Shown piece by piece: positions 1 through 64,000 of a stretch of DNA of 64,000 bases. The DNA is taken from NCBI RefSeq assembly GCF_021026295.1, contig NZ_JAJNDA010000004.1:310001-374000 (forward strand). The letters run 5' to 3'. How positions within the stretch are numbered: the stretch's first letter is position 1; the number at the start of each line of letters is the position of its first letter. The notes below the pieces were generated by a model that was given only the letters and a program-made list of their open reading frames with translations, made no database searches and had not been told where the DNA came from. The DNA comes from Actinomycetospora soli. GTDB lineage: Bacteria; Actinomycetota; Actinomycetes; Mycobacteriales; Pseudonocardiaceae. The position numbers and the translations under genes were made by a program.

Positions 1-366
1 CCGCTGCGCCGGCTCACCGAGGGCTACTCCCCGCTGGTGCCGACCGAGGTGCGCAGCTACTTCCGCGACGTCGACGACCACCTCGCGACCGTGGCGGAAC
101 GGGTCGCGCAGTTCGACGAACTGCTGACCACCCTCGTCGACGCGGTGCTCGCCAAGATCACGCTGCGCCAGAACAACGACATGCGCAAGATCACCGCCTA
201 CGCCGCGCTCCTCGCGGTGCCCACGATGTTCGCGGGCATCTACGGCATGAACTTCGACTACATGCCCGAACTGCACTGGAGCTTCGGCTATCCGATGACG
301 ATCATCGTGATCCTGTCGATCTGCGGGTGGCTGTTCCGCACCTTCCGCCGGAACCGCTGGCTGTAG
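1..366 (+). CDS. corA: CorA-family magnesium/cobalt transporter, 3' part
   Basis: The reading frame is open from the first base, so the gene begins upstream of the window. The visible part ends the long stalk helix, then has TM1 carrying the signature Tyr-Gly-Met-Asn-Phe (bases 241-255), a short acidic periplasmic loop, TM2 and a basic tail (RRNRWL). CorA forms pentameric Mg2+ channels in the cytoplasmic membrane, with the GMN loop at the pore mouth. A GTG at 37 lies within the stalk and is not the start. The location beside mgtE-N and mrp homologues matches actinobacterial corA. Confidence 0.93.
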   Translation, partial: PLRRLTEGYSPLVPTEVRSYFRDVDDHLATVAERVAQFDELLTTLVDAVLAKITLRQNNDMRKITAYAALLAVPTMFAGIYGMNFDYMPELHWSFGYPMTIIVILSICGWLFRTFRRNRWL

Positions 367-370
367 CCGA

Positions 371-400
371 TCCGGGCATTCCCGCCCATTCCCGCCCATT
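371..400. repeat. 10-bp tandem repeat after corA
   Basis: The decamer CCCGCCCATT is repeated at 381-390 and 391-400, and a diverged copy (TCCGGGCATT) precedes it at 371-380. It runs directly into a copy of the dispersed palindrome at 399. No function is apparent. Confidence 0.6.
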
Positions 401-453
401 CCCGACGGCGGGTCGGGCCGTTCGGCCCCGCCGGCGCGACCCGACGTCGGGAA
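399..453 (+). terminator. corA terminator hairpin built from two inverted palindrome copies
   Basis: Bases 399-415 and 437-453 pair over 17 positions with one mismatch (408/444), leaving a 21-nt loop. Each arm is one copy of the dispersed TTCCCGACGnCGGGTC element, so two opposed repeat copies form the hairpin. It sits 33 bp after the corA stop and before the next gene on the same strand. There is no T tract, as is usual at this GC content. Confidence 0.65.
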
Positions 454-540
454 GGCGGTTGGACGCCGGGGAACGGGGGCACACGGGCCGACGTGTAGCT
501 GGGCTCACCAACTGCCCGGCCCGTGACGCGGGAGGTTCTC

Positions 541-2016
541 GTGACGGCCGTCCACCCACCGGGCAGCGTGCGCTCGCTGATCCCCGCCCGGATCGACCGG
601 TTGCCCTGGTCCCCCTTCCACACCCGCATGGTGGTGGCGCTGGGGACGGCGTGGATCCTCGACGGCCTCGAGATCACGATCGCGAGCAACGTCGGCGACA
701 AGCTCACCGACTCCTCGCGGCTCGGCCTCTCGGCGACCGCGGTCGGCGGCCTCGCGACGGCGTACCTGATCGGGCAGGTGGTCGGCGCGCTGGTGTTCGG
801 CCACATCTCCGACCGGCTCGGCCGTCGCCGGCTGTTCATGATCACGCTGGCGATCTACTTCGGGGGCTCGGCGCTCACCGCGTTCACCGTCGGGTCCGGC
901 GGCGCGGCGATCGCGTTCATCTACCTGACGAGGTTCGTCGCGGGCGCCGGGATCGGCGGTGAGTACGCGGCGATCAACTCGGCGATCGACGAGCTCATCC
1001 CGGCGTCCTACCGCGGACGCGTGGACATCGCGGTCAACGGCACCTACTGGGCGGGCGCCGCGATCGCGGCCGTCGTGCAGGTCCCGCTGCTGTCCGGGGC
1101 GCTCTCCCCCGCCGTCGACTGGCGCGTCGCGTTCCTGCTCGGCCCGGTCCTGGGCATCGCGATCCTGTTCCTGCGCCGGCACCTGCCCGAGAGCCCGCGC
1201 TGGCAGATCATGCACGGTCGCGGGGAGGAGGCGGAGCGCTCGATCGCCTACATCGAGCAGGAGGTCGCCGCGACGGGCAGGGAGCTGCCGCCGGTCGACG
1301 AGCGCAGGGCCATCGAGATCACTCCGACCGATCGGACCGGCCACCTCGCCCTGCTCCGGGTGCTGTTCCGGACCTACCCCGGCCGCTCCACGCTCGGCGC
1401 GACGCTGATGATCACGCAGTCGTTCCTCTACAACGCGATCTTCTTCACGTACGCGACGGTGCTCGGGACGTTCTTCGGAGTGCAGGACACGGCGCTCTAC
1501 TACATCCCGTTCGCGATCGGGAACTTCCTCGGGCCGCTGCTGCTCGGACCGTTGTTCGACTCGCTCGGGCGCAAGCCGATGATCTCCGGCACCTACGTCC
1601 TGTCCGGCGGACTGCTGGTGATCTCGGCGTTCCTGTTCCGCGCCGGGATGCTGACCGCCACGACCCAGACGATCGCCTGGTGCGTGATCTTCTTCTTCGC
1701 CTCGGCGGGTGCCTCGGCCGCGTACCTGACGGTCAGCGAGGTGTTCCCGATGGAGGTGCGCGCGAAGGCCATCGCCGTGTTCTTCGCGATCGCGCAGGCG
1801 TTCGGCTCGATCGCGCCGCTGTTCTACGGCTCGCTGATCGACAAGAACGCGCCCGACCCGTCGAAGCTGTTCCTCGGCTACCTCGTCGGCGCGGCCATCA
1901 TGATCGTCGGCGGGCTGGTGACGCTCGCGCTCGGCGTGAAGGCGGAGGGGCAGTCGCTCGAGGACGTCGCGAAGCCGCTCTCGGTGGTCCGCGCGACCGG
2001 GGCGGCGGGCACGTAG
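541..2016 (+). CDS. MFS transporter (sugar/metabolite:H+ symporter type)
   Basis: This is a 491-residue, 12-helix major facilitator permease. Motif A is seen as GHISDRLGRRR at about residue 87, an acidic-plus-arginine RFVAGAGIGGEY segment ends TM4, and PESPRW follows TM6, as in the sugar-porter/metabolite:H+ symporter groups. The GTG at 541 is chosen over the in-frame GTG at 523 because GGGAGG at 529-534 lies 6 nt before it. A cytoplasmic loop of about 60 residues separates the halves, as in the family. The substrate cannot be read from the sequence; an organic acid or sugar acid is plausible. It stands alone between corA and a SRPBCC gene. Confidence 0.88.
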   Translation: MTAVHPPGSVRSLIPARIDRLPWSPFHTRMVVALGTAWILDGLEITIASNVGDKLTDSSRLGLSATAVGGLATAYLIGQVVGALVFGHISDRLGRRRLFMITLAIYFGGSALTAFTVGSGGAAIAFIYLTRFVAGAGIGGEYAAINSAIDELIPASYRGRVDIAVNGTYWAGAAIAAVVQVPLLSGALSPAVDWRVAFLLGPVLGIAILFLRRHLPESPRWQIMHGRGEEAERSIAYIEQEVAATGRELPPVDERRAIEITPTDRTGHLALLRVLFRTYPGRSTLGATLMITQSFLYNAIFFTYATVLGTFFGVQDTALYYIPFAIGNFLGPLLLGPLFDSLGRKPMISGTYVLSGGLLVISAFLFRAGMLTATTQTIAWCVIFFFASAGASAAYLTVSEVFPMEVRAKAIAVFFAIAQAFGSIAPLFYGSLIDKNAPDPSKLFLGYLVGAAIMIVGGLVTLALGVKAEGQSLEDVAKPLSVVRATGAAGT

Positions 2017-2024
2017 GCCCCGCG

Positions 2025-2042
2025 TTCCCGACGGCGGGTCGG
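2025..2042. repeat. Dispersed palindrome copy, plus orientation
   Basis: A TTCCCGACGGCGGGTCGG copy lies 8 bp after the MFS stop codon and 26 bp before the SRPBCC start. It could act as a weak terminator or spacer. Confidence 0.75.
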
Positions 2043-2068
2043 GGCCCGGCCTGGCAGCATCACGGGTC

Positions 2069-2551
2069 GTGAGCGACCTCGCCGGCCCCGACCAGCCGAT
2101 GCCGCCGGGGTGGCGGTCCCACCAGCACGTGCAGCGCTTCGTCACGCCGGCGTCGCGCGAGCGGGTGTGGGCGTGGCTGAACGACCCGGCCACGTTCACC
2201 GACACCCAGGTCCCGCCGTGGCGGGTCGAGTTCCTGGGCGGTGGGTTCGCCCCCGGGGTGGTGACCACGCACCACGGACCGGGGCTGCACCTGCCCGGTG
2301 TGCTCGGTGAGATCCGCGAGGGCGAGTACCGCGACCTGCAGTACCTCTACGGGGCCTACGCGGTCTCGTTCCGGCTGCTGCGCCCGACCCGGCTGCAGAT
2401 CGCCGTGGCCGACGCCCCGGGCGGCACCGAGGTGGACCTGCGCATCGACGCCCACGTCCACCCGCGGCTGCTGCGCTCCTGGGCCTTCTCGCAGCGGCTG
2501 TTCTGGCGGCGGTTCGAGACCTGGACGGCGACGGCGACGGCGACCGCCTGA
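2069..2551 (+). CDS. SRPBCC/START-like protein
   Basis: A 160-residue protein with the helix-grip pattern: an N-terminal strand (HQHVQRFV), then ASRERVWAWLNDPATF, a central run of strands, and a long C-terminal helix with SQRLFWRRFETW. Such folds bind hydrophobic ligands or act as small cyclase/aromatase-like enzymes; no specific ligand can be assigned. The GTG at 2069 is the first start in frame after the repeat; no clear ribosome site precedes it. It converges with the stress gene 20 bp away. Confidence 0.7.
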   Translation: MSDLAGPDQPMPPGWRSHQHVQRFVTPASRERVWAWLNDPATFTDTQVPPWRVEFLGGGFAPGVVTTHHGPGLHLPGVLGEIREGEYRDLQYLYGAYAVSFRLLRPTRLQIAVADAPGGTEVDLRIDAHVHPRLLRSWAFSQRLFWRRFETWTATATATA

Positions 2552-2571
2552 GTCCGCCGAGCCTCCCCGGG

Positions 2572-3090
2572 CTACGTCTGCTCGGACCCGATCGCGAGCT
2601 TCGCGAGCATGTCGCGGGCCTTCTCGGCGTTGCGGGGCTGGCAGAGGACGTCGTAGCGGCCGGCGACGAGCTGGCTCGCCGAGGTGAAGTCCCGCCGTCC
2701 GCGGGAGGCGCCGTAGGTGATCGCCCCGGAGACGACGCCGAACACGATGCCCATGCCGAGGCCGAGCAGGATCGCGCCGAACGACCCGTTCGCACTGAAC
2801 AGCGACAGGATGACGCCGACGAACAGACCGAGCCACGCACCGGAGGCGGCGCCGGTGGCGAGCACGCGTCCCCAGGTCAGGCGGCCGATGACGCGCTCGA
2901 CGAGCATGAGGTCGACCCCGACGATGGTGACGTCGGCGACCGGGAAGTCGTTGTCGGCGAGATGGTCGACGGCCCGCTGCGCCTCCTCGTACTTCGCGTA
3001 CGACCCGATCGGCCAGCCCGACGGCGGCTCGGGCAGGTTCGGCAGCCCGGGGGCGGCCCCGGGACGGTTGCCGAGGAACGGCGCGCTCAC
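2572..3090 (-). CDS. General stress protein (GSP17M/YflT-like) with two membrane helices
   Basis: The 172-residue product has an N-terminal alpha/beta segment of the YflT/GSP17M type (GWPIGSYAKYEEAQRAVDHL, about residues 28-47, then VADVTIVGVDL). Two Gly-rich helices follow (RVLATGAASGAWLGLFVGV and the AILLGLGMGIVFGVVSGAI segment) and a short cytoplasmic tail. The GTG at 3090 is preferred over a start at 3222 because AGCGGAGGTC lies just before it and the domain begins after it. The family is linked to general stress; the biochemical role is unknown. It is a single gene; a dispersed palindrome copy lies 134 bp upstream. Confidence 0.72.
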   Translation of the reverse strand: MSAPFLGNRPGAAPGLPNLPEPPSGWPIGSYAKYEEAQRAVDHLADNDFPVADVTIVGVDLMLVERVIGRLTWGRVLATGAASGAWLGLFVGVILSLFSANGSFGAILLGLGMGIVFGVVSGAITYGASRGRRDFTSASQLVAGRYDVLCQPRNAEKARDMLAKLAIGSEQT

Positions 3091-3223
3091 GACTGACCTC
3101 CGCTGACTGATCGGCCCCGTTTCTCGGGGTCCGCGCATCCTTCCAACGGACGGAACCGGTGGAAAGTGCCCACGCGGAGTGTGTGCCCGCTGACGCACAC
3201 CGCCAGACGGACCAACCCGCACC

Positions 3224-3239
3224 GACCCGACGTCGGGAA
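3224..3239. repeat. Dispersed palindrome copy, minus orientation
   Basis: A GACCCGACGTCGGGAA copy in the 255-bp gap between the stress-gene start and the acyl-CoA dehydrogenase stop. It abuts the terminator that begins at 3243. Confidence 0.75.
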
Positions 3240-3242
3240 CGC

Positions 3243-3280
3243 CGCGAGGGAGCCACCCGGACCCGGGTGACTCCCTCGCG
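3243..3280 (-). terminator. Terminator of the acyl-CoA dehydrogenase operon
   Basis: Arms 3243-3259 and 3264-3280 pair over 17 bases with a single G-T wobble around a 4-nt loop, one of the strongest hairpins in the window. A second, weaker inverted repeat (GCAAGCA at 3307-3313, TGCTTGC at 3323-3329) lies between it and the stop codon of the operon's last gene. Confidence 0.8.
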
Positions 3281-3345
3281 ACGGTGTGGCGTTCCTGGCG
3301 TCCAGCGCAAGCAGTGACGCATTGCTTGCACCGGAGGTGCCGAGA

Positions 3346-4539
3346 TCAGCGCAGCTTGTAGTCCTTCAGCAGACCGCGGCTGATGATCGTCTTCTGGATC
3401 TCCGAGGTGCCCTCGCCGATGAGCAGGAACGGCGCCTCACGCATGAGCCGCTCGATCTCGTACTCCTTCGAGTAGCCGTAGCCGCCGTGGATGCGGAACG
3501 ACTCCTCGGTGACCTCCTTGCAGTACTCGGAGGCGAGCATCTTGGCCATGCCGGCCTCGACGTCGTTGCGCTCACCGCGGTCCTTCAGGCGGGCGGCGTT
3601 GACCATCATGAGGTGGGCGGCCTCGACCTTGGTGGCCATCTCGGCGAGCTTGAACGCGATCGCCTGGTGCTGCGCGATCGGCTTGCCGAAGGTGGAGCGC
3701 TGCTGGGCGTACTCGATGCCGAGCTCGAAGGCGCGGATCGCGATGCCGCAGGCGCGGGCGGCGACGTTGACCCGGCCGACCTCGACGCCGTCCATCATCT
3801 GCGCGAAGCCCTTGCCCGGCAGCTCGCCGAGCACCTGGGTCTGCGGGATGCGGAAGCCGTCGAACACCATCTCGGTGGTGTCGACGCCCTTGTAGCCCAT
3901 CTTGTCGATCTTGCCGGGGATCGACAGCCCCTCGGCCACCTTGCCGAAGCCGCGCGGCTTCTCGACCAGCAGCGTCGTCAGGTTCTGGTACGGCTTCTCC
4001 GCACCCTCGTCGGTCTTGACGAGCACCGCGGTGAGGGTCGACGACCCGCCGTTGGTCAGCCACATCTTGGCGCCGTTGACGACGTAGTCGTCGCCGTCGC
4101 GGGTCGCGCGGGTCTTGATCGCCGCCACGTCGGACCCGAGCTCGGGCTCCGACATCGAGAAGGAACCGGTGATCTCCCCGGTCGCCATCTTCGGCAGGTA
4201 GCGCTGCTTCTGCTCCTCCGTGCCGTGGTGGATGAGCATGTAGGCGACGATGAAGTGGGTGTTGATGACACCCGAGACGCTCATCCACCCGCGGGCGATC
4301 TGCTCGACCGTCAGCGCGTAGGTCGCCAGCGACTCACCCAGGCCGCCGTACTCCTCCGGGATCATGAGCCCGAACAGGCCCATCTCCTTCATCCCGTCGA
4401 CGATCTCCTGCGGGTACTCGTCGGCGTGCTCGAGTTCCTGGGCCTTCGGGATGATCTCCTTGTCCACGTAGTCGCGGACGGTGGAGAGGATCTCCTCCTG
4501 GACCTCGGTGAGGCCGGCGGTCTGGGCGAGACGTGCCAT
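3346..4539 (-). CDS. Acyl-CoA dehydrogenase
   Basis: A 397-residue FAD enzyme that introduces a 2,3 double bond into acyl-CoA thioesters and passes electrons to ETF. The helical N domain, the middle beta domain with SFSMSEPELGSD (flavin contact), and the C-terminal helical domain are complete. The catalytic base Glu lies in GEGTSEIQ near residue 376, as in short/medium-chain dehydrogenases. The ATG at 4539 has AGGAG about 8 nt upstream. It lies 44 bp downstream of a CoA-ester lyase gene and probably shares its mRNA. It is shorter than typical methylsuccinyl-CoA dehydrogenases, so an ethylmalonyl-CoA-pathway role is possible but unproven. Confidence 0.9.
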   Translation of the reverse strand: MARLAQTAGLTEVQEEILSTVRDYVDKEIIPKAQELEHADEYPQEIVDGMKEMGLFGLMIPEEYGGLGESLATYALTVEQIARGWMSVSGVINTHFIVAYMLIHHGTEEQKQRYLPKMATGEITGSFSMSEPELGSDVAAIKTRATRDGDDYVVNGAKMWLTNGGSSTLTAVLVKTDEGAEKPYQNLTTLLVEKPRGFGKVAEGLSIPGKIDKMGYKGVDTTEMVFDGFRIPQTQVLGELPGKGFAQMMDGVEVGRVNVAARACGIAIRAFELGIEYAQQRSTFGKPIAQHQAIAFKLAEMATKVEAAHLMMVNAARLKDRGERNDVEAGMAKMLASEYCKEVTEESFRIHGGYGYSKEYEIERLMREAPFLLIGEGTSEIQKTIISRGLLKDYKLR

Positions 4540-4583
4540 GACGATGAGCTCCTGACGAAGGTTAGTTACCGGCGAGTATGCGC

Positions 4584-5543
4584 TCAGCTCTCCGGCGGGG
4601 TCCAGCGCTCCCCACGGGTCATCCCGGCCGCCCGGCCCTTGCCCGCGATGACCAGCGCCATCTTGCGCGAGGCCTCGTCGATCATCTCGTCGCCGATCAT
4701 GGCCGAGCCCTTCTTGCCCCCGGCCTCGGAGGTGAAGTACTCGTAGGCGTCGAGGATGTTCTCGGCGTGGTCGTAGTCGTCCTGGTTGGGCGAGAAGACC
4801 TCGTTGGCCGCGTCGATCTGGCCGGGGTGCAGCACCCACTTGCCGTCGTAGCCCAGGGCCGCGGAGCGCTGCGCGACGCGGCGGAACGCGTCGACGTCGC
4901 GGATCTGCAGGTAGGGGCCGTCGATGGCCTGCAGGTCGTAGGCGCGGGCCGCCATGAGGATCTGCATGTAGATGTAGTGGTAGGCGTCACCCTCGGTGTA
5001 GCCCGGGGGCTGCTCGCCGACCACGAGGGACTTCATGTTGATCGACGCCATGAAGTCGGCCGGGCCGAAGACGATGGTCTCCATGCGCGGCGAGGCGGCG
5101 GCGATCTCGTTGACGTTGGTCAGGCCCAGCGCGTTCTCGATCTGCGCCTCGATGCCGATGCGGCCGACCTCGTAGCCCATGGTCTTCTCGATCTGCGTGA
5201 GCAGGAAGTCCAGGGCGTGCACCTGCGCCGCGGTCTGCACCTTCGGCAGCATGATCGCGTCGAGGTTCGCGCCGGCGCCCTCGACGACCTCGGTCACGTC
5301 GCGGTAGGTCCACTCGGTGGTCCAGTCGTTCACGCGGACGACCCGGGTCTTGCCCTCCCAGCCGCCCTCGTTCAGCGCCGAGACGATCGTCTTGCGCGCC
5401 CCCGGCTTCGCCAGCGGGGCGCAGGCGTCCTCCAGGTCGAGGAAGATCTGGTCCGCCGGCAGGGTCCGCGCCTTGTCGATGAACTTCTGGCTCGACCCCG
5501 GGACCGCGAGACACGACCGACGCGGGCGGTTCTCGACACTCAC
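4584..5543 (-). CDS. CoA-ester lyase, HpcH/HpaI aldolase (CitE/malyl-CoA lyase) family
   Basis: A 319-residue TIM-barrel lyase. Family marks are AVPGSSQKFI (phosphate/CoA loop), IFLDLEDACAP, the RVNDW strand, and the Mg2+ ligands Glu in IEAQIENALG and Asp in VFGPADFM. Members cleave or condense malyl-CoA, methylmalyl-CoA or citramalyl-CoA. The start is the second of two close GTGs (5543): GAGGAGG is 9 nt before it and only 3 nt before the first. It is the promoter-proximal gene of a pair with the acyl-CoA dehydrogenase. The substrate cannot be fixed from sequence alone; beta-methylmalyl-CoA or L-malyl-CoA is the natural guess. Confidence 0.85.
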   Translation of the reverse strand: MSVENRPRRSCLAVPGSSQKFIDKARTLPADQIFLDLEDACAPLAKPGARKTIVSALNEGGWEGKTRVVRVNDWTTEWTYRDVTEVVEGAGANLDAIMLPKVQTAAQVHALDFLLTQIEKTMGYEVGRIGIEAQIENALGLTNVNEIAAASPRMETIVFGPADFMASINMKSLVVGEQPPGYTEGDAYHYIYMQILMAARAYDLQAIDGPYLQIRDVDAFRRVAQRSAALGYDGKWVLHPGQIDAANEVFSPNQDDYDHAENILDAYEYFTSEAGGKKGSAMIGDEMIDEASRKMALVIAGKGRAAGMTRGERWTPPES

Positions 5544-5679
5544 TCGCACTGACCTCCTCGAAGGCCCCCGCCTGTCGTCGCGGAGGCGCACGGTTGACCG
5601 GGATGCTGACACGCGGCGACTCCGCTGTCCCGATTCAGGTGAGCACCCTCTCCGCCGCGAGCCGCCCACGCAACGCCGC

Positions 5680-5685
5680 TAACCT
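5680..5685 (+). promoter_or_regulatory. Leaderless -10 element of the MgtE-N gene
   Basis: TAACCT ends 6 nt before the GTG at 5692, and no Shine-Dalgarno sequence is present. This is the spacing expected when transcription starts at the start codon. Confidence 0.6.
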
Positions 5686-5691
5686 CAGCGC

Positions 5692-7023
5692 GTGACCCGT
5701 GCCGCCAACACCGCGATGACCAGGGTGTTCGTCGCCCGGATGGTCGGTCTGCCCGTTCTCGGCCCCGACGGCGAGCACATCGGTCGCGTGCGCGACGCGG
5801 TGTCGGCCGTCTCGGTCGGTCCGCGACCACCCCGGGTGCTCGGACTCGTCGTCGGGGTCGGGTCCCGACGACGGATCTTCGTCCCGATGCTGCGCATCAC
5901 CGCCATCGACGCCGGCGCGGTGACGCTCTCCACCGGCCAGGTGAACCTGCGCCCGTTCGCGCAGCGGCCGAACGAGGTCCTCGTCGTGGGCGAGATGCTC
6001 GACGCGAGCGTGCGGATCGTCGACCGGCAGGCCGACGCGACCGTGGTCGACGTCCTCATGGAGCACACCCGCAGCCGGGACTGGCTGATCACGCGGCTGG
6101 CGGTCACCGAGCGGCTGGGGGTCCTGGGGCGACGCGGCCCGGTGCAGGTGCTGCCGTGGGCCGCGATCAGCGGCCTGTCGCTGGCCGAGGAGGGCCAGGG
6201 GACCGAGCAGCTGCTCGCGACGTTCGAGGACATGCGCCCCGCCGACGTCGCGCGGGCCCTGCTCGACCTCCCCACCCGCCGTCGCTACGACGTGGCCGAC
6301 GGGCTGGACGACGAGCGCCTCGCCGACGTCATCGAGGAGCTCCCGGGCGACGAGCAGCGCGACGTGCTGCGCCACCTCGCCTCCGAGCGCGCCGCCGACG
6401 TGCTCGAGGCGATGGACCCCGACGACGCCGCGGACCTGCTCGCCGACCTGCCCGACCCGGAGTCCGAGCAGCTCCTGGGCCTGATGGAGCCCGAGGACTC
6501 GCAGTCGGTGCGCCGGCTGCTGACCTACTCCGCCGACACCGCGGGCGGCATGATGACCCCGGAGCCGATCGTGCTGGCCCCGGACGCGACCGTCGCCGAG
6601 GCGCTGGCCCGGGTGCGCAACCCCGACATCACCCCGGCCCTCGCCTCGATGGTGTTCGTCTGCCGGCCGCCCTCGGCCACGCCCACCGGCCGCTACCTCG
6701 GCTGCGTGCACGCCCAGCGCCTGCTGCGCGAGGCACCGTTCGCGCTCGTCGCGGGGGTCCTCGACGCCGAGCTGACCCGGCTCGACCCGGACGCCTCGCT
6801 GACCGAGGTCACCCGCTACTTCGCGACGTACAACCTGGTCTGCGGCCCGGTGATCGACGAGAACGACCACCTGCTCGGCGCGGTCACCGTCGACGACGTG
6901 CTCGACCACCTGCTGCCCGAGGACTGGCGCTCGCAGGACCCCGACCCCACGACGACGGGCGGGCTGCGGATCCCGGACTCCGCCCTGCCGCCCGGCACCG
7001 CCAAGGGAGCCCCCCGTGCCTGA
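5692..7023 (+). CDS. Soluble MgtE N-domain / CBS-pair protein
   Basis: A 443-residue cytoplasmic protein. Residues ~10-150 form a PRC-barrel-like region (VFVARMVGLPVLGPDGEHIG). Residues ~175-285 are the MgtE_N superhelix of acidic repeats (EELPGDEQRDVL, LEAMDPDDAADLLADLP). Residues ~285-420 are two CBS repeats that open with GGMMTPEPIVL. The membrane channel of true MgtE is absent, as in the M. tuberculosis homologue Rv1232c. The acidic superhelix and CBS pair bind Mg2+ or nucleotides in MgtE, so a sensing role beside corA is likely. It overlaps the DUF1003 gene by 8 bp. An ATG at 5716 is an alternative start. Confidence 0.85.
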   Translation: MTRAANTAMTRVFVARMVGLPVLGPDGEHIGRVRDAVSAVSVGPRPPRVLGLVVGVGSRRRIFVPMLRITAIDAGAVTLSTGQVNLRPFAQRPNEVLVVGEMLDASVRIVDRQADATVVDVLMEHTRSRDWLITRLAVTERLGVLGRRGPVQVLPWAAISGLSLAEEGQGTEQLLATFEDMRPADVARALLDLPTRRRYDVADGLDDERLADVIEELPGDEQRDVLRHLASERAADVLEAMDPDDAADLLADLPDPESEQLLGLMEPEDSQSVRRLLTYSADTAGGMMTPEPIVLAPDATVAEALARVRNPDITPALASMVFVCRPPSATPTGRYLGCVHAQRLLREAPFALVAGVLDAELTRLDPDASLTEVTRYFATYNLVCGPVIDENDHLLGAVTVDDVLDHLLPEDWRSQDPDPTTTGGLRIPDSALPPGTAKGAPRA

Positions 7024-7651
7024 GCGCTCCACCCGCCGCCGGCTGGACACCCCCGCCGGGCCGCAGCGCCGGCTGCGGGTCAACCTCGACACCGAGGCGT
7101 TCGGCCGGCTCGCCGAACGTCTGGCGCGCTTCCTCGGGACCGGCACCTACCTGCTGTGGCAGACGGTGTTCGTCATCGTCTGGATCGCGCTGAACCTGAT
7201 CGGCATCCTCGGTCAGTGGGACCCGTACCCGTTCATCCTGCTCAACCTGGCGTTCTCCACCCAGGCCGCGTACGCGGCGCCGCTGATCCTGCTGGCGCAG
7301 AACCGGCAGGACGACCGCGACCGGGTGTCGCTCGACGAGGACCGCGCCCGTGCGCAGCGGACCATCGCCGACACCGAGTACCTGTCCCGGGAGCTGGCGG
7401 CGGTGCGGCTCGCGGTGGGCGAGATGGTGACCCGTGACTTCCTGCGCAGCGAGCTCGCCGAGCGGGGCGCGGAGCGCTCGGGGGTGGACCGCGAGACGCA
7501 GAAGGCCCTGACCCGGGCGGTCGACAAGTCCCTGGACAAGACGTTGGAGCGCGCCCTGGAGCGGGCGGTCGACAAGGCCGTCGAGCGGGCGCTGGGCCGG
7601 GTGCTGGAGCACACGGGTCCGAGCAACGGGACGGTCGGTACCGACACGTAG
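7016..7651 (+). CDS. DUF1003 membrane protein
   Basis: A 211-residue protein with a basic N terminus and two membrane helices (about 45-65 and 75-100) around the DUF1003 signature, which ends in LLAQNRQ. The cytoplasmic C-terminal half is a long charged helix with repeated RAVDK/RALE heptads (about residues 165-205), probably a coiled coil. The GTG at 7016 overlaps the previous gene and has AAGGGAG upstream, so translation is probably coupled. It matches Rv1231c in position. The function of the family is not established. Confidence 0.85.
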   Translation: MPERSTRRRLDTPAGPQRRLRVNLDTEAFGRLAERLARFLGTGTYLLWQTVFVIVWIALNLIGILGQWDPYPFILLNLAFSTQAAYAAPLILLAQNRQDDRDRVSLDEDRARAQRTIADTEYLSRELAAVRLAVGEMVTRDFLRSELAERGAERSGVDRETQKALTRAVDKSLDKTLERALERAVDKAVERALGRVLEHTGPSNGTVGTDT

Positions 7652-7654
7652 CAT
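7649..7654 (+). promoter_or_regulatory. Leaderless -10 element of mrp
   Basis: TAGCAT ends 6 nt before the ATG at 7661 and shares its first three bases with the TAG stop of the DUF1003 gene. The short GAGG next to the ATG is too close to serve as a normal ribosome site. Confidence 0.6.
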
Positions 7655-7660
7655 CGAGGT

Positions 7661-8794
7661 ATGGCTGCACCGTCCGTCGAGGCGATCCGCACCGCTCTGG
7701 GCGGTGTCGAGGACCCCGAGATCCACCGTCCGATCACCGAGCTCGGCATGGTCAAGGACATCCGTGTCCTCGACCACGGCAAGGTCGAGGTCGCGGTCTA
7801 CCTGACGGTCGCCGGGTGCCCGATGAAGGACACCATCACCAGCCGGGTCACGAACGCCGTGTCGGCGGTCTCCGGCGTCACCGCCGTGTCGGTCGAGCTC
7901 GACGTCATGAACGACGAGCAGCGCCGGGAACTGCGCAAGACCGTCAAGGGCGACGCCGACGAGCCGGTCATCCCGTTCGCCCAGCCCGGCTCGATGACCC
8001 GCGTGTACGCGGTCGCCTCGGGCAAGGGCGGCGTCGGCAAGTCCTCGGTGACGGTGAACCTCGCCGCGGCCATGGCCGACAAGGGCCTGAAGGTCGGCGT
8101 CGTCGACGCGGACATCTACGGCCACTCGGTGCCGCGCATGCTCGGCACGGAGGACCTGCCGACCAAGGTCGACGAGATGATCCTGCCGCCGCAGTCGCAC
8201 GGCGTGAAAGTCATCTCGATCGGCATGTTCACCCCGGGCAACACCCCGGTCGTGTGGCGTGGCCCGATGCTGCACCGCGCGCTGCAGCAGTTCCTCGCCG
8301 ACGTGTTCTGGGGCGACCTCGACGTCCTCCTGCTCGACCTCCCGCCCGGCACCGGCGACATCGCGATCTCGGTCGCGCAGCTGATCCCGAACGCCGAGCT
8401 GCTCGTCGTCACCACCCCGCAGCAGGCGGCGGCCGAGGTCGCCGAGCGCGCCGGGGCCATCTCGCTGCAGACCCGGCAGCGCCTCGTGGGCGTCGTCGAG
8501 AACATGAGCTGGATGGACATGCCCGACGGGTCGCGCATGGACCTGTTCGGCTCCGGCGGCGGTCAGGTCGTGGCCGACTCGCTGACGAAGTCGATCGGCT
8601 CCGAGGTCCCGCTGCTGGGCCAGATCCCGATCGACACGCGCCTGCGCGAGGGCGGCGACGCCGGTGTGCCGCTCGTGCTCTCCGCGCCGCAGTCCGCGGC
8701 CGGCGAGGCGCTGCGCAAGGTCGCCGACCGCCTCACCGTGCGCGCCCGCGGGCTCGCCGGGATGTCGCTGAACATCTCGCCCGCCGGGCGCTGA
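7661..8794 (+). CDS. mrp: Mrp/ApbC family iron-sulfur carrier P-loop ATPase
   Basis: A 377-residue protein with an N-terminal MIP18/DUF59 domain (residues 1-~95, with GCPMKDT) fused to a MinD-like ATPase. The deviant Walker A is GKGGVGKSS near residue 121, Walker B is VLLLDLPPGTGD, and VDADIYGHS is typical of the family. Mrp proteins bind and hand over Fe-S clusters. The CxxC pair that follows the ENMS motif in ApbC is missing: the segment reads ENMSWMDMPDGSRMDL. Cluster binding, if any, must use other ligands. It is last in the plus-strand run and ends at a strong hairpin. Confidence 0.92.
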   Translation: MAAPSVEAIRTALGGVEDPEIHRPITELGMVKDIRVLDHGKVEVAVYLTVAGCPMKDTITSRVTNAVSAVSGVTAVSVELDVMNDEQRRELRKTVKGDADEPVIPFAQPGSMTRVYAVASGKGGVGKSSVTVNLAAAMADKGLKVGVVDADIYGHSVPRMLGTEDLPTKVDEMILPPQSHGVKVISIGMFTPGNTPVVWRGPMLHRALQQFLADVFWGDLDVLLLDLPPGTGDIAISVAQLIPNAELLVVTTPQQAAAEVAERAGAISLQTRQRLVGVVENMSWMDMPDGSRMDLFGSGGGQVVADSLTKSIGSEVPLLGQIPIDTRLREGGDAGVPLVLSAPQSAAGEALRKVADRLTVRARGLAGMSLNISPAGR

Positions 8795-8802
8795 GCCCGG
8801 CC

Positions 8803-8833
8803 GGACGTCAGCCGTGGCCCACGGCTGACGTCC
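8803..8833. terminator. Terminator between mrp and the toroid lipoprotein gene
   Basis: Bases 8803-8815 and 8821-8833 are perfect complements around a GGCCC loop. The sequence GTGGCCCACGGCTGACG is repeated from 8814 and again from 8844, so half of the hairpin is duplicated. The genes on either side converge, so it can serve both. Confidence 0.8.
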
Positions 8834-8866
8834 ACTGACAGCAGTGGCCCACGGCTGACGCCCGGA

Positions 8867-10321
8867 TCACCCCAGCGGCACCAGCGGCGGCTGCATGCCC
8901 GGGCTGTCGACGGGGCCCCCGGACATCCGGGCGAGGAACGCCAGGATGCCCGCCGAACCCCAGTGCCACGACGGCTCACCCAGCAGACGCGGCCGGCCGT
9001 CGGTGACGTTGGACGGCCACGTCCCGTCGGGGCGCATCGAGGCGCTCAGCCAGCGCTGCGCGCCGAGCGCCGCGTCCCGGTAGGTCGACTCGCCGGTGAC
9101 GCGGGCGAGGGTGTCGAGGTACCAGCCGGTGCCCGCCGCCCCGGAGTTGGTCGACAGGTGGCTGATCGGGCTGCCCTCGTACTCCGGCCAGGAGGTCCCG
9201 CCGTCGCGGTCCTGGGCGACCGCCAGCAGCCACCGCCCGGCCGCCTCCGCGCGCTCGCGGTGCCGCTCGTCGTCGAGGATCTGCGCGGCCTGCAGCGACA
9301 CCCACCCGATGCCGGCCGCGCCCTCCTCCATGCCTGTGGCCCGCCGCGGGTTGCCCGGGACCCCGGCCGGGTCGACCCAGATCGGCCAGGTGGTCCCGCC
9401 GCCCGCCGGGACCGCCGTGCGGTCGAGGAAGTCCAGCGCCCGCTCCGCACCGTCGCGCCACCGGGCCTCGCCGGTGGCCTGGTGGAGCCGCAGGAACGTG
9501 AAGGCCGCGCCCGCCGCCCCGGAGAGGAAGCCGGTGTTGCGGGCGGGCTGGTCGGCGCGCTCGGGCATCCCGCCGTCGGGACCCTGCTGGGAGAGCAGGT
9601 AGGCGCCGCCGCCCGCGGCGTACGCGGCGAGCCGCCGATCGCCGGTGCGGTCGGCCAGCACGCTCAGGGCGTAGACGATCCCGGCCTGCCCCTCGCCCAT
9701 GCCGTTGCGGTAGGACGGCGAGCCGTCGTCGCTCCAGGCCCACCGGCACACCGCCGGGCACGCGGGCGCGCCCGGCACGTCCTCGGCGCGCTCGACCAGC
9801 CAGGCCGTGGCGGCCCGGGCCGCGTCGCGGTAGCGCGGCTCGTCGAGCCGCTCCCCCGCCGTCCACAGCAGGTCGGCGATGCCGGCCGCGCCGTCGTCGT
9901 ACGACGAGTACGCGTACCCGGCCACGCCGTCGGGGTCGACGTAGTCGGGGAACCGGCCGGCGCCCCGCTGGGCGGCGACCAGGAAGTCGGCGGCGTCGCG
10001 CACGGTGTCGAGCGAGCGGTCCCGCACCGACCCCTCCGGGGCGCCGTCGGCCACCGCGAGCAGCCCCGCGGCGACGCCCGCGACACCCACGTCGCGGTCG
10101 ACCTGGCGGTGCGGCGCCTGGATCACGCTCGGCCAGGCGCTCCCGCCCGAGGGGCCGGACTCCGCGGTCGCGATCAGCGCGTCCAGCCCGCGGGCCACGT
10201 CCGCCGGGACGGCCGCCGCGGCGGGACTCGGGGACGGGACCGCGGTGTCCTCGCGCGCCGGGGTCGACGCGCACCCCGCGGCGAGGGCCAGGACCGCCAC
10301 CAGCAGCAGCACGCGCGTCAC
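8867..10321 (-). CDS. Lipoprotein with LanC-like alpha/alpha-toroid repeats
   Basis: A 484-residue secreted lipoprotein: signal helix VLLLVAVLALAAGC with a lipobox, then a short Pro/Ala linker. At least six repeats follow, each with a Gly-rich turn such as DDGAAGIADLLW, GEGQAGIVYALSVL, SGAAGAAFTFLRL, EEGAAGIGWVSL, NSGAAGTGWYLDTL and WGSAGILAFLARM. This periodic GxxG pattern is that of six-hairpin toroids (LanC and some glycoside hydrolases). The Cys and Cys-His zinc ligands of LanC are not present, so a lanthionine cyclase is unlikely. Its start overlaps the deacetylase stop (GTGA). It is the last gene of a polysaccharide operon, so a role in glycan trimming or binding is inferred. Confidence 0.72.
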   Translation of the reverse strand: MTRVLLLVAVLALAAGCASTPAREDTAVPSPSPAAAAVPADVARGLDALIATAESGPSGGSAWPSVIQAPHRQVDRDVGVAGVAAGLLAVADGAPEGSVRDRSLDTVRDAADFLVAAQRGAGRFPDYVDPDGVAGYAYSSYDDGAAGIADLLWTAGERLDEPRYRDAARAATAWLVERAEDVPGAPACPAVCRWAWSDDGSPSYRNGMGEGQAGIVYALSVLADRTGDRRLAAYAAGGGAYLLSQQGPDGGMPERADQPARNTGFLSGAAGAAFTFLRLHQATGEARWRDGAERALDFLDRTAVPAGGGTTWPIWVDPAGVPGNPRRATGMEEGAAGIGWVSLQAAQILDDERHRERAEAAGRWLLAVAQDRDGGTSWPEYEGSPISHLSTNSGAAGTGWYLDTLARVTGESTYRDAALGAQRWLSASMRPDGTWPSNVTDGRPRLLGEPSWHWGSAGILAFLARMSGGPVDSPGMQPPLVPLG

Positions 10322-11262
10322 GGCGCCACCACGGCCACGAGCGGCCGGGCCCGACCGGTCGGCACCACGACGCCGGGCTCCATGCCCTCGGCCCGCAGCG
10401 CGTCGATGGCCCGCGGCAGGTACTGCCACTGCGGGTCGGGACAGTTGATCGCGTCCCCGCCGTCGTGCAGCAGGATCACCGCCTGGTCCTTCGCCTCGGT
10501 CATGATCAGCCGGACGAGCCCGTCCGCGCCCGCGCACTCGAAGTCGCCGGGCAGGTTGGAGCGCCAGTCCCAACCGACGTTCCCGACGAGCCGCCGCTCG
10601 GCCAGCACGGCGTCCGCGGCCGGCGAGGACTCGCCGAACGGGTAGCGCCACATCGTCGGCCGCACGCCCAGCTCCCGGGTGAGGATCTCCTCGGACCGCA
10701 CGATCTGCTCCCGGGCGCGCTGCGGGTCGAGCTCCGGGAAGTACAGGTGCTCGTAGGAGTGCAGCCCGACGGCGTGGCCCTCCGCGAGCGCCCGGCGGGC
10801 GATGTCCGGGTGCTTCTCGACCTGGTCGCCCTGGAAGAAGAAGGTGGCCTTCGCGCCCTTCGCGCGCAGGACGTCCAGCACGAACGGCGTGCGCTCCGGG
10901 GTGGGCCCGTCGTCGAACGTGAGTCCGACGAGCGGGGTCGCCGGCGTGACGCGCGTCGGTGTCCGGGCCCGGTCGGCGGCCGTCGGCTCGTAGCGCGGCC
11001 CGACCACGCTGACCTCCTGCACGCTCGGCGGCGCCGCCGTCGCCTCGTCGGCACCCGCGAGCCACGTCGCGAACCCGGCCACGCTGCCGCCGAGCAGCAC
11101 GACGAGGATCGTGACCGTCACCAGCGTCCGCCGCCGGCGCACGTCGAAGGCGCTCTTCCCACGACGACGGGGCCCCGTCCGGGCCTCGGCCGCCAGCGCC
11201 GCGACGCCCAGCAGCGTCGTCTCCTGCGACGACGTGTCCCGCCGTCTCCTGCCGCCCTGCAC
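10318..11262 (-). CDS. Membrane-anchored polysaccharide deacetylase (NodB domain)
   Basis: A 314-residue protein. A basic N-terminal stretch precedes one signal-anchor helix (about residues 46-70), then a NodB carbohydrate-esterase family 4 domain outside the cell. Motif 1 is LTFDDGP (catalytic and metal Asp), motif 2 HSYEH supplies the zinc histidines, and WRYPFGES matches motif 3. Such enzymes remove acetyl groups from GlcNAc polymers or peptidoglycan. The GTG start is 17 bp after the small membrane gene and the stop overlaps the toroid gene. Context points to the polymer made by the upstream GT2. Confidence 0.87.
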   Translation of the reverse strand: MQGGRRRRDTSSQETTLLGVAALAAEARTGPRRRGKSAFDVRRRRTLVTVTILVVLLGGSVAGFATWLAGADEATAAPPSVQEVSVVGPRYEPTAADRARTPTRVTPATPLVGLTFDDGPTPERTPFVLDVLRAKGAKATFFFQGDQVEKHPDIARRALAEGHAVGLHSYEHLYFPELDPQRAREQIVRSEEILTRELGVRPTMWRYPFGESSPAADAVLAERRLVGNVGWDWRSNLPGDFECAGADGLVRLIMTEAKDQAVILLHDGGDAINCPDPQWQYLPRAIDALRAEGMEPGVVVPTGRARPLVAVVAP

Positions 11263-11279
11263 CCGCCCGGTCCGCTCCC

Positions 11280-11456
11280 TCAGCGGAAGTTCCGGGCGCC
11301 GCGGCGCGCGATGCGGACGAGCAGCATGAGCGTGAACGCCACCGTGACCCCGGTGAGGATCACCGCGATCGCGCTGACGCCCTGGGTCGCCGCCAGGGCC
11401 ATCCCGGTGGCGCCGCCGGTGACGCCGCTCGTCAGGTACAGGGACTCGCCGTACAT
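11280..11456 (-). CDS. 58-residue membrane protein in the polysaccharide operon
   Basis: The product begins MYGESLYLTSGVTGG, continues with one or two Ala/Val/Ile-rich helices (AIAVILTGVTVAFTLMLLV), and ends with the positive tail RIARRGARNFR, which places the C terminus inside. GAGAGG lies about 9 nt before the ATG. It lies between the GT2 gene (35 bp) and the deacetylase gene (17 bp) on the same strand. A small helper subunit of the synthase, in the manner of PgaD or IcaD, would fit, but no sequence similarity is claimed. Confidence 0.65.
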   Translation of the reverse strand: MYGESLYLTSGVTGGATGMALAATQGVSAIAVILTGVTVAFTLMLLVRIARRGARNFR

Positions 11457-11491
11457 CGTGTGCCTCTCGGTGGGGAGCGAGGGGAGGGGGC

Positions 11492-13321
11492 CTACCAGCC
11501 CTGTCGTCGGGCCAGCAGACAGCGCCACGCGGCCACGACCGCGCAGAACTCGAGGAAGAAGCCGTACAGGTCCTCGACGACCAGCACGGCCACGATCGCG
11601 ACGTCGGTCGCGGTGCGTCCGGGGAGACGCCACATCGAGGTGACCCGCTCCAGCCACATCACGCCGAGCGGGACCAGCCCGATCAGCGCGTACCGGAACG
11701 GGATGGCGTGGGTGATCATCAGGACGATCATCGTCACGAAGAGCACCCGGAAGAACACGCTCAGCACGAAGAGCCCGTACGACAGGATGTCCCGCCGCGT
11801 GGCCGGACCCCAGCCGCGCTTGAGGCACTCGTCCATGCCGCCGCGGCCCCAGCGCAGGCGCTGCACCCACAGCTCGCGGAAGCTCGTCGGCGGGTGGGTG
11901 AGCACGTGGGCGCCGCGGGCGGCGCCGACGGTCCAGCCGGCGGTCTTCAGGTCGAGGGTGAGCGCGTAGTCCTCGATGAGCGACGTGCCGTCCCAGGGAG
12001 CACCGGAGCCCGGCCGTCCCCGCGCCACCTCGTCCAGCGCCTCGCGCCGGTACATCGCGGCCGCACCGCTCGCGACGCTCACCCGCCAGCTCCGCAGCTC
12101 GCGCAGGTCGTCGTAGCGGGCGTACTCGAGCCGCTGCAGGCGCCAGGCGAGCCCGCGGCCGGGGGCGGCCCAGTAGCGGGCGCACACGCCGCCGAGGGTG
12201 GGCCGGGAGCGGAGCTCCTCGGCCATCGCCGCGGCGCAGCCGGGCCGCAGCACGGTGTCGGCGTCCATCGTGAGCACGAGGTCGGCGTCGCCCGCGGCCC
12301 GCCGCCAGCCCTCGTTGAGCGCGCCGGCCTTCTTCTCGGTGTTGCCCTCGGTCTCGATGACCGTCACGGGGTACCGGCGGGCGATCTCGACGGTGCGGTC
12401 GGTGCAGTTGTCCGCCACCACGACGATGCCGGCGATCTCCAGCCACTCCGGCGTCTCCTGCGCCAGCAGGCCCTCGACCGTGTCGGCGATCCCGTCCTCC
12501 TCGTCGTGCGCGGGGACGAGCACCACGAGGCTCGTGACCGCGGTCGAGGCTTCCCGACGACGGGTCCGGCGGCCGGTCGGGCGCTCCGCCGGAGCGGCTG
12601 CAGCGGCCGGGGCGGGCGTGGCGGCGGCCGCGGGCGCGGTGGTCGGGCGGGGCGCGGGCGTCGGCCGGGCGGGGGCCGCGGTCGTCGCCGTGGCCGGCGC
12701 CGGGGTGGCCCGCCGGGCCGGCGCAGGACGGGCGGGCGCGGTCGTCGCCGGGGTGGCGCGCGGGGCCGGCGCGGAACGGGCGGGCGCGGGCGTCGAGGGG
12801 CCGGGGGCGGCCGGTGCGAGAGCCGTCGACGCGGCCGAGGCCGGAGCGGGCGGGGCGGCGTGCGTGGCCGGCGCCGGAGCGGGCGGGGCGGCGTGCGTGG
12901 CCGGCGCCGGAGCGGGCGGGGCGGCGGCGTGCGCGGCCGTCGCGCGGGGCGCCGACGTCGGGGTGGGACGCGGCGTGGGCGTTGGCCGGGCGGCGTGCTT
13001 GGAGCGGCGCGGGCCCGGGGTCGGGCGGGCGCCTCGAGGGGCCACGGTCGGCGTCTCGTCGACGGCCGGGGCGCTGCGGACGGCCGACCCCGCGGTCACG
13101 ACGGGCAGCGGCCCGGACCCCGCCCGGGCGCCGGGGATCCGGTCCGCGAGCTCGGTGGCGCGCAGCTGCGTGGTGGGCGCCTGCTCGTCCTCGAGCTGGG
13201 CCGCGAGGAGCTGGGCGACCGTCACCCGCGGCGAATGGGCCGGACGAGAGCGCCGCATGCCACCGGTCGGAGCATCGAGCACCGTGGTCGCGGTGCGATG
13301 CCCTCCCCCAGCCTGACGCAT
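11492..13321 (-). CDS. Processive family-2 glycosyltransferase with long Pro/Ala linker
   Basis: A 609-residue polysaccharide synthase. Residues ~1-75 include a VTVAQLLAAQLEDEQ segment. Residues ~90-255 are low-complexity Pro/Ala/Thr with Arg. The GT-A domain follows: VPAHDEEDG, DNCTDRT, the DAD of TMDADT, IEDYALTLDL (acceptor base) and QRLRW, the (Q/R)xxRW mark of processive synthases. Three or four membrane helices end the protein. The ATG at 13321 has GGGAG 9 nt upstream and is preferred over an earlier GTG. The neighbours (small membrane protein, deacetylase) suggest an amino-sugar polymer such as PNAG or partly deacetylated chitin-like glycan. Confidence 0.85.
   Translation of the reverse strand: MRQAGGGHRTATTVLDAPTGGMRRSRPAHSPRVTVAQLLAAQLEDEQAPTTQLRATELADRIPGARAGSGPLPVVTAGSAVRSAPAVDETPTVAPRGARPTPGPRRSKHAARPTPTPRPTPTSAPRATAAHAAAPPAPAPATHAAPPAPAPATHAAPPAPASAASTALAPAAPGPSTPAPARSAPAPRATPATTAPARPAPARRATPAPATATTAAPARPTPAPRPTTAPAAAATPAPAAAAAPAERPTGRRTRRREASTAVTSLVVLVPAHDEEDGIADTVEGLLAQETPEWLEIAGIVVVADNCTDRTVEIARRYPVTVIETEGNTEKKAGALNEGWRRAAGDADLVLTMDADTVLRPGCAAAMAEELRSRPTLGGVCARYWAAPGRGLAWRLQRLEYARYDDLRELRSWRVSVASGAAAMYRREALDEVARGRPGSGAPWDGTSLIEDYALTLDLKTAGWTVGAARGAHVLTHPPTSFRELWVQRLRWGRGGMDECLKRGWGPATRRDILSYGLFVLSVFFRVLFVTMIVLMITHAIPFRYALIGLVPLGVMWLERVTSMWRLPGRTATDVAIVAVLVVEDLYGFFLEFCAVVAAWRCLLARRQGW
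12840..12926. repeat. 33-bp tandem repeat inside the GT2 linker
   Basis: GCCGGAGCGGGCGGGGCGGC recurs at 12840, 12873 and 12906, a 33-bp period that encodes the APPAPAPATHA unit. The surrounding ~450 bp are also repetitive. Such tracts change length by slippage without breaking the frame. Confidence 0.75.
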
Positions 13322-13677
13322 GGTGTCTCCCGACCGACTCGTCACCCCATCGGCATCGCCCGATCGATGCCGACATGTCCCATATAGTCACAGACGGTCC
13401 GAGTGTTACACCGGAATCACGGTTTGGCCACGGATGTACCGGTCGTCACGATCCAGAGGTGCACACCGGCTCAGCGGGAGCGGCCGAGCGGGCGACGCCG
13501 GGTCTCCCCCGGACGGCCGAGCACGTCCCACGAGCCCCGCGCGACCCACCCGAGGTGCACACCGGGCAGCCCGGCGGGCGCCCGGAACCCGCCCCCCGTC
13601 GTCCTCGGGGCGGGCCGGGCGACGGGCCGGGAGACGGCCCTGCGGCCGAGCCGGCCCCGACCCGCCGTCGGGACGGC
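13322..13677. other. 356-bp intergenic region upstream of the GT2 operon
   Basis: No gene is seen. It holds an AT-richer patch at about 13375-13440 with a candidate GT2 promoter, a direct repeat GAGGTGCACACCGG at 13456-13469 and 13552-13565 (96 bp apart), and a dispersed palindrome copy at 13659-13673 beside the dioxygenase stop codon. Confidence 0.6.
13381..13409 (-). promoter_or_regulatory. Candidate promoter of the polysaccharide operon
   Basis: On the minus strand GTAACA (13409-13404) and TATATG (13386-13381) are separated by 17 nt, a sigma-70-like arrangement, about 60 bp before the GT2 start codon. It is the most AT-rich stretch nearby. Confidence 0.45.
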
Positions 13678-14556
13678 TCAGGCGAGGGAGAACGAGCGCC
13701 GGGAGAGGCCCCACATCATGCCGTCGATCTCCGTGCGCACCGGCGCCTCCGGGTCGGTGGCGGCGCCGAGGGTGACGAACAGCGGGACGTAGTGCTCGGC
13801 CGTCGGGTGCGCGTAGGGCATGCCCGGCGCGTCGCGGAAGCGGCGGAGTTCGTCGACGTCGCCACGGGCGAGGGCGTCGGAGACCCAGGCGTCGAAGTCG
13901 TCGGTCCAGCCCGGGACGGCGTCGCCCCGGAGCATGTCGCGGGTGAGGAAGGGCAGGCCGTGGGTCATGAAGCCGGAGCCGACCACCAGCACGCCCTCCT
14001 GGCGCAGCTCGCGCAGGCGGGCGCCGATGCGCATGAGCCGCTCGGGGTCCTCGTCGGGCATGGAGACCTGCAGCACCGGGACGTCGGCGTTCGGGTACAT
14101 CACCGACAGCGGCACCCAGGCGCCGTGGTCGAGCCCGCGGGCGGAGCGGTGGACCTGCTCGGTCCCGTCGCCGAGCAGGCCCGCGACCCGGTCGGCGAGG
14201 GTCGTCGCGTCCGGCGTCGCGTAGGTCATCGTGTAGTAGCGCGGCGCGAAGCCGCCGAAGTCGTAGACCAGCGGCGTGCCCTCCTCCGGCGCGGAGAGGG
14301 TCAGCGGCGCGGACTCCCAGTGCGCGGAGACGATGACGATCGCGCGCGGCTGCGGCATGCGGTGCGCCCAGCCGAAGAGGTCCCGCATCCAGCCGCCGTC
14401 GTCGTAGAGCGGCGGCGCGCCGTGGGAGAGGTAGATCGCCGGCATGGGACCGTCGGCGGGGGTCCAGGGCCGACGACCCGAGGCGGTGTCGCGGGCCGGG
14501 CCGATGAAGGCGTCGAAGGCGGCGCCGGGAACGGCCGTGTCGAACGGGGAACTCAT
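13678..14556 (-). CDS. DODA-type extradiol dioxygenase (LigB superfamily, YgiD-like)
   Basis: A 292-residue class III extradiol dioxygenase-fold protein. Metal and catalytic histidines are in YLSHGAPP, SAHWES, RGLDHGAW and PTAEHYVPLFV, the four family motifs. Bacterial members open catechol rings such as DOPA; others act on quinone-related compounds. The ATG at 14556 is 77 bp from the start of a divergent MarR gene, with an inverted repeat between them, so repression by that MarR is likely. A related operator half lies upstream of the quinone reductase WrbA, hinting at a catechol/quinone stress role. Confidence 0.87.
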   Translation of the reverse strand: MSSPFDTAVPGAAFDAFIGPARDTASGRRPWTPADGPMPAIYLSHGAPPLYDDGGWMRDLFGWAHRMPQPRAIVIVSAHWESAPLTLSAPEEGTPLVYDFGGFAPRYYTMTYATPDATTLADRVAGLLGDGTEQVHRSARGLDHGAWVPLSVMYPNADVPVLQVSMPDEDPERLMRIGARLRELRQEGVLVVGSGFMTHGLPFLTRDMLRGDAVPGWTDDFDAWVSDALARGDVDELRRFRDAPGMPYAHPTAEHYVPLFVTLGAATDPEAPVRTEIDGMMWGLSRRSFSLA

Positions 14557-14590
14557 GACGGACTCCTGGTGCGGGGTGGCTCGGCGCCGA

Positions 14591-14626
14591 CGCTACACGT
14601 GCACAGTTGAAGCATCAAGTGTAGCG
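14591..14626. promoter_or_regulatory. MarR-type operator between the dioxygenase and marR
   Basis: Outer arms CGCTACAC (14591-14598) and GTGTAGCG (14619-14626) enclose an inner inverted repeat, TTGAAGCATCAA (14607-14618). It sits 7 bp before the regulator's ATG and 34 bp before the dioxygenase ATG, where it would block both. Confidence 0.75.
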
Positions 14627-14633
14627 TGGTGAC

Positions 14634-15122
14634 ATGGCCGACTGGTTGACCGCCGACGAACAGCGCGCGTGGCGCCGCACCGCTGCCGTGTTCACGCTGC
14701 TGCCCGCCGCCCTGGACGCGCAACTGCAGCGCGACGCCGGCCTCACCCAGTTCTCCTACCTGGTCCTCGCGATGCTCTCCGAGACCCCGGGGCGCACGAT
14801 GCCGATGAGCGAGCTGGCGTCGATGGTCAGCTCGTCGCTCTCCCGGCTCTCGCACGTGGTGTCGCGGCTGGAGAAGCAGGGCTGGGTCGCCCGCGGGCCC
14901 TGCGCGGACAACGGCCGGGTGACGATGGCGCGGCTGACCGACGCCGGGTGGGACAAGGTGGTGGCGACGGCACCGGGGCACGCCGCGGAGGTCCGGCGGC
15001 TCGTGATCGACGCCGTCGGCCCGGACCACATCGCCGACCTCGACGAGATCGCCGGCGCCATCCTGCGCCGGGTCGACCCGGGCGGCCGGATGCGGGCCAA
15101 CCCGCTCAGCCAGGGCTGCTGA
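14634..15122 (+). CDS. MarR-family transcriptional regulator
   Basis: A 162-residue winged-helix repressor. The N-terminal dimer helices (WRRTAAVFTLLPAAL), the recognition region (MPMSELASMVSSSLSRLSHV) and the wing (KQGWVARGPCADNGRV) are in their usual places, followed by TDAGWDKV and a C-terminal dimer helix. One cysteine sits in the wing (about residue 88) and one is the last residue, so redox or quinone sensing is conceivable. It is divergent from the dioxygenase gene, and its stop is 1 bp from the convergent tatB stop. Confidence 0.88.
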   Translation: MADWLTADEQRAWRRTAAVFTLLPAALDAQLQRDAGLTQFSYLVLAMLSETPGRTMPMSELASMVSSSLSRLSHVVSRLEKQGWVARGPCADNGRVTMARLTDAGWDKVVATAPGHAAEVRRLVIDAVGPDHIADLDEIAGAILRRVDPGGRMRANPLSQGC

Positions 15123-15123
15123 C

Positions 15124-15576
15124 CTACGTCGCGTCGGGGTCGAACGGGGCCGCCTCGCCCGGGGCGAGCGGCTTCGCCCGGTCCGACTGTCCCTTGACGA
15201 CGCCGCCCGCACCCGCGGCGGGGAGGCCGTGCGCCGCCCCGTTCGTGCCGTTCACGGGGACCGGGGCCGCGTCGGCCGGCGTCGCGGCGCCGGTCCAGGT
15301 GCCGTCCTGCACCGGGTCGAGCAGCGAGCGCCGCACGGCCGCGCGCGGGTCCAGGTTCCGGATCTCCCGCAGGTCCTCGAGCGGCTTGCGGAACTCGTCG
15401 AACTCCGGCCCGATCTCGTTGCGCAGCTGGTCGCGGGCGCCCGCGGCGTACTCGCGGACGGTGCGCATGGTGTCGGCCACCCAGCGGATGGCGCCGGGCA
15501 GCCGCTCCGGCCCGAGCACGAACAGCCCGATCAGCGCGAGGACGAGGATCTCGCCCCACCCGACGCTCTCGAACAC
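15124..15576 (-). CDS. tatB: Sec-independent translocase protein TatB
   Basis: A 150-residue Tat component. The N-terminal transmembrane helix begins MFESVGWGEILVLALIGLFV with the conserved Glu, then the LGPERLP hinge and an amphipathic helix (IRWVADTMRTVREYA). The C-terminal third is Pro/Ala-rich and variable. TatB with TatC binds twin-arginine signal peptides. It lies 15 bp after htrA in the sigE-rseA-htrA-tatB order seen in mycobacteria. A Tat-like SRRR signal in the beta-lactamase of this window could be a client. Confidence 0.92.
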   Translation of the reverse strand: MFESVGWGEILVLALIGLFVLGPERLPGAIRWVADTMRTVREYAAGARDQLRNEIGPEFDEFRKPLEDLREIRNLDPRAAVRRSLLDPVQDGTWTGAATPADAAPVPVNGTNGAAHGLPAAGAGGVVKGQSDRAKPLAPGEAAPFDPDAT

Positions 15577-15591
15577 CCGACCCTCCCGGTC

Positions 15592-17214
15592 CTACAGCTG
15601 CGCCTGCAGCGACAGGGGCCGACCCCCGCGGACGACCCCGAGGGTCACCGTGTCCCCGGGGCGGTGTTCCCGGATCGCGACGACCAGCTCGTCCGACGAG
15701 GCTATCGGGCGCTCGTCCACGCGGGTGACCACGTCGCCCTCGAGCACGCCCGCGCGCGACGCCGGGCCGCCCTGCACGACGTTGAGCACCTGCGCGCCGT
15801 CCGAGGTCCCGTCGGTGACCGACTTCGCGTTCACCCCGAGGTCGGTGTGCACGAAGGAGCCGGTGCGGATGAGCGACTCCGCGATGACCTTGACGTCGTC
15901 GATCGGGATCGCGAACCCGAGGCCGATCGACCCGCCCTGCCCGGAGGAGTCGCTGCCGCCCAGCGTGCGGATGGCGGTGTTGATCCCGACGACGGCGCCG
16001 GTCGAGTCCACGAGGGCGCCGCCGGAGTTGCCGGGGTTGATGGCCGCGTCGGTCTGGATCGCGTCGATCACCGGGTTGACGTTGGCCGTCTCGGCGTCGA
16101 GGCGGACGGGCCGGCGCAGCGAGCTGACGATGCCCGTGGTCACGGTGCCGGCGAGCCCGAGGGGTGAGCCGATGGCGATCACGCCGTCGCCCACGCGGAG
16201 GTCCGCGGACCGGCCCAGCTGCGCCACCACCGGGTCGGCCACGTCGACCTTGATCACCGCGATGTCGGTCTGCGGGTCGCGCCCGACGATCCGGGCCGGC
16301 GCCCGCGTCCCCGAGGCGAACACGGCCTCGAGCGTCGCGCGGGGGTCGGTCGCGGCGAGGGACACGACGTGGTTGTTGGTGACGATGTCGCCGCGCGGGT
16401 CGACCACGACGCCCGAACCCGTGCCGCCGGTGGTGCCGGAGCGCACCTCGATCGAGACGACGGCGGGCACCACGCGGCCCGCCACGTCGGCGACCGATCC
16501 CGCCGGGCGTTCCTTGCCGGCGTCGACCTGGGCGAGGGTGGCGCCCGGGTCGACGATCGTGTCGGTGGCCTCGGCGGTCAGGTGGCCGACGACCCCGCCG
16601 ATCGCGCCGACCGCCAGGGCCAGCACGGTCAGCAGGACGAGGGCGCTCGGCGCGACCCGGCGGCCGAACAGCAGCTCGCGGGCGGACAGGCGGGGTCCCG
16701 TGGCCCGGCGGTCGGGCTCCGGCCCGCTCTCGCGCACGGCGGGGGCGCCCAGCTCGACCGCGGCCTCGGGGTCGCGCCACGGGTCGCGGGTCGCGGCGTC
16801 GCCGGACCAGAAGTCGTCGCGCGTGTCCCCCGCGGCCGGCGGGGTCTCCCGCGGACGCTGGAGCGGTTCGGCGGCGTCGGAGGGCCGGCCGAACGCGCCC
16901 GCGAGCGCCACCGAGGGCTCGCGCGGACCCGTGGGCGCGGACGGCTCCGCGGTGGCCGGACGGTCGGCGAAGGACCCGGCCGCCCCGGCGGGCCGGCCGA
17001 AGTCGGCCGCGAGGTCGGCGTGCCCGTTCGTGTGGCCGTTCGTGTGCGGGTGGCCGTTGCGGTGCCCGTTGGTCGGCCCGGCCGGCCCTGCCTCGGACTC
17101 ACCGGTCGACCCGGCGGATCCGGTCGACCCGGTGGATTCGGTCGACCCGGCGTCCGGTTCCGGGGACGCGTCGGGGCACTCCGTCGTCGCGTTCCGCGAC
17201 CAGGGGCTGCTCAT
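15592..17214 (-). CDS. htrA: HtrA/DegP-like membrane serine protease with PDZ domain
   Basis: A 540-residue envelope protease. The cytoplasmic N-terminal ~200 residues are low complexity, including TGSTGSAGSTG and four NGH units near residues 50-65. One membrane helix (about 215-235) follows, then the trypsin-like domain with His in NNHVVS, Asp in QTDIAVIKVD and Ser in GNSGGALVD. A PDZ domain occupies the last ~100 residues (GVLEGDVVTRVDERPI). GGAGGG is 9 nt before the ATG. The target is likely misfolded envelope protein, and SigE control is expected from the operon. Confidence 0.92.
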   Translation of the reverse strand: MSSPWSRNATTECPDASPEPDAGSTESTGSTGSAGSTGESEAGPAGPTNGHRNGHPHTNGHTNGHADLAADFGRPAGAAGSFADRPATAEPSAPTGPREPSVALAGAFGRPSDAAEPLQRPRETPPAAGDTRDDFWSGDAATRDPWRDPEAAVELGAPAVRESGPEPDRRATGPRLSARELLFGRRVAPSALVLLTVLALAVGAIGGVVGHLTAEATDTIVDPGATLAQVDAGKERPAGSVADVAGRVVPAVVSIEVRSGTTGGTGSGVVVDPRGDIVTNNHVVSLAATDPRATLEAVFASGTRAPARIVGRDPQTDIAVIKVDVADPVVAQLGRSADLRVGDGVIAIGSPLGLAGTVTTGIVSSLRRPVRLDAETANVNPVIDAIQTDAAINPGNSGGALVDSTGAVVGINTAIRTLGGSDSSGQGGSIGLGFAIPIDDVKVIAESLIRTGSFVHTDLGVNAKSVTDGTSDGAQVLNVVQGGPASRAGVLEGDVVTRVDERPIASSDELVVAIREHRPGDTVTLGVVRGGRPLSLQAQL

Positions 17215-17371
17215 GGGTGCGCCCTCCGGGACGACACCGGCGAGGCCGTCCTCGGCATGCCGGGCGTGATCGGGCGCGCGCGGTGGGTGGTCATCGTCCT
17301 GTCACGGTAGAGCGCGGACGACTCCCGGGGCGACACCACCCGATCGTCCGGGGTGGACCGTGAAGGAGCGG

Positions 17372-18046
17372 TCAGGACGACGGGCGCGCCCGGGTGGCGT
17401 CCGGGCCGTGCGTGACGTCGGTGGGTGCGGCCGGCGTGGTGGAGGTCGGCGTGGCGGCGCGGGCGACGGCGTCCTGCACGACCGCGCCCGCGACGGGGTT
17501 GCCGCGCTCCCCCACGGCGGGCGGTGCCGCGGTGAGCGACGCACCGGCGCTCGGGGCGCGGCCGGGCAGAGGAGCGGCCGGCACCGCGCCCGCGGCGAGC
17601 ACGGGCCCGACCACGGCGGCCGCCCCGGCCACGAGACCGGACGCGACGACGGCCGGGAGGACCCGTCGTCGGGAACGGGGACCGCCGCCACCGCGGCGGC
17701 CGCGGCGCGCGGGCGGGTCCTCCGCCGGCACCACGAAGCGGCCCTCGGCGTCCACGCCGAGCCCGGCGGGCGCCTCGGGCAGCTCCGCGCTGTCGGGGAT
17801 GTTGCGCAGCGAGGTCAGGAGCGCCGACGGCGCTCCGGGACAGTCGGCGGCGCGCAGGCGGCGCCGCGCCTGCCGCTGCGCGGCGACCTCGCCCGCGCAC
17901 GTGAGGCAGTGGTCGACGTGGGCCGCGGCCCGGCCGGCGGCGGCCTCGCCGAGCTCACCGTCGACGAAGGCGACCATCGCGTCGAGGGTCAGGTGGCCCG
18001 AGTCCGACCAACGCGACCAGGGCGTCCCCGGGGCGCGGCCGATCAC
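17372..18046 (-). CDS. rseA: Anti-sigma-E factor with zinc-binding ZAS motif
   Basis: A 224-residue single-pass regulator. The N-terminal anti-sigma domain has the HxxxCxxC zinc motif (HVDHCLTC, about residue 42). A basic stretch and one membrane helix (about 122-148) follow, then a Pro/Ala/Thr-rich extracytoplasmic tail. Its GTG start overlaps the sigE stop (GTGA), so the two are co-translated. In mycobacteria RseA holds SigE until it is phosphorylated and degraded. Part of the basic stretch is encoded by a dispersed palindrome copy (17660-17675). Confidence 0.9.
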
Positions 18047-18648
18047 GCCCCTGCTCCCGCCCGCTCCGCGTCCGCCCGTCGACGCTCCAGGGCACTGCGC
18101 AGGGCCTGCCGGCCCCGGTGGATTCGGCTGCGCACGGTCCCCAGTTTGACATCCAGGGTCGCGGCGATCTCCTCGTACGAGAGACCTTCCACGTCGCAGA
18201 GCACCACGGCCGCGCGGAACTCCGGCGCGAGCTCGTCGAGGGCGCCCTGCAGATCGGGGTCGAGGTGCGCCTCGGAGAACACCTGCTCGGGATCCGGGCC
18301 GCCGCCGGGGAGGCGGTCGGTGTCCTCCGGCAGGCCCTCCATCCGCAGCCGCCCGCGGCGGCGCACCATGTCCAGGAACAGGTTGGTCGTGATCCGGTGC
18401 AGCCAGCCCTCGAAGGTGCCCGGCTTGTACGCGGCCAGGGAGCGGAACACCCGGATGAACGTCTCCTGGGTGAGGTCCTCGGCGTCGTGCGCGTCGCCGG
18501 TCAGCCGGTAGGCGAGGCGGTACACGCGGTCGGCGTGCTCGCGCACGACGTCGTCCCACGACGGCGGCGTCCAGGCCTGCTCGTCCGTGGCGAAGCCCGG
18601 GACGTGCCCCTCGCGGTGGTCGGGGCGCGCGGCGAGCGTCTCGGTCAT
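18043..18648 (-). CDS. sigE: ECF RNA polymerase sigma factor SigE
   Basis: A 201-residue group IV sigma factor. Region 2 runs through [27 protein letters not shown] and [11 protein letters not shown]; region 4 has [15 protein letters not shown], the helix-turn-helix [20 protein letters not shown] and IHRGRQALR. The ATG at 18648 is preferred over the ATG at 18672: GGGAGG lies about 9 nt before it, while nothing precedes the other. SigE directs the envelope-stress regulon; the linked rseA, htrA and tatB genes are its usual operon partners. Confidence 0.93.
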
Positions 18649-18803
18649 GGGCCCACCCTCCCGTCCGGTCATGACACGGGGGTGAGGGTCGTCTGAGAGG
18701 GCGCTGAGGAACGCGCGCCGGGGACGCGACGGTCGTCACGCCGTCGGGTGCCACCATCCGGACGCGCGCGGCGCGGCGCGGTGATCGACGCGGCCTCCCG
18801 ATC

Positions 18804-18809
18804 TAGCCT
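18804..18809 (+). promoter_or_regulatory. Leaderless -10 element of the O-methyltransferase gene
   Basis: TAGCCT ends 7 nt before the GTG at 18817, with no ribosome-binding site, and decides that start over an upstream in-frame ATG at 18748. Confidence 0.6.
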
Positions 18810-18816
18810 GGTCCCC

Positions 18817-19857
18817 GTGAGCGAGGACGGGGGTCGCGAGGGGACACGACGCGTGCGCGCGCTCCGGGTCGTCGGTCCCGATCCCGCCACCCCGCCGCCC
18901 CCCGCCGCTCCGCCGACGACCCCGCCGGTCGCCCCACCACCCGTCCGGACGCCGCCGCGGCCGCACGATGACGCCGGTCGGCGCAGCCCCCACCGTCCGG
19001 GGCGCGGAACCGCCCGGATCCCGGTCTACCCGCGCGTCCCGACCGGGCCGCTGCGCCTGCCCAGCACCTCGTTCGCGGGGCGGCCCCGCCCGGGCGATGA
19101 GGAGCCGACCACCACGCCGCAGACCCTCCCCCGGCTCGTCCCGGCCGATCTTCCCGACGTCGGGTCGGAGCCGGTCGAGCCGGTCGGTCCCCTCCCGGTG
19201 GAGGACGTCGACCTCGACGAGGGCGCCGGCGAGCGGGAACGGCTGCGGGCGCGCGCCGAGCACTTCACCGCCGAGGACGACGTCCTCACGACGGCCCGGG
19301 AGCGGGCGGCCGAGCACGGCATCGTCCCGATCGGGGCCGGCGCCGCGGCCGCCCTGACCTTCCTCGCGTCCGCCGGTCGGGCCCGCGCGGTCGTCGAGAT
19401 CGGCACGGGCGCCGGGATCGGCACCGTCAGCCTGCTCCGGGGGATGCCGCGGGAGGGGCTGCTGACCAGCATCGACACCGAGGCCACGCACCAGCGGCTG
19501 ACCCGCATCACGTGCGCGGAGGCCGGCTTCGGCTCGGGCCGGGTCCGCATGATCACCGGGCGGGCGCTCGAGGTGCTGCCCCGGCTCTCCGACTCCGCGT
19601 ACGACCTCGTGCTCGTCGACGCGGCCACCGTCGAGTACCCGCGCTACCTCGCCGAGGCGGTCCGGCTGCTGCGCCCGGGCGGCGTCGTCGTCCTCGACAA
19701 CGTCTGCTGGACGGGCCGCGTCACCGATCCCGCCCGCCGCGACGCGATCTCGGCGGCGCTGCGCGAGACGGTGCGGATGGTGCGGACCGACGAGCGCCTC
19801 GCCCCGCTGCTACTGCCCGTGTCCGACGGCCTGCTCTGCGCCTCGCTGCTGGGCTGA
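18817..19857 (+). CDS. SAM-dependent O-methyltransferase with Pro-rich N-terminal extension
   Basis: A 346-residue protein. The first ~125 residues are Pro/Arg-rich and probably disordered. The rest is a class I (catechol-type) O-methyltransferase: AVVEIGTGAGIGTVSLL is the SAM loop (motif I), then LTSIDTEATHQRL, YDLVLVDA and VVLDNVCWTGRV, which match the metal-dependent O-methyltransferase family. It corresponds to Rv1220c, divergent from sigE. Usual family length is about 215 residues, so the extension is the unusual part; the palindrome copy at 19151 encodes part of it (PDVGSEP). The substrate is unknown. Confidence 0.87.
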   Translation: MSEDGGREGTRRVRALRVVGPDPATPPPPAAPPTTPPVAPPPVRTPPRPHDDAGRRSPHRPGRGTARIPVYPRVPTGPLRLPSTSFAGRPRPGDEEPTTTPQTLPRLVPADLPDVGSEPVEPVGPLPVEDVDLDEGAGERERLRARAEHFTAEDDVLTTARERAAEHGIVPIGAGAAAALTFLASAGRARAVVEIGTGAGIGTVSLLRGMPREGLLTSIDTEATHQRLTRITCAEAGFGSGRVRMITGRALEVLPRLSDSAYDLVLVDAATVEYPRYLAEAVRLLRPGGVVVLDNVCWTGRVTDPARRDAISAALRETVRMVRTDERLAPLLLPVSDGLLCASLLG

Positions 19858-19876
19858 GCACACCCCGCTCCGAGCG

Positions 19877-21358
19877 TCAGGTGGCCCGGCGGGCGCAGAA
19901 CTCGACGAGCGTGCGCGCCGCGAAGCCGGTCGCGCCCTTGGCGACCTCCTCGTGCGGCGCGTCGCAGCGGGCGGGGCCGGCGATGTCGAGGTGCGCCCAC
20001 GGCACGTCGCCCACGAAGCGACGGAGGAACAGCGCGGCGACGATGCCGCCGGGGCCGGGTGGCGCCTGGCGCACGTCGGCGAGCTGCGAGTCGACGTCGG
20101 GGTCGTGGCCGGCCGCGAGGGGCACCCGCCACCACGCCTCGCCGGTCGCGGCGCCCGCCTCGGCGAGCGCCGCCGCGAGGTCGTCGGTCGTCGCGAAGAG
20201 GCCGCCGGTGCGCACACCGAGCGCGACCTTCATCGCGCCGGTCAGGGTCGCGACGTCCACGACGACGTCCGGGGCGAGCGTCGCGACCGCGTAGCCGAGC
20301 GCGTCGGCCAGCACCATGCGGCCCTCGGCGTCGGTGTTGGTGACCTCGGTGGTGCGTCCGTCGTAGTGCCGCACCACGTCCCCGGGCCGGTAGGCGGAGC
20401 CGGACACGTGGTTCTCCGCGAGCGGCACCAGGCCGGTGACCCGCACCGGCAGGTCGAGCGCGGCGACCGCGGCGAGCGCCCCGACGACGGCCGCGCCGCC
20501 CGAGCAGTCGGTGCGCATGTCGGCCATGCCCGCGTTCGGCTTGATCGAGATGCCGCCGGTGTCGAAGGTGATGCCCTTGCCGACCAGCACGACGTGCCGG
20601 GTCGCGGACGCCGGGGCCCACGTGAGCTCGAGGAACCGCGGCGGGCGGGACGAGCCGCCGCCGACGGCGAGGACGCCGCCGAACCCCTGCTCGGCGAGCC
20701 ACTGCTCGTCGCGCACCACGGCACCGACGCCGTCGGCCGCGGCGAGGGCGGCGAGCGCCTGCTCGGCGAACCACGCGGGGGACTTCGCCCCCGACGGGCT
20801 GTCGGCGAGGTCGCGGGCGATGGCCGTGGCGCCGGCGAGCACCAGGGCCCGCTCCACGGCGGGTCGCTCGTCGGACGGGATCTCCACCGTCACGACCGGA
20901 GCCGCGGCGGGCTGCGCCGAGCGCACCGAGAACCGGTGGGAGCCCAGCAGCAGGCCGGTGGCCAGCGCCGACCAGTCGGGGGACACCCCGTCGTCGGGAA
21001 CGACGTGCAGCCGCGCCGGCCCCTCGTCCCCGGCGCCGAAGAGCACGCCGGGCTCGGAGCGACCGCTCGCCACCCGCACCGCGGCGGCACCCGCACCGCG
21101 CCAGTCCTTCGCGCCGCCCGCGCCGGCACCGACGAGCCACCGGCCTGCGCCCTCGTCTGGCACGAGCGCGGCGACGGCACCGGCGGACGGCACCCAGCCG
21201 CTCGGGGCGTCCGCCGGGGCGCCGGCGTCGTCGCCGGTCCGGCACAGACGCACCAGCGCCGCCCCGGACGGTCCCGCCCCGGGATCGACGAGACGGATCT
21301 CCGCGAGCGGGGTGGGCAGCGTCGGGGCGGCGAAGGGCGCCGTCAGCGGGGCACTCAC
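19877..21358 (-). CDS. pepA: Leucyl aminopeptidase, M17 family
   Basis: A 493-residue cytosolic metallo-aminopeptidase. The C-terminal catalytic domain has GKGITFDTGGISIKP (metal Lys/Asp), DMRTDCSGGAAV, and the signature NTDAEGRMVLADAL with Asp/Glu ligands and the catalytic Arg. The N domain is less conserved. It removes N-terminal amino acids from peptides and helps turn over glutathione- or mycothiol-derived dipeptides. The start is 4 bp after the DUF3117 stop, so the two form an operon. A dispersed palindrome copy (20986-21000) encodes the VVPDDG segment of the N domain. Confidence 0.9.
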   Translation of the reverse strand: MSAPLTAPFAAPTLPTPLAEIRLVDPGAGPSGAALVRLCRTGDDAGAPADAPSGWVPSAGAVAALVPDEGAGRWLVGAGAGGAKDWRGAGAAAVRVASGRSEPGVLFGAGDEGPARLHVVPDDGVSPDWSALATGLLLGSHRFSVRSAQPAAAPVVTVEIPSDERPAVERALVLAGATAIARDLADSPSGAKSPAWFAEQALAALAAADGVGAVVRDEQWLAEQGFGGVLAVGGGSSRPPRFLELTWAPASATRHVVLVGKGITFDTGGISIKPNAGMADMRTDCSGGAAVVGALAAVAALDLPVRVTGLVPLAENHVSGSAYRPGDVVRHYDGRTTEVTNTDAEGRMVLADALGYAVATLAPDVVVDVATLTGAMKVALGVRTGGLFATTDDLAAALAEAGAATGEAWWRVPLAAGHDPDVDSQLADVRQAPPGPGGIVAALFLRRFVGDVPWAHLDIAGPARCDAPHEEVAKGATGFAARTLVEFCARRAT

Positions 21359-21362
21359 CGGG

Positions 21363-21530
21363 TCAGGACGAGATCGAGGAGAGGGCCTCCCGCAGATCGC
21401 CCGCCTCGTCGGCGGTCATCTCGACGACGAGCCGGCCCCCACCCTCGAGCGGCACGCGCATCACGATGCCGCGCCCCTCCTTGGTGACCTCGAGGGGACC
21501 GTCTCCGGTCCGGGGCTTCATGGCCGCCAT
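21363..21530 (-). CDS. DUF3117 small protein
   Basis: A 55-residue actinobacterial protein of the Rv1211 type: MAAMKPRTGDGPLEVTKEGR, then VMRVPLEGGGRLVVEMTADEA and a short helix. GGAGGGAG lies about 8 nt before the ATG at 21530. The family is small, acidic and well conserved across actinobacteria, but its function is not known. It heads a two-gene unit with pepA. Confidence 0.85.
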   Translation of the reverse strand: MAAMKPRTGDGPLEVTKEGRGIVMRVPLEGGGRLVVEMTADEAGDLREALSSISS

Positions 21531-21660
21531 AGTCGTGCTCCCTCCGCATGGTCGTCGTGGCAGTGAACCCGGTCCGGGCACACTGCACACCGCGCGACGA
21601 TTCTTCCCCATTCCGTCGCGGGGCACGACACCGGAGCGATCATCGGCATCGGTGTGTCGC

Positions 21661-22254
21661 TCAGCGCGTCGCGCGGAAGCACCCGACGAGGTGGTCGTCG
21701 ACCATGCCGGTGGCCTGCATCAACGCGTGCGCGGTGGTCGGACCGACGAACCGGAGGCCCCGCCGGCGGAGCTCGGAGGCCATCGCGGTGGACGCCGGCG
21801 TGGTCGCGGCGACCTCGCCGAGCGTGCGGGGCGGCGCCGGCGAGGGGTCGGGCGCGAACGACCACAGCAGGGCGTCCAGGCCCGGCCCCTCGGCCTCGAT
21901 CCGCAGCACGGCCGCCGCGTTGGAGATCGCCGCCTCGATCTTCTGCCGGTTCCGGACGATCCCGGCGTCGGCCAGCAGCCGCTCGACGTCGGCCTCGTCG
22001 AAGGCCGCCACCGCGTCCACGTCGAACCGCGCGAACGCCTCCCGGAACGCGGGGCGCTTGCGCAGGATGACGAGCCACGACAGGCCCGACTGGAACGCCT
22101 CGAGGCAGAGCCGCTCGTAGAGCGCGTCGCGGCCGTGCAGGACGTGGCCCCACTCGGTGTCGTGGTACTCGCGCAGCAGCGGGTCCTGCGCACCCCACGG
22201 GCACCGGGCGACGCCGTCCTCCCCGAGCACGGCGTCGTCGGGCGGCGTGGTCAC
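21661..22254 (-). CDS. tag: DNA-3-methyladenine glycosylase I
   Basis: A 197-residue base-excision enzyme that removes 3-methyladenine. The zinc ligands of the family are all present: Cys in ARCPWG, His in REYHDTEWG, and the C-terminal His/Cys of DDHLVGCF. The helix-hairpin-helix region has EAFQSGLSWLVILRKR and NRQKIEAAISNA. The GTG start overlaps the stop of the SRPBCC gene upstream (GTGA). A loose inverted repeat after the stop (about 21626-21659) may end the transcript. Confidence 0.93.
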   Translation of the reverse strand: MTTPPDDAVLGEDGVARCPWGAQDPLLREYHDTEWGHVLHGRDALYERLCLEAFQSGLSWLVILRKRPAFREAFARFDVDAVAAFDEADVERLLADAGIVRNRQKIEAAISNAAAVLRIEAEGPGLDALLWSFAPDPSPAPPRTLGEVAATTPASTAMASELRRRGLRFVGPTTAHALMQATGMVDDHLVGCFRATR

Positions 22255-22700
22255 CGCTCGGCCTCGCAGCGGGACGCGAGCTTGCGCAGCGAGTACTTCA
22301 GCCCCAGCGCGAACACCGGCGAGACCAGCGGCCACCCGAGGGCGCCGAGCACCCCGAGCGGCAGGTCGAGCCGCTCACCCCACTCGAACCGGGAACGTCC
22401 CGGGCCGATCTCGATGACGGTGAAGGTGCCGGACCCGCGCACCACCGAGCCGGTGTGCACCACGGTCGCCCGGTGCGGCGGATCCCAGCCGACGATGCGC
22501 ATCGTGTCGGTGACCCCGAGCGGGCCGACGCCGGTGGTGGCCGCGAGCTCGGAGCCCACCCCGACGCCGTCGCCCTTCGTCACCCGGACCCCGGTGCCGA
22601 GCATCCACTCGCTCTGGCCCTCCCAGTCGGTGACAGCCTTCCAGACGACGTCGGCCGGCGCGTCGATGTCGACGCCGACCGTGATGTCACGCGTTGCCAT
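22251..22700 (-). CDS. SRPBCC family protein (polyketide cyclase-like)
   Basis: A 149-residue helix-grip protein with ITVGVDIDAPADVVWKAVTD at the N terminus, the central strands (PPHRATVVHTG, RSRFEWGERL) and a C-terminal helix (FALGLKYSLRKLASRC). It may bind a lipid or other hydrophobic ligand; no enzymatic residues can be assigned. The ATG at 22700 has AAGGGA upstream and overlaps the preceding DivIVA-like gene by 14 bp. The Tag gene overlaps its stop. Confidence 0.75.
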   Translation of the reverse strand: MATRDITVGVDIDAPADVVWKAVTDWEGQSEWMLGTGVRVTKGDGVGVGSELAATTGVGPLGVTDTMRIVGWDPPHRATVVHTGSVVRGSGTFTVIEIGPGRSRFEWGERLDLPLGVLGALGWPLVSPVFALGLKYSLRKLASRCEAER

Positions 22701-23100
22701 GTGCGGGTCCCTTCGCGGCTCCACCGACTCCGACCGTCGGGTCGGTGGGACTGGGGTCGACGACCGTGTCCGGCTCCGGGTCGTCCCCCGCGTCGGCGGC
22801 GTCGCGGGCGCGAGGGGGTCCCTCGTACACCGCCAGCCGCGACCGCAGCGTGTCGACCTCGGCGGCCAGCCGGTCGAGCGCCCAGTCCACCTCGCTCATC
22901 CGGTATCCGCGGAACGCCTGCTGGAACCGCAGCCCCCGCACGTCGGACCCGAGCAGGTCCCGCGCCGGCAGCCGGGTGGGCGTGGCGCCGGGGGGCATGG
23001 GGGCCAGTTCCTCCCCCCGCCCGGCCAGCAGCGACGTGGCGAGGTAGACGACCGCCGCGACCGCCCCGACGACGAGGACGTACACCAGAGCACTGCCCAT
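22687..23100 (-). CDS. Membrane-anchored DivIVA-domain protein
   Basis: A 137-residue protein: one N-terminal transmembrane helix (VYVLVVGAVAAVVYLATSLL), then a short DivIVA-like segment (VRGLRFQQAFRGYRMSEVDW, about residues 54-73) leading into a coiled coil (LDRLAAEVDTLRSRLAVYE), and a Pro/Asp-rich tail. It matches Rv1209 in position, between gpgS and tag. DivIVA segments recognise curved membrane or polar assemblies; a septal or polar role is inferred. Confidence 0.75.
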   Translation of the reverse strand: MGSALVYVLVVGAVAAVVYLATSLLAGRGEELAPMPPGATPTRLPARDLLGSDVRGLRFQQAFRGYRMSEVDWALDRLAAEVDTLRSRLAVYEGPPRARDAADAGDDPEPDTVVDPSPTDPTVGVGGAAKGPAHGNA

Positions 23101-23122
23101 GGCCTCATTGTGGCCTCCGGCC

Positions 23123-23166
23123 GTGTGAGCACGTTCCGTGGCTATCGCGACGGAAAGTGCTCACAC
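23123..23166 (-). terminator. Hairpin at the 3' end of gpgS
   Basis: Arms 23123-23139 and 23150-23166 (GTGTGAGCACGTTCCGT and its complement) pair over 17 bases with one mismatch. The gpgS stop codon lies in the loop. The outer stem resembles the GTGAGTACTTCTGACGG hairpins at 26162 and 51378. Confidence 0.7.
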
Positions 23167-24074
23167 GCGCGCAGCGCACGCAGGGGCGGACGATCGTGCG
23201 CGGCGACGGCGTGGTCCTCGGGCAGCCAGTGCCCCCCGACCGGGACGAACTGCCGGAGCCGACCCGGCCCGGCGTCGGGGACGCCGCTGCGCCGCAGGAC
23301 CGCCCCGAGCACCTCGGCGGACGTGACGCCGAGCTCGCGCAGCGAGCGGTGCCGGTGCTTGCGCACGCCGAGGTCGACCTGGGCGATGGCGTCGAGCCCG
23401 CGGCGCTCCAGCGTGTCGAGCAGCAGCCCGATCTCCACCCCGTAGCCGCCCGCGAAGGGCAGCGACTCGAGCAGCGACCGCGTCGCGGCGTACTCACCGC
23501 CGAGCGGTTGGACGATGCCGGCGAGCTCCGGGCGCAGTGCCGCGAGCGCGGGACGCGCCACCAGCTCGGTGACCCGGCCCCCGCCGTCGCGGACCGCGTC
23601 GTGCTCCCCGAGGCGCAGCGGCCGGTGGTAGAAGCCCTTGACGAGCTCGACGCCGGGCGCGGTGAGCAGCGGACCGAGCAGCGAGGGGACGAACGCGGGG
23701 TCGAGGTCGACGAGGTCGGCGTCGAGGTAGACGACCAGGTCGCCGGTCGTCGCGGCGAGCCCCCGCCACAGCACCTCGCCCTTGCCGGGACGGACCTCGA
23801 CACCGGGCAGCGCCTCCTCCCGGCTCACCACGCGTGCGCCGGCGGCGCGGGCGACCCGTGCGGTGTCGTCGGTCGAACCGGAGTCCACGACGACGAGCTC
23901 GTCGACCAGCGACCCGAGCAGGGGCCGGACCGCCGCCACGACGCCGCCGACCGTCGCCTCCTCGTCGAGCGCCGGGAGCACCACCGAGACGGTGCGCCCC
24001 GCCTTCGCGTCCGCGAGCCCGCCGACCGTCCACGCCGGCTCCGCCCAGGTCCGTCGGGCGAACCAGTCGGTCAT
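23142..24074 (-). CDS. gpgS: Glucosyl-3-phosphoglycerate synthase
   Basis: A 310-residue GT81-type glycosyltransferase. The GT-A fold shows VSVVLPALDEEATVG, VVDSGSTDDTA and the metal-binding DADLVDLDP, with KGFYHRPL and GGEYAATRSLL of the family. It transfers glucose from an NDP-glucose to 3-phosphoglycerate, the first step towards glucosylglycerate and methylglucose lipopolysaccharide in actinobacteria. The ATG overlaps the stop of the preceding LOG gene (ATGA). Position next to the DivIVA-like and LOG genes matches Rv1208. Confidence 0.9.
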   Translation of the reverse strand: MTDWFARRTWAEPAWTVGGLADAKAGRTVSVVLPALDEEATVGGVVAAVRPLLGSLVDELVVVDSGSTDDTARVARAAGARVVSREEALPGVEVRPGKGEVLWRGLAATTGDLVVYLDADLVDLDPAFVPSLLGPLLTAPGVELVKGFYHRPLRLGEHDAVRDGGGRVTELVARPALAALRPELAGIVQPLGGEYAATRSLLESLPFAGGYGVEIGLLLDTLERRGLDAIAQVDLGVRKHRHRSLRELGVTSAEVLGAVLRRSGVPDAGPGRLRQFVPVGGHWLPEDHAVAAHDRPPLRALRACEHFPSR

Positions 24075-24606
24075 GCGCAGGCGTCCAGGGCCGCGTCCAC
24101 GGTCGTCGTCCGGACGAGGGTCGCGAGCGCGACCTCCCCGACGAACCCGGTGCCCCGGAGACCGTCGAGCCAGGCCAGGAGCCCGTCGTAGAAGCCGCCG
24201 GGGTCGCACACGACCACGGGCTTGTCGTGCATCTGCAGGTAGCGCGAGGTCCACGCCTCGAACAGCTCCTCGAGCGTGCCGAGCCCGCCGGGCAGCGCGA
24301 TCCACGCGTCCGACCGCGCGTCCATCTCGGCCTTGCGCTCCCGCATCCCCGGCACGACGACGAGCTCGGTCGAGTCCTCGTCGGCGACCTCGCGGTGCAC
24401 GAGGCCCTCCGGGATCACCCCGAGGGTGTGCCCGCCCGCGGCGCGCGCGGCGCGCGTGACCTCGCCCATCATCCCGACGCGCCCGCCGCCGGAGACCAGC
24501 GTCCAGCCGCGTCCCGCGATCGCCGTGCCGAGGTCGCGGGCCAGGGCGAGGTACTCCTCCCCGACCGGGCCGGAGGCGCAGAAGACGCAGACGGCCTTCG
24601 TCGAGC

Positions 24607-24610
<4 letters not shown>
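24071..24610 (-). CDS. LOG family protein (cytokinin riboside monophosphate phosphoribohydrolase type)
   Basis: A 179-residue Rossmann-like protein with the two family marks: SGGGRVGMMGEV, and the PGGxGTxxE active site LPGGLGTLEELFE with a preceding conserved Arg (MRERKAEM). Proteins of this family release the base from nucleoside monophosphates; in M. tuberculosis, Rv1205 is the relative. It overlaps the second LOG gene upstream and gpgS downstream by 4 bp each, so the three are co-translated. Confidence 0.88.
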
Positions 24611-25380
<770 letters not shown>

Positions 25381-25387
25381 GACGCCC

Positions 25388-25393
25388 AGCGTA
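25388..25393 (-). promoter_or_regulatory. Leaderless -10 element of the LOG-gpgS operon
   Basis: TACGCT on the minus strand is followed by 7 nt and the GTG at 25380. It drives at least LOG, LOG and gpgS. Confidence 0.6.
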
Positions 25394-25474
25394 GGGACGC
25401 CCCGGCGCACGGTTCGCGGCGGACGGACGGCGGTCACCCGAATTCGGCGTGTGCGACCCGTCCCTGCGGGTATG

Positions 25475-25489
25475 CAGTTGAAGAAGCAA
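25475..25489. promoter_or_regulatory. Candidate MarR-type site upstream of wrbA
   Basis: CAGTTGAAGAAGCAA matches CAGTTGAAGCATCAA of the dioxygenase/marR operator (14604-14618) at 13 of 15 positions. It contains GTTG-N6-CAAC and lies 31 bp before the wrbA start, next to TATGCA (25471-25476), a possible -10. Confidence 0.5.
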
Positions 25490-25493
25490 CCAT

Positions 25494-25508
25494 CCCCGTC
25501 GTCGGGAA
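25494..25508. repeat. Dispersed palindrome copy in the wrbA leader
   Basis: CCCCGTCGTCGGGAA in the minus orientation, ending 12 bp before the wrbA GTG. The ribosome site AAGGA directly follows, so pairing of this copy could affect access to it. Confidence 0.7.
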
Positions 25509-25520
25509 GGACGATCAGCA

Positions 25521-26147
25521 GTGAGCACCAAGGTCGCGGTCATCTACTACAGCCAGACCGGCACGATCCACCAGCTGGCCCAGGAGTACGCCGCCGGTGC
25601 CGAGAAGGCCGGCGCCGAGGTGCGCCTGCGCACGGTGCACGAGCTGGCGCCCCAGGCCGCCATCGACTCGAACGAGAAGTGGAAGGCCCACCGCGAGGAG
25701 ACCGCGGACACCCCGGAGGCCACCGCCGACGACGTCCTCTGGGCCGACGCCGTGATCTTCGGGACGCCGACCCGGTACGGCAACGTCTCCGCGCAGCTCA
25801 AGCAGTTCATCGACACGCTGGGCCCGCAGTGGGCGCAGGGCCTGCTGGCCGACAAGGTGTACTCGGGCTTCACCTCGAGCTCGACGGCGCACGGCGGCCA
25901 GGAGTCGACGCTGCTGGCGCTCTACAACACGATCCACCACTTCGGCGGCATCATCGTCTCGCCCGGCTACACCGACGCGATCATGTTCGCGACCGGCAAC
26001 CCGTACGGCGTCTCCCACGTCGACGGCCAGGGCTCCATCCCGATCGCCGACGAGACCCGGCAGGCCGCGCGGTTCGCCGGCGAGCGGGTCGCCGGGGTCG
26101 CCACGCAGCTGACGGCCGGCCGCGACGCGGCGCTGGCGGCCAGCTAG
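25521..26147 (+). CDS. wrbA: NAD(P)H:quinone oxidoreductase WrbA
   Basis: A 208-residue flavodoxin-fold quinone reductase. The FMN phosphate loop is VIYYSQTGTIHQLA, and FGTPTRYGNVSAQLKQFIDT is the WrbA signature; SSTAHGGQESTLL and FGGIIVSPGYTD complete the isoalloxazine pocket. It carries out two-electron quinone reduction and avoids semiquinones. Its GTG start has AAGGA upstream. The possible MarR site shared with the catechol dioxygenase suggests a common electrophile response. Confidence 0.9.
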   Translation: MSTKVAVIYYSQTGTIHQLAQEYAAGAEKAGAEVRLRTVHELAPQAAIDSNEKWKAHREETADTPEATADDVLWADAVIFGTPTRYGNVSAQLKQFIDTLGPQWAQGLLADKVYSGFTSSSTAHGGQESTLLALYNTIHHFGGIIVSPGYTDAIMFATGNPYGVSHVDGQGSIPIADETRQAARFAGERVAGVATQLTAGRDAALAAS

Positions 26148-26161
26148 AGGTGGCTTCGCCT

Positions 26162-26203
26162 CGTGAGTACTTCTGACGGTCATACCCGTCAGAAGTACTC
26201 ACG
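26162..26203. terminator. Bidirectional hairpin, family A copy 1 (wrbA/dapE)
   Basis: Arms 26162-26179 and 26186-26203 are perfect 18-bp complements with a 6-nt loop. The stem sequence GTGAGTACTTCTGACGG is identical to the hairpin at 51378. It lies 14 bp after wrbA and overlaps the last codons and TGA of dapE. Confidence 0.85.
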
Positions 26204-27259
26204 GGCCGTCAGGTACCTGCGGAGCGTCTCCGTGCCCGCCGTGATGCGGCGGACGTCCACGTGCTCGTCGCGGGTGTGCGCGAGGTTCGGGTCGCCGGGG
26301 CCGAAGTTGACCGCCGGGATGCCGAGCGCGGAGAACCGGGACACGTCGGTCCAGCCGTACTTGGCCACCGGCGTCTCGCCCGAGGCGGCGACGAACTCCG
26401 CCGCGGCCGGCGCGGACAGCCCCGGCAGCGCTCCCGGCGAGCGGTCGGTGATCTCCAGCGGGACGCCGTCGAACACCTCGCGCACGTGCTGCTCGGCCTG
26501 CTCGACCGACCGGTCCGGCGCGAAGCGGAAGTTCACCGTCACCTCGCAGACGTCCGGCACGACGTTGCCCGCCACGCCGCCGCCGATCCGCACGGCCTGC
26601 AGGCCCTCGCGGTAGACGCAGCCGTCGATGTCGACCGACCGGGCCTCGTACGCCGCGAGCCGGTCGAGCACGGGCGCCGCCGCGTGGATGGCGTTGTCCC
26701 CGAGCCACGAGCGTGCGCTGTGCGCCCGCCGCCCGGACAGGGTCAGCACGGCCCGCATCGTCCCCTGGCAGCCGCCCTCCACGGCTCCCGAGGTCGGCTC
26801 CCCCAGGATCGCGAGGTCGGCGTCGAGCCAGTCGCGCAGCGTCCGCTCGATGCGGCCCAGCCCGTTGCGGGTCGCCTCGATCTCCTCGCAGTCGTAGAGC
26901 ACGAGGGTGACGTCGTGCACGGGCTCGGCCACCGTGGCGGCGAGGTGGGCCATGACGGCGACCCCGGCCTTCATGTCGGAGGTCCCGCAGCCGTAGAGCA
27001 GGTCGCCCTCGCGCCGCGACGGCACGTTGTCGGCGATCGGCACGGTGTCGAGGTGCCCGGCGAGCAGCACCCGTCGGTCGCGGCCCAGCCGGGTACGGGC
27101 CAGCACCGCCTCGCCGCTGCGGACCACCTCGAGGTGCTCGCAGCCGCGCAGCGCGACCTCCACCGCGTCCGCGAGGGCCTTCTCGTCCCCCGAGACCGAG
27201 GGCACGTCCACGAGGGCCGCGGTGAGGTCGACGGGGTCGGCGGACAGATCGATGCGCAC
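26189..27259 (-). CDS. dapE: Succinyl-diaminopimelate desuccinylase
   Basis: A 356-residue M20 metallopeptidase that cleaves N-succinyl-LL-diaminopimelate in lysine/peptidoglycan synthesis. Zinc ligands and catalytic acid are visible: His in AGHLDTVP, Asp in GTSDMKAG, Glu-Glu in YDCEEIEA, Glu in LGEPTSG, and His in NLAHTRDEH. The dimerisation domain lies between them (residues ~165-280). The start is the GTG at 27259, 8 nt after TAACCT. It is divergent from dapD, with only 39 bp between start codons. The last residues are encoded within the terminator hairpin. Confidence 0.92.
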
Positions 27260-27267
27260 GACGGCCC

Positions 27268-27290
27268 AGGTTAGAGGCCCCCGATAGGCT
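27268..27290. promoter_or_regulatory. Back-to-back leaderless promoters of dapE and dapD
   Basis: TAACCT on the minus strand (27273-27268) precedes the dapE GTG by 8 nt, and TAGGCT on the plus strand (27285-27290) precedes the dapD ATG by 8 nt. Only 11 bp separate the two hexamers, so polymerases on the two promoters must exclude each other. Confidence 0.6.
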
Positions 27291-27298
27291 GGTCGGCG

Positions 27299-28279
27299 AT
27301 GAGCACCGCTAGCACCACCCCGGCCAGGGCCGTCGGACTCGGCCTCGCGACCGTCGCGCTCGACGGCACCGTCCTGGACACCTGGTACCCGCTGCCGGAG
27401 CTGTCCTCCGACGCCGACGACATGGCCGCCGAGCCCGGCACCGTCGTCGTCCCCGCGGGCGAGCTCGAGCCGTCCCTGGTGGACGCGCTGGGCACCGACG
27501 CCGACCGCGGCGTCGAGGTCGTGGCGGTGCGCACCGTCGCCGACCTGACCGGCCCGCCCGCCTCGGCCTACGACGTCTACCTGCGCCTGCACCTCATCTC
27601 GCACCGCCTCGTGCCGCCGCACGGCGTCGACCTGACCGGCTTGTTCGGGCTGCTCGCCAACGTCGTGTGGACCAACCACGGCCCGTGCCCCGTCCCGGAG
27701 TTCGAGCGGGTCCGCGCGCGGCTGCGCGGGCGCGGCCCCGTCACCGTGTACGCGGTGGACAAGTTCCCGCGGATGGTCGACTACGTCGTCCCCACGGGCG
27801 TGCGGATCGGTGACGCCGACCGCGTCCGGCTCGGCGCGCACCTCGCCGAGGGCACCACGGTGATGCACGAGGGCTTCGTCAACTTCAACGCCGGCACCCT
27901 CGGCGCGTCGATGGTCGAGGGCCGCATCTCGGGCGGGGTCGTCGTGGGCGACGGTTCCGACGTCGGCGGCGGCGCCTCGATCATGGGCACGCTCTCGGGC
28001 GGCGGCAAGGAGGTCATCTCGATCGGCGAGCGCTGCCTGCTGGGCGCGAACGCCGGCATCGGGATCTCGCTGGGCGACGACTGCGTGGTCGAGGCCGGCC
28101 TCTACGTCACCGCGGGGACGCGCGTCACGCTGGACGACGGGTCCGTCGTGAAGGCCGTCGAGCTCTCCGGGCGGTCCGGCCTGCTGCTGCGCCGCAACTC
28201 CACCTCCGGCGCCGTCGAGGCGCTGCCGCGCACCGAGGGCGCGAAGGTCGAGCTCAACGAGGCCCTGCACAAGAACTGA
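27299..28279 (+). CDS. dapD: Tetrahydrodipicolinate N-succinyltransferase
   Basis: A 326-residue enzyme that adds succinyl-CoA to tetrahydrodipicolinate. The N domain (residues 1-~165) is followed by a left-handed beta-helix of hexapeptide repeats ([57 protein letters not shown]), the acyltransferase trimer core. It matches the actinobacterial DapD form (Rv1201c). A dispersed palindrome copy begins right after its stop. Confidence 0.93.
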
Positions 28280-28295
28280 TTCCGACGACGGGTCC
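28280..28295. repeat. Dispersed palindrome copy after dapD
   Basis: TTCCGACGACGGGTCC, plus orientation, one C short of the usual CCC, starts on the base after the dapD stop codon. Confidence 0.7.
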
Positions 28296-28424
28296 ATCTG
28301 CGCCGTCCGAAGCGATGATGAGCGGACCCTCATGGGCCTCCACCGCGCTCGTGCGCCCCGCACGGGTCCGTCCCGGGGGGCGAGGTGCGGGCCGCGGACC
28401 GGACCAGGTGCCACACTCGTTCCC

Positions 28425-28811
28425 GTGACCGACGCCCTCCCGGACGACCGTCGCGCCGAGATCGTCGCGGCGCTGCGGGCGGCCGGCGCGCGGTTCGGGT
28501 TCCTGCACGGGAGCCGCGCGGCGGGCACGCACCGTCCCGACTCGGACGTCGACGTCGCCGCCTGGTGGGGTGAGTACGCGCCCGCCGCGTTCGAGGTCGA
28601 CCTCCCGGCCGACGTCGACCTGCTCGTCCTCGACGGCGCGCCCCTGCTCCTCGCCGGTCGGGTCGCGATGTACGGGGTGCTGCTGTTCGACGACGAGCCG
28701 GTGGCACGGGTCCGGTGGACGGCGACGACCCGGAAGATCTTCGTGGACGAGCTGCCGCGGATGCACCGGGCCGAGGAGGACTTCCGGAGGAGTGTCCTCG
28801 GTGGTCGATGA
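28425..28811 (+). CDS. mntA: MntA-type nucleotidyltransferase antitoxin
   Basis: A 128-residue minimal nucleotidyltransferase. The family motif GSx10DxD is exact: [15 protein letters not shown] near residues 30-44, with the third carboxylate expected in VDLLVLDG. In known MntA/HepT pairs this protein AMPylates a tyrosine of HepT and silences it. The GTG at 28425 is chosen because residues before it (from 28332) have no homology features. It overlaps the HEPN gene by 11 bp. Confidence 0.8.
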
Positions 28812-29232
28812 GGCGCGTGTGCTGGCGCTGTTGCGGTCGATCCCGGCGGACCTGGCGTTCCTGGACCGCGAAGCCGGCGCCGACGAGTCCCGGCGAGCGG
28901 ACGAAGCCTGGCTGCGCGGAATCAAGTACGCCTTCGTGACGGCGATCGGAGGGTGCATGGACATCGCGCAACACCTGGCGGCCTCCGAGTCGTGGGGAGC
29001 GCCCGGCACCAACGCCGACGCCGTCCGGGTTCTCGGGCGACACGGTGTCCTCGACCCGGCCCTCGCCGACCGCCTGGGCCGCGCCGTCGGCTTCCGGAAC
29101 GTCCTCGTGCACGACTACGTCGAGGTCGACGACGCGATCGTCCTCGCTCGTCTCGCCGACCACGCCGAACTCGACGGGTTCGTGGTGGGCGTGCTGCGGT
29201 GGCTCGACCCGGCCACCGGCCGGCTCGCGTGA
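28801..29232 (+). CDS. hepT: HepT-type HEPN ribonuclease toxin
   Basis: A 143-residue helical HEPN protein (DUF86/HepT type). The active motif Rx4HxY is intact: RNVLVHDY in the C-terminal third; the Tyr is the AMPylation target in characterised systems. GGAGGAG lies about 10 nt before the GTG at 28801, and the start lies within the mntA gene, so the antitoxin is made first. The pair sits between dapD and a truncated methyltransferase, as an insertion in an otherwise conserved region. Confidence 0.8.
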
Positions 29233-29381
29233 CCGACCCGTACCGCACGCTCGGCCGCGGATACGCCACGCGCCGGACCACCGACCCGCGGATCGCCGCC
29301 CACCTGGCCCACGCGCTCGAGGGCTGCGCCACGGTGCTCGACGTCGGCTATCGGCTCGTCACGTGCTCGCGGCCTGCCTGA
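29229..29381 (+). pseudogene. Truncated SAM-dependent methyltransferase
   Basis: A GTG overlapping the hepT stop (GTGA) opens a 50-residue frame, [15 protein letters not shown]...DPRIAAHLAHAL, that ends just after motif I (TVLDVG), where a complete enzyme would continue GxGxG. After VLDVG the frame turns to unrelated sequence and stops. The start of a class I methyltransferase (usually ~230-250 residues) is thus fused to the 3' side of a minus-strand gene, with which it overlaps by 23 bp. A deletion is the simplest explanation. Confidence 0.65.
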
Positions 29382-29598
29382 CGAGCTCCGCCGCCTTCTC
29401 CTTCGACACCTGCCCGGAGAGCCCGCACATCGTGCACTGCACGACGTGCCGGGTCCGCACCCGGAAGGTCGGCACGAAGAACAGCGTGAACCGCGTGACG
29501 AGCCGGGTCACGGTGTGCGCGGCCGGGTGCCCCTGCGGACAGGTCAGCATCAGCACGGCGAGCTGCTTCGCGGTCCGCCGCGTCCCGAAGATCAGCAT
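29359..29598 (-). CDS. Zinc-ribbon family small protein
   Basis: A 79-residue protein with two Cys/His knuckles: TCPQGHP (residues ~19-25) and CTMCG (~56-60), separated by a hydrophobic stretch (RFTLFFVPTFRVRTRH). The layout matches zinc-ribbon proteins found next to actinobacterial genes for many pathways. The start shares its A with the dapC stop (TGATG), so it is coupled to dapC. Function unknown. Confidence 0.7.
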   Translation of the reverse strand: MLIFGTRRTAKQLAVLMLTCPQGHPAAHTVTRLVTRFTLFFVPTFRVRTRHVVQCTMCGLSGQVSKEKAAELVRQAAST

Positions 29599-30686
29599 CA
29601 GTCGCCCAGCCGGGCCGCGCCCGCCTCGATGCGCTCGTCGGAGGCCGTGAGCGCGATCCGGACGTGCCGGCCGCCGTCGGGCCCGTAGAACTCCCCCGGC
29701 GCGACGAGGACGCCGCGCTCGGCGAACCACGCCACCGTCGCCCGGCACGCCTCGCCGCGGGTGGCCCACAGGTACAGGCCGGCCTCGGAGTGGTCGATCG
29801 TGAACCCGGCCGCCTCGAGCGCGGGCCGGAGCACGGCGCGGCGGGCGTCGTAGCGCTGACGGGTCTCCGCGACGTGCAGGTCGTCGGACAGCGCCGCCGT
29901 CATCGCCTCCTGCACCGGCCGCGGCACGATCATCCCGGCGTGCTTGCGCACCGCGAGGAGCGACGACACCAGCGCCGGGTCACCCGCGACGAACGCCGCC
30001 CGGTAGCCCGCGAGCTGCGAGGTCTTCGACAGCGAGTGGACCGCCAGCAGCCCCTCGAGCGAGCCACCGTGCACCCGCGGGTCCAGCACCGACACCGGAT
30101 CCGACCCGGGACCGGGCAGGCCGAGATAGCACTCGTCGGACGCCACGACCGCGCCGATCCCCCGCGCCTCGGCCACCCGCGCGGCGAGCGCCTCGGCCGA
30201 CAGCACCCGCCCCGTGGGGTTGGACGGCGAGTTGAGCCAGACCAGCCGCGTGTCGCGCGGCAGCGACCCGTCGTCGGGAACGCGCACCGCCTCTGCGCCC
30301 GCCAGCAGCGCCCCGACCTCGTAGGTCGGGTACGCCAGCGACGGGATCGCGACGGTCGCCCCGCGCAGCCCGAGCAGCGTCGGCAGCCAGGCGACCAGCT
30401 CCTTGGAGCCGATCGTCGGCAGCACCGCGTCGGGTTCCAGCCCGGTCACCCCGAAGCGGCGCGCGAGCGCCTCGACCACGGCGTGCCGCAGCGCGGGCGT
30501 GCCGTGGGTCTGCGGGTAGCCCGGTGAGTTCCAGGCCTCCTGCAGGGCGGTCGCGACGACGGCGGGCACCGGGTCGACCGGGGTGCCCACGGAGAGGTCG
30601 ACGACGCCGTCGGGGTGCGACCGCGCCGTCGCCGTCTCCGCGGCGAGACTGTCCCAGGGGAAGTCCGGAAGAGCGGGCAGACTCAC
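29598..30686 (-). CDS. dapC: Succinyldiaminopimelate transaminase
   Basis: A 362-residue class I/II PLP aminotransferase. The PLP lysine is in [23 protein letters not shown] and the aspartate of ASDECYLGL contact the cofactor, and the C-terminal Arg in HVRIALT binds the substrate carboxylate. It makes N-succinyl-LL-DAP, the substrate of dapE, also in this window. The GTG overlaps the ferredoxin stop (GTGA), an arrangement conserved with Rv1178/Rv1177. A palindrome copy at 30265 encodes VPDDGS in a surface loop. Confidence 0.9.
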
Positions 30687-31003
30687 TCGCCCTGCGGCGG
30701 CAGGCTCGGCACCGGGCCCGCGTCCTTGTCGACCTTGCCCACCTTGGAGGCGCCGCCCGGCGAGCCCAGCTCGTCGAAGAAGTCGACGTTGGCCTGGGTG
30801 TACACGGACCACTGGTCCGGCACGTCGTCCTCGTAGTAGATGGCCTCGACCGGGCAGACCGGCTCACAGGCACCGCAGTCGACGCACTCGTCGGGGTGGA
30901 TGTACATCATCCGACCGCCCTCGTAGATGCAGTCGACCGGGCACTCCTCGATGCACGCCTTGTCGAGCACGTCCACACACGGTTCGGCGATCACGTACGT
31001 CAC
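30683..31003 (-). CDS. fdxA: 7Fe ferredoxin
   Basis: A 106-residue ferredoxin with an N-terminal seven-iron domain: cysteines in [19 protein letters not shown] (3Fe-4S side) and [17 protein letters not shown] (4Fe-4S side). The C-terminal extension ([17 protein letters not shown]) is typical of actinobacterial FdxA/FdxC. It donates electrons to P450s or other oxidoreductases. The GTG start follows AGGAGCC. First gene of fdxA-dapC-zinc-ribbon. Confidence 0.93.
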
Positions 31004-31181
31004 GTCGGCTCCTGCTCCCTACTCAGCTCAAGTGTCCTCACCACCGGGCCGGTGGTGGTCGGCCCGCACACGGCGATGAAACGCCCCCGCAGTATTCCGT
31101 TCGGCGGCGCGTCGTGCCCGGGCGGGTCGCCCGTCCCACGACGTGTCAGGCGCCACACCCGTTCCGGACCGGCCGCCGCGG

Positions 31182-31994
31182 CTACCCGCGCTCCCGGGCC
31201 ACCCACGCGGCGGTCCGCTTCGCGGCCCGCTTGAGGCCCGAGCGCTCGGCCTTGTAGGCCCCGAAGGCACCCACGACCGGCAGGTTCGCGAGGGCCCGCC
31301 AGAACCGCCGGCCCTGCGGTCGGCGCCCCAGCTCGTCGTGGAGGGCGAACAGCGAGCGCCCCATCCGCCACACCGCCCGCGCGAGCGACCGCAGGCGGCT
31401 GTCGCCGGAGTGGTCGCGGTGGAGGTCGCCGGTCAGGTCCGCGGCGTCGCGCTCGACCTGGTCGCCGTGGGCGTTGCCGTCCGGGGTCAGGTCGCGCTCG
31501 AACAGCACGGCCGCGAGGAGCCGGACCTGCTCGTCGCGCCCGGTCACACCGTGCTCGCCCGCGATCGCGCAGACCACCAGACCCTGCGCGGACAGCCCGA
31601 GGATGTCCGAGACGGGCAGCCGGCGCGCCAGGGCGCCGCCGATGCCCGGGAACGCCGCGATCGCCGAGGTGAAGCGCCCCACGCGCCCGACCCACCACTG
31701 GTCGCGCTCCTCGGGCGACATCACCGCCCAGCGCGGGGTGCCGGGCAGGCGGGAGGTCGCGAGGCGGTCGAGCACCCGCCCACGCAGGCGACGGACACCC
31801 CGACCGATCTTCCGCACCCGGCTCGTGGCCGGCGGTTCCTCCTGCGCCGGACCCTCCAGCTCCAGCGAGCGCCGCTGGGCGAGCTTGCCCAGCCGGAAGG
31901 GGTCGGCGTCGCGCAGCCCGGCGAGCACCGGGCCGGTCGCGGCGACGAACGGGCGCAGCACGCTGATCATGTACTCGTCGGAGACGGCGGCCAT
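31182..31994 (-). CDS. Conserved actinobacterial protein of unknown function
   Basis: A 270-residue protein. A basic region (RKIGRGVRRLRGRVLDR) and MSPEERDQWWVGRVGRFTS are followed by a moderately hydrophobic helix pair (AIAAFPGIGGALARRL, SDILGLSAQGLVVCAIAGEHG), then LLAAVLFERDLT and a basic C terminus (GLKRAAKRTAAWVARERG). It looks like a peripheral or re-entrant membrane protein; I do not recognise the family. The ATG at 31994 has GAGG 6 nt upstream; a GTG at 32027 is an alternative. It is divergent from the gene at 32056. The 178 bp between it and fdxA hold only weak inverted repeats. Confidence 0.65.
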   Translation of the reverse strand: MAAVSDEYMISVLRPFVAATGPVLAGLRDADPFRLGKLAQRRSLELEGPAQEEPPATSRVRKIGRGVRRLRGRVLDRLATSRLPGTPRWAVMSPEERDQWWVGRVGRFTSAIAAFPGIGGALARRLPVSDILGLSAQGLVVCAIAGEHGVTGRDEQVRLLAAVLFERDLTPDGNAHGDQVERDAADLTGDLHRDHSGDSRLRSLARAVWRMGRSLFALHDELGRRPQGRRFWRALANLPVVGAFGAYKAERSGLKRAAKRTAAWVARERG

Positions 31995-32055
31995 GCCCGC
32001 CTCATGCCCGAATGCGGGGGTGGCCACACCGCATGGCGTGGGTCACAGTGGGCGG

Positions 32056-32649
32056 GTGGACGTGCGGGCGAACGTGGTGCGGGCGGCCGTCGGCCCGCAG
32101 CTGACCGCCCTCGGCGCGCACTACGGCGCGAGCCGCGCCGGTGCGGTGTCCTGGTGGTTCCCGCCCGCCGGGCGCCGGGAGCGGCGCCTGCTCTTCCGTC
32201 CGGTGCGGGGGCTCGACGAGTGGGAGGTCGAGTACGCCGAGCACTCGGCCGACGGCCGCCGCGTACTGCGGCACGCCACCCGCACGGTGCGGGTCGCCCG
32301 CGCCGGGCTGGGCGACGCCGTCGAGGAGCTCGTCGGGCGCGGCCTGCCCCGGCGGCGCGGGGAGCCCGTTCCCGACGCCGGGTCGGGCCCGGTCGTCGTC
32401 GACGGTGCGGCTCCCGGTCCCCGCGCGGCCGCCGCGGCCGCCGCGGCCCACCGACCGCCTCCCCCACCGCGTGCGGTGCGGGTGGGCGACGGGGTGCTCG
32501 GCATGGTCGTCGCGGTGGCCCTCCTGGCGGCGTGCCGGATCGACATCGACCTGGCGCCGAACATCGCGGCGTTCGCGGTGCCGATGCTGGGCGTCTCCGC
32601 GGTGTGGACGCTGATCGGGCTGTCCGGGGCCGAGCACCGGGGGCGCTGA
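32056..32649 (+). CDS. Hypothetical protein with two C-terminal membrane helices
   Basis: A 197-residue product. The N-terminal ~100 residues are polar with GAVSWWFPPAGRRERRLLFR and LDEWEVEYAEHS; then a Pro/Ala linker partly encoded by a dispersed palindrome copy (VPDAGS), and two hydrophobic helices (GMVVAVALLAACRI, AAFAVPMLGVSAVWTLIGL). The family is not recognised. The divergent arrangement with the gene at 31182 leaves 61 bp for two promoters. Directly downstream lies the inverted 52-bp repeat array. Confidence 0.55.
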   Translation: MDVRANVVRAAVGPQLTALGAHYGASRAGAVSWWFPPAGRRERRLLFRPVRGLDEWEVEYAEHSADGRRVLRHATRTVRVARAGLGDAVEELVGRGLPRRRGEPVPDAGSGPVVVDGAAPGPRAAAAAAAAHRPPPPPRAVRVGDGVLGMVVAVALLAACRIDIDLAPNIAAFAVPMLGVSAVWTLIGLSGAEHRGR

Positions 32650-32673
32650 GGACGCGGTCGGGCGTGTGCGTCG

Positions 32674-32790
32674 CGCACACACTCCGGCCCCGCCTGCAGC
32701 CGACCCTCCGGAAACCTGCGCGTCCCGCACACACTCCGGCCTCGCCTGCAGCCGACCCTCCAGAAACCTGCGCGCCACGCACACACCCGC
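32674..32790. repeat. 52-bp tandem repeat, left array
   Basis: Units start with CGCACACAC at 32674, 32726 and 32778, an exact 52-bp period; the third is partial. Each full unit ends with GGAAACCTGCGCG or close to it. The first unit is preceded by GTGTGCG, making a small palindrome. No open reading frame is conserved across it. Confidence 0.85.
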
Positions 32791-32830
32791 AGGCCCGCCG
32801 TCGATCGTCTCCCGCCGGTCCCCCGGGAGC

Positions 32831-32985
32831 GGGTGTGTGCGCCCCGCGCAGATTTCCCCCGCACCCGACCTGCCGCCCCGCAGAGTGTGTGCGCCCCGCG
32901 CAGATTTCCCCGCACCCGGCCTGCCGCCCCGCAGAGTGTGTGCGCCCCGCGCAGATTTCCCCAGCACCCGACCGGCCGGCAGCAG
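32831..32985. repeat. 52-bp tandem repeat, right array, inverted
   Basis: Three units start with GTGTGTGCG-type sequence at 32831, 32883 and 32934 (periods 52 and 51). Each carries GCGCAGATTTCCCC. The shared core is the reverse complement of the core in the left array, so the arrays face each other across about 40 bp of unrelated DNA. Confidence 0.85.
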
Positions 32986-33001
32986 GCGCGCTACCCCGGG
33001 C

Positions 33002-33361
33002 TCAGACCTCCACCGGCGCGGACGGGCGGACGGGCCGGCTCGCCATCCACACGCCCGGGAACAGCCCGGCCGCGATCAGCACGAGGGACCGCCAGTCGGC
33101 CGGGAAGGTGCCGACACCGGTCGGGCTCCAGAAGCCGAACACCACGACGACGACGAACCACGTCACCAGCGGCGCGAACACGAGCCGCGACCCCGGGAAG
33201 CACCGGTCGACCACCCGCACCGCCAGCGGCGTCGTCACCGCCGCCACGAGGATCGACAGCGGCAGCGGGACCGACCCGACCTCGAGCGTCAGCCACGCCA
33301 CCTCGGTCAGCGCGAGCAGGGCGACGTCGAGGAGGACGACCGCCAGGACCGTCACCCTCAC
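33002..33361 (-). CDS. Four-helix membrane protein next to mshB
   Basis: A 119-residue protein with four predicted helices: VTVLAVVLLDVALLALTEV, LSILVAAVTTPLAVRVV, LVFAPLVTWFVVVVVFGFW and LVLIAAGLFPGVWMA. It resembles the short membrane proteins often found beside actinobacterial mshB, but no function is known. The GTG overlaps the mshB stop, so the two are co-translated. Confidence 0.7.
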   Translation of the reverse strand: MRVTVLAVVLLDVALLALTEVAWLTLEVGSVPLPLSILVAAVTTPLAVRVVDRCFPGSRLVFAPLVTWFVVVVVFGFWSPTGVGTFPADWRSLVLIAAGLFPGVWMASRPVRPSAPVEV

Positions 33362-34209
33362 GCCGAGAGCGCCGCCAACCCGCCGTCGGGACCCCGCAGC
33401 AGCACGAAGCCCTCGACCCCGACCACCGGCTGCGCCAGCTCGTTGGAGAGGGCGTAGGCGGGCGGCTCGGATCCGTCGTCGTGCACGGTGATCTGCGTGG
33501 CGTGCGCGCGCAGCGCGGCGAGCTTGCGCACCCGCGCGGACCCGAGCTCGATCCGCACGGTCACGGTGTCGTCGGGGACCGTGGGCAGCCCGGTCACGTC
33601 CGGCACGGGAAGTCCGAGCCAGGAGCGGCGACGCAGGGCCTCCAGCCCACGCTCGACGTCGCCGTACGGCGAGACCGCCGCGTACAACCCGACGCGCTCC
33701 CCGAGCGGGTCGATCCGCTCGACGGCGCCGCCGGCGATCTCGTGGGCGCGGACGTGGTCGGGATGGCCGTAGCCGCCGGAGGCGTCGTAGCTGATGACGA
33801 CGTCGGGCGTGGCCTCGGCGAGGATCTCGACGAGCTGGTGGACCTGGAGGTCGACGTCGGCGCGCGTGGCGAACGCGCCCTCGGCCAGGTGGGCGGGGGC
33901 GGCGGCGCGGATGCCCTCGCCGGTGGAGACCATCCCGGAGTCGTGCCAGCGTCCCTCGTCGCCGAGGAACCGGTGGTCGGTGACCCCGAGCGCGGCGCAG
34001 GCGGCCGCCAGCTCCTTGGCGCGGTAGGGCGCGAGGTCGGCGGAGCCCTCCAGGTACGTCAGCTCCGGCGGGATCACCTCACCGAGCTCGCCGAGCGTGC
34101 AGGTGACGAGCGTGACGTCCCACCCGGCGTCGACCGCCCGGGCCATGAGTCCGCCGCACGTGATCGTCTCGTCGTCGGGATGGGCGTGGACGAGCACCAT
34201 GCGGCTCAC
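33358..34209 (-). CDS. mshB: Mycothiol-biosynthesis GlcNAc-Ins deacetylase MshB
   Basis: A 283-residue zinc deacetylase that converts GlcNAc-inositol to GlcN-inositol in mycothiol synthesis. The signature AHPDDE (His and Asp ligands plus the catalytic Asp) is near residue 10, and the third ligand His is in GHPDHVRAHE. The GTG start (VSRMVLVHAH) overlaps the stop of the preceding gene (GTGA). Mycothiol conjugase Mca is a close paralogue; the short C terminus and gene neighbourhood favour MshB. Confidence 0.9.
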   Translation of the reverse strand: MSRMVLVHAHPDDETITCGGLMARAVDAGWDVTLVTCTLGELGEVIPPELTYLEGSADLAPYRAKELAAACAALGVTDHRFLGDEGRWHDSGMVSTGEGIRAAAPAHLAEGAFATRADVDLQVHQLVEILAEATPDVVISYDASGGYGHPDHVRAHEIAGGAVERIDPLGERVGLYAAVSPYGDVERGLEALRRRSWLGLPVPDVTGLPTVPDDTVTVRIELGSARVRKLAALRAHATQITVHDDGSEPPAYALSNELAQPVVGVEGFVLLRGPDGGLAALSA

Positions 34210-34883
34210 TCGGTCCGGTCCTCCGCCGGCAGGTCCCCGAGGGTGGCGAACGCGTCGAGGACCGGCTCGACGTCGCCCTTCGTGGTCCACGACCGGATCT
34301 GGTTCGCGGAGCGCCGGGCGAGCGAGGCGCGGTGCAGCTCGAACTCGTCGGCGTGCAGGACGACGTCGGCCTGCTCCGGGTCACCGTCGTCCGACGCCCA
34401 GGACCACTGCTTCCCGACGAGGCCCAGGGTGGTCCCCTCCGGCAGGCGGCCGCCGACGCGCGGGGCGAAGCGGTCGCGGATCAGCGCCACGCCGCCCGAG
34501 TCCTTGCCGCCGGGCACGCCGAGGGCGCCCCGCAGGTCCTGCTCGTGGATGATCACGTCGCCGAGCGGGCGTGGGCCGTGCTCCCGCATCCACGCGCGCA
34601 GCGGCTCGGCGGTCGCCCGCCACTCCTCGACCAGCTGCGCCACGGAGTGGTCGCGCCGGGCCTCGACCTGCTTCGCGGTCCACGTCTCGTTGTGGTCGTC
34701 GGGCTCGTCGCCCGCGACCACGTCGGTGCCGAGCCCGACCATGTGGCTGAACAGGTCGCGCACCGTCCAGTCCGGGCAGGACGGGACGCGGCTCTCCACC
34801 TGCTCCGCGCTCGCGCCCTCCAGGAGCGCGATCACACGCTCCTGGGCCTTGCTCCACTCGTCGATCGGGTCCACACCGATCAT
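34206..34883 (-). CDS. Mycothiol-dependent maleylpyruvate isomerase family protein
   Basis: A 225-residue DinB-like four-helix protein. The N-terminal domain has SCPDWTVRDLFSHMVGLGTDV (metal-site His) and VIIHEQDLRGAL with the second His; a C-terminal sterol-carrier-like domain follows. Members use mycothiol as cofactor for isomerisation or transfer reactions. Its overlap with mshB fits a mycothiol operon. The substrate is unknown. The ATG at 34883 lacks a strong ribosome site. Confidence 0.82.
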   Translation of the reverse strand: MIGVDPIDEWSKAQERVIALLEGASAEQVESRVPSCPDWTVRDLFSHMVGLGTDVVAGDEPDDHNETWTAKQVEARRDHSVAQLVEEWRATAEPLRAWMREHGPRPLGDVIIHEQDLRGALGVPGGKDSGGVALIRDRFAPRVGGRLPEGTTLGLVGKQWSWASDDGDPEQADVVLHADEFELHRASLARRSANQIRSWTTKGDVEPVLDAFATLGDLPAEDRTE

Positions 34884-34940
34884 CGTGCCAGGTGGGTCGG
34901 ACACCCCGAATCCCGTTGCGGGCGCCGTCATGCTCGCCGG

Positions 34941-35408
34941 GTGGACATCGCGCTCCTGACCATGACGCCGGACGAGTTCGAGCACTTCCGGGAACGCCAG
35001 GAACGCGAGTACGTCGAGTCCCTGCGCCGGTCCCGTTCGGCGGAGGCGGCGGAGCGGAAGGCCCGGGACGACCTCGCGCGTCTCCTCCCCGACGGTGCGG
35101 ACACCCCGGGCCACCGGCTGCTCACGGCGTGGACCAGGGAACGCACGGTCGGCCAGGTCTGGCTCGGGCCCTCCGAGGACGCCGACGACATGCTCTGGCT
35201 CTACGAGATCCGGATCGACGAGGACCTGCGCGGTCAGGGATACGGCCGGGCGGTCATGGCCGCGGTCGAACGGGTCGCGCACGGCGACGGCGCGCAGCGG
35301 CTCGGGCTCAACGTCTTCGGCGGCAACCGCGCCGCCATCGCGCTCTACACCTCGGCCGGCTACGAGGTCACCGCCCAGCAGATGGCCAAGCAGCTCACCG
35401 GGGAGTGA
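34941..35408 (+). CDS. GNAT family N-acetyltransferase
   Basis: A 155-residue acetyltransferase. An N-terminal helical region (FEHFRERQEREYVESLRRSR) precedes the core: LYEIRIDEDLRGQGYG is the strand and acetyl-CoA pyrophosphate loop (RGQGYGR), then GLNVFGGNRAAIALYTSAGY, the usual last motif. The GTG at 34941 was chosen as the first in-frame start after the divergent gene; an ATG at 34962 is possible. Acceptor unknown. Confidence 0.85.
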   Translation: MDIALLTMTPDEFEHFRERQEREYVESLRRSRSAEAAERKARDDLARLLPDGADTPGHRLLTAWTRERTVGQVWLGPSEDADDMLWLYEIRIDEDLRGQGYGRAVMAAVERVAHGDGAQRLGLNVFGGNRAAIALYTSAGYEVTAQQMAKQLTGE

Positions 35409-35436
35409 GGCCACGCGGCCCCACTCCCCCGCGACC

Positions 35437-36444
35437 TCACGCCACCGGCAGGACCTGCCGCACCTCGGCGAAGTGGCACGCCGACGGGTGGTCGCTCGAC
35501 TCCCCCGCCACGAGCGGCGGCTCCTGCTCGGCGCAGATGGCCTCCGCCTTCGGGCAGCGGGTACGGAAGCGACATCCCGACGGCGGGTCGGCCGGGCTGG
35601 GCACGTCCCCGGTCAGCCGGATGACCTCCCGCTTGCCGCGCAACGACGGGTCCGGCACGGGCACCGAGGACAGCAGCGCCTGCGTGTACGGGTGGGTGGC
35701 CCGCTCGTAGATCGACTCGCTGTCGCCGATCTCGACGATCTTGCCGAGGTACATCACGGCGACGCGGTCCGACAGGTGCCGGACGACGCCCAGGTCGTGG
35801 GCGATGAAGACGTAGGAGAGCCCGAACTCGGTCTGCAGCTCGCCCAGCAGGTTCATCACCTGGGCCTGGATGGACACGTCGAGCGCCGACACCGGCTCGT
35901 CGCACACGATCACCCGCGGCCGCAGCGCGAGCGCCCGGGCGATGCCGATGCGCTGGCGCTGGCCGCCGGAGAACTGGTGGGGGTAGCGGCGGATGTGCTC
36001 GGGGTTGAGGCCGACCACCTCCAGCAGCTCCTGCACCTTCCGCCTGCGGTCGCCCTTCGGGGCCACCTCGGGGTGGATCTCGAACGGCTCGCCGACGATG
36101 TCGCCGACGGTCTTGCGCGGGTTGAGCGAGGTGTACGGGTCCTGCAGCACGATCTGCATGTCCCGCCGCCACGCCTTGAGCGCCGCGCCCGACTTCGCGA
36201 ACAGGTCCTCGCCGTCGAAGGTGACCGTGCCCGACGTCGGGGGCTCGAGGCGCATGAGGACCTGCGCCAGCGTCGACTTGCCGCAGCCGGACTCGCCGAC
36301 CACCCCGAGGGTCTCGCCGGGGTGGAGGTCGAACGAGACGCCGTCGACGGCGTGGACCTGGCCGATCGTCTTCTTGAACAGCACGCCCTGGGTGATCGGG
36401 AAGTGCTTCACCAGGTCGCGGACGGACAGGATGGGATCGCTCAC
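35437..36444 (-). CDS. oppF: Oligopeptide ABC transporter ATP-binding protein, OppF type
   Basis: A 335-residue ATPase. Walker A GESGCGKST, Q-loop VLQDPYTSLNPR, signature FSGGQRQRIGIARAL, Walker B VIVCDEPVSALD, and H-loop IAHDLG are intact. The C-terminal oligopeptide/dipeptide extension carries four Cys (CRFRTRCPKAEAIC, then CHF), which binds an Fe-S cluster in related transporters. The GTG overlaps the oppD stop. It is the last gene of the oppABCDF operon. Confidence 0.9.
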   Translation of the reverse strand: MSDPILSVRDLVKHFPITQGVLFKKTIGQVHAVDGVSFDLHPGETLGVVGESGCGKSTLAQVLMRLEPPTSGTVTFDGEDLFAKSGAALKAWRRDMQIVLQDPYTSLNPRKTVGDIVGEPFEIHPEVAPKGDRRRKVQELLEVVGLNPEHIRRYPHQFSGGQRQRIGIARALALRPRVIVCDEPVSALDVSIQAQVMNLLGELQTEFGLSYVFIAHDLGVVRHLSDRVAVMYLGKIVEIGDSESIYERATHPYTQALLSSVPVPDPSLRGKREVIRLTGDVPSPADPPSGCRFRTRCPKAEAICAEQEPPLVAGESSDHPSACHFAEVRQVLPVA

Positions 36445-37508
36445 GGCGTGAGCACCTCCTCGGGCGAGGCGGCCACGAACTGCTCGGCGAAGTGGCACGC
36501 GGCGCGGTGGCCCTCGGGCCCGGCGGCCGGGTCCTCGAGCACCCGCAGCAGGGGGAGTTCGGTACGGCAGCGGTCTCCGGAGACGGAGCTCTGCGGAGCT
36601 CGACCACGGAAGTCCGCGTGCGCGCACCGCGGGTGGAACGGGCAGCCCGGCGGGATGTTCGTCAGCGAGGGCGGCAGGCCCGGGATCGGGTCGAGCTGCC
36701 CGCGCGACGAGTCCAGGCGCGGCACCGACGCCATCAGCCCGCGGGTGTAGGGATGCGCGGGGTGGGCGTACAGCGTCGCCGCGTCCGCCTCCTCCACGAT
36801 CCGGCCCGCGTACATGACGGCGATCCGGTCGGCGACCTCGGCGACGACGCCGAGATCGTGGGTGATCAGGATCATCCCCATGTCGCGCTCGCGCCGGAGC
36901 TCGTCGAGCAGCTCCATGATCTGGGCCTGCACCGTCACGTCGAGCGCGGTGGTCGGCTCGTCGGCGATGAGCAGCTCCGGGTCGAGCGCGAGCGACATCG
37001 CGATCATGGCGCGCTGGCGCATGCCGCCGGAGAACTGGTGCGGGTACTCCTTCACGCGCTGCTTCGCGTTCGGGATCTTCACCTGGTCGAGCAGCTCGGC
37101 CGCCCGCACCATGGCGTCCTTCTTCGACATGCCCCGGCGGAACCGGAACTGCTCGGCGATCTGCGCCCCGACGGTGTAGACGGGGTTCAGGGCCGACAGC
37201 GCGTCCTGAAAGATCATCGCCATCGACTCGCCGCGCAGGAGCCGGCGGCGCTCCCGGTCCGCCCCGAGGAGCTCCTCGCCCTTGAACCGGACCGCCCCGC
37301 CGGTGATCCGCCCGGGGGGCGTGTCGAGGATGCCCATGATCGTCTGGGCCGTGACGCTCTTGCCCGACCCGGACTCGCCGAGGACCGCGAGGGTCTCGCC
37401 CGCCTCGACGCGGTAGCTCACGCCGTTGAGCACGGACGCCGTGTCGGCGCCCTTGCCGAACTCGACCCGCAGGTCCTCGACCTCCAGCAGAGGTGCTGCG
37501 TCGGTCAC
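36441..37508 (-). CDS. oppD: Oligopeptide ABC transporter ATP-binding protein, OppD type
   Basis: A 355-residue ATPase: Walker A GESGSGKSV, Q-loop IFQDALSALNPVYT, signature FSGGMRQRAMIAMSLAL, Walker B LLIADEPTTALD, H-loop ITHDLG. The C-terminal extension has the same spaced cysteines (CPFHPRCAHADF, CRTE, CHF) as OppF. It pairs with OppF to energise uptake. It starts 4 bp after oppC. Confidence 0.9.
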   Translation of the reverse strand: MTDAAPLLEVEDLRVEFGKGADTASVLNGVSYRVEAGETLAVLGESGSGKSVTAQTIMGILDTPPGRITGGAVRFKGEELLGADRERRRLLRGESMAMIFQDALSALNPVYTVGAQIAEQFRFRRGMSKKDAMVRAAELLDQVKIPNAKQRVKEYPHQFSGGMRQRAMIAMSLALDPELLIADEPTTALDVTVQAQIMELLDELRRERDMGMILITHDLGVVAEVADRIAVMYAGRIVEEADAATLYAHPAHPYTRGLMASVPRLDSSRGQLDPIPGLPPSLTNIPPGCPFHPRCAHADFRGRAPQSSVSGDRCRTELPLLRVLEDPAAGPEGHRAACHFAEQFVAASPEEVLTP

Positions 37509-37512
37509 CGGG

Positions 37513-38451
37513 TCACCGTCCTCTCGGGTCGAGTGCGTCGCGCAGGGCGTCCCCCATCATCACGAAGGCGAGGACGGTGACCACCAGGAACGCGGCGGGG
37601 AAGAACAGCGCGTGCGGCATCTGGATGATGCGCGCCTGCACCTCGGAGATCATCACGCCCCACGAGACGACCGGGTCCTTCAGGCCGATGCCGAGGTAGG
37701 ACAGCGTCGCCTCGGCGCCGATGAACACGCCGAGCTGGATCGTCCCGTACACCAGCACGGGGGCGAGGCAGTTCGGCAGCATGTGCCGGAACATGATCCG
37801 CAGCGGCCCGGCGCCGAGCGCCCGGGCGGCCTTGACGTAGTCCTGCTGCGACGAGGCCAGCGCCGCGGCCCGCATGATGCGCATCGCGAGCGGCCACGAG
37901 AGCAGCACGATCGTCAGGACCACCTGCACGATCAGGCGGGTCGACCCGACGATCTCGCCCGGCTTGTTCAGGCTCGTCAGGATGACGATGCCACCGAGCA
38001 CGAACGGGATGCCCGCGAAGATCTCGCCGATGCGCGAGAGGACCGAGTCGGTCAGGCCCCGGAAGTAGCCCATCGTGAGGCCGGCGAGCGACCCGACGAC
38101 GACCGTGCCGAGGCTCGCGAGCAGGCCCACCGCGAGCGAGGGGCCCGCCCCGTAGATCGCCCGGGCGTACACGTCGCGGCCGAAGAGGTCCCGGCCGAAC
38201 CACGACGAGGCGTTCGGCGCCTCGCCCGAGCGGTCGAGCACCTGGAAGGTCGGGTCGACGCTCGTGAACAGCGACGGGAACAGCGCCATGACCAGTAGGA
38301 CGATGATCACGACGCCGGAGATGATGAACAGCGGCCGGCGTCGCAACTGCTTCCAGGCGTCCGACCACAGCCCGGACTCGGCCTCCGGGCTGACGACCGC
38401 GCCCTCGTCGTGGCCGGCGAGCGAGGGTTCCTGACGCAACGTGTCAGTCAT
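37513..38451 (-). CDS. oppC: Oligopeptide ABC transporter permease, OppC type
   Basis: A 312-residue permease. A cytoplasmic N terminus is followed by TM1 (FIISGVVIIVLLVMALFP), the OppC-type NxxxWFGRDLFGRDVYAR segment, and five more helices, with the EAA coupling loop SSQQDYVKAARALGAGPLRIMFRHMLPN. Its ATG lies within the last 8 bp of oppB (ATGACTGA), so it is translationally coupled. Confidence 0.9.
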   Translation of the reverse strand: MTDTLRQEPSLAGHDEGAVVSPEAESGLWSDAWKQLRRRPLFIISGVVIIVLLVMALFPSLFTSVDPTFQVLDRSGEAPNASSWFGRDLFGRDVYARAIYGAGPSLAVGLLASLGTVVVGSLAGLTMGYFRGLTDSVLSRIGEIFAGIPFVLGGIVILTSLNKPGEIVGSTRLIVQVVLTIVLLSWPLAMRIMRAAALASSQQDYVKAARALGAGPLRIMFRHMLPNCLAPVLVYGTIQLGVFIGAEATLSYLGIGLKDPVVSWGVMISEVQARIIQMPHALFFPAAFLVVTVLAFVMMGDALRDALDPRGR

Positions 38452-39370
38452 AGCGGATCCTCGGGTCGAGGACCGCGTAGAGCAGGTCCACGATCAGGTT
38501 GACGACGAGGTAGATGATCACCAGGAGGGCGACGACGCCCACGACCTGAGTCTGCTCCTGACGCTGGATGCCCGTGAAGACGAGCCCGCCGAGTCCCCGG
38601 ATGTTGAACACGCCCTCGGTGACGACGGCGCCACCCATGAGCGCGCCGAGGTCGGTGCCGATGAACGTGACGACGGGGATGAGCGAGGTCCGCAGCATGT
38701 GGGCCAGGACGACCCGACGTCGGGAGAGGCCCTTGGCCACCGCGGTCCGCACGAAGTCCGCGCGGGAGTTCTCCATGAGGCTCGTGCGCGTCAGGCGGGC
38801 GACGAAGGCCATCGACAGGCTGCCGAGCACGAGGCCGGGCACGAACAGGTCGAGGATCGTCGGGTCCGGCGGCACCGAGGTCCGGATCCAGCCGAGTTCG
38901 ACGCCGAGGACCTGCTTGACCACGAGGCCGGTGACGAAGACCGGCAGGGAGATCAGGAAGAGCGTCGAGACGAGGATCAGCGAGTCGACGTAGCCGCGGC
39001 CGCGCAGGCCGGACACGAGGCCCGCGGTGATGCCGATGACGATCTCGACGACGACGGCGACGAGCGCGAGCCGGAAGGAGACCGGGGCGGCGTTGGCGAT
39101 GAGGTCGGAGACCTCGTTGCCGCTGAAGGTGCGGCCGAAGTCACCGGTGAGCAGTCCGCCCAGGTACTTCAGCCACTGGACGATCACCGGGTCGTCCAGG
39201 TTGAGGCGCGCGGTCATGGTGGCGACGTAGGGCGCCGGGCACTCCCGCTGTCCGCACTTGCCGGCGAACGGATCGTCCGAGAGACCCCAGACGAGGTAGT
39301 AGATGATCAGGGTGGTCCCCAGGAACACGGGGACGAGCTGCAGCAGGCGCCGCAGGGTGTAGCGGCCCAT
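38444..39370 (-). CDS. oppB: Oligopeptide ABC transporter permease, OppB type
   Basis: A 308-residue permease with six helices; TM1 begins LLQLVPVFLGTTLIIYYLVW and the coupling loop reads NSRADFVRTAVAKGLSRRRVVLAHMLR. A Cys pair (KCGQRECPAP) in the first periplasmic loop could form a disulfide. GGGAGG directly precedes the ATG at 39370. A dispersed palindrome copy at 38711-38725 encodes part of the coupling loop (LSRRRV), which indicates that the element can be tolerated even in a conserved domain. Confidence 0.9.
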   Translation of the reverse strand: MGRYTLRRLLQLVPVFLGTTLIIYYLVWGLSDDPFAGKCGQRECPAPYVATMTARLNLDDPVIVQWLKYLGGLLTGDFGRTFSGNEVSDLIANAAPVSFRLALVAVVVEIVIGITAGLVSGLRGRGYVDSLILVSTLFLISLPVFVTGLVVKQVLGVELGWIRTSVPPDPTILDLFVPGLVLGSLSMAFVARLTRTSLMENSRADFVRTAVAKGLSRRRVVLAHMLRTSLIPVVTFIGTDLGALMGGAVVTEGVFNIRGLGGLVFTGIQRQEQTQVVGVVALLVIIYLVVNLIVDLLYAVLDPRIRYD

Positions 39371-39402
39371 CGGTCCTCCCAGACACGGGACGCGACCCGG
39401 TC

Positions 39403-39437
39403 GCGGCCGGCCCCCCCGTCCTCGGGGGACCGGCCGC
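39403..39437 (-). terminator. Hairpin between oppA and oppB
   Basis: GCGGCCGG-C6 (39403-39416) pairs with GGGGGACCGGCCGC (39424-39437), with one bulge. Such hairpins after a binding-protein gene stabilise its mRNA and lower expression of the permease genes, so partial attenuation is the likely role. Confidence 0.65.
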
Positions 39438-39465
39438 GTCCGGTGGTGGTGGTCGTCGGTGCCCG

Positions 39466-41088
39466 TCAGCCCTGGGGCTTGAGGACGAACGCCGGGGCGT
39501 CGATGCGGTTCAGCGGCGTCTGCAGACCCGTCTGCACCCGCTGCCCGTCGCCCCAGATGACCGGCCGGCTCCACAGCGGGATGGCCGGCATGTCGTTCAG
39601 GACGATCCGCTCGGCGTTCGCGTACGCCTGGTTGGCCGCCTCGATCGTCGGCGCGGCGTCCGCGGCGTTCATCGCCGCGTCGAAGGCCGGGTTCGAGTAG
39701 CCGGCGTCGTTCGCCGACGCCCCCGTGCGGTAGAGCTGGCTCAGGAACGTCTCGATGGACGGGTAGTCGCCCTGCCAGGCCGCGCGGAACGGGCCGGTGT
39801 ACTGCTTGGCGTTCGCCAGGCGGCGGGCCTCCTGGAACGTCGGCACCGGCGCGTAGTTCACGTCGATCCCGAGGTTCTGGCGCAGCTGGTTGGTGATCGC
39901 CTGCATCCACTCGTCGTTGCCGCCGTCGGAGTTGGCGACGAGCGTGACCGGCCCCTGGATGCCGCCGGCCTGGGCCAGCAGCTGCTTCGCGGCGTTCGGG
40001 TCGAAGGTGCAGGTCTGCCCGCACTGGTTCGGCACGTAGCCCTGCACGGTCGGCGTCGCGTAGCCGTCGGCCGGCGTGTAGATGCCGTTGAACAGCTGGT
40101 TGATGATCGCCTGGCGGTCGATCGCCATCGAGAACGCCTTGCGCAGCAGCGGGTTGGCGAAGCGCGGGTCGTACGTCGGGAAGGTGAGCGACTGCGTCAC
40201 CAGACCCGGCACCGTCTGCGCGCCCGCGCCGAGGTCGGTCCGCCAGCGGTTCCCGGCCAGGGAGGACGACGGGATCTGCCGGATGTGGTCCAGGCTGCCG
40301 GAGACCACGTCGGAGTAGGCGGTGTTCAGGTCGGAGTAGACCCGGAACTGCAGGTTCTGCACCTGCGCCTTGTCGTCCCCGGCGTACTGGTCGTACCGCG
40401 CGAGGTCGAGCTCCTGGTTCGGCGTCCGCGAGACGAAGCGGAACGGGCCGTTGCCCACCGGCGCGGCCTCGTAGCCGGCACGGTCGGCGAAGAACTTCTG
40501 CGGCATCGGGAAGTACGCCGTGTAGCCCAGCGTCACCGGGAAGATGGTGAAGGGCTGGGAGAGCGTGACCGTGAACGTCGTCGGGTCCACCACGCGCAGC
40601 CCGGAGAGCTGGTTGACCGTGGCGTTCTCGGCGCTGACCTGGTCGTAGCCCTGGATCTTCTCCATGAACGACTGGTTCTGGGCGGCGTTCGGGCCGAACG
40701 CGGTCCAGTTCCAGGCGTCGACGTAGCTCTGCGCCGTGACCGGCGTGCCGTCGTGGAACGTCCAGTTCGGCTTGATCCTGATGGTGAACGTGCGGTTGTC
40801 CGTCGTCGTGATCGAGTCCGCCATCGCGTTCGACGGCTGCCCGGTCTTCGCGTCGTACTTGACGAGCCCGGTGAAGAGCGCGTCGATCGCGTCGCCACCG
40901 TTCTGCTCGTTGGTCGAGCCGGGGATGAGCGGGTTCTCCGGCTCGCCCCACTCGATCGAGACGGTCTGCGCCTGGTCGCCACCCCCGCCGCCGCCCCCGC
41001 CGCAGGCGGAGAGGACGAGCGCACCGGCCGCGACCAGTGCTCCGACAGCAATCCAGCGCGACCGACCGCGCCTGGTGAACCTGGTCAC
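39466..41088 (-). CDS. oppA: Oligopeptide-type ABC transporter substrate-binding lipoprotein
   Basis: A 540-residue family 5 solute-binding protein. The signal WIAVGALVAAGALVLSAC has a lipobox, and eight glycines follow the lipid Cys. The mature part has family features PIGNG-like VGNGPFRFVSRTPNQELDL, DPRFANPLLRKAFSMAIDR and a C-terminal lobe. The start is taken as the second of two adjacent GTGs (41088), since GGAGG touches the first. A DasR-like operator lies 52-67 bp upstream, so the ligand might be a chito-oligosaccharide or a peptide from cell-wall turnover. Confidence 0.87.
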   Translation of the reverse strand: MTRFTRRGRSRWIAVGALVAAGALVLSACGGGGGGGGDQAQTVSIEWGEPENPLIPGSTNEQNGGDAIDALFTGLVKYDAKTGQPSNAMADSITTTDNRTFTIRIKPNWTFHDGTPVTAQSYVDAWNWTAFGPNAAQNQSFMEKIQGYDQVSAENATVNQLSGLRVVDPTTFTVTLSQPFTIFPVTLGYTAYFPMPQKFFADRAGYEAAPVGNGPFRFVSRTPNQELDLARYDQYAGDDKAQVQNLQFRVYSDLNTAYSDVVSGSLDHIRQIPSSSLAGNRWRTDLGAGAQTVPGLVTQSLTFPTYDPRFANPLLRKAFSMAIDRQAIINQLFNGIYTPADGYATPTVQGYVPNQCGQTCTFDPNAAKQLLAQAGGIQGPVTLVANSDGGNDEWMQAITNQLRQNLGIDVNYAPVPTFQEARRLANAKQYTGPFRAAWQGDYPSIETFLSQLYRTGASANDAGYSNPAFDAAMNAADAAPTIEAANQAYANAERIVLNDMPAIPLWSRPVIWGDGQRVQTGLQTPLNRIDAPAFVLKPQG

Positions 41089-41133
41089 CACACCTCCTGA
41101 ATACGTTTGACAGGCGGGATCGCCGCCGGACGC

Positions 41134-41139
41134 AACCTA
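41134..41139 (-). promoter_or_regulatory. Candidate -10 of the opp operon
   Basis: TAGGTT on the minus strand gives a leader of about 40 nt ending in TCAGGAGGT before the oppA start. It touches the DasR-like site. Confidence 0.45.
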
Positions 41140-41155
41140 AGTGGTCTGGACCTCT
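41140..41155. promoter_or_regulatory. DasR-like operator (dre) upstream of oppA
   Basis: AGTGGTCTGGACCTCT matches the symmetric dre form AGTGGTCTAGACCACT at 14 of 16 positions. It lies directly upstream of the -10 hexamer, where binding of a GntR/HutC repressor would block transcription of oppABCDF. Confidence 0.6.
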
Positions 41156-41238
41156 TGCGCTACCCCGGAGTGTTGCCGCAGCGTCACGAACTCGTCGCCC
41201 ACTGTCCGTTCCGTCCCCCTCGCCCGGGTGACGGCAGG

Positions 41239-43317
41239 TCAGTTGTTGGCGTCGCCGTTCGCCTGGCCCTGCCGGGCCGGGGGCGCCCAGCGGTCCGCCG
41301 CCGCGAACGGGCTGACGCCGAACGGCGGCACGACCACGTCCGACCGCGCCTCCGGGGCCACGAGCGTCGTCGCCGCCTGGAAGAGCGGGACCACCGGCGT
41401 GGCCCGCCAGAGCATGGGCTCCACCAGGGCGAGCGCGGTGTCGGGGTCGATCGAGCCGGACGAGGCGCCGTCCAGGATCGACTGCAGCGTCGGGTCGCAG
41501 AACCCGGTGACCGACAGCGCCTCGGAGGCCTCCGGCGTGCCCTGCGCCGCGAGCGGGGCGGCGGTCGTCGTGGTCGGCGCCTGCGGGGTCGACGTCGGGG
41601 CGGCCGTCGTGGTCGTCGGCGGTGAGACCGGGGAGGTCGTCGGCGGGCTCGTCGTCGTCGCGGTGCGCGGCACGGCGGGCGAGACGCCCGAGGTGGTGGG
41701 CGCCTGCCGACCGGGGCAGCCGACGATCGAGTCGAGGCCCGCGATCGGGTCGGCGCCGACGGGCAGCGCGAGCACGGTGAGGTCGGCGACCGCCATGTCC
41801 GAGGGAGACTTCGGGATCGGCGGCACCGACGTGGTCGTCTCCGTCGGCGGCGTCGTGGTGGTGGAGACGGCGGTCGACGGGGGCGGTGGGGAGGTCGTCG
41901 TCGTGCCCGGGACGGCCGAGGAGGTCAGGGGCCCGGGCGTGGAGGGCGTGGCGACCACCGACGGGGTGTCCGACGGGATCGGCCCCCGGCCCGGGGGGAA
42001 GGGGTTCGCGCCCGCGTCGGCCACGACCGTCGTCCCGATCCCCGCCGCATTCAGCTGCTCGGCGAGCGTCGCGATCAGCCGGCCGTAGGGCGCGACCTGT
42101 GACGGCGCCGCGAGCCGCAGCCGCAGCGGCGTGCCGTCGCGGGTCCACCGGCCGTCGGGCCCGAGCAGGTACCCGGCCTGGGCGAGCAGGCGCGTGGCGG
42201 CCGCCCGGTCGGGTGCGCGGGCGGGCGAGTCCGCCGTGATCGTGGGGCGGTAGCCGGGCTGGCTCGGCGCCGTCGCGAAGGCGTCCGCCCGCAGCGCCGC
42301 GCCCGGCCCGCCGCCGGCGCCCGCCGTGATGAGCGCGTCCCGGTCGAGCAGCGAGACGACCGCGCGCCGCAGCCGCGGGTCGGCGAGCGGCCCGTCGTCC
42401 GAGCGCAGGGCGAGCTGCACGAGCTGCGCCTCGGGCACGGTGCGCACCGCCAGGGGCCCGGCGGGGCCCGGTGGTGCCCCCGAGAGCGCGGCGAGGGCCT
42501 CGAGGTCGCTGCCGTCGGAGCGGAACTGGGTCGCCTGCACGTCGCCGGTGCGCACGCGGTCGATCAGGGAGGCGTGGTCGGCGGCCTGCAGCACGATCTG
42601 GTCCGGGACGCCGGGGGTGCCCCAGTAGACGCTGTTGCGGATCAGGGTCACCTGACCGCGGATGCGGTCGACGAGCCGGACCGCGTAGGGCCCGCCCGAG
42701 ACCGGGATGCTGTCCTGCAGCGCGCCGCCCCACGAGCCGGGGGCGTCCTTGAGCAGGTGCGCGGGCAGCAGGTGGTCGAAGAGCGTGGGCCACGCCGGGT
42801 AGGGCCGGTCGAAGACGACGTCGACGGCCTTGCCCCCGGCCCGGGAGCGCACGTCGGAGATCGCCCGGTACCCCGCCGCGTCGACCACGCCGGGCTGCGA
42901 GCGCATCTGCTGCCAGAGGTAGACGAAGTCCTCGGCGGCGATCGGGGCGTTGTCGCTCCACGCGGCGGCCGGGGCGATCTCGTAGGACACGGTGTACGGC
43001 CGGGTGGCGGACACCCGCGCCGAGGTGACGACCGTGGTGTCCGGGCGCCGCACGCCGTCCGGGCCGGCCCGGAACGCGCTCGGCAGGACCAGGGAGGCCG
43101 TGGTGCGGCTCGTCGGCGTCAGGTCCGCGATGCGGTGCGGGTTGAACCCGATCCCCAGGTCGTCCACCCCGATGCGCAGCTGCGTCGGGTCCGGCTCGAG
43201 CTGCGGCTGGGGGCGCGAGGCGGTGGTCGGCGCCTGCCCCACGACCGGCGGGGGCGACGACGAACACCCGGCCAGCACCAGCAGACCGGCGAGCACGGCG
43301 ACCAGGAGGGCTCTCAT
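41239..43317 (-). CDS. lpqW: LpqW-like lipoprotein of the ABC substrate-binding fold
   Basis: A 692-residue lipoprotein: signal ALLVAVLAGLLVLAGC, then a family 5 solute-binding fold (VDDLGIGFNPHRI, YEIAPAAAWSDNAPIAAEDF, GGPYAVRLVDRIRGQVTLIR, LADPRLRRAVVSLLDRDALI). Two Thr/Pro/Ser-rich insertions (about residues 455-510 and 555-610) interrupt the C-terminal lobe, which is unusual. In mycobacteria LpqW, near mshB, steers phosphatidylinositol mannosides towards LM/LAM. Synteny and fold support that assignment; the absence of permease genes in the same unit argues against transport. The ATG at 43317 starts the signal peptide. Confidence 0.72.
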   Translation of the reverse strand: MRALLVAVLAGLLVLAGCSSSPPPVVGQAPTTASRPQPQLEPDPTQLRIGVDDLGIGFNPHRIADLTPTSRTTASLVLPSAFRAGPDGVRRPDTTVVTSARVSATRPYTVSYEIAPAAAWSDNAPIAAEDFVYLWQQMRSQPGVVDAAGYRAISDVRSRAGGKAVDVVFDRPYPAWPTLFDHLLPAHLLKDAPGSWGGALQDSIPVSGGPYAVRLVDRIRGQVTLIRNSVYWGTPGVPDQIVLQAADHASLIDRVRTGDVQATQFRSDGSDLEALAALSGAPPGPAGPLAVRTVPEAQLVQLALRSDDGPLADPRLRRAVVSLLDRDALITAGAGGGPGAALRADAFATAPSQPGYRPTITADSPARAPDRAAATRLLAQAGYLLGPDGRWTRDGTPLRLRLAAPSQVAPYGRLIATLAEQLNAAGIGTTVVADAGANPFPPGRGPIPSDTPSVVATPSTPGPLTSSAVPGTTTTSPPPPSTAVSTTTTPPTETTTSVPPIPKSPSDMAVADLTVLALPVGADPIAGLDSIVGCPGRQAPTTSGVSPAVPRTATTTSPPTTSPVSPPTTTTAAPTSTPQAPTTTTAAPLAAQGTPEASEALSVTGFCDPTLQSILDGASSGSIDPDTALALVEPMLWRATPVVPLFQAATTLVAPEARSDVVVPPFGVSPFAAADRWAPPARQGQANGDANN

Positions 43318-43423
43318 GACGGGGCGGTGCGCTGGTGCCTCTCCGACTCGGCGAGCAGGGGTGAGCCATGTTGACACGCGGGCCCGTCGGACCCGCGTGC
43401 GGCCCTTTCGTGGCCGCGGTCGC

Positions 43424-43442
43424 TCAGGTTAGCCTCACCTCA
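43424..43442 (+). promoter_or_regulatory. IdeR/DtxR-type iron box overlapping a leaderless promoter
   Basis: TCAGGTTAGCCTCACCTCA matches the 19-bp IdeR consensus TTAGGTTAGGCTAACCTAA at 15 positions. TAGCCT (43430-43435) inside it is a -10 element 6 nt before the ATG at 43442, so bound regulator would cover the promoter and the start codon. Confidence 0.65.
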
Positions 43443-43738
43443 TGGCCAAGCGTGCTCCGTCGACGTGGGTGGACACGCTCGCGCGGCTGCGCCCGCGCGA
43501 CCGGGCCGCCGCCCCGGCCCCGGTCGTGCCCACCCGGCCCGCGCCGGTGCGGACGGTGGTCGACCCCGCGCAGGCCTGCGCGCTCACCGGCGCGAAGCGG
43601 GCGAAGAAGAAGTGCTGCCGCTCGACGCCGCGGTGCAAGGGCTGCCCGGTCGTCCTCATGCGTGCCGCCCGGGCCGCCGAGTCCGGCCTCACCGGCAAGG
43701 ACCTCGCGAAGGCCGTCAAGCGCGCCCGCGCGGCCTGA
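43442..43738 (+). CDS. Small Cys-rich protein under an iron box
   Basis: A 98-residue basic protein. Residues ~1-40 are Pro/Arg-rich; the conserved core reads ACALTGAKRAKKKCC, then RSTPRCKGCPVVLMRAARA, giving a CC-x6-C-x2-C cluster (residues ~58-69) plus an earlier Cys, followed by a basic helix (GKDLAKAVKRARAA). The pattern suggests a metal site, zinc or Fe-S, in a nucleic-acid-binding protein. I recognise no named family. The iron box on its promoter suggests iron-dependent expression. Confidence 0.7.
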   Translation: MAKRAPSTWVDTLARLRPRDRAAAPAPVVPTRPAPVRTVVDPAQACALTGAKRAKKKCCRSTPRCKGCPVVLMRAARAAESGLTGKDLAKAVKRARAA

Positions 43739-43741
43739 CGC

Positions 43742-44140
43742 TCACCCCTCCAGCGCCGCCCGCAGGGCCGGCAGCAGCACCTCGTCGGCGGGCAGCCAGG
43801 CCACGCCGTCGAGCTCGTCGGCACCCACCCAGCGCAGCGCCAGGTGCTCCAGCGCGACGGGTTCGGCACCGTTCGCCGGGCGGCACCGGTAGAAGCGGAG
43901 GACGAGCGACTCCCCCGTCCGGCCCGTCACGGGGACGTCGGGCCCGAGCCGGCCCTCGACGACGACCGCGTACGCCAGTTCCTCGTGCAGCTCGCGCACC
44001 ACCGCGTCGACCTCGGACTCGCCCTCCTCGACCGACCCGCCGGGCAGCTCCCAGCGGCCGCGCATGTCCGGCGGCTCCGCCCGCTGTGCCACGAGCAGCC
44101 GCCCGCCGTCCACCACCGCCGCCCCCACCACGATCCGCAC
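43742..44140 (-). CDS. Nudix hydrolase (MutT-like)
   Basis: A 132-residue pyrophosphohydrolase. The Nudix box is GGSVEEGESEVDAVVRELHEEL (from about residue 32), with REL-x-EE intact. The N-terminal strand VRIVVGAAVVDGGRLLVAQR and WELPGG are typical of the 8-oxo-dGTP/CTP pyrophosphohydrolase branch. The start is taken as GTG 44140 after GGGGGGAC; ATGs at 44173-44185 would overlap the divergent PCD gene. It converges with the Cys-rich gene 3 bp away. Confidence 0.87.
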   Translation of the reverse strand: MRIVVGAAVVDGGRLLVAQRAEPPDMRGRWELPGGSVEEGESEVDAVVRELHEELAYAVVVEGRLGPDVPVTGRTGESLVLRFYRCRPANGAEPVALEHLALRWVGADELDGVAWLPADEVLLPALRAALEG

Positions 44141-44183
44141 GACCGTCCCCCCGTCATCGGTGATCGCGTGCATCATGACCCGC

Positions 44184-44477
44184 ATGGCCGACCTGCTCTC
44201 CGACGACGCCGTCTCCCGCGCCCTCGCCGACCTCCCCGGGTGGGAGCGCGACGGCGACTCCCTCGTGCGCACCGCGCAGCTGCCGAGCTTCCCCGCGGCG
44301 ATCGCCGTGGTCGACGCGGTCGCGCAGGAGGCCGAGTCCGCCGACCACCACCCGGACATCGACATCCGGTACTCGACGCTGACCTTCCGGCTCTCGACGC
44401 ACTCCGAGGGCGGCCTCACGGCGAAGGACCCCGACCTCGCCCGGCGGATCTCCGCCGCGATCGACCAGCACGCGTAA
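44184..44477 (+). CDS. 4a-hydroxytetrahydrobiopterin dehydratase (PCD/DCoH)
   Basis: A 97-residue pterin carbinolamine dehydratase. The active-site motif is complete: ADHHPDIDIRYSTLTFRLSTHSEGGLTAKD (active-site histidines, aromatic, then His and Asp). It dehydrates the carbinolamine left by aromatic amino-acid hydroxylases, or recycles related pterins such as molybdopterin-type cofactors. The ATG at 44184 is within the 5' part of the divergent Nudix gene's longest frame, which favours the shorter Nudix start. Confidence 0.9.
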   Translation: MADLLSDDAVSRALADLPGWERDGDSLVRTAQLPSFPAAIAVVDAVAQEAESADHHPDIDIRYSTLTFRLSTHSEGGLTAKDPDLARRISAAIDQHA

Positions 44478-44481
44478 GTCG

Positions 44482-45696
44482 CTGCGCTCCGCCCCGTTCC
44501 TCGCCGTCCTCGTCGCGACCTTCGCGGCGTTCGGCGGCTTCGCGCTGCTGCTGCCGGTCCTGCCGCTGTGGGCGGCGGCCGGCGGCGCCGGGCCGGGCCT
44601 CGCCGGGTCGGTCACGGGCGTGTTCATGGCCGCGACCGTGCTCTCCCAGCTCGGGGTGCCCGCCCTGCTGCGCGCGGTCGGGCACCGGGCGTCGCTCGCG
44701 CTGGGCGCCCTCGCCCTCGGGCTGCCCGCGGCGGTGCTGCCGCTGAGCCCGTCGCCGGGGCTGCTCGTCCCGGTCGCGATCGCCCGCGGGATCGGGTTCG
44801 GCATCCTCACCGTCACCGGCGCGGCCCTCGTCTCCGACCTCGTCGAACCCCGCGTGCGCGGGCGCGCCACCGGGATCTACGGCATCGCCGTCGGCCTCCC
44901 CCAGCTCGCGCTGCTCACCGGCGGCGTGTGGGCGTGGTCCCGCCTCGGGCCCACGCCCGTGCTGCTCGCGGGCGCGGCGCTGCCGCTGCTCGCCCTGCCC
45001 GCGATGCTGCTGCTCCCCCGGCGGGTCTCCCCCGTTCCCGACGCCGGGTCGGAGCCGGTCCGTGGGGGCACGACCGGATCGTCCGACGCGCACGACCGGG
45101 ACGGACGACCCGCGCGCCCCGCGCGGACGGTGCCGTGGCGCCAGGTCGTCGGTCCCTGGCTGGTCATGCTGGTGTGCGCGGCCAGCGCCGGCGGGGTGAT
45201 CACCGTGCTCCCGCTGATCGGCGCGGGCACGACCGGGGCGGCCGAGTTCTCCCTGTTCGCCCTCACCCTGTTCCAGCTCGTGGGCCGGGGCGCGGCCGGC
45301 GAGCTCGGTGACCGGCTGCGCCTCGCCGGGCGCATCACCCGCCCCGCGCTCCTGCTCACCGCGATCGGGGCGGCCGTGGCGGCGGCGGGCCTGCTCGTCG
45401 GCAGCACCCCCGTCGTCGTGCTGGGGGCGGGGATCGTCGGGCTGGGGTTCGGGGCCGTGCAGAACGACACACTGGTGACGCTGTTCGACCGGGCGGGCCC
45501 CGGGCGCTCCGGGACGGCCAGCAGCGTGTGGAACACGGCGTACGACGCGGGCACCGGGGTGGGCGCCACCGCCCTCTCGGTCGTGCTGGGCGCGGCGGGC
45601 GCGCCATGGTCGTTCGCGGTCGCGGCCGGTGCGTGCCTGCTCGTCCTCGGCGCAACCTGGACACGCGCCGCGACCACCGCTCGGACGGTCGGGTGA
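44482..45696 (+). CDS. MFS transporter without a canonical start codon
   Basis: A permease of about 404 residues. TM1 (APFLAVLVATFAAFGGFALL) is encoded from about 44491, but the first ATG, GTG or TTG in frame is the GTG at 44620, which would delete TM1. The frame is open back into the PCD gene, whose TAA is at 44475-44477. A CTG at 44482 is used here; ACG at 44470 is another option, with re-initiation after the PCD stop. The central loop is long and encodes a palindrome copy (VPDAGSEPV). Motif GRATGIYGIAVGLPQL and VQNDTLVTLF support a drug-efflux-type MFS. Confidence 0.75.
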   Translation: MRSAPFLAVLVATFAAFGGFALLLPVLPLWAAAGGAGPGLAGSVTGVFMAATVLSQLGVPALLRAVGHRASLALGALALGLPAAVLPLSPSPGLLVPVAIARGIGFGILTVTGAALVSDLVEPRVRGRATGIYGIAVGLPQLALLTGGVWAWSRLGPTPVLLAGAALPLLALPAMLLLPRRVSPVPDAGSEPVRGGTTGSSDAHDRDGRPARPARTVPWRQVVGPWLVMLVCAASAGGVITVLPLIGAGTTGAAEFSLFALTLFQLVGRGAAGELGDRLRLAGRITRPALLLTAIGAAVAAAGLLVGSTPVVVLGAGIVGLGFGAVQNDTLVTLFDRAGPGRSGTASSVWNTAYDAGTGVGATALSVVLGAAGAPWSFAVAAGACLLVLGATWTRAATTARTVG

Positions 45697-45757
45697 ACCC
45701 GGGGCCACCGCGGTCCGCCGCGGTAATGACCGACGCGGGCCGCCCGATCACGGGGGC

Positions 45758-46222
45758 GTGCGCCGGATCCTGCTCGCCGTGGCGGCGGGCGCCCTCGCGA
45801 TGATGGTCGTGGCCCAGCTGGCCACGGTGCTCACCCGGGTCGCGGAGGACGCGGACGCGTCGACCGTCTCGACGCCGGCCCCGGCCGCGCCGGACGGCGT
45901 CGGCGCGCCGACCGTGCCGCTGGCCCCACTGGCCGTGGTCGGCACGGTGCCGCCGCCGACGCCCGGACCGTCGGCCGTCCCCGCCGCGTCCGCACCGGCG
46001 ACGCCGGCACCGACCCGGGCGCCCGAGGGCGCTCCCGCCGCCCGCGCCCCCGAGCCCGCCGACCCGTCGTCGGGAACGCCACCGGCCCCCGCGAGCCCGG
46101 CCCCGGCGGTACGGAGCGCGGCACCGGCGGCCCCGGCCGCACCCGCGGCCACCCGCGCCCCCGGGCCCGCGCTGGAGGTGTGCCTGAAGGTCGTCGCCGG
46201 GGTGTGCGTGCAGCTCGGCTGA
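45758..46222 (+). CDS. Exported or membrane-anchored Pro/Ala-rich protein
   Basis: A 154-residue product: an N-terminal helix (ILLAVAAGALAMMVVAQLATVL) that may be a signal anchor, a Pro/Ala/Thr-rich stretch of about 110 residues, and a short conserved-looking end with two cysteines (LEVCLKVVAGVCVQLG). The gene body contains a dispersed palindrome copy (46061-46076; PSSGTP). The start is the GTG at 45758 after GGGGG. No family recognised. Its stop lies 2 bp from a convergent gene. Confidence 0.55.
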   Translation: MRRILLAVAAGALAMMVVAQLATVLTRVAEDADASTVSTPAPAAPDGVGAPTVPLAPLAVVGTVPPPTPGPSAVPAASAPATPAPTRAPEGAPAARAPEPADPSSGTPPAPASPAPAVRSAAPAAPAAPAATRAPGPALEVCLKVVAGVCVQLG

Positions 46223-46224
46223 GC

Positions 46225-46839
46225 TCAGCCGGTGACGGCGGGCGTCGGCGCCGCGGCGCGCACGCCCCGCACCGAGGTCAGGCAGTCGTCGAGCAGCGCC
46301 AGCATCATCGCGTCGCGCGCCGGACCGTCGAGCCCGGCGGCGCGGGCGGCGACGAGCAGGTGGGCGCAGGCGTGGTTGACCGGCCCGACGTGCAGCAGGG
46401 TCGCGATGCGGCCCCCGGCCCCGTCCCCGGCGTCCCGTCCGGCCGCGCGGCGGGCGGCGGCCCGCTCCTGCGCGGCGTCGACGCGGCGGACCAGACGGGC
46501 GAAGAAGCGGTTCCCGGGGTCGAGGGCGAGCCCGGCCCGGGCCACGGCGGCGAGGACGAGCGGGCGCACCGGCCCGTCGGCGTCGCGGCCGGCCCCGACG
46601 AGGTCGACCGCGCGCAGCCCCAGCTGCTGGCGCACCTCGTGGGAGACGGCGTCGTTGACCTGCCAGGCGAGGGCGGCGACGGCCGGGTGCGTGCAGTGCG
46701 GACGGTCGGTGAAGCGTTCGCCGGCCAGCACGGAGACGTACTCCATGACGCAGCTCCCGGAGCGGGCGTCACGGTGGGCGCCGGCCTCCAGCACGGGGAG
46801 CCCCTCGGGCGTGGCGGACGACGGCTGCGTGGTCGGCAT
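46225..46839 (-). CDS. Conserved actinobacterial protein of unknown function
   Basis: A 204-residue protein with GSCVMEYVSVLAGERFTDRP near residue 28, then CTHPAVAALAWQVND, a form I recall from other actinobacterial genomes without a known role. The C-terminal half is helical with GRIATLLHVGPVNHACAHLL. It may be a globular all-helical protein. No ribosome site stands out before the ATG at 46839. Confidence 0.6.
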   Translation of the reverse strand: MPTTQPSSATPEGLPVLEAGAHRDARSGSCVMEYVSVLAGERFTDRPHCTHPAVAALAWQVNDAVSHEVRQQLGLRAVDLVGAGRDADGPVRPLVLAAVARAGLALDPGNRFFARLVRRVDAAQERAAARRAAGRDAGDGAGGRIATLLHVGPVNHACAHLLVAARAAGLDGPARDAMMLALLDDCLTSVRGVRAAAPTPAVTG

Positions 46840-46952
46840 GGCTGCCCCCTGGAGGAACGCGGCGCGCGGAACGTCACGAGACTAGACCGCCGAGGCGCCG
46901 ATCGGGACCCCTCGACGTTCCGGGTCCGGAGGGCGTGGTAGGGCCCGTCCGC

Positions 46953-47660
46953 TCAGCCGCCGGAGCTGAGCACCTCGGTGGCCGTGAGGGCGGCGAGCAC
47001 GGTCTGCACCGTCGGGCTCACCAGCCGGACGATGTCCTGGTCGATCCCCGGCCGGACGAACCGTCCACCGGCGATCGCGCGGGCGCGCCCGGCGGCGGCC
47101 GCCGGGTCGATCGGGTGCAGGGCCCGGACGCGGCGGCCGTGGTGGAGCAGGACGACGACCATGGCGGTGTCCTCGTCGGGGTCGACGCCGTCGAGGACCT
47201 GCCGCACCACCGCGCGGTCGTGGTGCAGGGCGCCCGTCTCGTGCACGCGCAGCGCCGACCCGAACACCGGCATCGCGAGGTAGCCGAACACGCGGCGCGG
47301 CTCCCGGTGGGCGAGGCCGCGTTCGACGAGACGGTCCATCGTGCGGCGGATCATCTGGGCGCCGCGCGGCCCGGTGACCGCGTGGCCCAGGTCGCTCTTG
47401 TGCCCGCCGGGGCGCAGCAGGCCGTCCGCGACCCAGCAGAGCAGCGGGTCGGTCGGCTCGACGGGCCCGCGCCGGTAGGTCGTGCCCGCGTCGAGCAGGG
47501 AGGCGTCGAGCAGCAGCTCGACCATCGCGGCCGCGACGAGCAGCCCGGCCGGCTCGGTGAGGCTCGAGACGGGGCGGCCGTCCTCGTCGCCGAGCACCCA
47601 GGCGATGCGCTCGGGCAGAGTCAGTTCCCGGGTGGGGGCCGACCATCGTTCGGAACGCAC
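46953..47660 (-). CDS. GPP34 (GOLPH3/Vps74-like) family protein
   Basis: A 235-residue helical protein with the GPP34 pattern: RELTLPERIAWVLGDEDGRP at the N terminus, AAAMVELLLDASLLD, and LVERGLAHREPRRVFG in the middle. The eukaryotic relative binds phosphatidylinositol-4-phosphate at the Golgi; many actinobacteria carry homologues of unknown function. The GTG at 47660 is chosen over 47678 because TACGCT lies 7 nt before it. Confidence 0.8.
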   Translation of the reverse strand: MRSERWSAPTRELTLPERIAWVLGDEDGRPVSSLTEPAGLLVAAAMVELLLDASLLDAGTTYRRGPVEPTDPLLCWVADGLLRPGGHKSDLGHAVTGPRGAQMIRRTMDRLVERGLAHREPRRVFGYLAMPVFGSALRVHETGALHHDRAVVRQVLDGVDPDEDTAMVVVLLHHGRRVRALHPIDPAAAAGRARAIAGGRFVRPGIDQDIVRLVSPTVQTVLAALTATEVLSSGG

Positions 47661-47667
47661 GGCGGAC

Positions 47668-47673
47668 AGCGTA
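47668..47673 (-). promoter_or_regulatory. Leaderless -10 element of the GPP34 gene
   Basis: TACGCT, 7 nt, then the GTG at 47660 on the minus strand. Confidence 0.55.
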
Positions 47674-47815
47674 GGCACACGACCCGGTGGGATCTCACCC
47701 GACCGGGCGCCCGGATCGACCGCTCGTCCTCACCCTTCGTCGATCTTCGCCCCGGTCGACCGGTCGCCGCACGGGACCGACCACCCGTCCGCGCCGCACC
47801 GGCGACACGCCGGGG

Positions 47816-48700
47816 TCAGAGCCCGAGGGCCCGGACGGCCGCCGTGGTCGCCGCCGGGACGGCCGGCACGGCCCGGTCGGACCGCGGGTCGGCGGGCTCG
47901 GTGTAGACGGCGAGGAGGACCGGCGGCCGGCCGGGCGGCTCGGACGGCCACGTGATCGCCACGTCGTTCACCTCCCCGCCGTCGCCGCTGCCGGTCTTGT
48001 CCCCGGTCCGCCACCCGGCCGGGAGCCCGGCCCGGATGCGCTGTCCGCCCGTGGTGGTGGCGACGAGCCAGTCGAGGAGCTGCGCCCGCCCGGCCTCGTC
48101 GAGCCCGGCGCCGAGCGTGCAGGCCTGCAGCGTCGCCACCATCTGCCGCGGGGTGGAGGTGTCGAGCGTGCCCTGGCGGGCGTTGAGCTCCGGCTCGTAG
48201 CGGTCGAGGCTCGTCACCGCGTCGCCGGTCGAGCGCAGGTACCCCTGGACGGCCTTCGGCCCGCCGAGGCGGCGGAGCAGGAGGTTCTCGGCGGTGTTGT
48301 CGGAGACGGTGATCGCCGCGGCGCACAGCTCCCCGACCGTCAGCGACGTCGACCGGGAGGTGGTCGGCGAGTTCCGCACCAGGTCGGCCGGCGAGTACCG
48401 CACCACCTCGTCGAGCGGCACCCGCGCCGCCAGGATCGCCGCGGCGGTCGGCATCTTCGACGTGGAGCAGAGCAGGAAGCGCTCGTCGGCCCGGTGACCC
48501 GCCGTCCGGCCGGTCGCGAGGTCGACGGCGAACACCCCGAGCCGGCCGCCCATCGCGGCCTCGACCGGTCCGAACGGGTTCCCGACGGCGGGGGTGGTCG
48601 TCGGGGCGGTCGGGCCCGGTGCCGGGGCGGCGCAGCCGCCGGCGAGGACGGCGACGCCCGCGGCGCCGAGGGCGAGGACCCGTCGTCGGGAAGTGGTCAT
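47816..48700 (-). CDS. Class A beta-lactamase, exported lipoprotein
   Basis: A 294-residue serine beta-lactamase. The signal has a twin-arginine-like SRRRVLALG followed by a lipobox (VLAGGC). All catalytic motifs are present: STSK (Ser70/Lys73, with a Cys just before), VSDN (Ser130 loop), RYEPELN (Glu166 and Asn170) and KTG. It hydrolyses beta-lactams at the outer face of the membrane. It is divergent from a LysR regulator, as in the AmpR/ampC arrangement. Two dispersed palindrome copies lie in its first ~120 bp: one encodes the twin-arginine region (48677-48692), one the linker (48579-48593). Confidence 0.9.
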   Translation of the reverse strand: MTTSRRRVLALGAAGVAVLAGGCAAPAPGPTAPTTTPAVGNPFGPVEAAMGGRLGVFAVDLATGRTAGHRADERFLLCSTSKMPTAAAILAARVPLDEVVRYSPADLVRNSPTTSRSTSLTVGELCAAAITVSDNTAENLLLRRLGGPKAVQGYLRSTGDAVTSLDRYEPELNARQGTLDTSTPRQMVATLQACTLGAGLDEAGRAQLLDWLVATTTGGQRIRAGLPAGWRTGDKTGSGDGGEVNDVAITWPSEPPGRPPVLLAVYTEPADPRSDRAVPAVPAATTAAVRALGL

Positions 48701-48771
48701 GATCGGGAGCGAAGCAGGACGAACCGGGTCTGTCGAAGTCCGTATGCCCGGTCCGTTCATGCTCCCACGAC

Positions 48772-48777
48772 TATCGT
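48772..48777 (+). promoter_or_regulatory. Leaderless -10 element of the LysR gene
   Basis: TATCGT ends 8 nt before the GTG at 48786, which starts the helix-turn-helix domain. The beta-lactamase promoter must share the 85-bp divergent gap. Confidence 0.5.
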
Positions 48778-48785
48778 CGCTGCTC

Positions 48786-49655
48786 GTGGACCTGCTCCGG
48801 CACGTGACGTTCTTCGTGACGATCGCCGAGGAGCGCCACTTCGGGCGCGCCGCCGACCGGCTCGGGATGACGCAACCGCCGCTGTCGCAGGGCCTGCGGC
48901 GCCTCGAGTCACACCTCGGGGCGCGGCTGTTCGAGCGCAACGCCCGCGAGGTCACGCTCACCCCGGTCGGCCAGGCGCTGCTGGAGCCCGCCGAGGCCCT
49001 CGTCGCCGCGGCCGGTGCCTTGCGGCGCACCGCGCTCGAGCAGGTCGAGGCGGGCGTCGCGCTCCGGCTCGGGGTGGTCGAGGCCCTGCGCCCGGAGGTC
49101 GTCGCCGCCCTCGCCGCGGCCGTGCGTGCGGCGTCGGGGCGAGGGGTCGAGACGGTCGTGGCGAGCACGGTCGACCTGGCCGACCGGCTCGGCGCGGGGC
49201 GCTGCGACCTCGCCGTCGTCCGGCATCCCGGCGTGCTCTCCGACCTGGCGGCCGGGCCGGTCCTGCGGCTCGCGACCCGCCTCCTGGTCCCGGCCGGCCG
49301 GGCACCGGACGGTGTCCTGCGCTGGGCGGCGCTGCGCGACCTCCCCCTCGCCCTGCCGCCACGCGCCCACCATCCCGCGGCCCACGACCAGCTCGTGGAC
49401 GCCGTCGCCCGGCGCGGCGCCCGCCCGCGGGTGATCGCCGCGGAGGACGACCGCACCGTGCTCGCCGCGGTGGCCGCCGACCGGGCGTTCAGCGTCGGCT
49501 CCCCCGTGGCACCGGCCGCCCCCGGCGTCGCGGCGCTCGATCCGGCGGACCCGATCCCGATCCGGGTCCGCGTCGTCTGGCACCCGGGCGCCCCGCCCGA
49601 AGAGGCCGTCCGCGAGGCGGTCGACGCCGTGCTGCGGGCGGAGGACCGGCGGTGA
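48786..49655 (+). CDS. LysR-family transcriptional regulator
   Basis: A 289-residue regulator. The N-terminal helix-turn-helix reads HFGRAADRLGMTQPPLSQGL with RRLESHLGARLFERNAREVTLT; the effector domain follows after residue ~90. It is divergent from the class A beta-lactamase, and a second beta-lactamase-like gene overlaps its stop by 4 bp. Control of one or both, with a cell-wall muropeptide or drug as signal, is inferred from the AmpR paradigm. Confidence 0.87.
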   Translation: MDLLRHVTFFVTIAEERHFGRAADRLGMTQPPLSQGLRRLESHLGARLFERNAREVTLTPVGQALLEPAEALVAAAGALRRTALEQVEAGVALRLGVVEALRPEVVAALAAAVRAASGRGVETVVASTVDLADRLGAGRCDLAVVRHPGVLSDLAAGPVLRLATRLLVPAGRAPDGVLRWAALRDLPLALPPRAHHPAAHDQLVDAVARRGARPRVIAAEDDRTVLAAVAADRAFSVGSPVAPAAPGVAALDPADPIPIRVRVVWHPGAPPEEAVREAVDAVLRAEDRR

Positions 49656-50548
49656 GCCTCGTGGCGGAGGCGACCGTCGGGATCCGCGCCGTCCTGGCCG
49701 ACGCCGGCGTGCGCGGCGCGGTGCACGCGCGCGTGGTCGGGGCGGACGGGCCGGAGCTGGGGGTCCGCGCCGACGAACCGGTGACGATGGCATCGGTCTT
49801 CAAGCTCCCGGTGCTGGTGGCGCTCGTGCGCGCGTTCGACGCCGGGGACCTCGACCCGCGGGCGTCGGTGACGGTCGACCCGTCGTCGCGCACGGACGGA
49901 CCCACCGGGCTGTCGGTGCTCGCCGACCCCGTGACGATGTCGCTGCGCGACCTCGCCACGTCGATGACCACGGTGTCCGACAACGCCGCCGCGGACGTCC
50001 TGCTCGACGTGCTCGGGCTGCCGCGGGTCCACGCCGCGCTCGCCGACCTCGGAATCCGCCGCACGCGGGTCGAGCGCGCGGACGCGACGTTCGCCGCCCT
50101 CGCCGCCGAGCTCGGGGTCACCGACGCCGCCGCGGCCACGGCCCGGCTGGCGGACCCGGACGACCCGCCGCCGCCCTCGGCGTACGACCCGGTCCTCGGC
50201 AGTGCCACGACCCCCCGCGACATGACGACGCTGCTCTCGCTGCTGTGGCGCGACGAGGCCGCGTCGCCGTCGTCGTGCGCGTTCGCCCGACGGCTGCTGG
50301 GACTGCAGGTCTCCCGCGCACGGCTGGCCTCCGGGTTCCCGTTCGACGAGGTCCGGTGCTCCGGGAAGACCGGGACGCTGGGCGCTCTGCGCAACGAGGT
50401 CGGCGTGGTCGAGTTCCCCGGCGAGGCGCCGGTGGCGGTCGCGGTGTTCACGCTGGCCGCGCGTCCGGAGCGGGTGCTCCCCGGGGTGGACGCGGCGATC
50501 GGGGAGGTCGCGCGGCTGGCGGTCACGGCCCTCCGTCTGGGTGACTGA
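49652..50548 (+). CDS. Beta-lactamase-like serine hydrolase without signal peptide
   Basis: A 298-residue protein of the class A fold with SVFK (Ser-x-x-Lys), VSDN and SGKTG. Two features differ from the enzyme at 47816. There is no signal peptide, so it is probably cytoplasmic. The omega-loop Glu-x-x-x-Asn motif is not recognisable: the region reads PPPPSAYDPVLGSATTP. Without Glu166 a class A enzyme acylates but deacylates poorly, so a binding or sensing role, or another amidase activity, is possible. GTG overlaps the LysR stop. Confidence 0.78.
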   Translation: MSLVAEATVGIRAVLADAGVRGAVHARVVGADGPELGVRADEPVTMASVFKLPVLVALVRAFDAGDLDPRASVTVDPSSRTDGPTGLSVLADPVTMSLRDLATSMTTVSDNAAADVLLDVLGLPRVHAALADLGIRRTRVERADATFAALAAELGVTDAAAATARLADPDDPPPPSAYDPVLGSATTPRDMTTLLSLLWRDEAASPSSCAFARRLLGLQVSRARLASGFPFDEVRCSGKTGTLGALRNEVGVVEFPGEAPVAVAVFTLAARPERVLPGVDAAIGEVARLAVTALRLGD

Positions 50549-50567
50549 GCGCACAGCCGGAAATCGG

Positions 50568-50577
50568 TTGTGCACAA
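50568..50577. promoter_or_regulatory. Palindrome upstream of the isocitrate-lyase-family gene
   Basis: TTGTGCACAA is a perfect 10-bp palindrome, flanked by a TCGGTTGT direct repeat (50564-50571 and 50580-50587), 18 bp before the ATG. It could be a regulator site or contain the -10 (CACAAT). Confidence 0.4.
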
Positions 50578-50595
50578 TCTCGGTTGTCTGCCGAC

Positions 50596-51360
50596 ATGAG
50601 CACCGCTGACAAGGCCAAGGACCTCCAGGCGCTGCACGCCGCGCCGGAGCTGCTGCGCGTCGTGAACGTCTGGGACGCGATCACCGCGAAGGTCGTCTCC
50701 GAGATCCCGGGTACGAAGGCCCTCGCGACCGCCAGCCACGGCATCGCGGCGTCGCGCGGCTACGAGGACGGGGAGAACATCCCCCGCGACGAGATGATCG
50801 CCGAGGTCGGCCTGATCGCCCGCCAGACCTCGCTGCCGGTCTCCGCCGACCTCGAGGGCGGCTACGGCGACCCGGGCGGCACGATCGCGCGCGCCATCGG
50901 CGTCGGGATCGTCGGGGCGAACCTCGAGGACCAGATGAAGCCGCTGCCCGACGCGGTGAAGGCCGTCGAGGCGGCGGTGGCAGCGGCCCAGAAGGAGGGC
51001 GTCGACTTCGTGCTGAACGCGCGGACCGACGCGTTCCTCAAGGGCGACGCCCAGGACCCCTTGAAGGAGGCCATCGAGCGCGGGCGCGCCTACCTCGACG
51101 CGGGCGCCTCGAACTTCTTCGTGCCCGGCAAGCTCACCGAGGACCAGTGGACCGAGCTGGTGGGCGCCCTGGGCGAGCGCAAGGTCAACATGATCGGCAT
51201 CCCCGGGTCGATCTCGCAGGAGGCGGCGCAGCGCATCGGGCTCGCCCGGATCTCCTTCGGCCCGTGGTCGCAGAACACGGCGCTGACCGCGCTCGCGGAG
51301 CTGGCCGAGCGCGCCTACGACGGCGGCGGGCTCGCCGAGGGCGTGCGGAAGCTGAACTAG
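50596..51360 (+). CDS. Isocitrate lyase/PEP mutase superfamily enzyme
   Basis: A 254-residue TIM-barrel enzyme. The family marks are VVNVWDAITAKV, ATASHGIAAS, the Mg2+ loop SADLEGGYGD, GANLEDQ and NARTDAFLKG. The KKCGH loop of true isocitrate lyase is absent, so a 2-methylisocitrate-lyase-like, oxaloacetate-hydrolase-like or phosphonate activity is more likely. The ATG at 50596 is chosen over a TTG at 50584. It converges with the ABC-F gene at a shared hairpin. Confidence 0.85.
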   Translation: MSTADKAKDLQALHAAPELLRVVNVWDAITAKVVSEIPGTKALATASHGIAASRGYEDGENIPRDEMIAEVGLIARQTSLPVSADLEGGYGDPGGTIARAIGVGIVGANLEDQMKPLPDAVKAVEAAVAAAQKEGVDFVLNARTDAFLKGDAQDPLKEAIERGRAYLDAGASNFFVPGKLTEDQWTELVGALGERKVNMIGIPGSISQEAAQRIGLARISFGPWSQNTALTALAELAERAYDGGGLAEGVRKLN

Positions 51361-51377
51361 GGGTGCGCTGCGCGCCC

Positions 51378-51413
51378 GTGAGTACTTCTGACGGTGATAG
51401 CCGTCAGAAGTAC

Positions 51414-51417
<4 letters not shown>
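51378..51417. terminator. Bidirectional hairpin, family A copy 2
   Basis: Arms 51378-51394 and 51401-51417 are perfect 17-bp complements (GTGAGTACTTCTGACGG) with a 6-nt loop TGATAG. The stem is identical to copy 1 at 26162, again at the end of convergent genes and again overlapping a minus-strand TGA. Confidence 0.85.
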
Positions 51418-52952
<1,535 letters not shown>

Positions 52953-53129
52953 CAGGGGCTCCGGGACGTCGGAGGCGGAGCCGGGCAGCACGGATCGACC
53001 GCCCGGCGGCTGGCCGGGACGGCGGAGCGGGTCGTGGGAGAGGGCGCCGCCGTCAGCGGCGGGTGCGGAGCCTCATCGACTGGATCAACACACCGGCGAG
53101 ATTACGTGGCAGCGCAAGACGATTGCGAC

Positions 53130-53157
53130 TGAGCCACAGTGGTGCCATTGTGGCTCA
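53130..53157. promoter_or_regulatory. Operator palindrome of the RHH operon
   Basis: TGAGCCACA (53130-53138) and TGTGGCTCA (53149-53157) are perfect 9-bp arms around 10 nt. The site ends 1 bp before the ATG at 53159, a position for autorepression by the RHH protein it precedes. Confidence 0.7.
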
Positions 53158-53158
53158 C

Positions 53159-53671
53159 ATGGACCTGTCTCCCTTCGTCGACCGTCTGGCCGACGAGCTC
53201 GCCCTCGCCGCCGAGTCCGGTGGCGAGGAGACCCGCGTCGTGGCCGCACGACTGTCGGCCTCGCTCTCCTCGTCCGTGCGACTCGTCCTGCTCGAGGCGC
53301 TCGCGGAGGCCGCCGACGAGATCACCCGGGACCTCGCACCCGGCTCGGTCGAGGTGCGCCTGCGGGGCCGGGAGCCGGGCTTCGTCGTCGTTCCGCCGGC
53401 CACTGAGCCAGACCCGGCACCGTCCGGAGCCACCGCTGAGCCGGAGGTCGAGACCACGCTGGAGCTCGACGCCGGCCCCACCACGCGCATCAATCTCCGC
53501 CTGCCCGACGCGCTGAAGGCCCGGGTCGAGGACGCCGCCGGCCGCGAGCACCTCTCGACCAACGCCTGGCTGGTGCGGGCCGCCTCGGCCGCCCTCGCCA
53601 CCGGGACCGGGGACGCCGCCTCGCCCCGCGGGCGGCGCGCCCGGCAGAGCTTCACCGGTTGGGTCCGATGA
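53159..53671 (+). CDS. Ribbon-helix-helix (HicB/CopG-like) regulator
   Basis: A 170-residue protein. The N-terminal ~95 residues are helical and acidic (FVDRLADELALAAESG), the middle is Pro/Glu-rich, and the end is a ribbon-helix-helix domain: TTRINLRLPDALKARVEDAA, then HLSTNAWLVRAASAAL. In actinobacteria such proteins precede a DUF4097 gene and an ABC transporter. The palindrome at its start suggests autoregulation. The downstream gene begins 20 bp after the stop. Confidence 0.8.
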   Translation: MDLSPFVDRLADELALAAESGGEETRVVAARLSASLSSSVRLVLLEALAEAADEITRDLAPGSVEVRLRGREPGFVVVPPATEPDPAPSGATAEPEVETTLELDAGPTTRINLRLPDALKARVEDAAGREHLSTNAWLVRAASAALATGTGDAASPRGRRARQSFTGWVR

Positions 53672-53691
53672 CCCGGGACCAGGAGGGACCC

Positions 53692-54561
53692 ATGACCCGC
53701 TACGACACCCCCGACCCCGTCGAGGTGAACCTCACGGCCGTCTCGGCCGACCTGACCGTCCGCGCCTCGGACCGGACCGACACGGTCGTCGTGATCACCC
53801 CCGGCGACCTCGGGGACGACGACGACCTCGCGGCCGCCGAGCGCACGCGGGTCGACCTCGTCGGGACCACGCTGACGATCACCGGCGCCCGCCTCCTGCG
53901 CCGCTTCCGACCGACCGGCGGTGGCGGCAGCATCGACGTCACCGTCGACCTGCCCACCGGGTCGGCGCTGGGCGCCGAGGGACAGGTCCTCGACGTGCGG
54001 ACCAGCGGCGCCCTCGGCGCCTGCCGGGTGAAGACGTCGGTCGGCGCGCTGGCGCTCGACGTGGTCGGCGACGCGGAACTCGCGACCACCGGCACCATGG
54101 TCGTCGCCCGCGTGGACGGCGACGCCACGCTCACCGGCACCGGTCGGATCCACGTGGGCAAGGTCCGCGGACGGGTCGCGGTGACCAACAGCAACGGGGC
54201 GACCGTGGTCGGCTCGGCCGGGGCGGCGGTCACCGCCCGCTCCGCGAACGGCGACATCACCGTCACCGACCCGCACTCCGACGTGCAGGCCCGCACGGCG
54301 AACGGCGACGTCGTGGTGGACGGCATCGCCCGGGGCGAGGTCGACGTCGAGACCAGCAACGGCCGGGTGGAACTCGCGCTGTGCCGGGGCAGCGCGGCCC
54401 ACCTGGACGTGTCCACCCGCTTCGGCCACATCGACAACCGGCTCGACACCGTCGACGCCCCCGGCGACGCGGCCGAGACCGCCGCCGTGCGGGCCCGGAC
54501 CTCGCTCGGGGACATCGTCCTGCGCCACGCCGACGCGCTCGTCGAGGAGGAGTCCGCATGA
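53692..54561 (+). CDS. DUF4097-type beta-helix protein
   Basis: A 289-residue protein made of short repeats (VGALALDVVGDAELATTG, TSNGRVELALCRG, TANGDVVVDGI) typical of the DUF4097 (putative adhesin) right-handed beta-helix. There is no signal peptide. AGGAGGGAC lies directly before the ATG. In most relatives the next genes encode a DrrA-like ATPase and a DrrB-like permease; here only fragments of them remain. Confidence 0.82.
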   Translation: MTRYDTPDPVEVNLTAVSADLTVRASDRTDTVVVITPGDLGDDDDLAAAERTRVDLVGTTLTITGARLLRRFRPTGGGGSIDVTVDLPTGSALGAEGQVLDVRTSGALGACRVKTSVGALALDVVGDAELATTGTMVVARVDGDATLTGTGRIHVGKVRGRVAVTNSNGATVVGSAGAAVTARSANGDITVTDPHSDVQARTANGDVVVDGIARGEVDVETSNGRVELALCRGSAAHLDVSTRFGHIDNRLDTVDAPGDAAETAAVRARTSLGDIVLRHADALVEEESA

Positions 54562-54709
54562 CCACCGCCGTCGTCACCCGCGGCCTGCGCTCCGTGGGCT
54601 GCTGCTCGGCAGCCCGCTCCCCGCCACGACATGGCTGACGGCGCTCGGCGGTGCGTGGTGATCGGCGTCGGCGGCTACGTCTGCGCGGCGAGGCTACGAG
54701 CGGCGTTGA
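54558..54709 (+). pseudogene. Remnant of a DrrA/DrrB-type ABC transporter
   Basis: The ATG at 54558 overlaps the DUF4097 stop (ATGA) and encodes MTTAVVTRGLRS, the usual first residues of DrrA-like ATPases. Immediately after this, sequence in another frame (from 54602) reads LLGSPLPATTWLTALGG, and then, shifted again, VVIGVGGYVC and a final RGYERR plus stop at 54707-54709. These look like the last part of a DrrB-type permease. A deletion of roughly 1.5-1.8 kb plus later frameshifts would explain it. No functional transporter remains. Confidence 0.6.
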
Positions 54710-54848
54710 GTCACCGGATGCCGACCAGCACGTGGTCGTCGCCCTCTGCTCTCGGCAGGAAAGCGTCGTTGCTGGCGTCCAGTGACAGCTTTGCCGCATC
54801 GTCGCAGGTCGTGGGCTCGAACCGGCCGTGATTGTCGGGGGTGGCTGC
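54710..54848. other. Intergenic DNA before the DUF222 gene
   Basis: No gene is seen. CAGGTCGTGGGCTCGAACC at about 54806-54824 looks like part of a tRNA T-arm, but the pairing stem is broken, so it is not called a tRNA. Confidence 0.4.
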
Positions 54849-54854
54849 TAGCTT
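54849..54854 (+). promoter_or_regulatory. Leaderless -10 element of the DUF222 gene
   Basis: TAGCTT ends 6 nt before the ATG at 54861. Confidence 0.5.
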
Positions 54855-54860
54855 GCGAAC

Positions 54861-56154
54861 ATGAGTTCGAACGAGGTGGTGGACCCGGTCAGTGTGGAGC
54901 TGACCGCGTTGCTCGCCCGCCTCGCCGAACTCGCCGAGCTACCCACCGACCCGCTGTCCGATGGGGGCGCGGCGTGCATCGACCGCATCGCCGTCCTGGA
55001 ACGAGCCCGGGCGGCGCTGGCGGCGGCGCAGCACACCGCGATCGTCGCGTTCGGTCGCGCTCAGGTCGAAGCCCAGATCGAACTCGTCGCCGAGGGTCGG
55101 TTGGATCCGGAGAAGCTCGGCCGGGGGATCGCCGACCAGATCGCGCTGGCCGCGCACGTCTCCCCCCACGTCGGCGACCGTCGCCTCCGCGTCGCGCGTG
55201 CACTCGCCACGGATCTGCCGTGCACGCGGGCGCTGCTGGTGGTCGGGCGCATCTCGGAGCAGCTCGCCGAACACGTCGTGTCCGTGACCTCGCACCTGGA
55301 CCCGGAGCTGCGGGCGTTGGTGGACAAGGAGATCGCCGAACTCGGCCTCGAGGGCATGGGCCGTAAACAGGCGGAGGCGGCGGTGAAGAAACTCGCCTAC
55401 CAGGCCGACCCGCAAGGCTTCACCGACCGCGCCCGCAAGGCCCGCCAGGACCGGCGGGTGACGCTGCGCCCCGCCCCGGACACCATGAGCGTGCTGTCGG
55501 GGCTGCTGCCGGTGGAGCAGGGTGTGGCCTGCCTCGCCGCCCTCCGGAAATACGCCGACAGCCTCATCGCGACCGGGGACACCGACGACCGCACCCGCGA
55601 CCAGATCATCGCCGACACCCTCGTCGAACGACTCACCGGACAAGTGTTGGCCGAGGACGTCAACGTCGAGGTCGGCATCGTCCTCCCGCTCGACGCGATC
55701 ACCGACCCCGACAGCGCCAGCCCCGGCGAACTCGTCGGGCACGGACCCTTGCCGGCGGGGATCGTCACCGACCTGCTGCGCCACACCGGCGGGCACCGGT
55801 GGTGGCGGCGGCTGTTCGCCCACCCCGCCCACGGTGGCCTGGTCGGCGGCGACCCCCGCCGCCGCTACTTCGACGGATTCCTCGCCACCCTGATCGCCCT
55901 GCGGGATCACGGCATGTGCCGCGACCCGTTCTGCGGGGCGCCGATTCCGGCATACCGACCACATCACGGGCAAGAGAGCCGGTGGCCCGACCAGCCTCGG
56001 CAACGGGCGCGGGAACTGCGTGCGCGGCAACCACCTCAAAGAACTGCCCGGGTGGGTCACCGAACTGCTCCACGACGGGTTCGGGCCGCATCCGCACACC
56101 GTCCGGACCACCACCCCGACCGGACACACCTACACCAGCCGAGCCGGACCATGA
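54861..56154 (+). pseudogene. DUF222/HNH (13E12-type) gene with a frameshift
   Basis: The first ~365 residues are a normal DUF222 protein (AVLERARAALAAAQHTAIVA, RVARALATDLPCTRALL, RHTGGHRWWRRLF). The HNH part starts as CRDPFCGAPI and then leaves frame at 55947/55948, where one extra C is present. In the shifted frame the missing end is perfect: RHTDHITGKRAGGPTSLGNG, then NCVRGNHLKELPGW and a stop at 56152-56154. A single-base insertion has removed the HNH end of an otherwise intact 430-residue protein. DUF222/HNH genes are mobile and repeated in many actinobacteria. Confidence 0.85.
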
Positions 56155-56159
56155 GCGGT

Positions 56160-57119
56160 TCAGCCCGCCAGCCACGCCTCGATCCCGGCGAGCGCCGCGT
56201 CCCGCACGGACGGCGGCGCCGCCGAGCCGAGCAGCGACGCCCGGGCGACGTCGGCGAGTTCCGCGTCGGTGAGACCGAGCTGCCGTGCGAGTTCGTACTC
56301 GCGCGCCAGCCCGGTGCCGAACAGCAACGTGTCGTCGGCGTTGATCGAGCACGGCACGCCGGCGCGGACCAGTGCGGGCAGGGGGTGCGACGCCAGGTCG
56401 GCGGCCACTCCGAGCGCGACGTTGGAGCGGATCCCGACGTCGAGCGTGATCCCGCGGTTGGCGAGCTCACGGACCAGCTCCGGGTCCTCCACCGCCCGCA
56501 CGCCGTGCATGAGCCGGTCCGGCCGCAGCACCCGGAGGTCCTCCTGGATCGACTCCGGGCCGCAGAGTTCGCCGGAGTGCGGCACGACGAGGAGGCCCGC
56601 GTCGCGAGCGATCGCCGCCGCCCGGGCGAAGGGCGCGATCGGGGCGGTCTCGTCCCCGGCGACGCCGAGCCCGACGACGCCCCGGTCGGCCCACGCCGCC
56701 GCCAGCAGCGCCATGCGGTCCGGGTCCGCGGCGTCCCGTTCCCGGTCGATCCCCACCACGATGCCCGCAGACCCCGACACCGACGCCGACGCCACTGCGT
56801 CGCAGACGATCTCCATCGTGGCCTCGTCGGAGCCGGTCAGCCGTCGGTGCCGGCCGGACGGCGAGATGCTCACCTCGGTCCAGGCCGCACCGTCCGCGGC
56901 CGAGTCCGCCACCAGCTCGACGACGAGCCGGTGCAGGTCCGCCGGGGAGCGCAGCACGTCCTTCGTCGCCCGGTAGGCGGCGACGAACTCGTCCCACGAG
57001 CCGTACCGCGCCGGGAACGCGACCTCCCCGCCCAGCTCGGCGTACGTCGACGGGCGGATCGAGCCCATGAGGTGGACGTGCAGGTGGGCCTTCGGCAGCG
57101 CTCGCAGGTCGGCGTTCAC
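56160..57119 (-). CDS. add: Adenosine deaminase
   Basis: A 319-residue amidohydrolase that converts adenosine to inosine. Zinc ligands and catalytic residues appear in order: KAHLHVHL (HxH), PHSGELCG (His and Glu), LMHGVRAVED (His) and INADDTLLF (Asp-Asp). The HSGE form replaces the usual HAGE. The GTG start overlaps the VOC gene stop (GTGA). It converges on the broken DUF222 gene 5 bp away. Confidence 0.88.
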   Translation of the reverse strand: MNADLRALPKAHLHVHLMGSIRPSTYAELGGEVAFPARYGSWDEFVAAYRATKDVLRSPADLHRLVVELVADSAADGAAWTEVSISPSGRHRRLTGSDEATMEIVCDAVASASVSGSAGIVVGIDRERDAADPDRMALLAAAWADRGVVGLGVAGDETAPIAPFARAAAIARDAGLLVVPHSGELCGPESIQEDLRVLRPDRLMHGVRAVEDPELVRELANRGITLDVGIRSNVALGVAADLASHPLPALVRAGVPCSINADDTLLFGTGLAREYELARQLGLTDAELADVARASLLGSAAPPSVRDAALAGIEAWLAG

Positions 57120-57466
57120 CGGGGCTGCAGGAACTCGAGCCGGTTGCCGAACGGGTCGTGGGCGTAGAAGCGGCGGAACCCCGGGAAGTCGTCGTCCCAC
57201 GTGACGTCCTGCCCGACGCGGCGGGCCACTTCGGCGATGTCGTCCACGACGAGGCCCGGGTGCGCCTTGCGGGCCGGGGCGAACGGCTCCTCGACGCCGA
57301 GGTGCAGCTCCACGCCCCCGCCGCGGAACCACGCCCCGCCCCGAGCGGCGAGCACGGGTGGTTTCTCGATCTCGGTCATCCCCAGCGCCCCCACGAAGAA
57401 CGCCCGGGCCTCGTCCTCCCGGCCCGCCGGCATCGCGAGCTGCACGTGGTGGATGTCCGTGAACAC
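57116..57466 (-). CDS. VOC family (glyoxalase-like) protein
   Basis: A 116-residue single-copy vicinal-oxygen-chelate domain: DIHHVQLAMPAGREDEARAF, GGVELHLGVEEPF and HDPFGNRLEFLQ, where His and Glu would bind a metal. It may be a glyoxalase, a dioxygenase fragment or a binding protein of a small antibiotic. The GTG at 57466 is chosen for the natural strand start. It is coupled to add and follows the DinB-like gene by 5 bp. Confidence 0.8.
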   Translation of the reverse strand: MFTDIHHVQLAMPAGREDEARAFFVGALGMTEIEKPPVLAARGGAWFRGGGVELHLGVEEPFAPARKAHPGLVVDDIAEVARRVGQDVTWDDDFPGFRRFYAHDPFGNRLEFLQPR

Positions 57467-57471
57467 GATGA

Positions 57472-58101
57472 TCAGTGTCGGCTCCGCGCCACCTCCAGGC
57501 CAGGCCCCTCGAGACGGTCCAGCCCGGCGCGGCGGCCGTTGAGCGCCAGGAGCAGCCCCGACGCCGGGCCACGCACCTCCGGCCCCTCCCCCTCGGTCCA
57601 GTCGCAGTCGGTCGCCACGACCCGCAGGCCGGCGAAGCGCTTCGCCGCCCCGACGAACGGTGCGGACCAGGTGTGCGCCAGACACGGCGCCACCCGCGAC
57701 ACCAGCACGTCGACGCCGTGTCCGAGCGGGACGGCGATGTCCTGTCGGTGCACCAGGAGGTCGTTGAGCGGGTCGAGCGGCCCGGACAGCCGGAGTCGCC
57801 GATCGACGTGCGCCATCGCCCGGAGCTGCCCCACCAGCTCGACCGGGGACAACCGTCGGGCACGCTCCCGGGCCTCGTCCGCGAACGCCCGGTCGACGTC
57901 ACCCCGGGCGCGCAGCGCCGCCCACGCGAAGCGGGGCACGGTCGTCCGGGTCGACAAGGTCAGGTGCGCCGCCACGTCGCGCACGGTCCAGCCCGCGCAC
58001 AACGAGGGCGTCGCCCACTGCTCCTCGGTCAGGCCCTCGAGTTCGTCCGCCAGCGCGAGCCGTTCGGCCGCCACGTCGTCGAGCATCGCCACGCGTGTCA
58101 T
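57472..58101 (-). CDS. Maleylpyruvate isomerase N-domain (DinB-like) protein
   Basis: A 209-residue four-helix protein of the TIGR03083 type: SLCAGWTVRDVAAHLTLSTR with the first metal His, LVHRQDIAVPLG with the second, and a variable C-terminal part. Probably a mycothiol-dependent metalloenzyme of unknown substrate, distinct from the one beside mshB. First gene of a three-gene unit with VOC and add. A dispersed palindrome copy lies just upstream. Confidence 0.82.
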   Translation of the reverse strand: MTRVAMLDDVAAERLALADELEGLTEEQWATPSLCAGWTVRDVAAHLTLSTRTTVPRFAWAALRARGDVDRAFADEARERARRLSPVELVGQLRAMAHVDRRLRLSGPLDPLNDLLVHRQDIAVPLGHGVDVLVSRVAPCLAHTWSAPFVGAAKRFAGLRVVATDCDWTEGEGPEVRGPASGLLLALNGRRAGLDRLEGPGLEVARSRH

Positions 58102-58115
58102 GCCGGAGACGACTC

Positions 58116-58131
58116 CACCCGCCGTCGGGAA
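58116..58131. repeat. Dispersed palindrome copy, minus orientation
   Basis: CACCCGCCGTCGGGAA, 14 bp upstream of the DinB-like start codon, within the divergent promoter region. Confidence 0.7.
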
Positions 58132-58160
58132 TCATCGGCCCGACGCGAAGATCCTGGTCT

Positions 58161-58199
58161 GCGGAGCGATGTGCTCGCTGAGCGAGCACATCGCTCCGC
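58161..58199. promoter_or_regulatory. Perfect 39-bp palindrome before the flavin monooxygenase
   Basis: Bases 58161-58179 and 58181-58199 are exact 19-bp complements around one central base (core GTGCTCGCTGAGCGAGCAC). It is 56 bp before the GTG at 58256 and 59 bp before the divergent gene. No gene reads into it from the left on the plus strand, so an operator is more likely than a terminator. Confidence 0.75.
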
Positions 58200-58255
58200 T
58201 GGAGCGGATCTCGGATCGAGGGAATGAGACCGCACCGAGACTTGTTCCTTCAAGC

Positions 58256-59275
58256 GTGAAGAAGATCGGGTTCCTCTCGTTCGGGCACTGGTCGCCGTCG
58301 TCGCACTCGATGGTGCGGTCGGCCAAGGACTCCCTGCTGCAGTCGATCGAGCTCGCGGTCGCCGCCGAGGAGCTCGGCGCCGACGGCGCCTACTTCCGGG
58401 TGCACCACTTCGCCCAGCAGCTCGCCTCGCCGTTCCCGCTGCTCGCCGCGGCCGGAGCGCGCACCACGACGATCGAGCTGGGCACCGGGATCATCGACAT
58501 GCGCTACGAGAACCCGCTGTACATGGCGGAGGACGCGGGCGCGGCCGACCTCATCTCCGGCGGCAGGCTCCAGCTCGGCATCAGCCGGGGCTCCCCCGAG
58601 CAGGTCGTCGACGGGTACCGCTACTTCGGCTACCAGCCGGCCGAGGGCCAGACCGACGCGGACATGGCCCGCGAGCACACGCGGTACTTCCTCGAGGCCC
58701 TGAAGGGCGAGGGCTTCGCGCAGCCGAACCCGCGGCCGATGTTCGCCAACCCGCCCGGGCTGCTGCGCATCGAGCCGTACTCGGAGGGCCTGCGCGAGCG
58801 CATCTGGTGGGGCGCGGGCAGCCGCGCGACCGCCGAGTGGGCCGGCGAGCAGGGCATGAACCTCATGAGCTCGACCCTGCTCACCGAGGACACCGGCGTG
58901 CCGTTCCACCGCCTGCAGGCCGAGCAGATCCAGCGCTTCCGCGACGCCTGGGACGCCGCCGGCCACGAGGGCACCCCGCGCGTCTCGGTCAGCCGCAGCG
59001 TCTTCCCGATCGTCTCCGAGACCGACAAGCAGCTGTTCTGGCGCGAGCGGCACTCGACCGACCAGGTCGGCCACCTCGACGGCGGCAACGCCCGCTTCGG
59101 GAAGACCTACGCCGGCGAGCCGGACAAGCTGATCGCCGAGCTCGCCGAGGACGAGGCGATCGCCGCGGCCGACACGCTGCTGCTCACGGTTCCCAACCAG
59201 CTCGGCGTGGACTACAACGCCCACGTGATCGAGAGCGTGCTCACCCACCTCGCCCCGGAGCTGGGCTGGCGCTGA
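58256..59275 (+). CDS. LLM-class flavin-dependent oxidoreductase (luciferase-like)
   Basis: A 339-residue TIM-barrel flavoprotein: KKIGFLSFGHWSP at the N terminus, AYFRVHHFAQQLASPFPLLA, GTGIIDMRYENPLYMAEDA, LQLGISRGSPEQ and WWGAGSRATAEWAGEQG. Members use FMNH2 or F420 to oxidise aldehydes, sulfonates, dyes or drugs. The GTG at 58256 is the first start before the conserved strand. The 39-bp palindrome upstream probably controls it. The transcript ends at the 59289 hairpin. Confidence 0.87.
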   Translation: MKKIGFLSFGHWSPSSHSMVRSAKDSLLQSIELAVAAEELGADGAYFRVHHFAQQLASPFPLLAAAGARTTTIELGTGIIDMRYENPLYMAEDAGAADLISGGRLQLGISRGSPEQVVDGYRYFGYQPAEGQTDADMAREHTRYFLEALKGEGFAQPNPRPMFANPPGLLRIEPYSEGLRERIWWGAGSRATAEWAGEQGMNLMSSTLLTEDTGVPFHRLQAEQIQRFRDAWDAAGHEGTPRVSVSRSVFPIVSETDKQLFWRERHSTDQVGHLDGGNARFGKTYAGEPDKLIAELAEDEAIAAADTLLLTVPNQLGVDYNAHVIESVLTHLAPELGWR

Positions 59276-59288
59276 CCGGTGCCCCGTC

Positions 59289-59320
59289 CCCCGTCGCGGG
59301 TCAGCTCACCCGCGACGGGG
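59289..59320. terminator. Bidirectional terminator after the flavin monooxygenase
   Basis: CCCCGTCGCGGGT (59289-59301) pairs exactly with 59308-59320; the 6-nt loop holds most of the TGA of the convergent small gene. Confidence 0.75.
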
Positions 59321-59576
59321 CGATGACCTCCCCCGCCTGCACCCCGATGACGCGGCACGGGCGGTTCATCGCCGTCAGGGCGCGCTCGAGGACGCGGCCC
59401 ACCTCCGCGACGGCCGCCCGGGCGTCCGACGCCTCCGTGGTGCCGGTGACCTCGAGGACCCCCGCCGGCACGGTCGGGACGCCGCCGACCTCGACGAGCC
59501 GCTCGTAGAGGTCGGCCAGCCCGTCCTCGTCGAGGCGGGTCAGGTCGGTCATCAGGAGGACCCGGTACTTGTCCAT
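59301..59576 (-). CDS. Small hypothetical protein
   Basis: A 91-residue acidic protein: MDKYRVLLMTDLTRLDEDGL, then DLYERLVEVGGVPTVPAGVL and ARAAVAEVGRVLERALTAM. It has an alpha/beta look with no cysteines. No family recognised. ATG 59576 is chosen over 59597 because both lack clear ribosome sites and it begins the first strand. It may be the first... or an isolated gene before the BVMO stop at 59620. Confidence 0.5.
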   Translation of the reverse strand: MDKYRVLLMTDLTRLDEDGLADLYERLVEVGGVPTVPAGVLEVTGTTEASDARAAVAEVGRVLERALTAMNRPCRVIGVQAGEVIAPSRVS

Positions 59577-59619
59577 GCCGGGAGTGTCCCCGATCACAGG
59601 CGGTCGGGCCCGCCGGGGC

Positions 59620-61263
59620 TCAGGCCGGCTCCGGTACCCGCGGCGACGAGAAGACGAAGCCCGGGTACCCGCGGGCGGCGAGGTCGTCGCAGTGCTGCCG
59701 GTAGGCCCCGACCCCGCCGATGTAGGCCATGAACCGGCGCGGTTTGCCCGGCACGTTCGACCCCATGTACCAGGAGTTCGCCTGCGGGTAGAGGGTCGCC
59801 TCGCCGGCCACGCGGACGTGCTCGGTCCACTCCGTCTCGGCCTCGGGCGTCGACTCGACGACCGTCTCGCCCCGCCCGTGGGCGAAGGCGAGGCAGTCGG
59901 CCACGAAGTCCACGTGCTGCTCGATCGACACCATCATGTTCGACAGCACCGACGGGCTGCCCGGCCCGGTGATCATCCAGAGGTTCGGGAAGCCGGCCAC
60001 CTGCAGGCCGAGGTTCGTCGTCGGGCCGTCGGCCCACCGGTCCCGCAACGTGGCCCCGTCCCGGCCGACGACGTCGATGCGCAGCAGCGCCCCGGTCATG
60101 GCGTCGAAGCCGGTCGCGAAGACCAGGTCGTCGACCTCGTACTCGCGCTCGGAGGTCCGCACGCCCCGGGGCGTGATCTCCGCGAGCGGCGTCGCGCGCA
60201 GGTCGACCAGGTGCACGTGGTCGCGGTTGTAGGTCGCGTAGTAGTTCGTGTCCAGGCAGGGCCGCTTGGTGCCGAAGGGGTGGTCGCGCGGCGAGAGCGC
60301 CTCGGCGACCTCCGGGTCCTGCACGGTCGCCCGGATCTTGCGGCGGACGAACTCGGCGGCGGTGTCGTTGGCCGCGCGGTCGACGATCGTGTCGGTGTAG
60401 GAACTGAGCAGCCCGACGAGGTTGACGCCCCACGCCGCCTCGTAGCGGGCGTCGCGCTCGTCGTCGGACACCTCGAGCGCGGACTGCGTCGCCGCCTCCA
60501 CCGGCACCCCGAACCCCGAGGTCCGGGCGGCCTCCCGGTGCGCCGGGTAGTCCTGCTTGCGCGCGGCCTGCTCCGCCGGGTCCAGCGGCCGGTTCGACGC
60601 GGGCATGCTGAAGTTCGGCGTGCGCTGGAAGACCGTCAGCTCGGCCGCCTGCTCGGCGATCAGCGGGATCGTCTGGATGCCGGAGGACCCGGTGCCGATG
60701 ACGGCCACGCGGCGCCCCGTGAAGTCCACCGGCTCGTGCGGCCAGTGCCCGGTGTGGAAGGTGCGGCCGGCGAACGTGTCGGTCCCGGGCACCTCCGGGG
60801 TCTTCGCCACCGACAGGCACCCGGTCGCCATGATCAGCTGCTCGGCGTCGTAGGCGTCGCCCGCGTCGGTGGTGACGTGCCAGCGCCCGCGGGCGTCGTC
60901 GTAGCGCGCCGCGGTGACCGTGGTGGAGAGCCGGACCCCGTCGCGCAGGCCGAAGCGGTCCGCGACGTGCTCGACGTAGCGCAGGATCTCCGGCTGCGTC
61001 GGGTACTTCTCGGTCCAGTCCCACTCCTGCTCGAGCTCGGCGGAGAACGAGTAGGAGTACTCCAGGCTCTCGACGTCGCAGCGCGCGCCCGGGTAGCGGT
61101 TCCAGTACCAGGTGCCGCCGACGCCGTCCCCGGCCTCGACGACGACGGTGTCGAGCCCCTGGCCGCGCAGGCGGTGGAGCATGTACAGCCCGGCGAGTCC
61201 GGCGCCGACGACGAGGGCGTCGACGGTGGTCACGGACGCGGGGCGGGGGGTCGGGACGGACAC
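59620..61263 (-). CDS. Baeyer-Villiger-type flavin monooxygenase
   Basis: A 547-residue FAD/NADPH monooxygenase. The FAD motif is VVGAGLAGLYML, followed by GVGGTWYWNRYPGARCDVES; the BVMO fingerprint FxGxxxHxxxWP appears as FAGRTFHTGHWP, and the NADPH motif is VIGTGSSGIQ; ATGFD is near the C terminus. It inserts oxygen next to a ketone to give an ester or lactone, as in cyclohexanone monooxygenase. GAGAGG is before the GTG at 61263. The upstream esterase ends 20 bp before it, so both likely share an mRNA. Confidence 0.9.
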   Translation of the reverse strand: MSVPTPRPASVTTVDALVVGAGLAGLYMLHRLRGQGLDTVVVEAGDGVGGTWYWNRYPGARCDVESLEYSYSFSAELEQEWDWTEKYPTQPEILRYVEHVADRFGLRDGVRLSTTVTAARYDDARGRWHVTTDAGDAYDAEQLIMATGCLSVAKTPEVPGTDTFAGRTFHTGHWPHEPVDFTGRRVAVIGTGSSGIQTIPLIAEQAAELTVFQRTPNFSMPASNRPLDPAEQAARKQDYPAHREAARTSGFGVPVEAATQSALEVSDDERDARYEAAWGVNLVGLLSSYTDTIVDRAANDTAAEFVRRKIRATVQDPEVAEALSPRDHPFGTKRPCLDTNYYATYNRDHVHLVDLRATPLAEITPRGVRTSEREYEVDDLVFATGFDAMTGALLRIDVVGRDGATLRDRWADGPTTNLGLQVAGFPNLWMITGPGSPSVLSNMMVSIEQHVDFVADCLAFAHGRGETVVESTPEAETEWTEHVRVAGEATLYPQANSWYMGSNVPGKPRRFMAYIGGVGAYRQHCDDLAARGYPGFVFSSPRVPEPA

Positions 61264-61283
61264 GGGGGCCACCTCTCGAGGGG

Positions 61284-62222
61284 TCAGGCGGTCACGGGGC
61301 TGAGGTGGCGGTCGATCTCGCCCACCACGAAGTCCATGCCGACCGCTGCTCCCGGCAGCACGCCGACCATGGTGAAGAAGCCGTGCATCTGGCCCGGGAC
61401 GAGCAGCCGCGTCACCTCGACCCCGGCCGCGGCGAGCCGGTCGGCGTACGCCACGCCCTCGTCGAGCAGCGGGTCGTGCGGGGCGTGCAGGACCACCGCG
61501 GGCGGGAGCCCCGCGAGGTCGGACGCCTGCAGCGGCGAGGCGTCGGGATCGGCCCGCACGGCGGCGTCCGGGGTGTAGTGGTCCCAGAACCAGACCATGC
61601 TGTCCCGGTTGACCAGCAGCTGGTTCGCCGGGTCGACGTACGACGGCCGGTCGACGTCCGCGTCGGTGACGGGGTAGACGAGCACCTGCGCCGCCAGCGC
61701 CGGGCCCCCCGCGTCGCGGGCGCGTCGCGCGACGACCGCCGACAGGTTGCCGCCCGCGGAGTCGCCGGCGACCACCAGCGGCACCCGCGACCCGGCGAGC
61801 TCGACGAGGTGCGCGTCCACCCACTGCAGTGCGGCCCAGGCGTCCTCGACCGCGGTCGGGTAGCGGTGCTCCGGCGCGAGCCGGTAGTCGACGAGCACCA
61901 CGACGCAGCCCGTGCGGTTCGCCAGGAGCCGGCACAGGTGGTCGAACTCGTCGAGCGCGCCGATCACCCACCCACCGCCGTGGTGGTAGACGACGACGCC
62001 GCGCGGCGTGCCCTCCGGCGTCAGCACCCGCAGCGGCACCGGGGCATCGGCGGGCTCGTCGACGCGGGCCACCGCCGGGCCGGGCCCGTACATCTCGGCG
62101 AGCGCCGGGCCCAGCCCGCGGGCCTGCTCGGGGGTCATCTCCTGGATCGGCGGCATGCCGCTCGCGGCGAGCTGCGCCACCAGGTCCGAGGTCGCGTCGT
62201 CGAGGGCCACCGGCCGCACCAC
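61284..62222 (-). CDS. HSL-type alpha/beta hydrolase (esterase/lactonase)
   Basis: A 312-residue carboxylesterase of the hormone-sensitive lipase group: HGGGWVIG (oxyanion hole), GDSAGGNL (nucleophile Ser), the Asp in HAPHDPLLDEG and His in GQMHGFF. It could hydrolyse the lactone made by the BVMO downstream. GTG 62222 is used; a start at 62282 would place the TetR-like operator inside the gene. A dispersed palindrome copy (62221-62234) overlaps the start. Confidence 0.85.
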   Translation of the reverse strand: MVRPVALDDATSDLVAQLAASGMPPIQEMTPEQARGLGPALAEMYGPGPAVARVDEPADAPVPLRVLTPEGTPRGVVVYHHGGGWVIGALDEFDHLCRLLANRTGCVVVLVDYRLAPEHRYPTAVEDAWAALQWVDAHLVELAGSRVPLVVAGDSAGGNLSAVVARRARDAGGPALAAQVLVYPVTDADVDRPSYVDPANQLLVNRDSMVWFWDHYTPDAAVRADPDASPLQASDLAGLPPAVVLHAPHDPLLDEGVAYADRLAAAGVEVTRLLVPGQMHGFFTMVGVLPGAAVGMDFVVGEIDRHLSPVTA

Positions 62223-62239
62223 CCGTCGTCGGGATCGAG

Positions 62240-62255
62240 TACCAAACGATCGGTA
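62240..62255. promoter_or_regulatory. TetR-like operator before the esterase/BVMO unit
   Basis: TACCAAACGATCGGTA has TACC/GGTA arms and the ACCAAACG-type half common in TetR sites of lipid catabolic genes. It is 17 bp before the esterase start. No regulator gene is in the window. Confidence 0.5.
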
Positions 62256-62294
62256 GGCTAGCGGGCGCGTGGTCCTGATCACAACGGCGAGCGG

Positions 62295-63125
62295 CTACTT
62301 CTGGGTGGCGCCCGCGTCCACCGGCAGCGCGACCCCGGTGACGAACCGGGACTCCTCGGAGGCCAGCCAGAGCACGGCCTCGCTGACGTCGGACGCCTCC
62401 ACCCACGGCACCGGCAGGGCGTTGATCGACGCGAAGACCGGCTCGGCCTGCTCCGACGTGGGGTGCTCCGCGCCGGGCACCATCAGGCGGTAGGTCGCCT
62501 CGTTGCGGATCATCGCGGTGTTCACGCCGGTCGGGTGCACGGAGTTCACCCGGATCCGGTGCGGGGCCATCTCGTTCGCGAGCACCCGGACCACGCCCAC
62601 CACGCCGTGCTTCGACGCCGAGTAGGCGACGGTGTTGGGCACGCCCTTCAGGCCCGCCGTCGAGCTGGTCACGATCACCGACCCGCCCCGGCCGCCCTCG
62701 ACCATCGGCCGCAGCGCCGCCCGGACGGTGCGGAACACGCCGGTCAGGTTGATCGCCAGCGTCTCCTCCCACAGGGCGTCGTCGGTCTCCAGCGCGGGCG
62801 CCGTCGCGAAGATGCCGGCGTTCGCGCACACCACGTCGATGCCGCCGAACGCGGCGACCGCGTCGTCGACGACCTTCGCGAGCCCGCCGGTGTCCCGGAC
62901 GTCGACCACGTGGGCCAGCGCTCGCCGGCCGAGGCCGCGGACCTCCTCGGCGGTGCGCTCGAGCTCGTCCGAGGACGGCATGTCGATCGGCGCGGACGGG
63001 ATCGGGGCGCACGCGTCGAGCAGGACCACGTCCGCCCCCTCGGCCGCGAGCCGCAACGCGTGCGACCGCCCCTGTCCCCGCGCCGCTCCGCTGATCAGGG
63101 CGACCTTGCCCTCGACACGTCCCAT
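62295..63125 (-). CDS. Mycofactocin-coupled short-chain dehydrogenase
   Basis: A 276-residue SDR: MGRVEGKVALISGAARGQGR (cofactor loop), then LDACAPIPSAPIDMPSSDEL, the extra segment after strand 2 that marks mycofactocin-linked SDRs. NAG in CANAGIFA, catalytic Ser in TSSTAGLKGV and YSASKHG (Tyr and Lys) are intact. Such enzymes keep NAD tightly bound and pass electrons to mycofactocin. Next to a BVMO and an esterase it probably oxidises an alcohol to the ketone. GGAGGGAG is 4 nt before the ATG. Confidence 0.87.
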   Translation of the reverse strand: MGRVEGKVALISGAARGQGRSHALRLAAEGADVVLLDACAPIPSAPIDMPSSDELERTAEEVRGLGRRALAHVVDVRDTGGLAKVVDDAVAAFGGIDVVCANAGIFATAPALETDDALWEETLAINLTGVFRTVRAALRPMVEGGRGGSVIVTSSTAGLKGVPNTVAYSASKHGVVGVVRVLANEMAPHRIRVNSVHPTGVNTAMIRNEATYRLMVPGAEHPTSEQAEPVFASINALPVPWVEASDVSEAVLWLASEESRFVTGVALPVDAGATQK

Positions 63126-63952
63126 GTCGCTCCCTCCGGGTCCGGGCCGCCGGACGCGGCCGCGAGTTCGGCGTGCCCGCTCACCGCGGGCCGGTCGTCG
63201 GCACCGAGCAGGGCGAAGCCCCCGTCCGGAGCGAGCACCGGGCGCACCACGTCCCCGGCGAGCACCGTGGCGTGGAACCGCGCCTCGAACGCCACGAGGC
63301 GCTCGGCGGGCCGCGACCGCACGAGGTGGGTGAGCGCGTACGCGAGGTTGGCGGGGCCCTGGTTCACGCAGGCGCGCCCGAACCCGAGGGCCGCCGCCGC
63401 GTCGGCGTCGAGATGGATCGGGTTGGGGTCGCGCAGCAGCAGCGCGAGCAGCTTCATCTCCTCGGCCCGGACGGTGACCGGCTCGCCCGCCGCGCCCCCG
63501 ATGCCTTCCCGACGACGGGTCGGGGCGGGTCCGGCGGGACGGTCGCCCGGGCGCGGGAGGAGGAACGCGTACGTCGCGGTGACCACGGGGCCCGCACCGC
63601 GAAGTTCCAGCACGAGCGTGACCTCGTCGAACGGCCCCAGCACCCGGCTCGCCCGCCGGACCACCGACGTGACCCCACCGGTGACCGTGTGGTCGACGCC
63701 GAGCCGGAGCGGGGCGTGCGACCGGGCGCCGAAGGAGCCGAGGACCGGGCCGGCGTCGAGCGGCGTCCCGAACGCCTCGAACAGCGCGGCGAGGGACAGA
63801 CCCATGCCCCGCTGCGGGGCGAGGAAGGCCCAGATCGGGTGCGGGGCGGCCGCGCGGGGCGCGCGCACGGCGTCGTGCAGCAGCAGGTTCTCGTAGGGCT
63901 CGACCCGGCTGGTCCCGCCGGGGACCCGCCACCCGACGAGGTCGCCGCTCAC
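63095..63952 (-). CDS. MaoC-like double hot-dog dehydratase
   Basis: A 285-residue protein with two hot-dog halves. The second half has LLLRDPNPIHLDADAAAALG and NQGPANLAYALTHL, the MaoC hydratase motif (Asp and His). The first half (YENLLLHDAVRAPRA) lacks it. It may hydrate or dehydrate an enoyl-CoA or act as a thioester-binding protein. Its stop lies 31 bp inside the SDR gene. The GTG start overlaps the stop of the gene that enters from the right edge. A palindrome copy at 63506 is in the linker. Confidence 0.78.
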   Translation of the reverse strand: MSGDLVGWRVPGGTSRVEPYENLLLHDAVRAPRAAAPHPIWAFLAPQRGMGLSLAALFEAFGTPLDAGPVLGSFGARSHAPLRLGVDHTVTGGVTSVVRRASRVLGPFDEVTLVLELRGAGPVVTATYAFLLPRPGDRPAGPAPTRRREGIGGAAGEPVTVRAEEMKLLALLLRDPNPIHLDADAAAALGFGRACVNQGPANLAYALTHLVRSRPAERLVAFEARFHATVLAGDVVRPVLAPDGGFALLGADDRPAVSGHAELAAASGGPDPEGATWDVSRARSP

Positions 63953-64000
63953 GGGCGGCCCGCGGGCGCGGGAGGCCGCGGCGCCTCCGTGATCCCGGCC
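63949..64000 (-). CDS. C-terminal end of an upstream gene, partial
   Basis: A minus-strand frame open to the window edge codes ITEAPRPPAPAGRP and a TGA at 63951-63949 that overlaps the MaoC GTG (GTGA). This is the end of a gene outside the window in the same operon; its product cannot be named. Confidence 0.5.
   Translation of the reverse strand, partial: AGITEAPRPPAPAGRP

Follow-up and report, generated by a model that had tools for sequence, protein, structure and literature searches.

One clade of the actinobacterial genus Actinomycetospora carries a word of 14-16 bases, repeated hundreds of times across the genome, that resembles a DNA uptake signal. In the genome that contains the analysed window (a stretch of 64 kb), the core TCCCGACGNCGGGT, often lengthened to TTCCCGACGNCGGGTC, is present in 885 copies in 6.52 Mb. 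The exact 16-mer occurs 336 times, 165 on the plus and 171 on the minus strand, and the same pattern read backwards, our reversed control, has no copy in the whole genome. The density of one copy per 2.8 kb in the original prediction holds when two-mismatch sites are counted, but not for the 14-base core, at one per 7.4 kb.

This abundance is far above chance expectation. The window contains 29 sites with up to two mismatches, against a mean of 1.52 and a maximum of 7 in 100 dinucleotide shuffles. A scan of 464 kb of this genome for the 16-mer gave 37 sites without mismatch, 43 with one and 82 with two, versus 0, 2 and 12 in an order-3 and 0, 1 and 14 in an order-5 Markov control (one sequence each). 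Little of this excess is left once three mismatches are allowed (153 versus 119 and 139, respectively). As with the DUS of Neisseriaceae and the USS of Pasteurellaceae, what is over-represented is a single short oriented word on both strands.

All 23 clear copies first reported in the window were confirmed (13 perfect, 4 differing by one base and 6 by two), most of them at the starts given, although four are off by one base (28280, 20986, 25494 and 62221 become 28279, 20985, 25493 and 62220). The weaker relatives are also real, two of the three at mended coordinates (5873 becomes 5862, and 52213 becomes 52215), and the list was incomplete by three further two-mismatch sites at 23266, 49877 and 51797. 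The sites are:

399..414, plus: exact copy between genes, forming an inverted pair with 438-453 as its first arm
438..453, minus: exact copy between genes, the other arm of the inverted pair with 399-414
2025..2040, plus: exact copy, 8 bases past the called stop of gene 568-2016
3224..3239, minus: exact copy, between called genes
5862..5877, plus: two-mismatch relative, called intergenic but spanned by the PRC match of a longer frame, 5692-7023, and so probably part of an MgtE/PRC-type gene
12551..12566, plus: exact copy, between called genes
13659..13674, minus: one-mismatch copy, 3 bases past the stop of gene 13678-14556 (minus)
17660..17675, minus: exact copy in gene 17372-18046 (minus)
19151..19166, plus: exact copy, gap between divergent called genes
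20985..21000, minus: two-mismatch copy, peptidase M17 gene
23266..23281, minus: two-mismatch copy, glycosyltransferase gene; added here
25493..25508, minus: two-mismatch copy, between called genes
28279..28294, plus: two-mismatch copy whose first base is the last of gene 27299-28279
30265..30280, minus: exact copy, aminotransferase gene
32369..32384, plus: exact copy in called gene 32056-32649
33377..33392, minus: two-mismatch copy, 3' end of a PIG-L family gene
35574..35589, plus: one-mismatch copy, ABC transporter ATPase gene, antisense
38711..38726, minus: one-mismatch copy, transport permease gene
45035..45050, plus: exact copy, MFS transporter gene
46061..46076, minus: exact copy in called gene 45758-46222
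48579..48594, plus: two-mismatch copy, beta-lactamase-family gene
48677..48692, minus: exact copy, 5' end of the beta-lactamase-family gene that also holds 48579..48594
49877..49892, minus: two-mismatch site, second beta-lactamase-family gene; added here
51797..51812, minus: two-mismatch site, gene with two ABC ATPase domains; added here
51962..51977, plus: two-mismatch site, same gene as 51797..51812
52215..52230, plus: two-mismatch site, same gene as 51797..51812
58116..58131, minus: one-mismatch copy, between called genes
62220..62235, minus: two-mismatch copy across the called start of gene 61284-62222 (minus)
63506..63521, plus: exact copy, MaoC-like dehydratase gene, antisense

The word has sharp ends, and beyond its 16 positions there are weak preferences for C at -2, G at +16 and C at +20. 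Of 121 one-mismatch sites, 81 have the change in one of the two outermost bases, and eight inner positions are never affected, which indicates a strict core close to TCCCGACGNCGGGT. The directionality originally claimed was borne out: the word is an asymmetric near-palindrome and not an exact one, as a T at its free base would complete the inner palindrome, and 153 of 193 sites have A or G there, against 16 with T. Copies are randomly spaced (CV 1.05) and show no local strand polarity in the two largest blocks (29 vs 18, p 0.14; 45 vs 39, p 0.59). A strand polarity of the type of Chi or KOPS was also dropped on finding copies on both strands in the DNA of G003, a complete genome. Phages were discarded as carriers of the word: among viral contigs, 30 stretches hold an exact copy, one copy each, which was taken as chance.

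Copies lie both inside and between genes, as first noted, and 138 of 229 fall in called genes; the blocks behind these and the pair counts, like our ortholog alignments, include orthologous stretches of several species and are not independent. Gene positions come from our own codon-usage caller, with no annotation and with approximate starts, so that some near-start sites are counted as intergenic. A synonymous-codon shuffle, named beforehand as a possible refutation, predicts 5.7 genic copies where 105 are found, an 18-fold excess, and the commonest peptides encoded at these sites are PDDG, SRRRV and DPSSG. By the same gene calls the word is denser between genes, as DUS and USS are, with 1.71 copies per kb in convergent gaps, 0.53 in codirectional and 0.36 in divergent ones. 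Since divergent (promoter) gaps are the least dense and convergent gaps the densest, a transcription-factor regulon is disfavoured, and with it the genome-wide binding site of the original prediction, understood in that sense. In codirectional gaps, 28 of 44 copies are nearer the upstream stop, which is not significant (p 0.10).

Inverted pairs with gaps of up to 30 nt number 10 versus 2.0 expected (direct pairs, 5 versus 2.0). Eight of these ten have their centre 21-59 bp past a stop codon and two are inside genes. The pair 399-414/438-453 of the window is centred about 59 bp past the called stop of the upstream gene, with its free bases mismatched. By hand count, the free bases of TT-outward pairs match as a stem requires in 17 of 21 pairs of G003 and 16 of 17 of G015. 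Folding of three pairs predicts strong hairpins, with energies of -35 to -41 kcal/mol and z-scores from -6.5 to -8.8, whereas the fold of a lone copy is weak (-5.2 kcal/mol, z -1.0), and 29 of 200 shuffles do equally well. By fold and place, these close pairs could terminate transcription, as DUS pairs do.

The word is restricted to one clade of the genus. The count in relatives proposed at the outset gave 712-885 cores in five of 18 Actinomycetospora genomes, 63-134 in three and 0-5 in ten. A tree of 12 genes for 11 of these 18 genomes recovers the rich, intermediate and absent groups as monophyletic (100/100 each), and word abundance thus follows the tree. A one-gene tree of 17 genomes also separates carriers from word-free species at 100/100 but, contrary to the 12-gene tree, places the intermediate pair inside the rich group, beside G007 (84/83); both trees leave out G014, which is 59% complete. 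A search for another dialect in the word-free G017 (order-3 Markov k-mer screen of 460 kb, which a sparse dialect could escape) returned mainly one apparent tandem array.

Comparison with relatives shows that the word was gained where they mostly lack it, and at a cost in amino acids. In outgroups, amino-acid identity is 0.53-0.55 in motif codons versus 0.68 in flanking codons, and within the rich clade 0.80 versus 0.77. At site 30265, for example, VPDDGS stands where relatives outside the clade have VADDEP, VGDDEP or VGDGEP. The objection that the same residues might be conserved in all relatives is therefore answered at most sites, although some keep their residues, such as 35574, with the same peptide in five of six relatives outside the clade. 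Once gained, the word is held at 15 of its 16 positions while the free base drifts: within the rich clade, retention is 85% (intergenic) and 91% (genic) at the fixed positions, 55-61% at the free base and 72-83% in the flanks. A 364 kb comparison with G003 gave a similar pattern. Seven composition-matched control words show genic retention like that of the motif, on 34 aligned sites in all, too few for good calibration. The 16-mer at 17660 is identical in G015 and G003 within neighbouring sequence 81-82% identical, and at 32369 five species read C, G, T, T and C at the free base, the other 15 bases being constant. Accessory DNA holds 5 copies versus 6.4 expected (p 0.68) and 6 versus 10.5 (p 0.18); a depletion like that of Neisseria is weak and not significant here, an observation we count against an uptake function.

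The best-known uptake sequences belong to two proteobacterial families, and those of Pasteurellaceae are flanked by AT tracts. USS have 9-10 bases; the Actinomycetospora word has instead weak single-base preferences outside it. DUS have 10-12 bases and are non-palindromic, whereas here 13-15 bases are fixed in a near-palindrome. This longer and more symmetric form would suit a dimeric DNA-binding protein, which also counts against uptake. Excerpts of three reports (PMC2397512, PMC3630211, PMC2346458) describe DUS as numbering at least in the hundreds, on either strand, genic and intergenic, in lineage-specific forms around a conserved core and with conserved copies, and their close inverted pairs as terminators, all of which has its counterpart here, with the hairpins predicted. 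According to the same excerpts, DUS copies amount to almost 1,500 per Neisseria genome (PMC2346458) or up to 5,918 in 2.4 Mb (PMC3630211), and USS are likewise dispersed, with apparently random placement and inverted intergenic forms (PMC2346458). Unlike DUS, the present word belongs to an actinobacterium with a Flp/Tad pilus, with 885 cores in 6.5 Mb.

As in DUS and USS bearers, competence machinery is encoded. Of 18 genus genomes, 16 have ComEC (those lacking it are 59% and 83% complete) and 16 have TadA, fragmented in one; ComEA, Ssd and two TadE-like minor pilins are also encoded in the genus. The minor pilins were detected by locus reading and NCBIfam, the TadE Pfam search (0 of 18) being a false negative, and in G010 the second one is uncalled, yet its open frame is present. 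Because word-free species have these genes too, the machinery does not explain the distribution of the word. Micrococcus luteus, whose transformation depends on a Flp pilus, shares ComEA, ComEC and the tad locus with Actinomycetospora, and term searches of two papers on it (PMC4322843, PMC8467076) met no uptake word. Our limited literature search found no report of natural transformation in Actinomycetospora or Pseudonocardia, nor of uptake-type words in this phylum.

Among the functions originally suggested, uptake is the best fit. With confidence evenly balanced, we propose that TCCCGACGNCGGGT/TTCCCGACGNCGGGTC could be a self-recognition uptake signal for natural transformation in one Actinomycetospora clade, served by ComEA/ComEC and the Flp/Tad pilus. 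In this model a receptor for DNA on the cell surface, most probably one of the minor pilins, would recognise the word and bias uptake towards clade DNA; no receptor was found for the word, and the TadE-like minor pilins are candidates only. Recombination of the incoming DNA would make the word more frequent at any place where mutation had created it, even at amino-acid cost, and transformation would in this way drive its spread. The word would settle most readily behind genes, where two opposite copies may double as terminator-like hairpins. More tentatively, at somewhat below even confidence, this may be one more case in which a DNA uptake signal arose independently, here for the first time in Actinobacteria and with a Flp/Tad pilus as its reader, caught while still emerging (ten species without it, three weak and five full). 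How self-recognition words start is an open question in the field, and a genus that offers word-free, weak and full species allows the birth and expansion of such a word to be followed directly. An uptake signal would predict natural transformation in Actinomycetospora and offer a tool for transforming its strains; otherwise, a 14-16 base word that alters proteins would reveal an equally unexplained force on genomes.

The alternative that survives best, although we consider it unlikely, is the site of a chromosome-organising or segregation protein of Noc-, SlmA- or MatP-like logic, in which a dimer would cover hundreds of selectively maintained sites and thereby organise the nucleoid or set the timing of division. 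A sharp-ended near-palindrome of 14-16 bp fits a helix-turn-helix dimer, and sites gained and then conserved agree with it, but known systems of this kind have tens to about 100 sites. Near-random spacing and the lack of local strand polarity, which also weaken the segregation half of the earlier uptake/segregation proposal, clash with this explanation, as do the genic majority of copies with its amino-acid cost and an asymmetry (A/G over T at the free base, T at each end of the core) unlike the choice of a symmetric dimer.

An iterated palindrome like the HIP1 of cyanobacteria, maintained by methyltransferase-coupled repair or mutation bias and with no selected function, is improbable. HIP1 and its alternates are also high-copy, GC-rich, palindrome-like and lineage-specific, intragenic as well as intergenic. 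We know of no type II methyltransferase with a target as long as 13-15 bases, and hairpin pairs and convergent-gap enrichment would require a separate cause. C5 methyltransferases (PF00145) do not track the word, occurring in two of five rich and four of 13 other genus genomes and not being found in the rich G000, G001 and G007. Excerpts of PMC4390886 link HIP1, a perfect palindrome of 8 bases, to methyltransferases; the word studied here is longer and asymmetric, although one-mismatch variants of both change mainly at the ends. By the same source, other GC-rich palindromes replace HIP1 in some cyanobacteria.

A recognition site for conjugative or chromosome-mobilising transfer by an FtsK/TraB-like translocase is highly improbable. 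Streptomyces TraB repeats have dispersed chromosomal copies, and the reverse complement of the word starts with GACCCG, apparently like that repeat, but the remainder of the word does not seem to match it, no polarity is seen, and the single copies in the 30 viral stretches form no array. That the word is simply a family of transcription terminators is scarcely credible: the strong hairpins of the three folded pairs and the place of most close pairs just past stop codons would fit, but most copies are single, weakly folding and genic, in both orientations. Least credible of all is the REP-like element originally contemplated, or any other copy-inserting mobile element, which would account for high copy number and inverted pairs but is rejected on the lack of a Y1 transposase (Y1_Tnp in 0 of 18 genus genomes), the mostly genic sites (138 of 229), the absence of a conserved flank, a free base that differs between orthologous copies, a negative search for clean block insertions with target duplication at many loci, and the rarity of block absence, a single alignment out of 118 with outgroups, and likewise one of 166 within the rich clade, lacking at least 12 of the 16 bases.

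The dispersed asymmetric palindrome of the original prediction, with at least 23 clear copies, is borne out, as every one of the 23 listed sites is present in the window. Allowing up to two mismatches to the 16-mer (15 fixed positions and one free base), 29 window sites are found where 1.52 would be expected. In 464 kb of the Actinomycetospora soli genome (6.52 Mb, 69 contigs), 37 exact, 43 one-mismatch and 82 two-mismatch sites were counted, compared with 0, 2 and 12 in one order-3 Markov sequence. The whole genome holds 336 exact copies of the 16-mer and 885 of its 14-base core, TCCCGACGNCGGGT; both the reversed pattern and the reversed core are absent, and the latter occurs 0 or 1 times in each of 18 genomes of the genus. 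The word ends sharply, with flanks that lack conservation in the same 464 kb. Among 121 one-mismatch sites, the first base deviates in 42, the last in 39 and position 14 (numbered from 0) in 14, and eight inner positions never deviate.

The word is restricted to a small lineage. A match to the 16-mer is present in 14 of 100 genomes searched: nine of the 18 of the genus, one of these with a single copy, and five of the 82 outside it, with one copy each. Five species are rich in the core (885, 885, 777, 764 and 712 copies), three are intermediate (134, 116 and 63, the last in a genome 59% complete), and the remaining ten carry 0–5 cores each. In a 12-gene tree covering 11 of the 18 genomes, the five rich, two intermediate and four word-free species included each form a monophyletic group with 100/100 support. 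A one-gene tree of 17 genomes also separates carriers from word-free species at 100/100, and places the intermediate pair beside A. termitidis with weaker support (84/83). The inner core, CCCGACGNCGGG, occurs in genes of the intermediate genomes 20 and 14 times, against 3.5 and 2.0 expected by codon shuffle, and in those of the word-free genome G017 6 times against 3.5, hardly above expectation. The simplest history would be a single rise along the carrier lineage, weak and then full; decay of the word in the intermediate pair is a less simple but still conceivable alternative.

Across 904 kb from rich genomes there are 164 sites, of which 105 fall within called genes, 18 times the 5.7 expected by synonymous-codon shuffle, and the density per base is 4.3 times higher in intergenic than in genic DNA. 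All six phase-strand classes are populated (5 to 34 sites each), the spacing of copies is random (CV 1.05), and each block examined has the word on both strands. A larger set of 1.3 Mb has 229 sites, 138 of them genic; the intergenic ones are densest in convergent gaps (31 sites, 1.71 per kb), followed by codirectional (44 sites, 0.53 per kb) and divergent gaps (16 sites, 0.36 per kb). Within codirectional gaps the upstream stop is the nearer one for 28 of the 44 sites, which is non-significant (p 0.10).

Copies also form close pairs. At gaps of up to 30 nt there are six inverted pairs with TT outward, four with TT inward and five direct pairs, where 1.0, 1.0 and 2.0 would be expected, and the free bases match in 8 of the 10 inverted pairs. 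Genome-wide, stem-compatible free bases occur in 17 of 21 TT-outward pairs of the rich genome G003 and in 16 of 17 of A. chiangmaiensis DSM 45062, where chance would give about one third. Of the 10 close inverted pairs counted above, eight are intergenic and centred 21–59 bp past a stop codon, three of them halfway between convergent stops; the other two are genic. Of two inverted pairs with wider spacing (47 and 52 nt), one occupies a divergent gap and the other is genic. Three pairs fold at −35 to −41 kcal/mol (z −6.5 to −8.8), compared with only −5.2 kcal/mol (z −1.0) for a single copy. In Neisseria, closely spaced inverted copies of the DNA uptake sequence (DUS) are described as terminators (PMC2397512).

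Where exact copies are aligned among rich species, the 15 fixed positions are kept at 85% in 33 intergenic alignments and at 91% in 61 genic ones; the free base is kept at 55% and 61%, and the flanks at 72–83%. Between A. soli and G003 (364 kb), the fixed positions are kept at 87% (intergenic, 19 aligned) and 93% (genic, 33), and the free base at 58% and 70%. This better retention of the 15 positions points to some factor that would read the word. Seven composition-matched control words show genic retention of 0.83–0.94, equal to that of the motif, with a total of 34 aligned sites that is too small for a firm yardstick, and no usable control exists for motif sites between genes. At outgroup counterparts the word is mostly absent: identity within it is 63% in 49 genic alignments, below the flanks at 70–76%, and 80% in only five intergenic ones. 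For G017, nine genic alignments give 70% in the word, 75–77% in the flanks and 89% at the free base. Amino-acid identity in the motif codons is 0.53 with intermediate (59 alignments) and 0.55 with word-free genomes (63), compared with 0.68 in neighbouring codons, which shows a cost of the word to proteins; inside the rich clade it is 0.80 versus 0.77 (125 alignments). At site 30265, VPDDGS in A. soli corresponds to VADDEP, VGDDEP or VGDGEP in relatives, in contrast with site 35574, where the peptide is identical in five of six.

The explanation we rank first is that the word would be a DNA uptake signal, because this would jointly account for its confinement to one lineage, its gain in spite of protein conservation, its accumulation in convergent gaps and as hairpins, its lack of polarity and the presence of the machinery. 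Under this proposal Actinomycetospora would take up DNA, the word would matter for uptake, and a protein would read it. Our search of the open-access literature turned up neither this repeat nor, for Actinobacteria, any uptake-type word. Counting against an uptake signal are that the word is long and nearly symmetric, that its depletion in accessory DNA is weak and non-significant, and that the distribution of the machinery does not follow it. Binding by a chromosome-organising protein would account better for the symmetry, but would explain neither the asymmetric free base nor the random spacing nor the cost to genes. A process like that behind HIP1, the cyanobacterial iterated palindrome, is weakened, though still conceivable, as C5 methyltransferases are absent in three rich genomes. 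Insertion of copies as blocks is rejected, since just one of 118 alignments with outgroups and one of 166 among rich species lack at least 12 of the 16 bases. In outgroups the word itself has smaller gaps more often (46 of 118) than positions at 60 bp distance do (45 of 255), so the gains were not all plain substitutions; some of the sites are in poorly aligning stretches.

Regarding the machinery of the proposed uptake, ComEC was matched in 16 of the 18 genus genomes, the two others being incomplete, and TadA also in 16. In G003, ComEA (SLBB plus helix-hairpin-helix) immediately precedes ComEC, and the tad locus encodes Ssd, TadA, a T2SSF (TadB-like) protein, one more small membrane protein, one pilin with DUF4244, and two minor pilins that are TadE-like. 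Transformation of M. luteus depends on tad genes of this kind (PMC4322843). The word-free G017 has the same tad gene order, with pilins that share about 50% identity with their G003 counterparts, so a new specificity could sit in a pilin, and a pilin change alone might confer it with no added gene. In A. endophytica (contig C9, ~1814802–1872983), tadA, which encodes the Flp/Tad pilus ATPase, is split into two parts separated by about 57 kb, the first of which continues into a serine recombinase of the large type, with Resolvase and Recombinase domains; an integrative element therefore seems to sit inside this presumed competence-pilus gene.

Other repeated words, unrelated to this one, are GTGAGCACTAAT and TTACTGCTCACG in A. 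endophytica (260 kb sampled; 8 each, about 0 expected). A unit with GGACTCGGGCTC has 17 copies in 460 kb of G017 (0.16 expected), perhaps as one tandem array. In 464 kb of A. soli, AGGAAAGCGT is over-represented (9 versus 0.03 expected), as are runs of at least 10 G (15 versus 0.8). Within the window, a minus-strand tRNA-Leu (cag; 8750–8828) overlaps by 45 bases the 3′ end of an Mrp-like frame (7661–8794), and two genes assigned to the beta-lactamase enzyme family (PF13354) are near neighbours on opposite strands (47816–48700 and 49652–50548).
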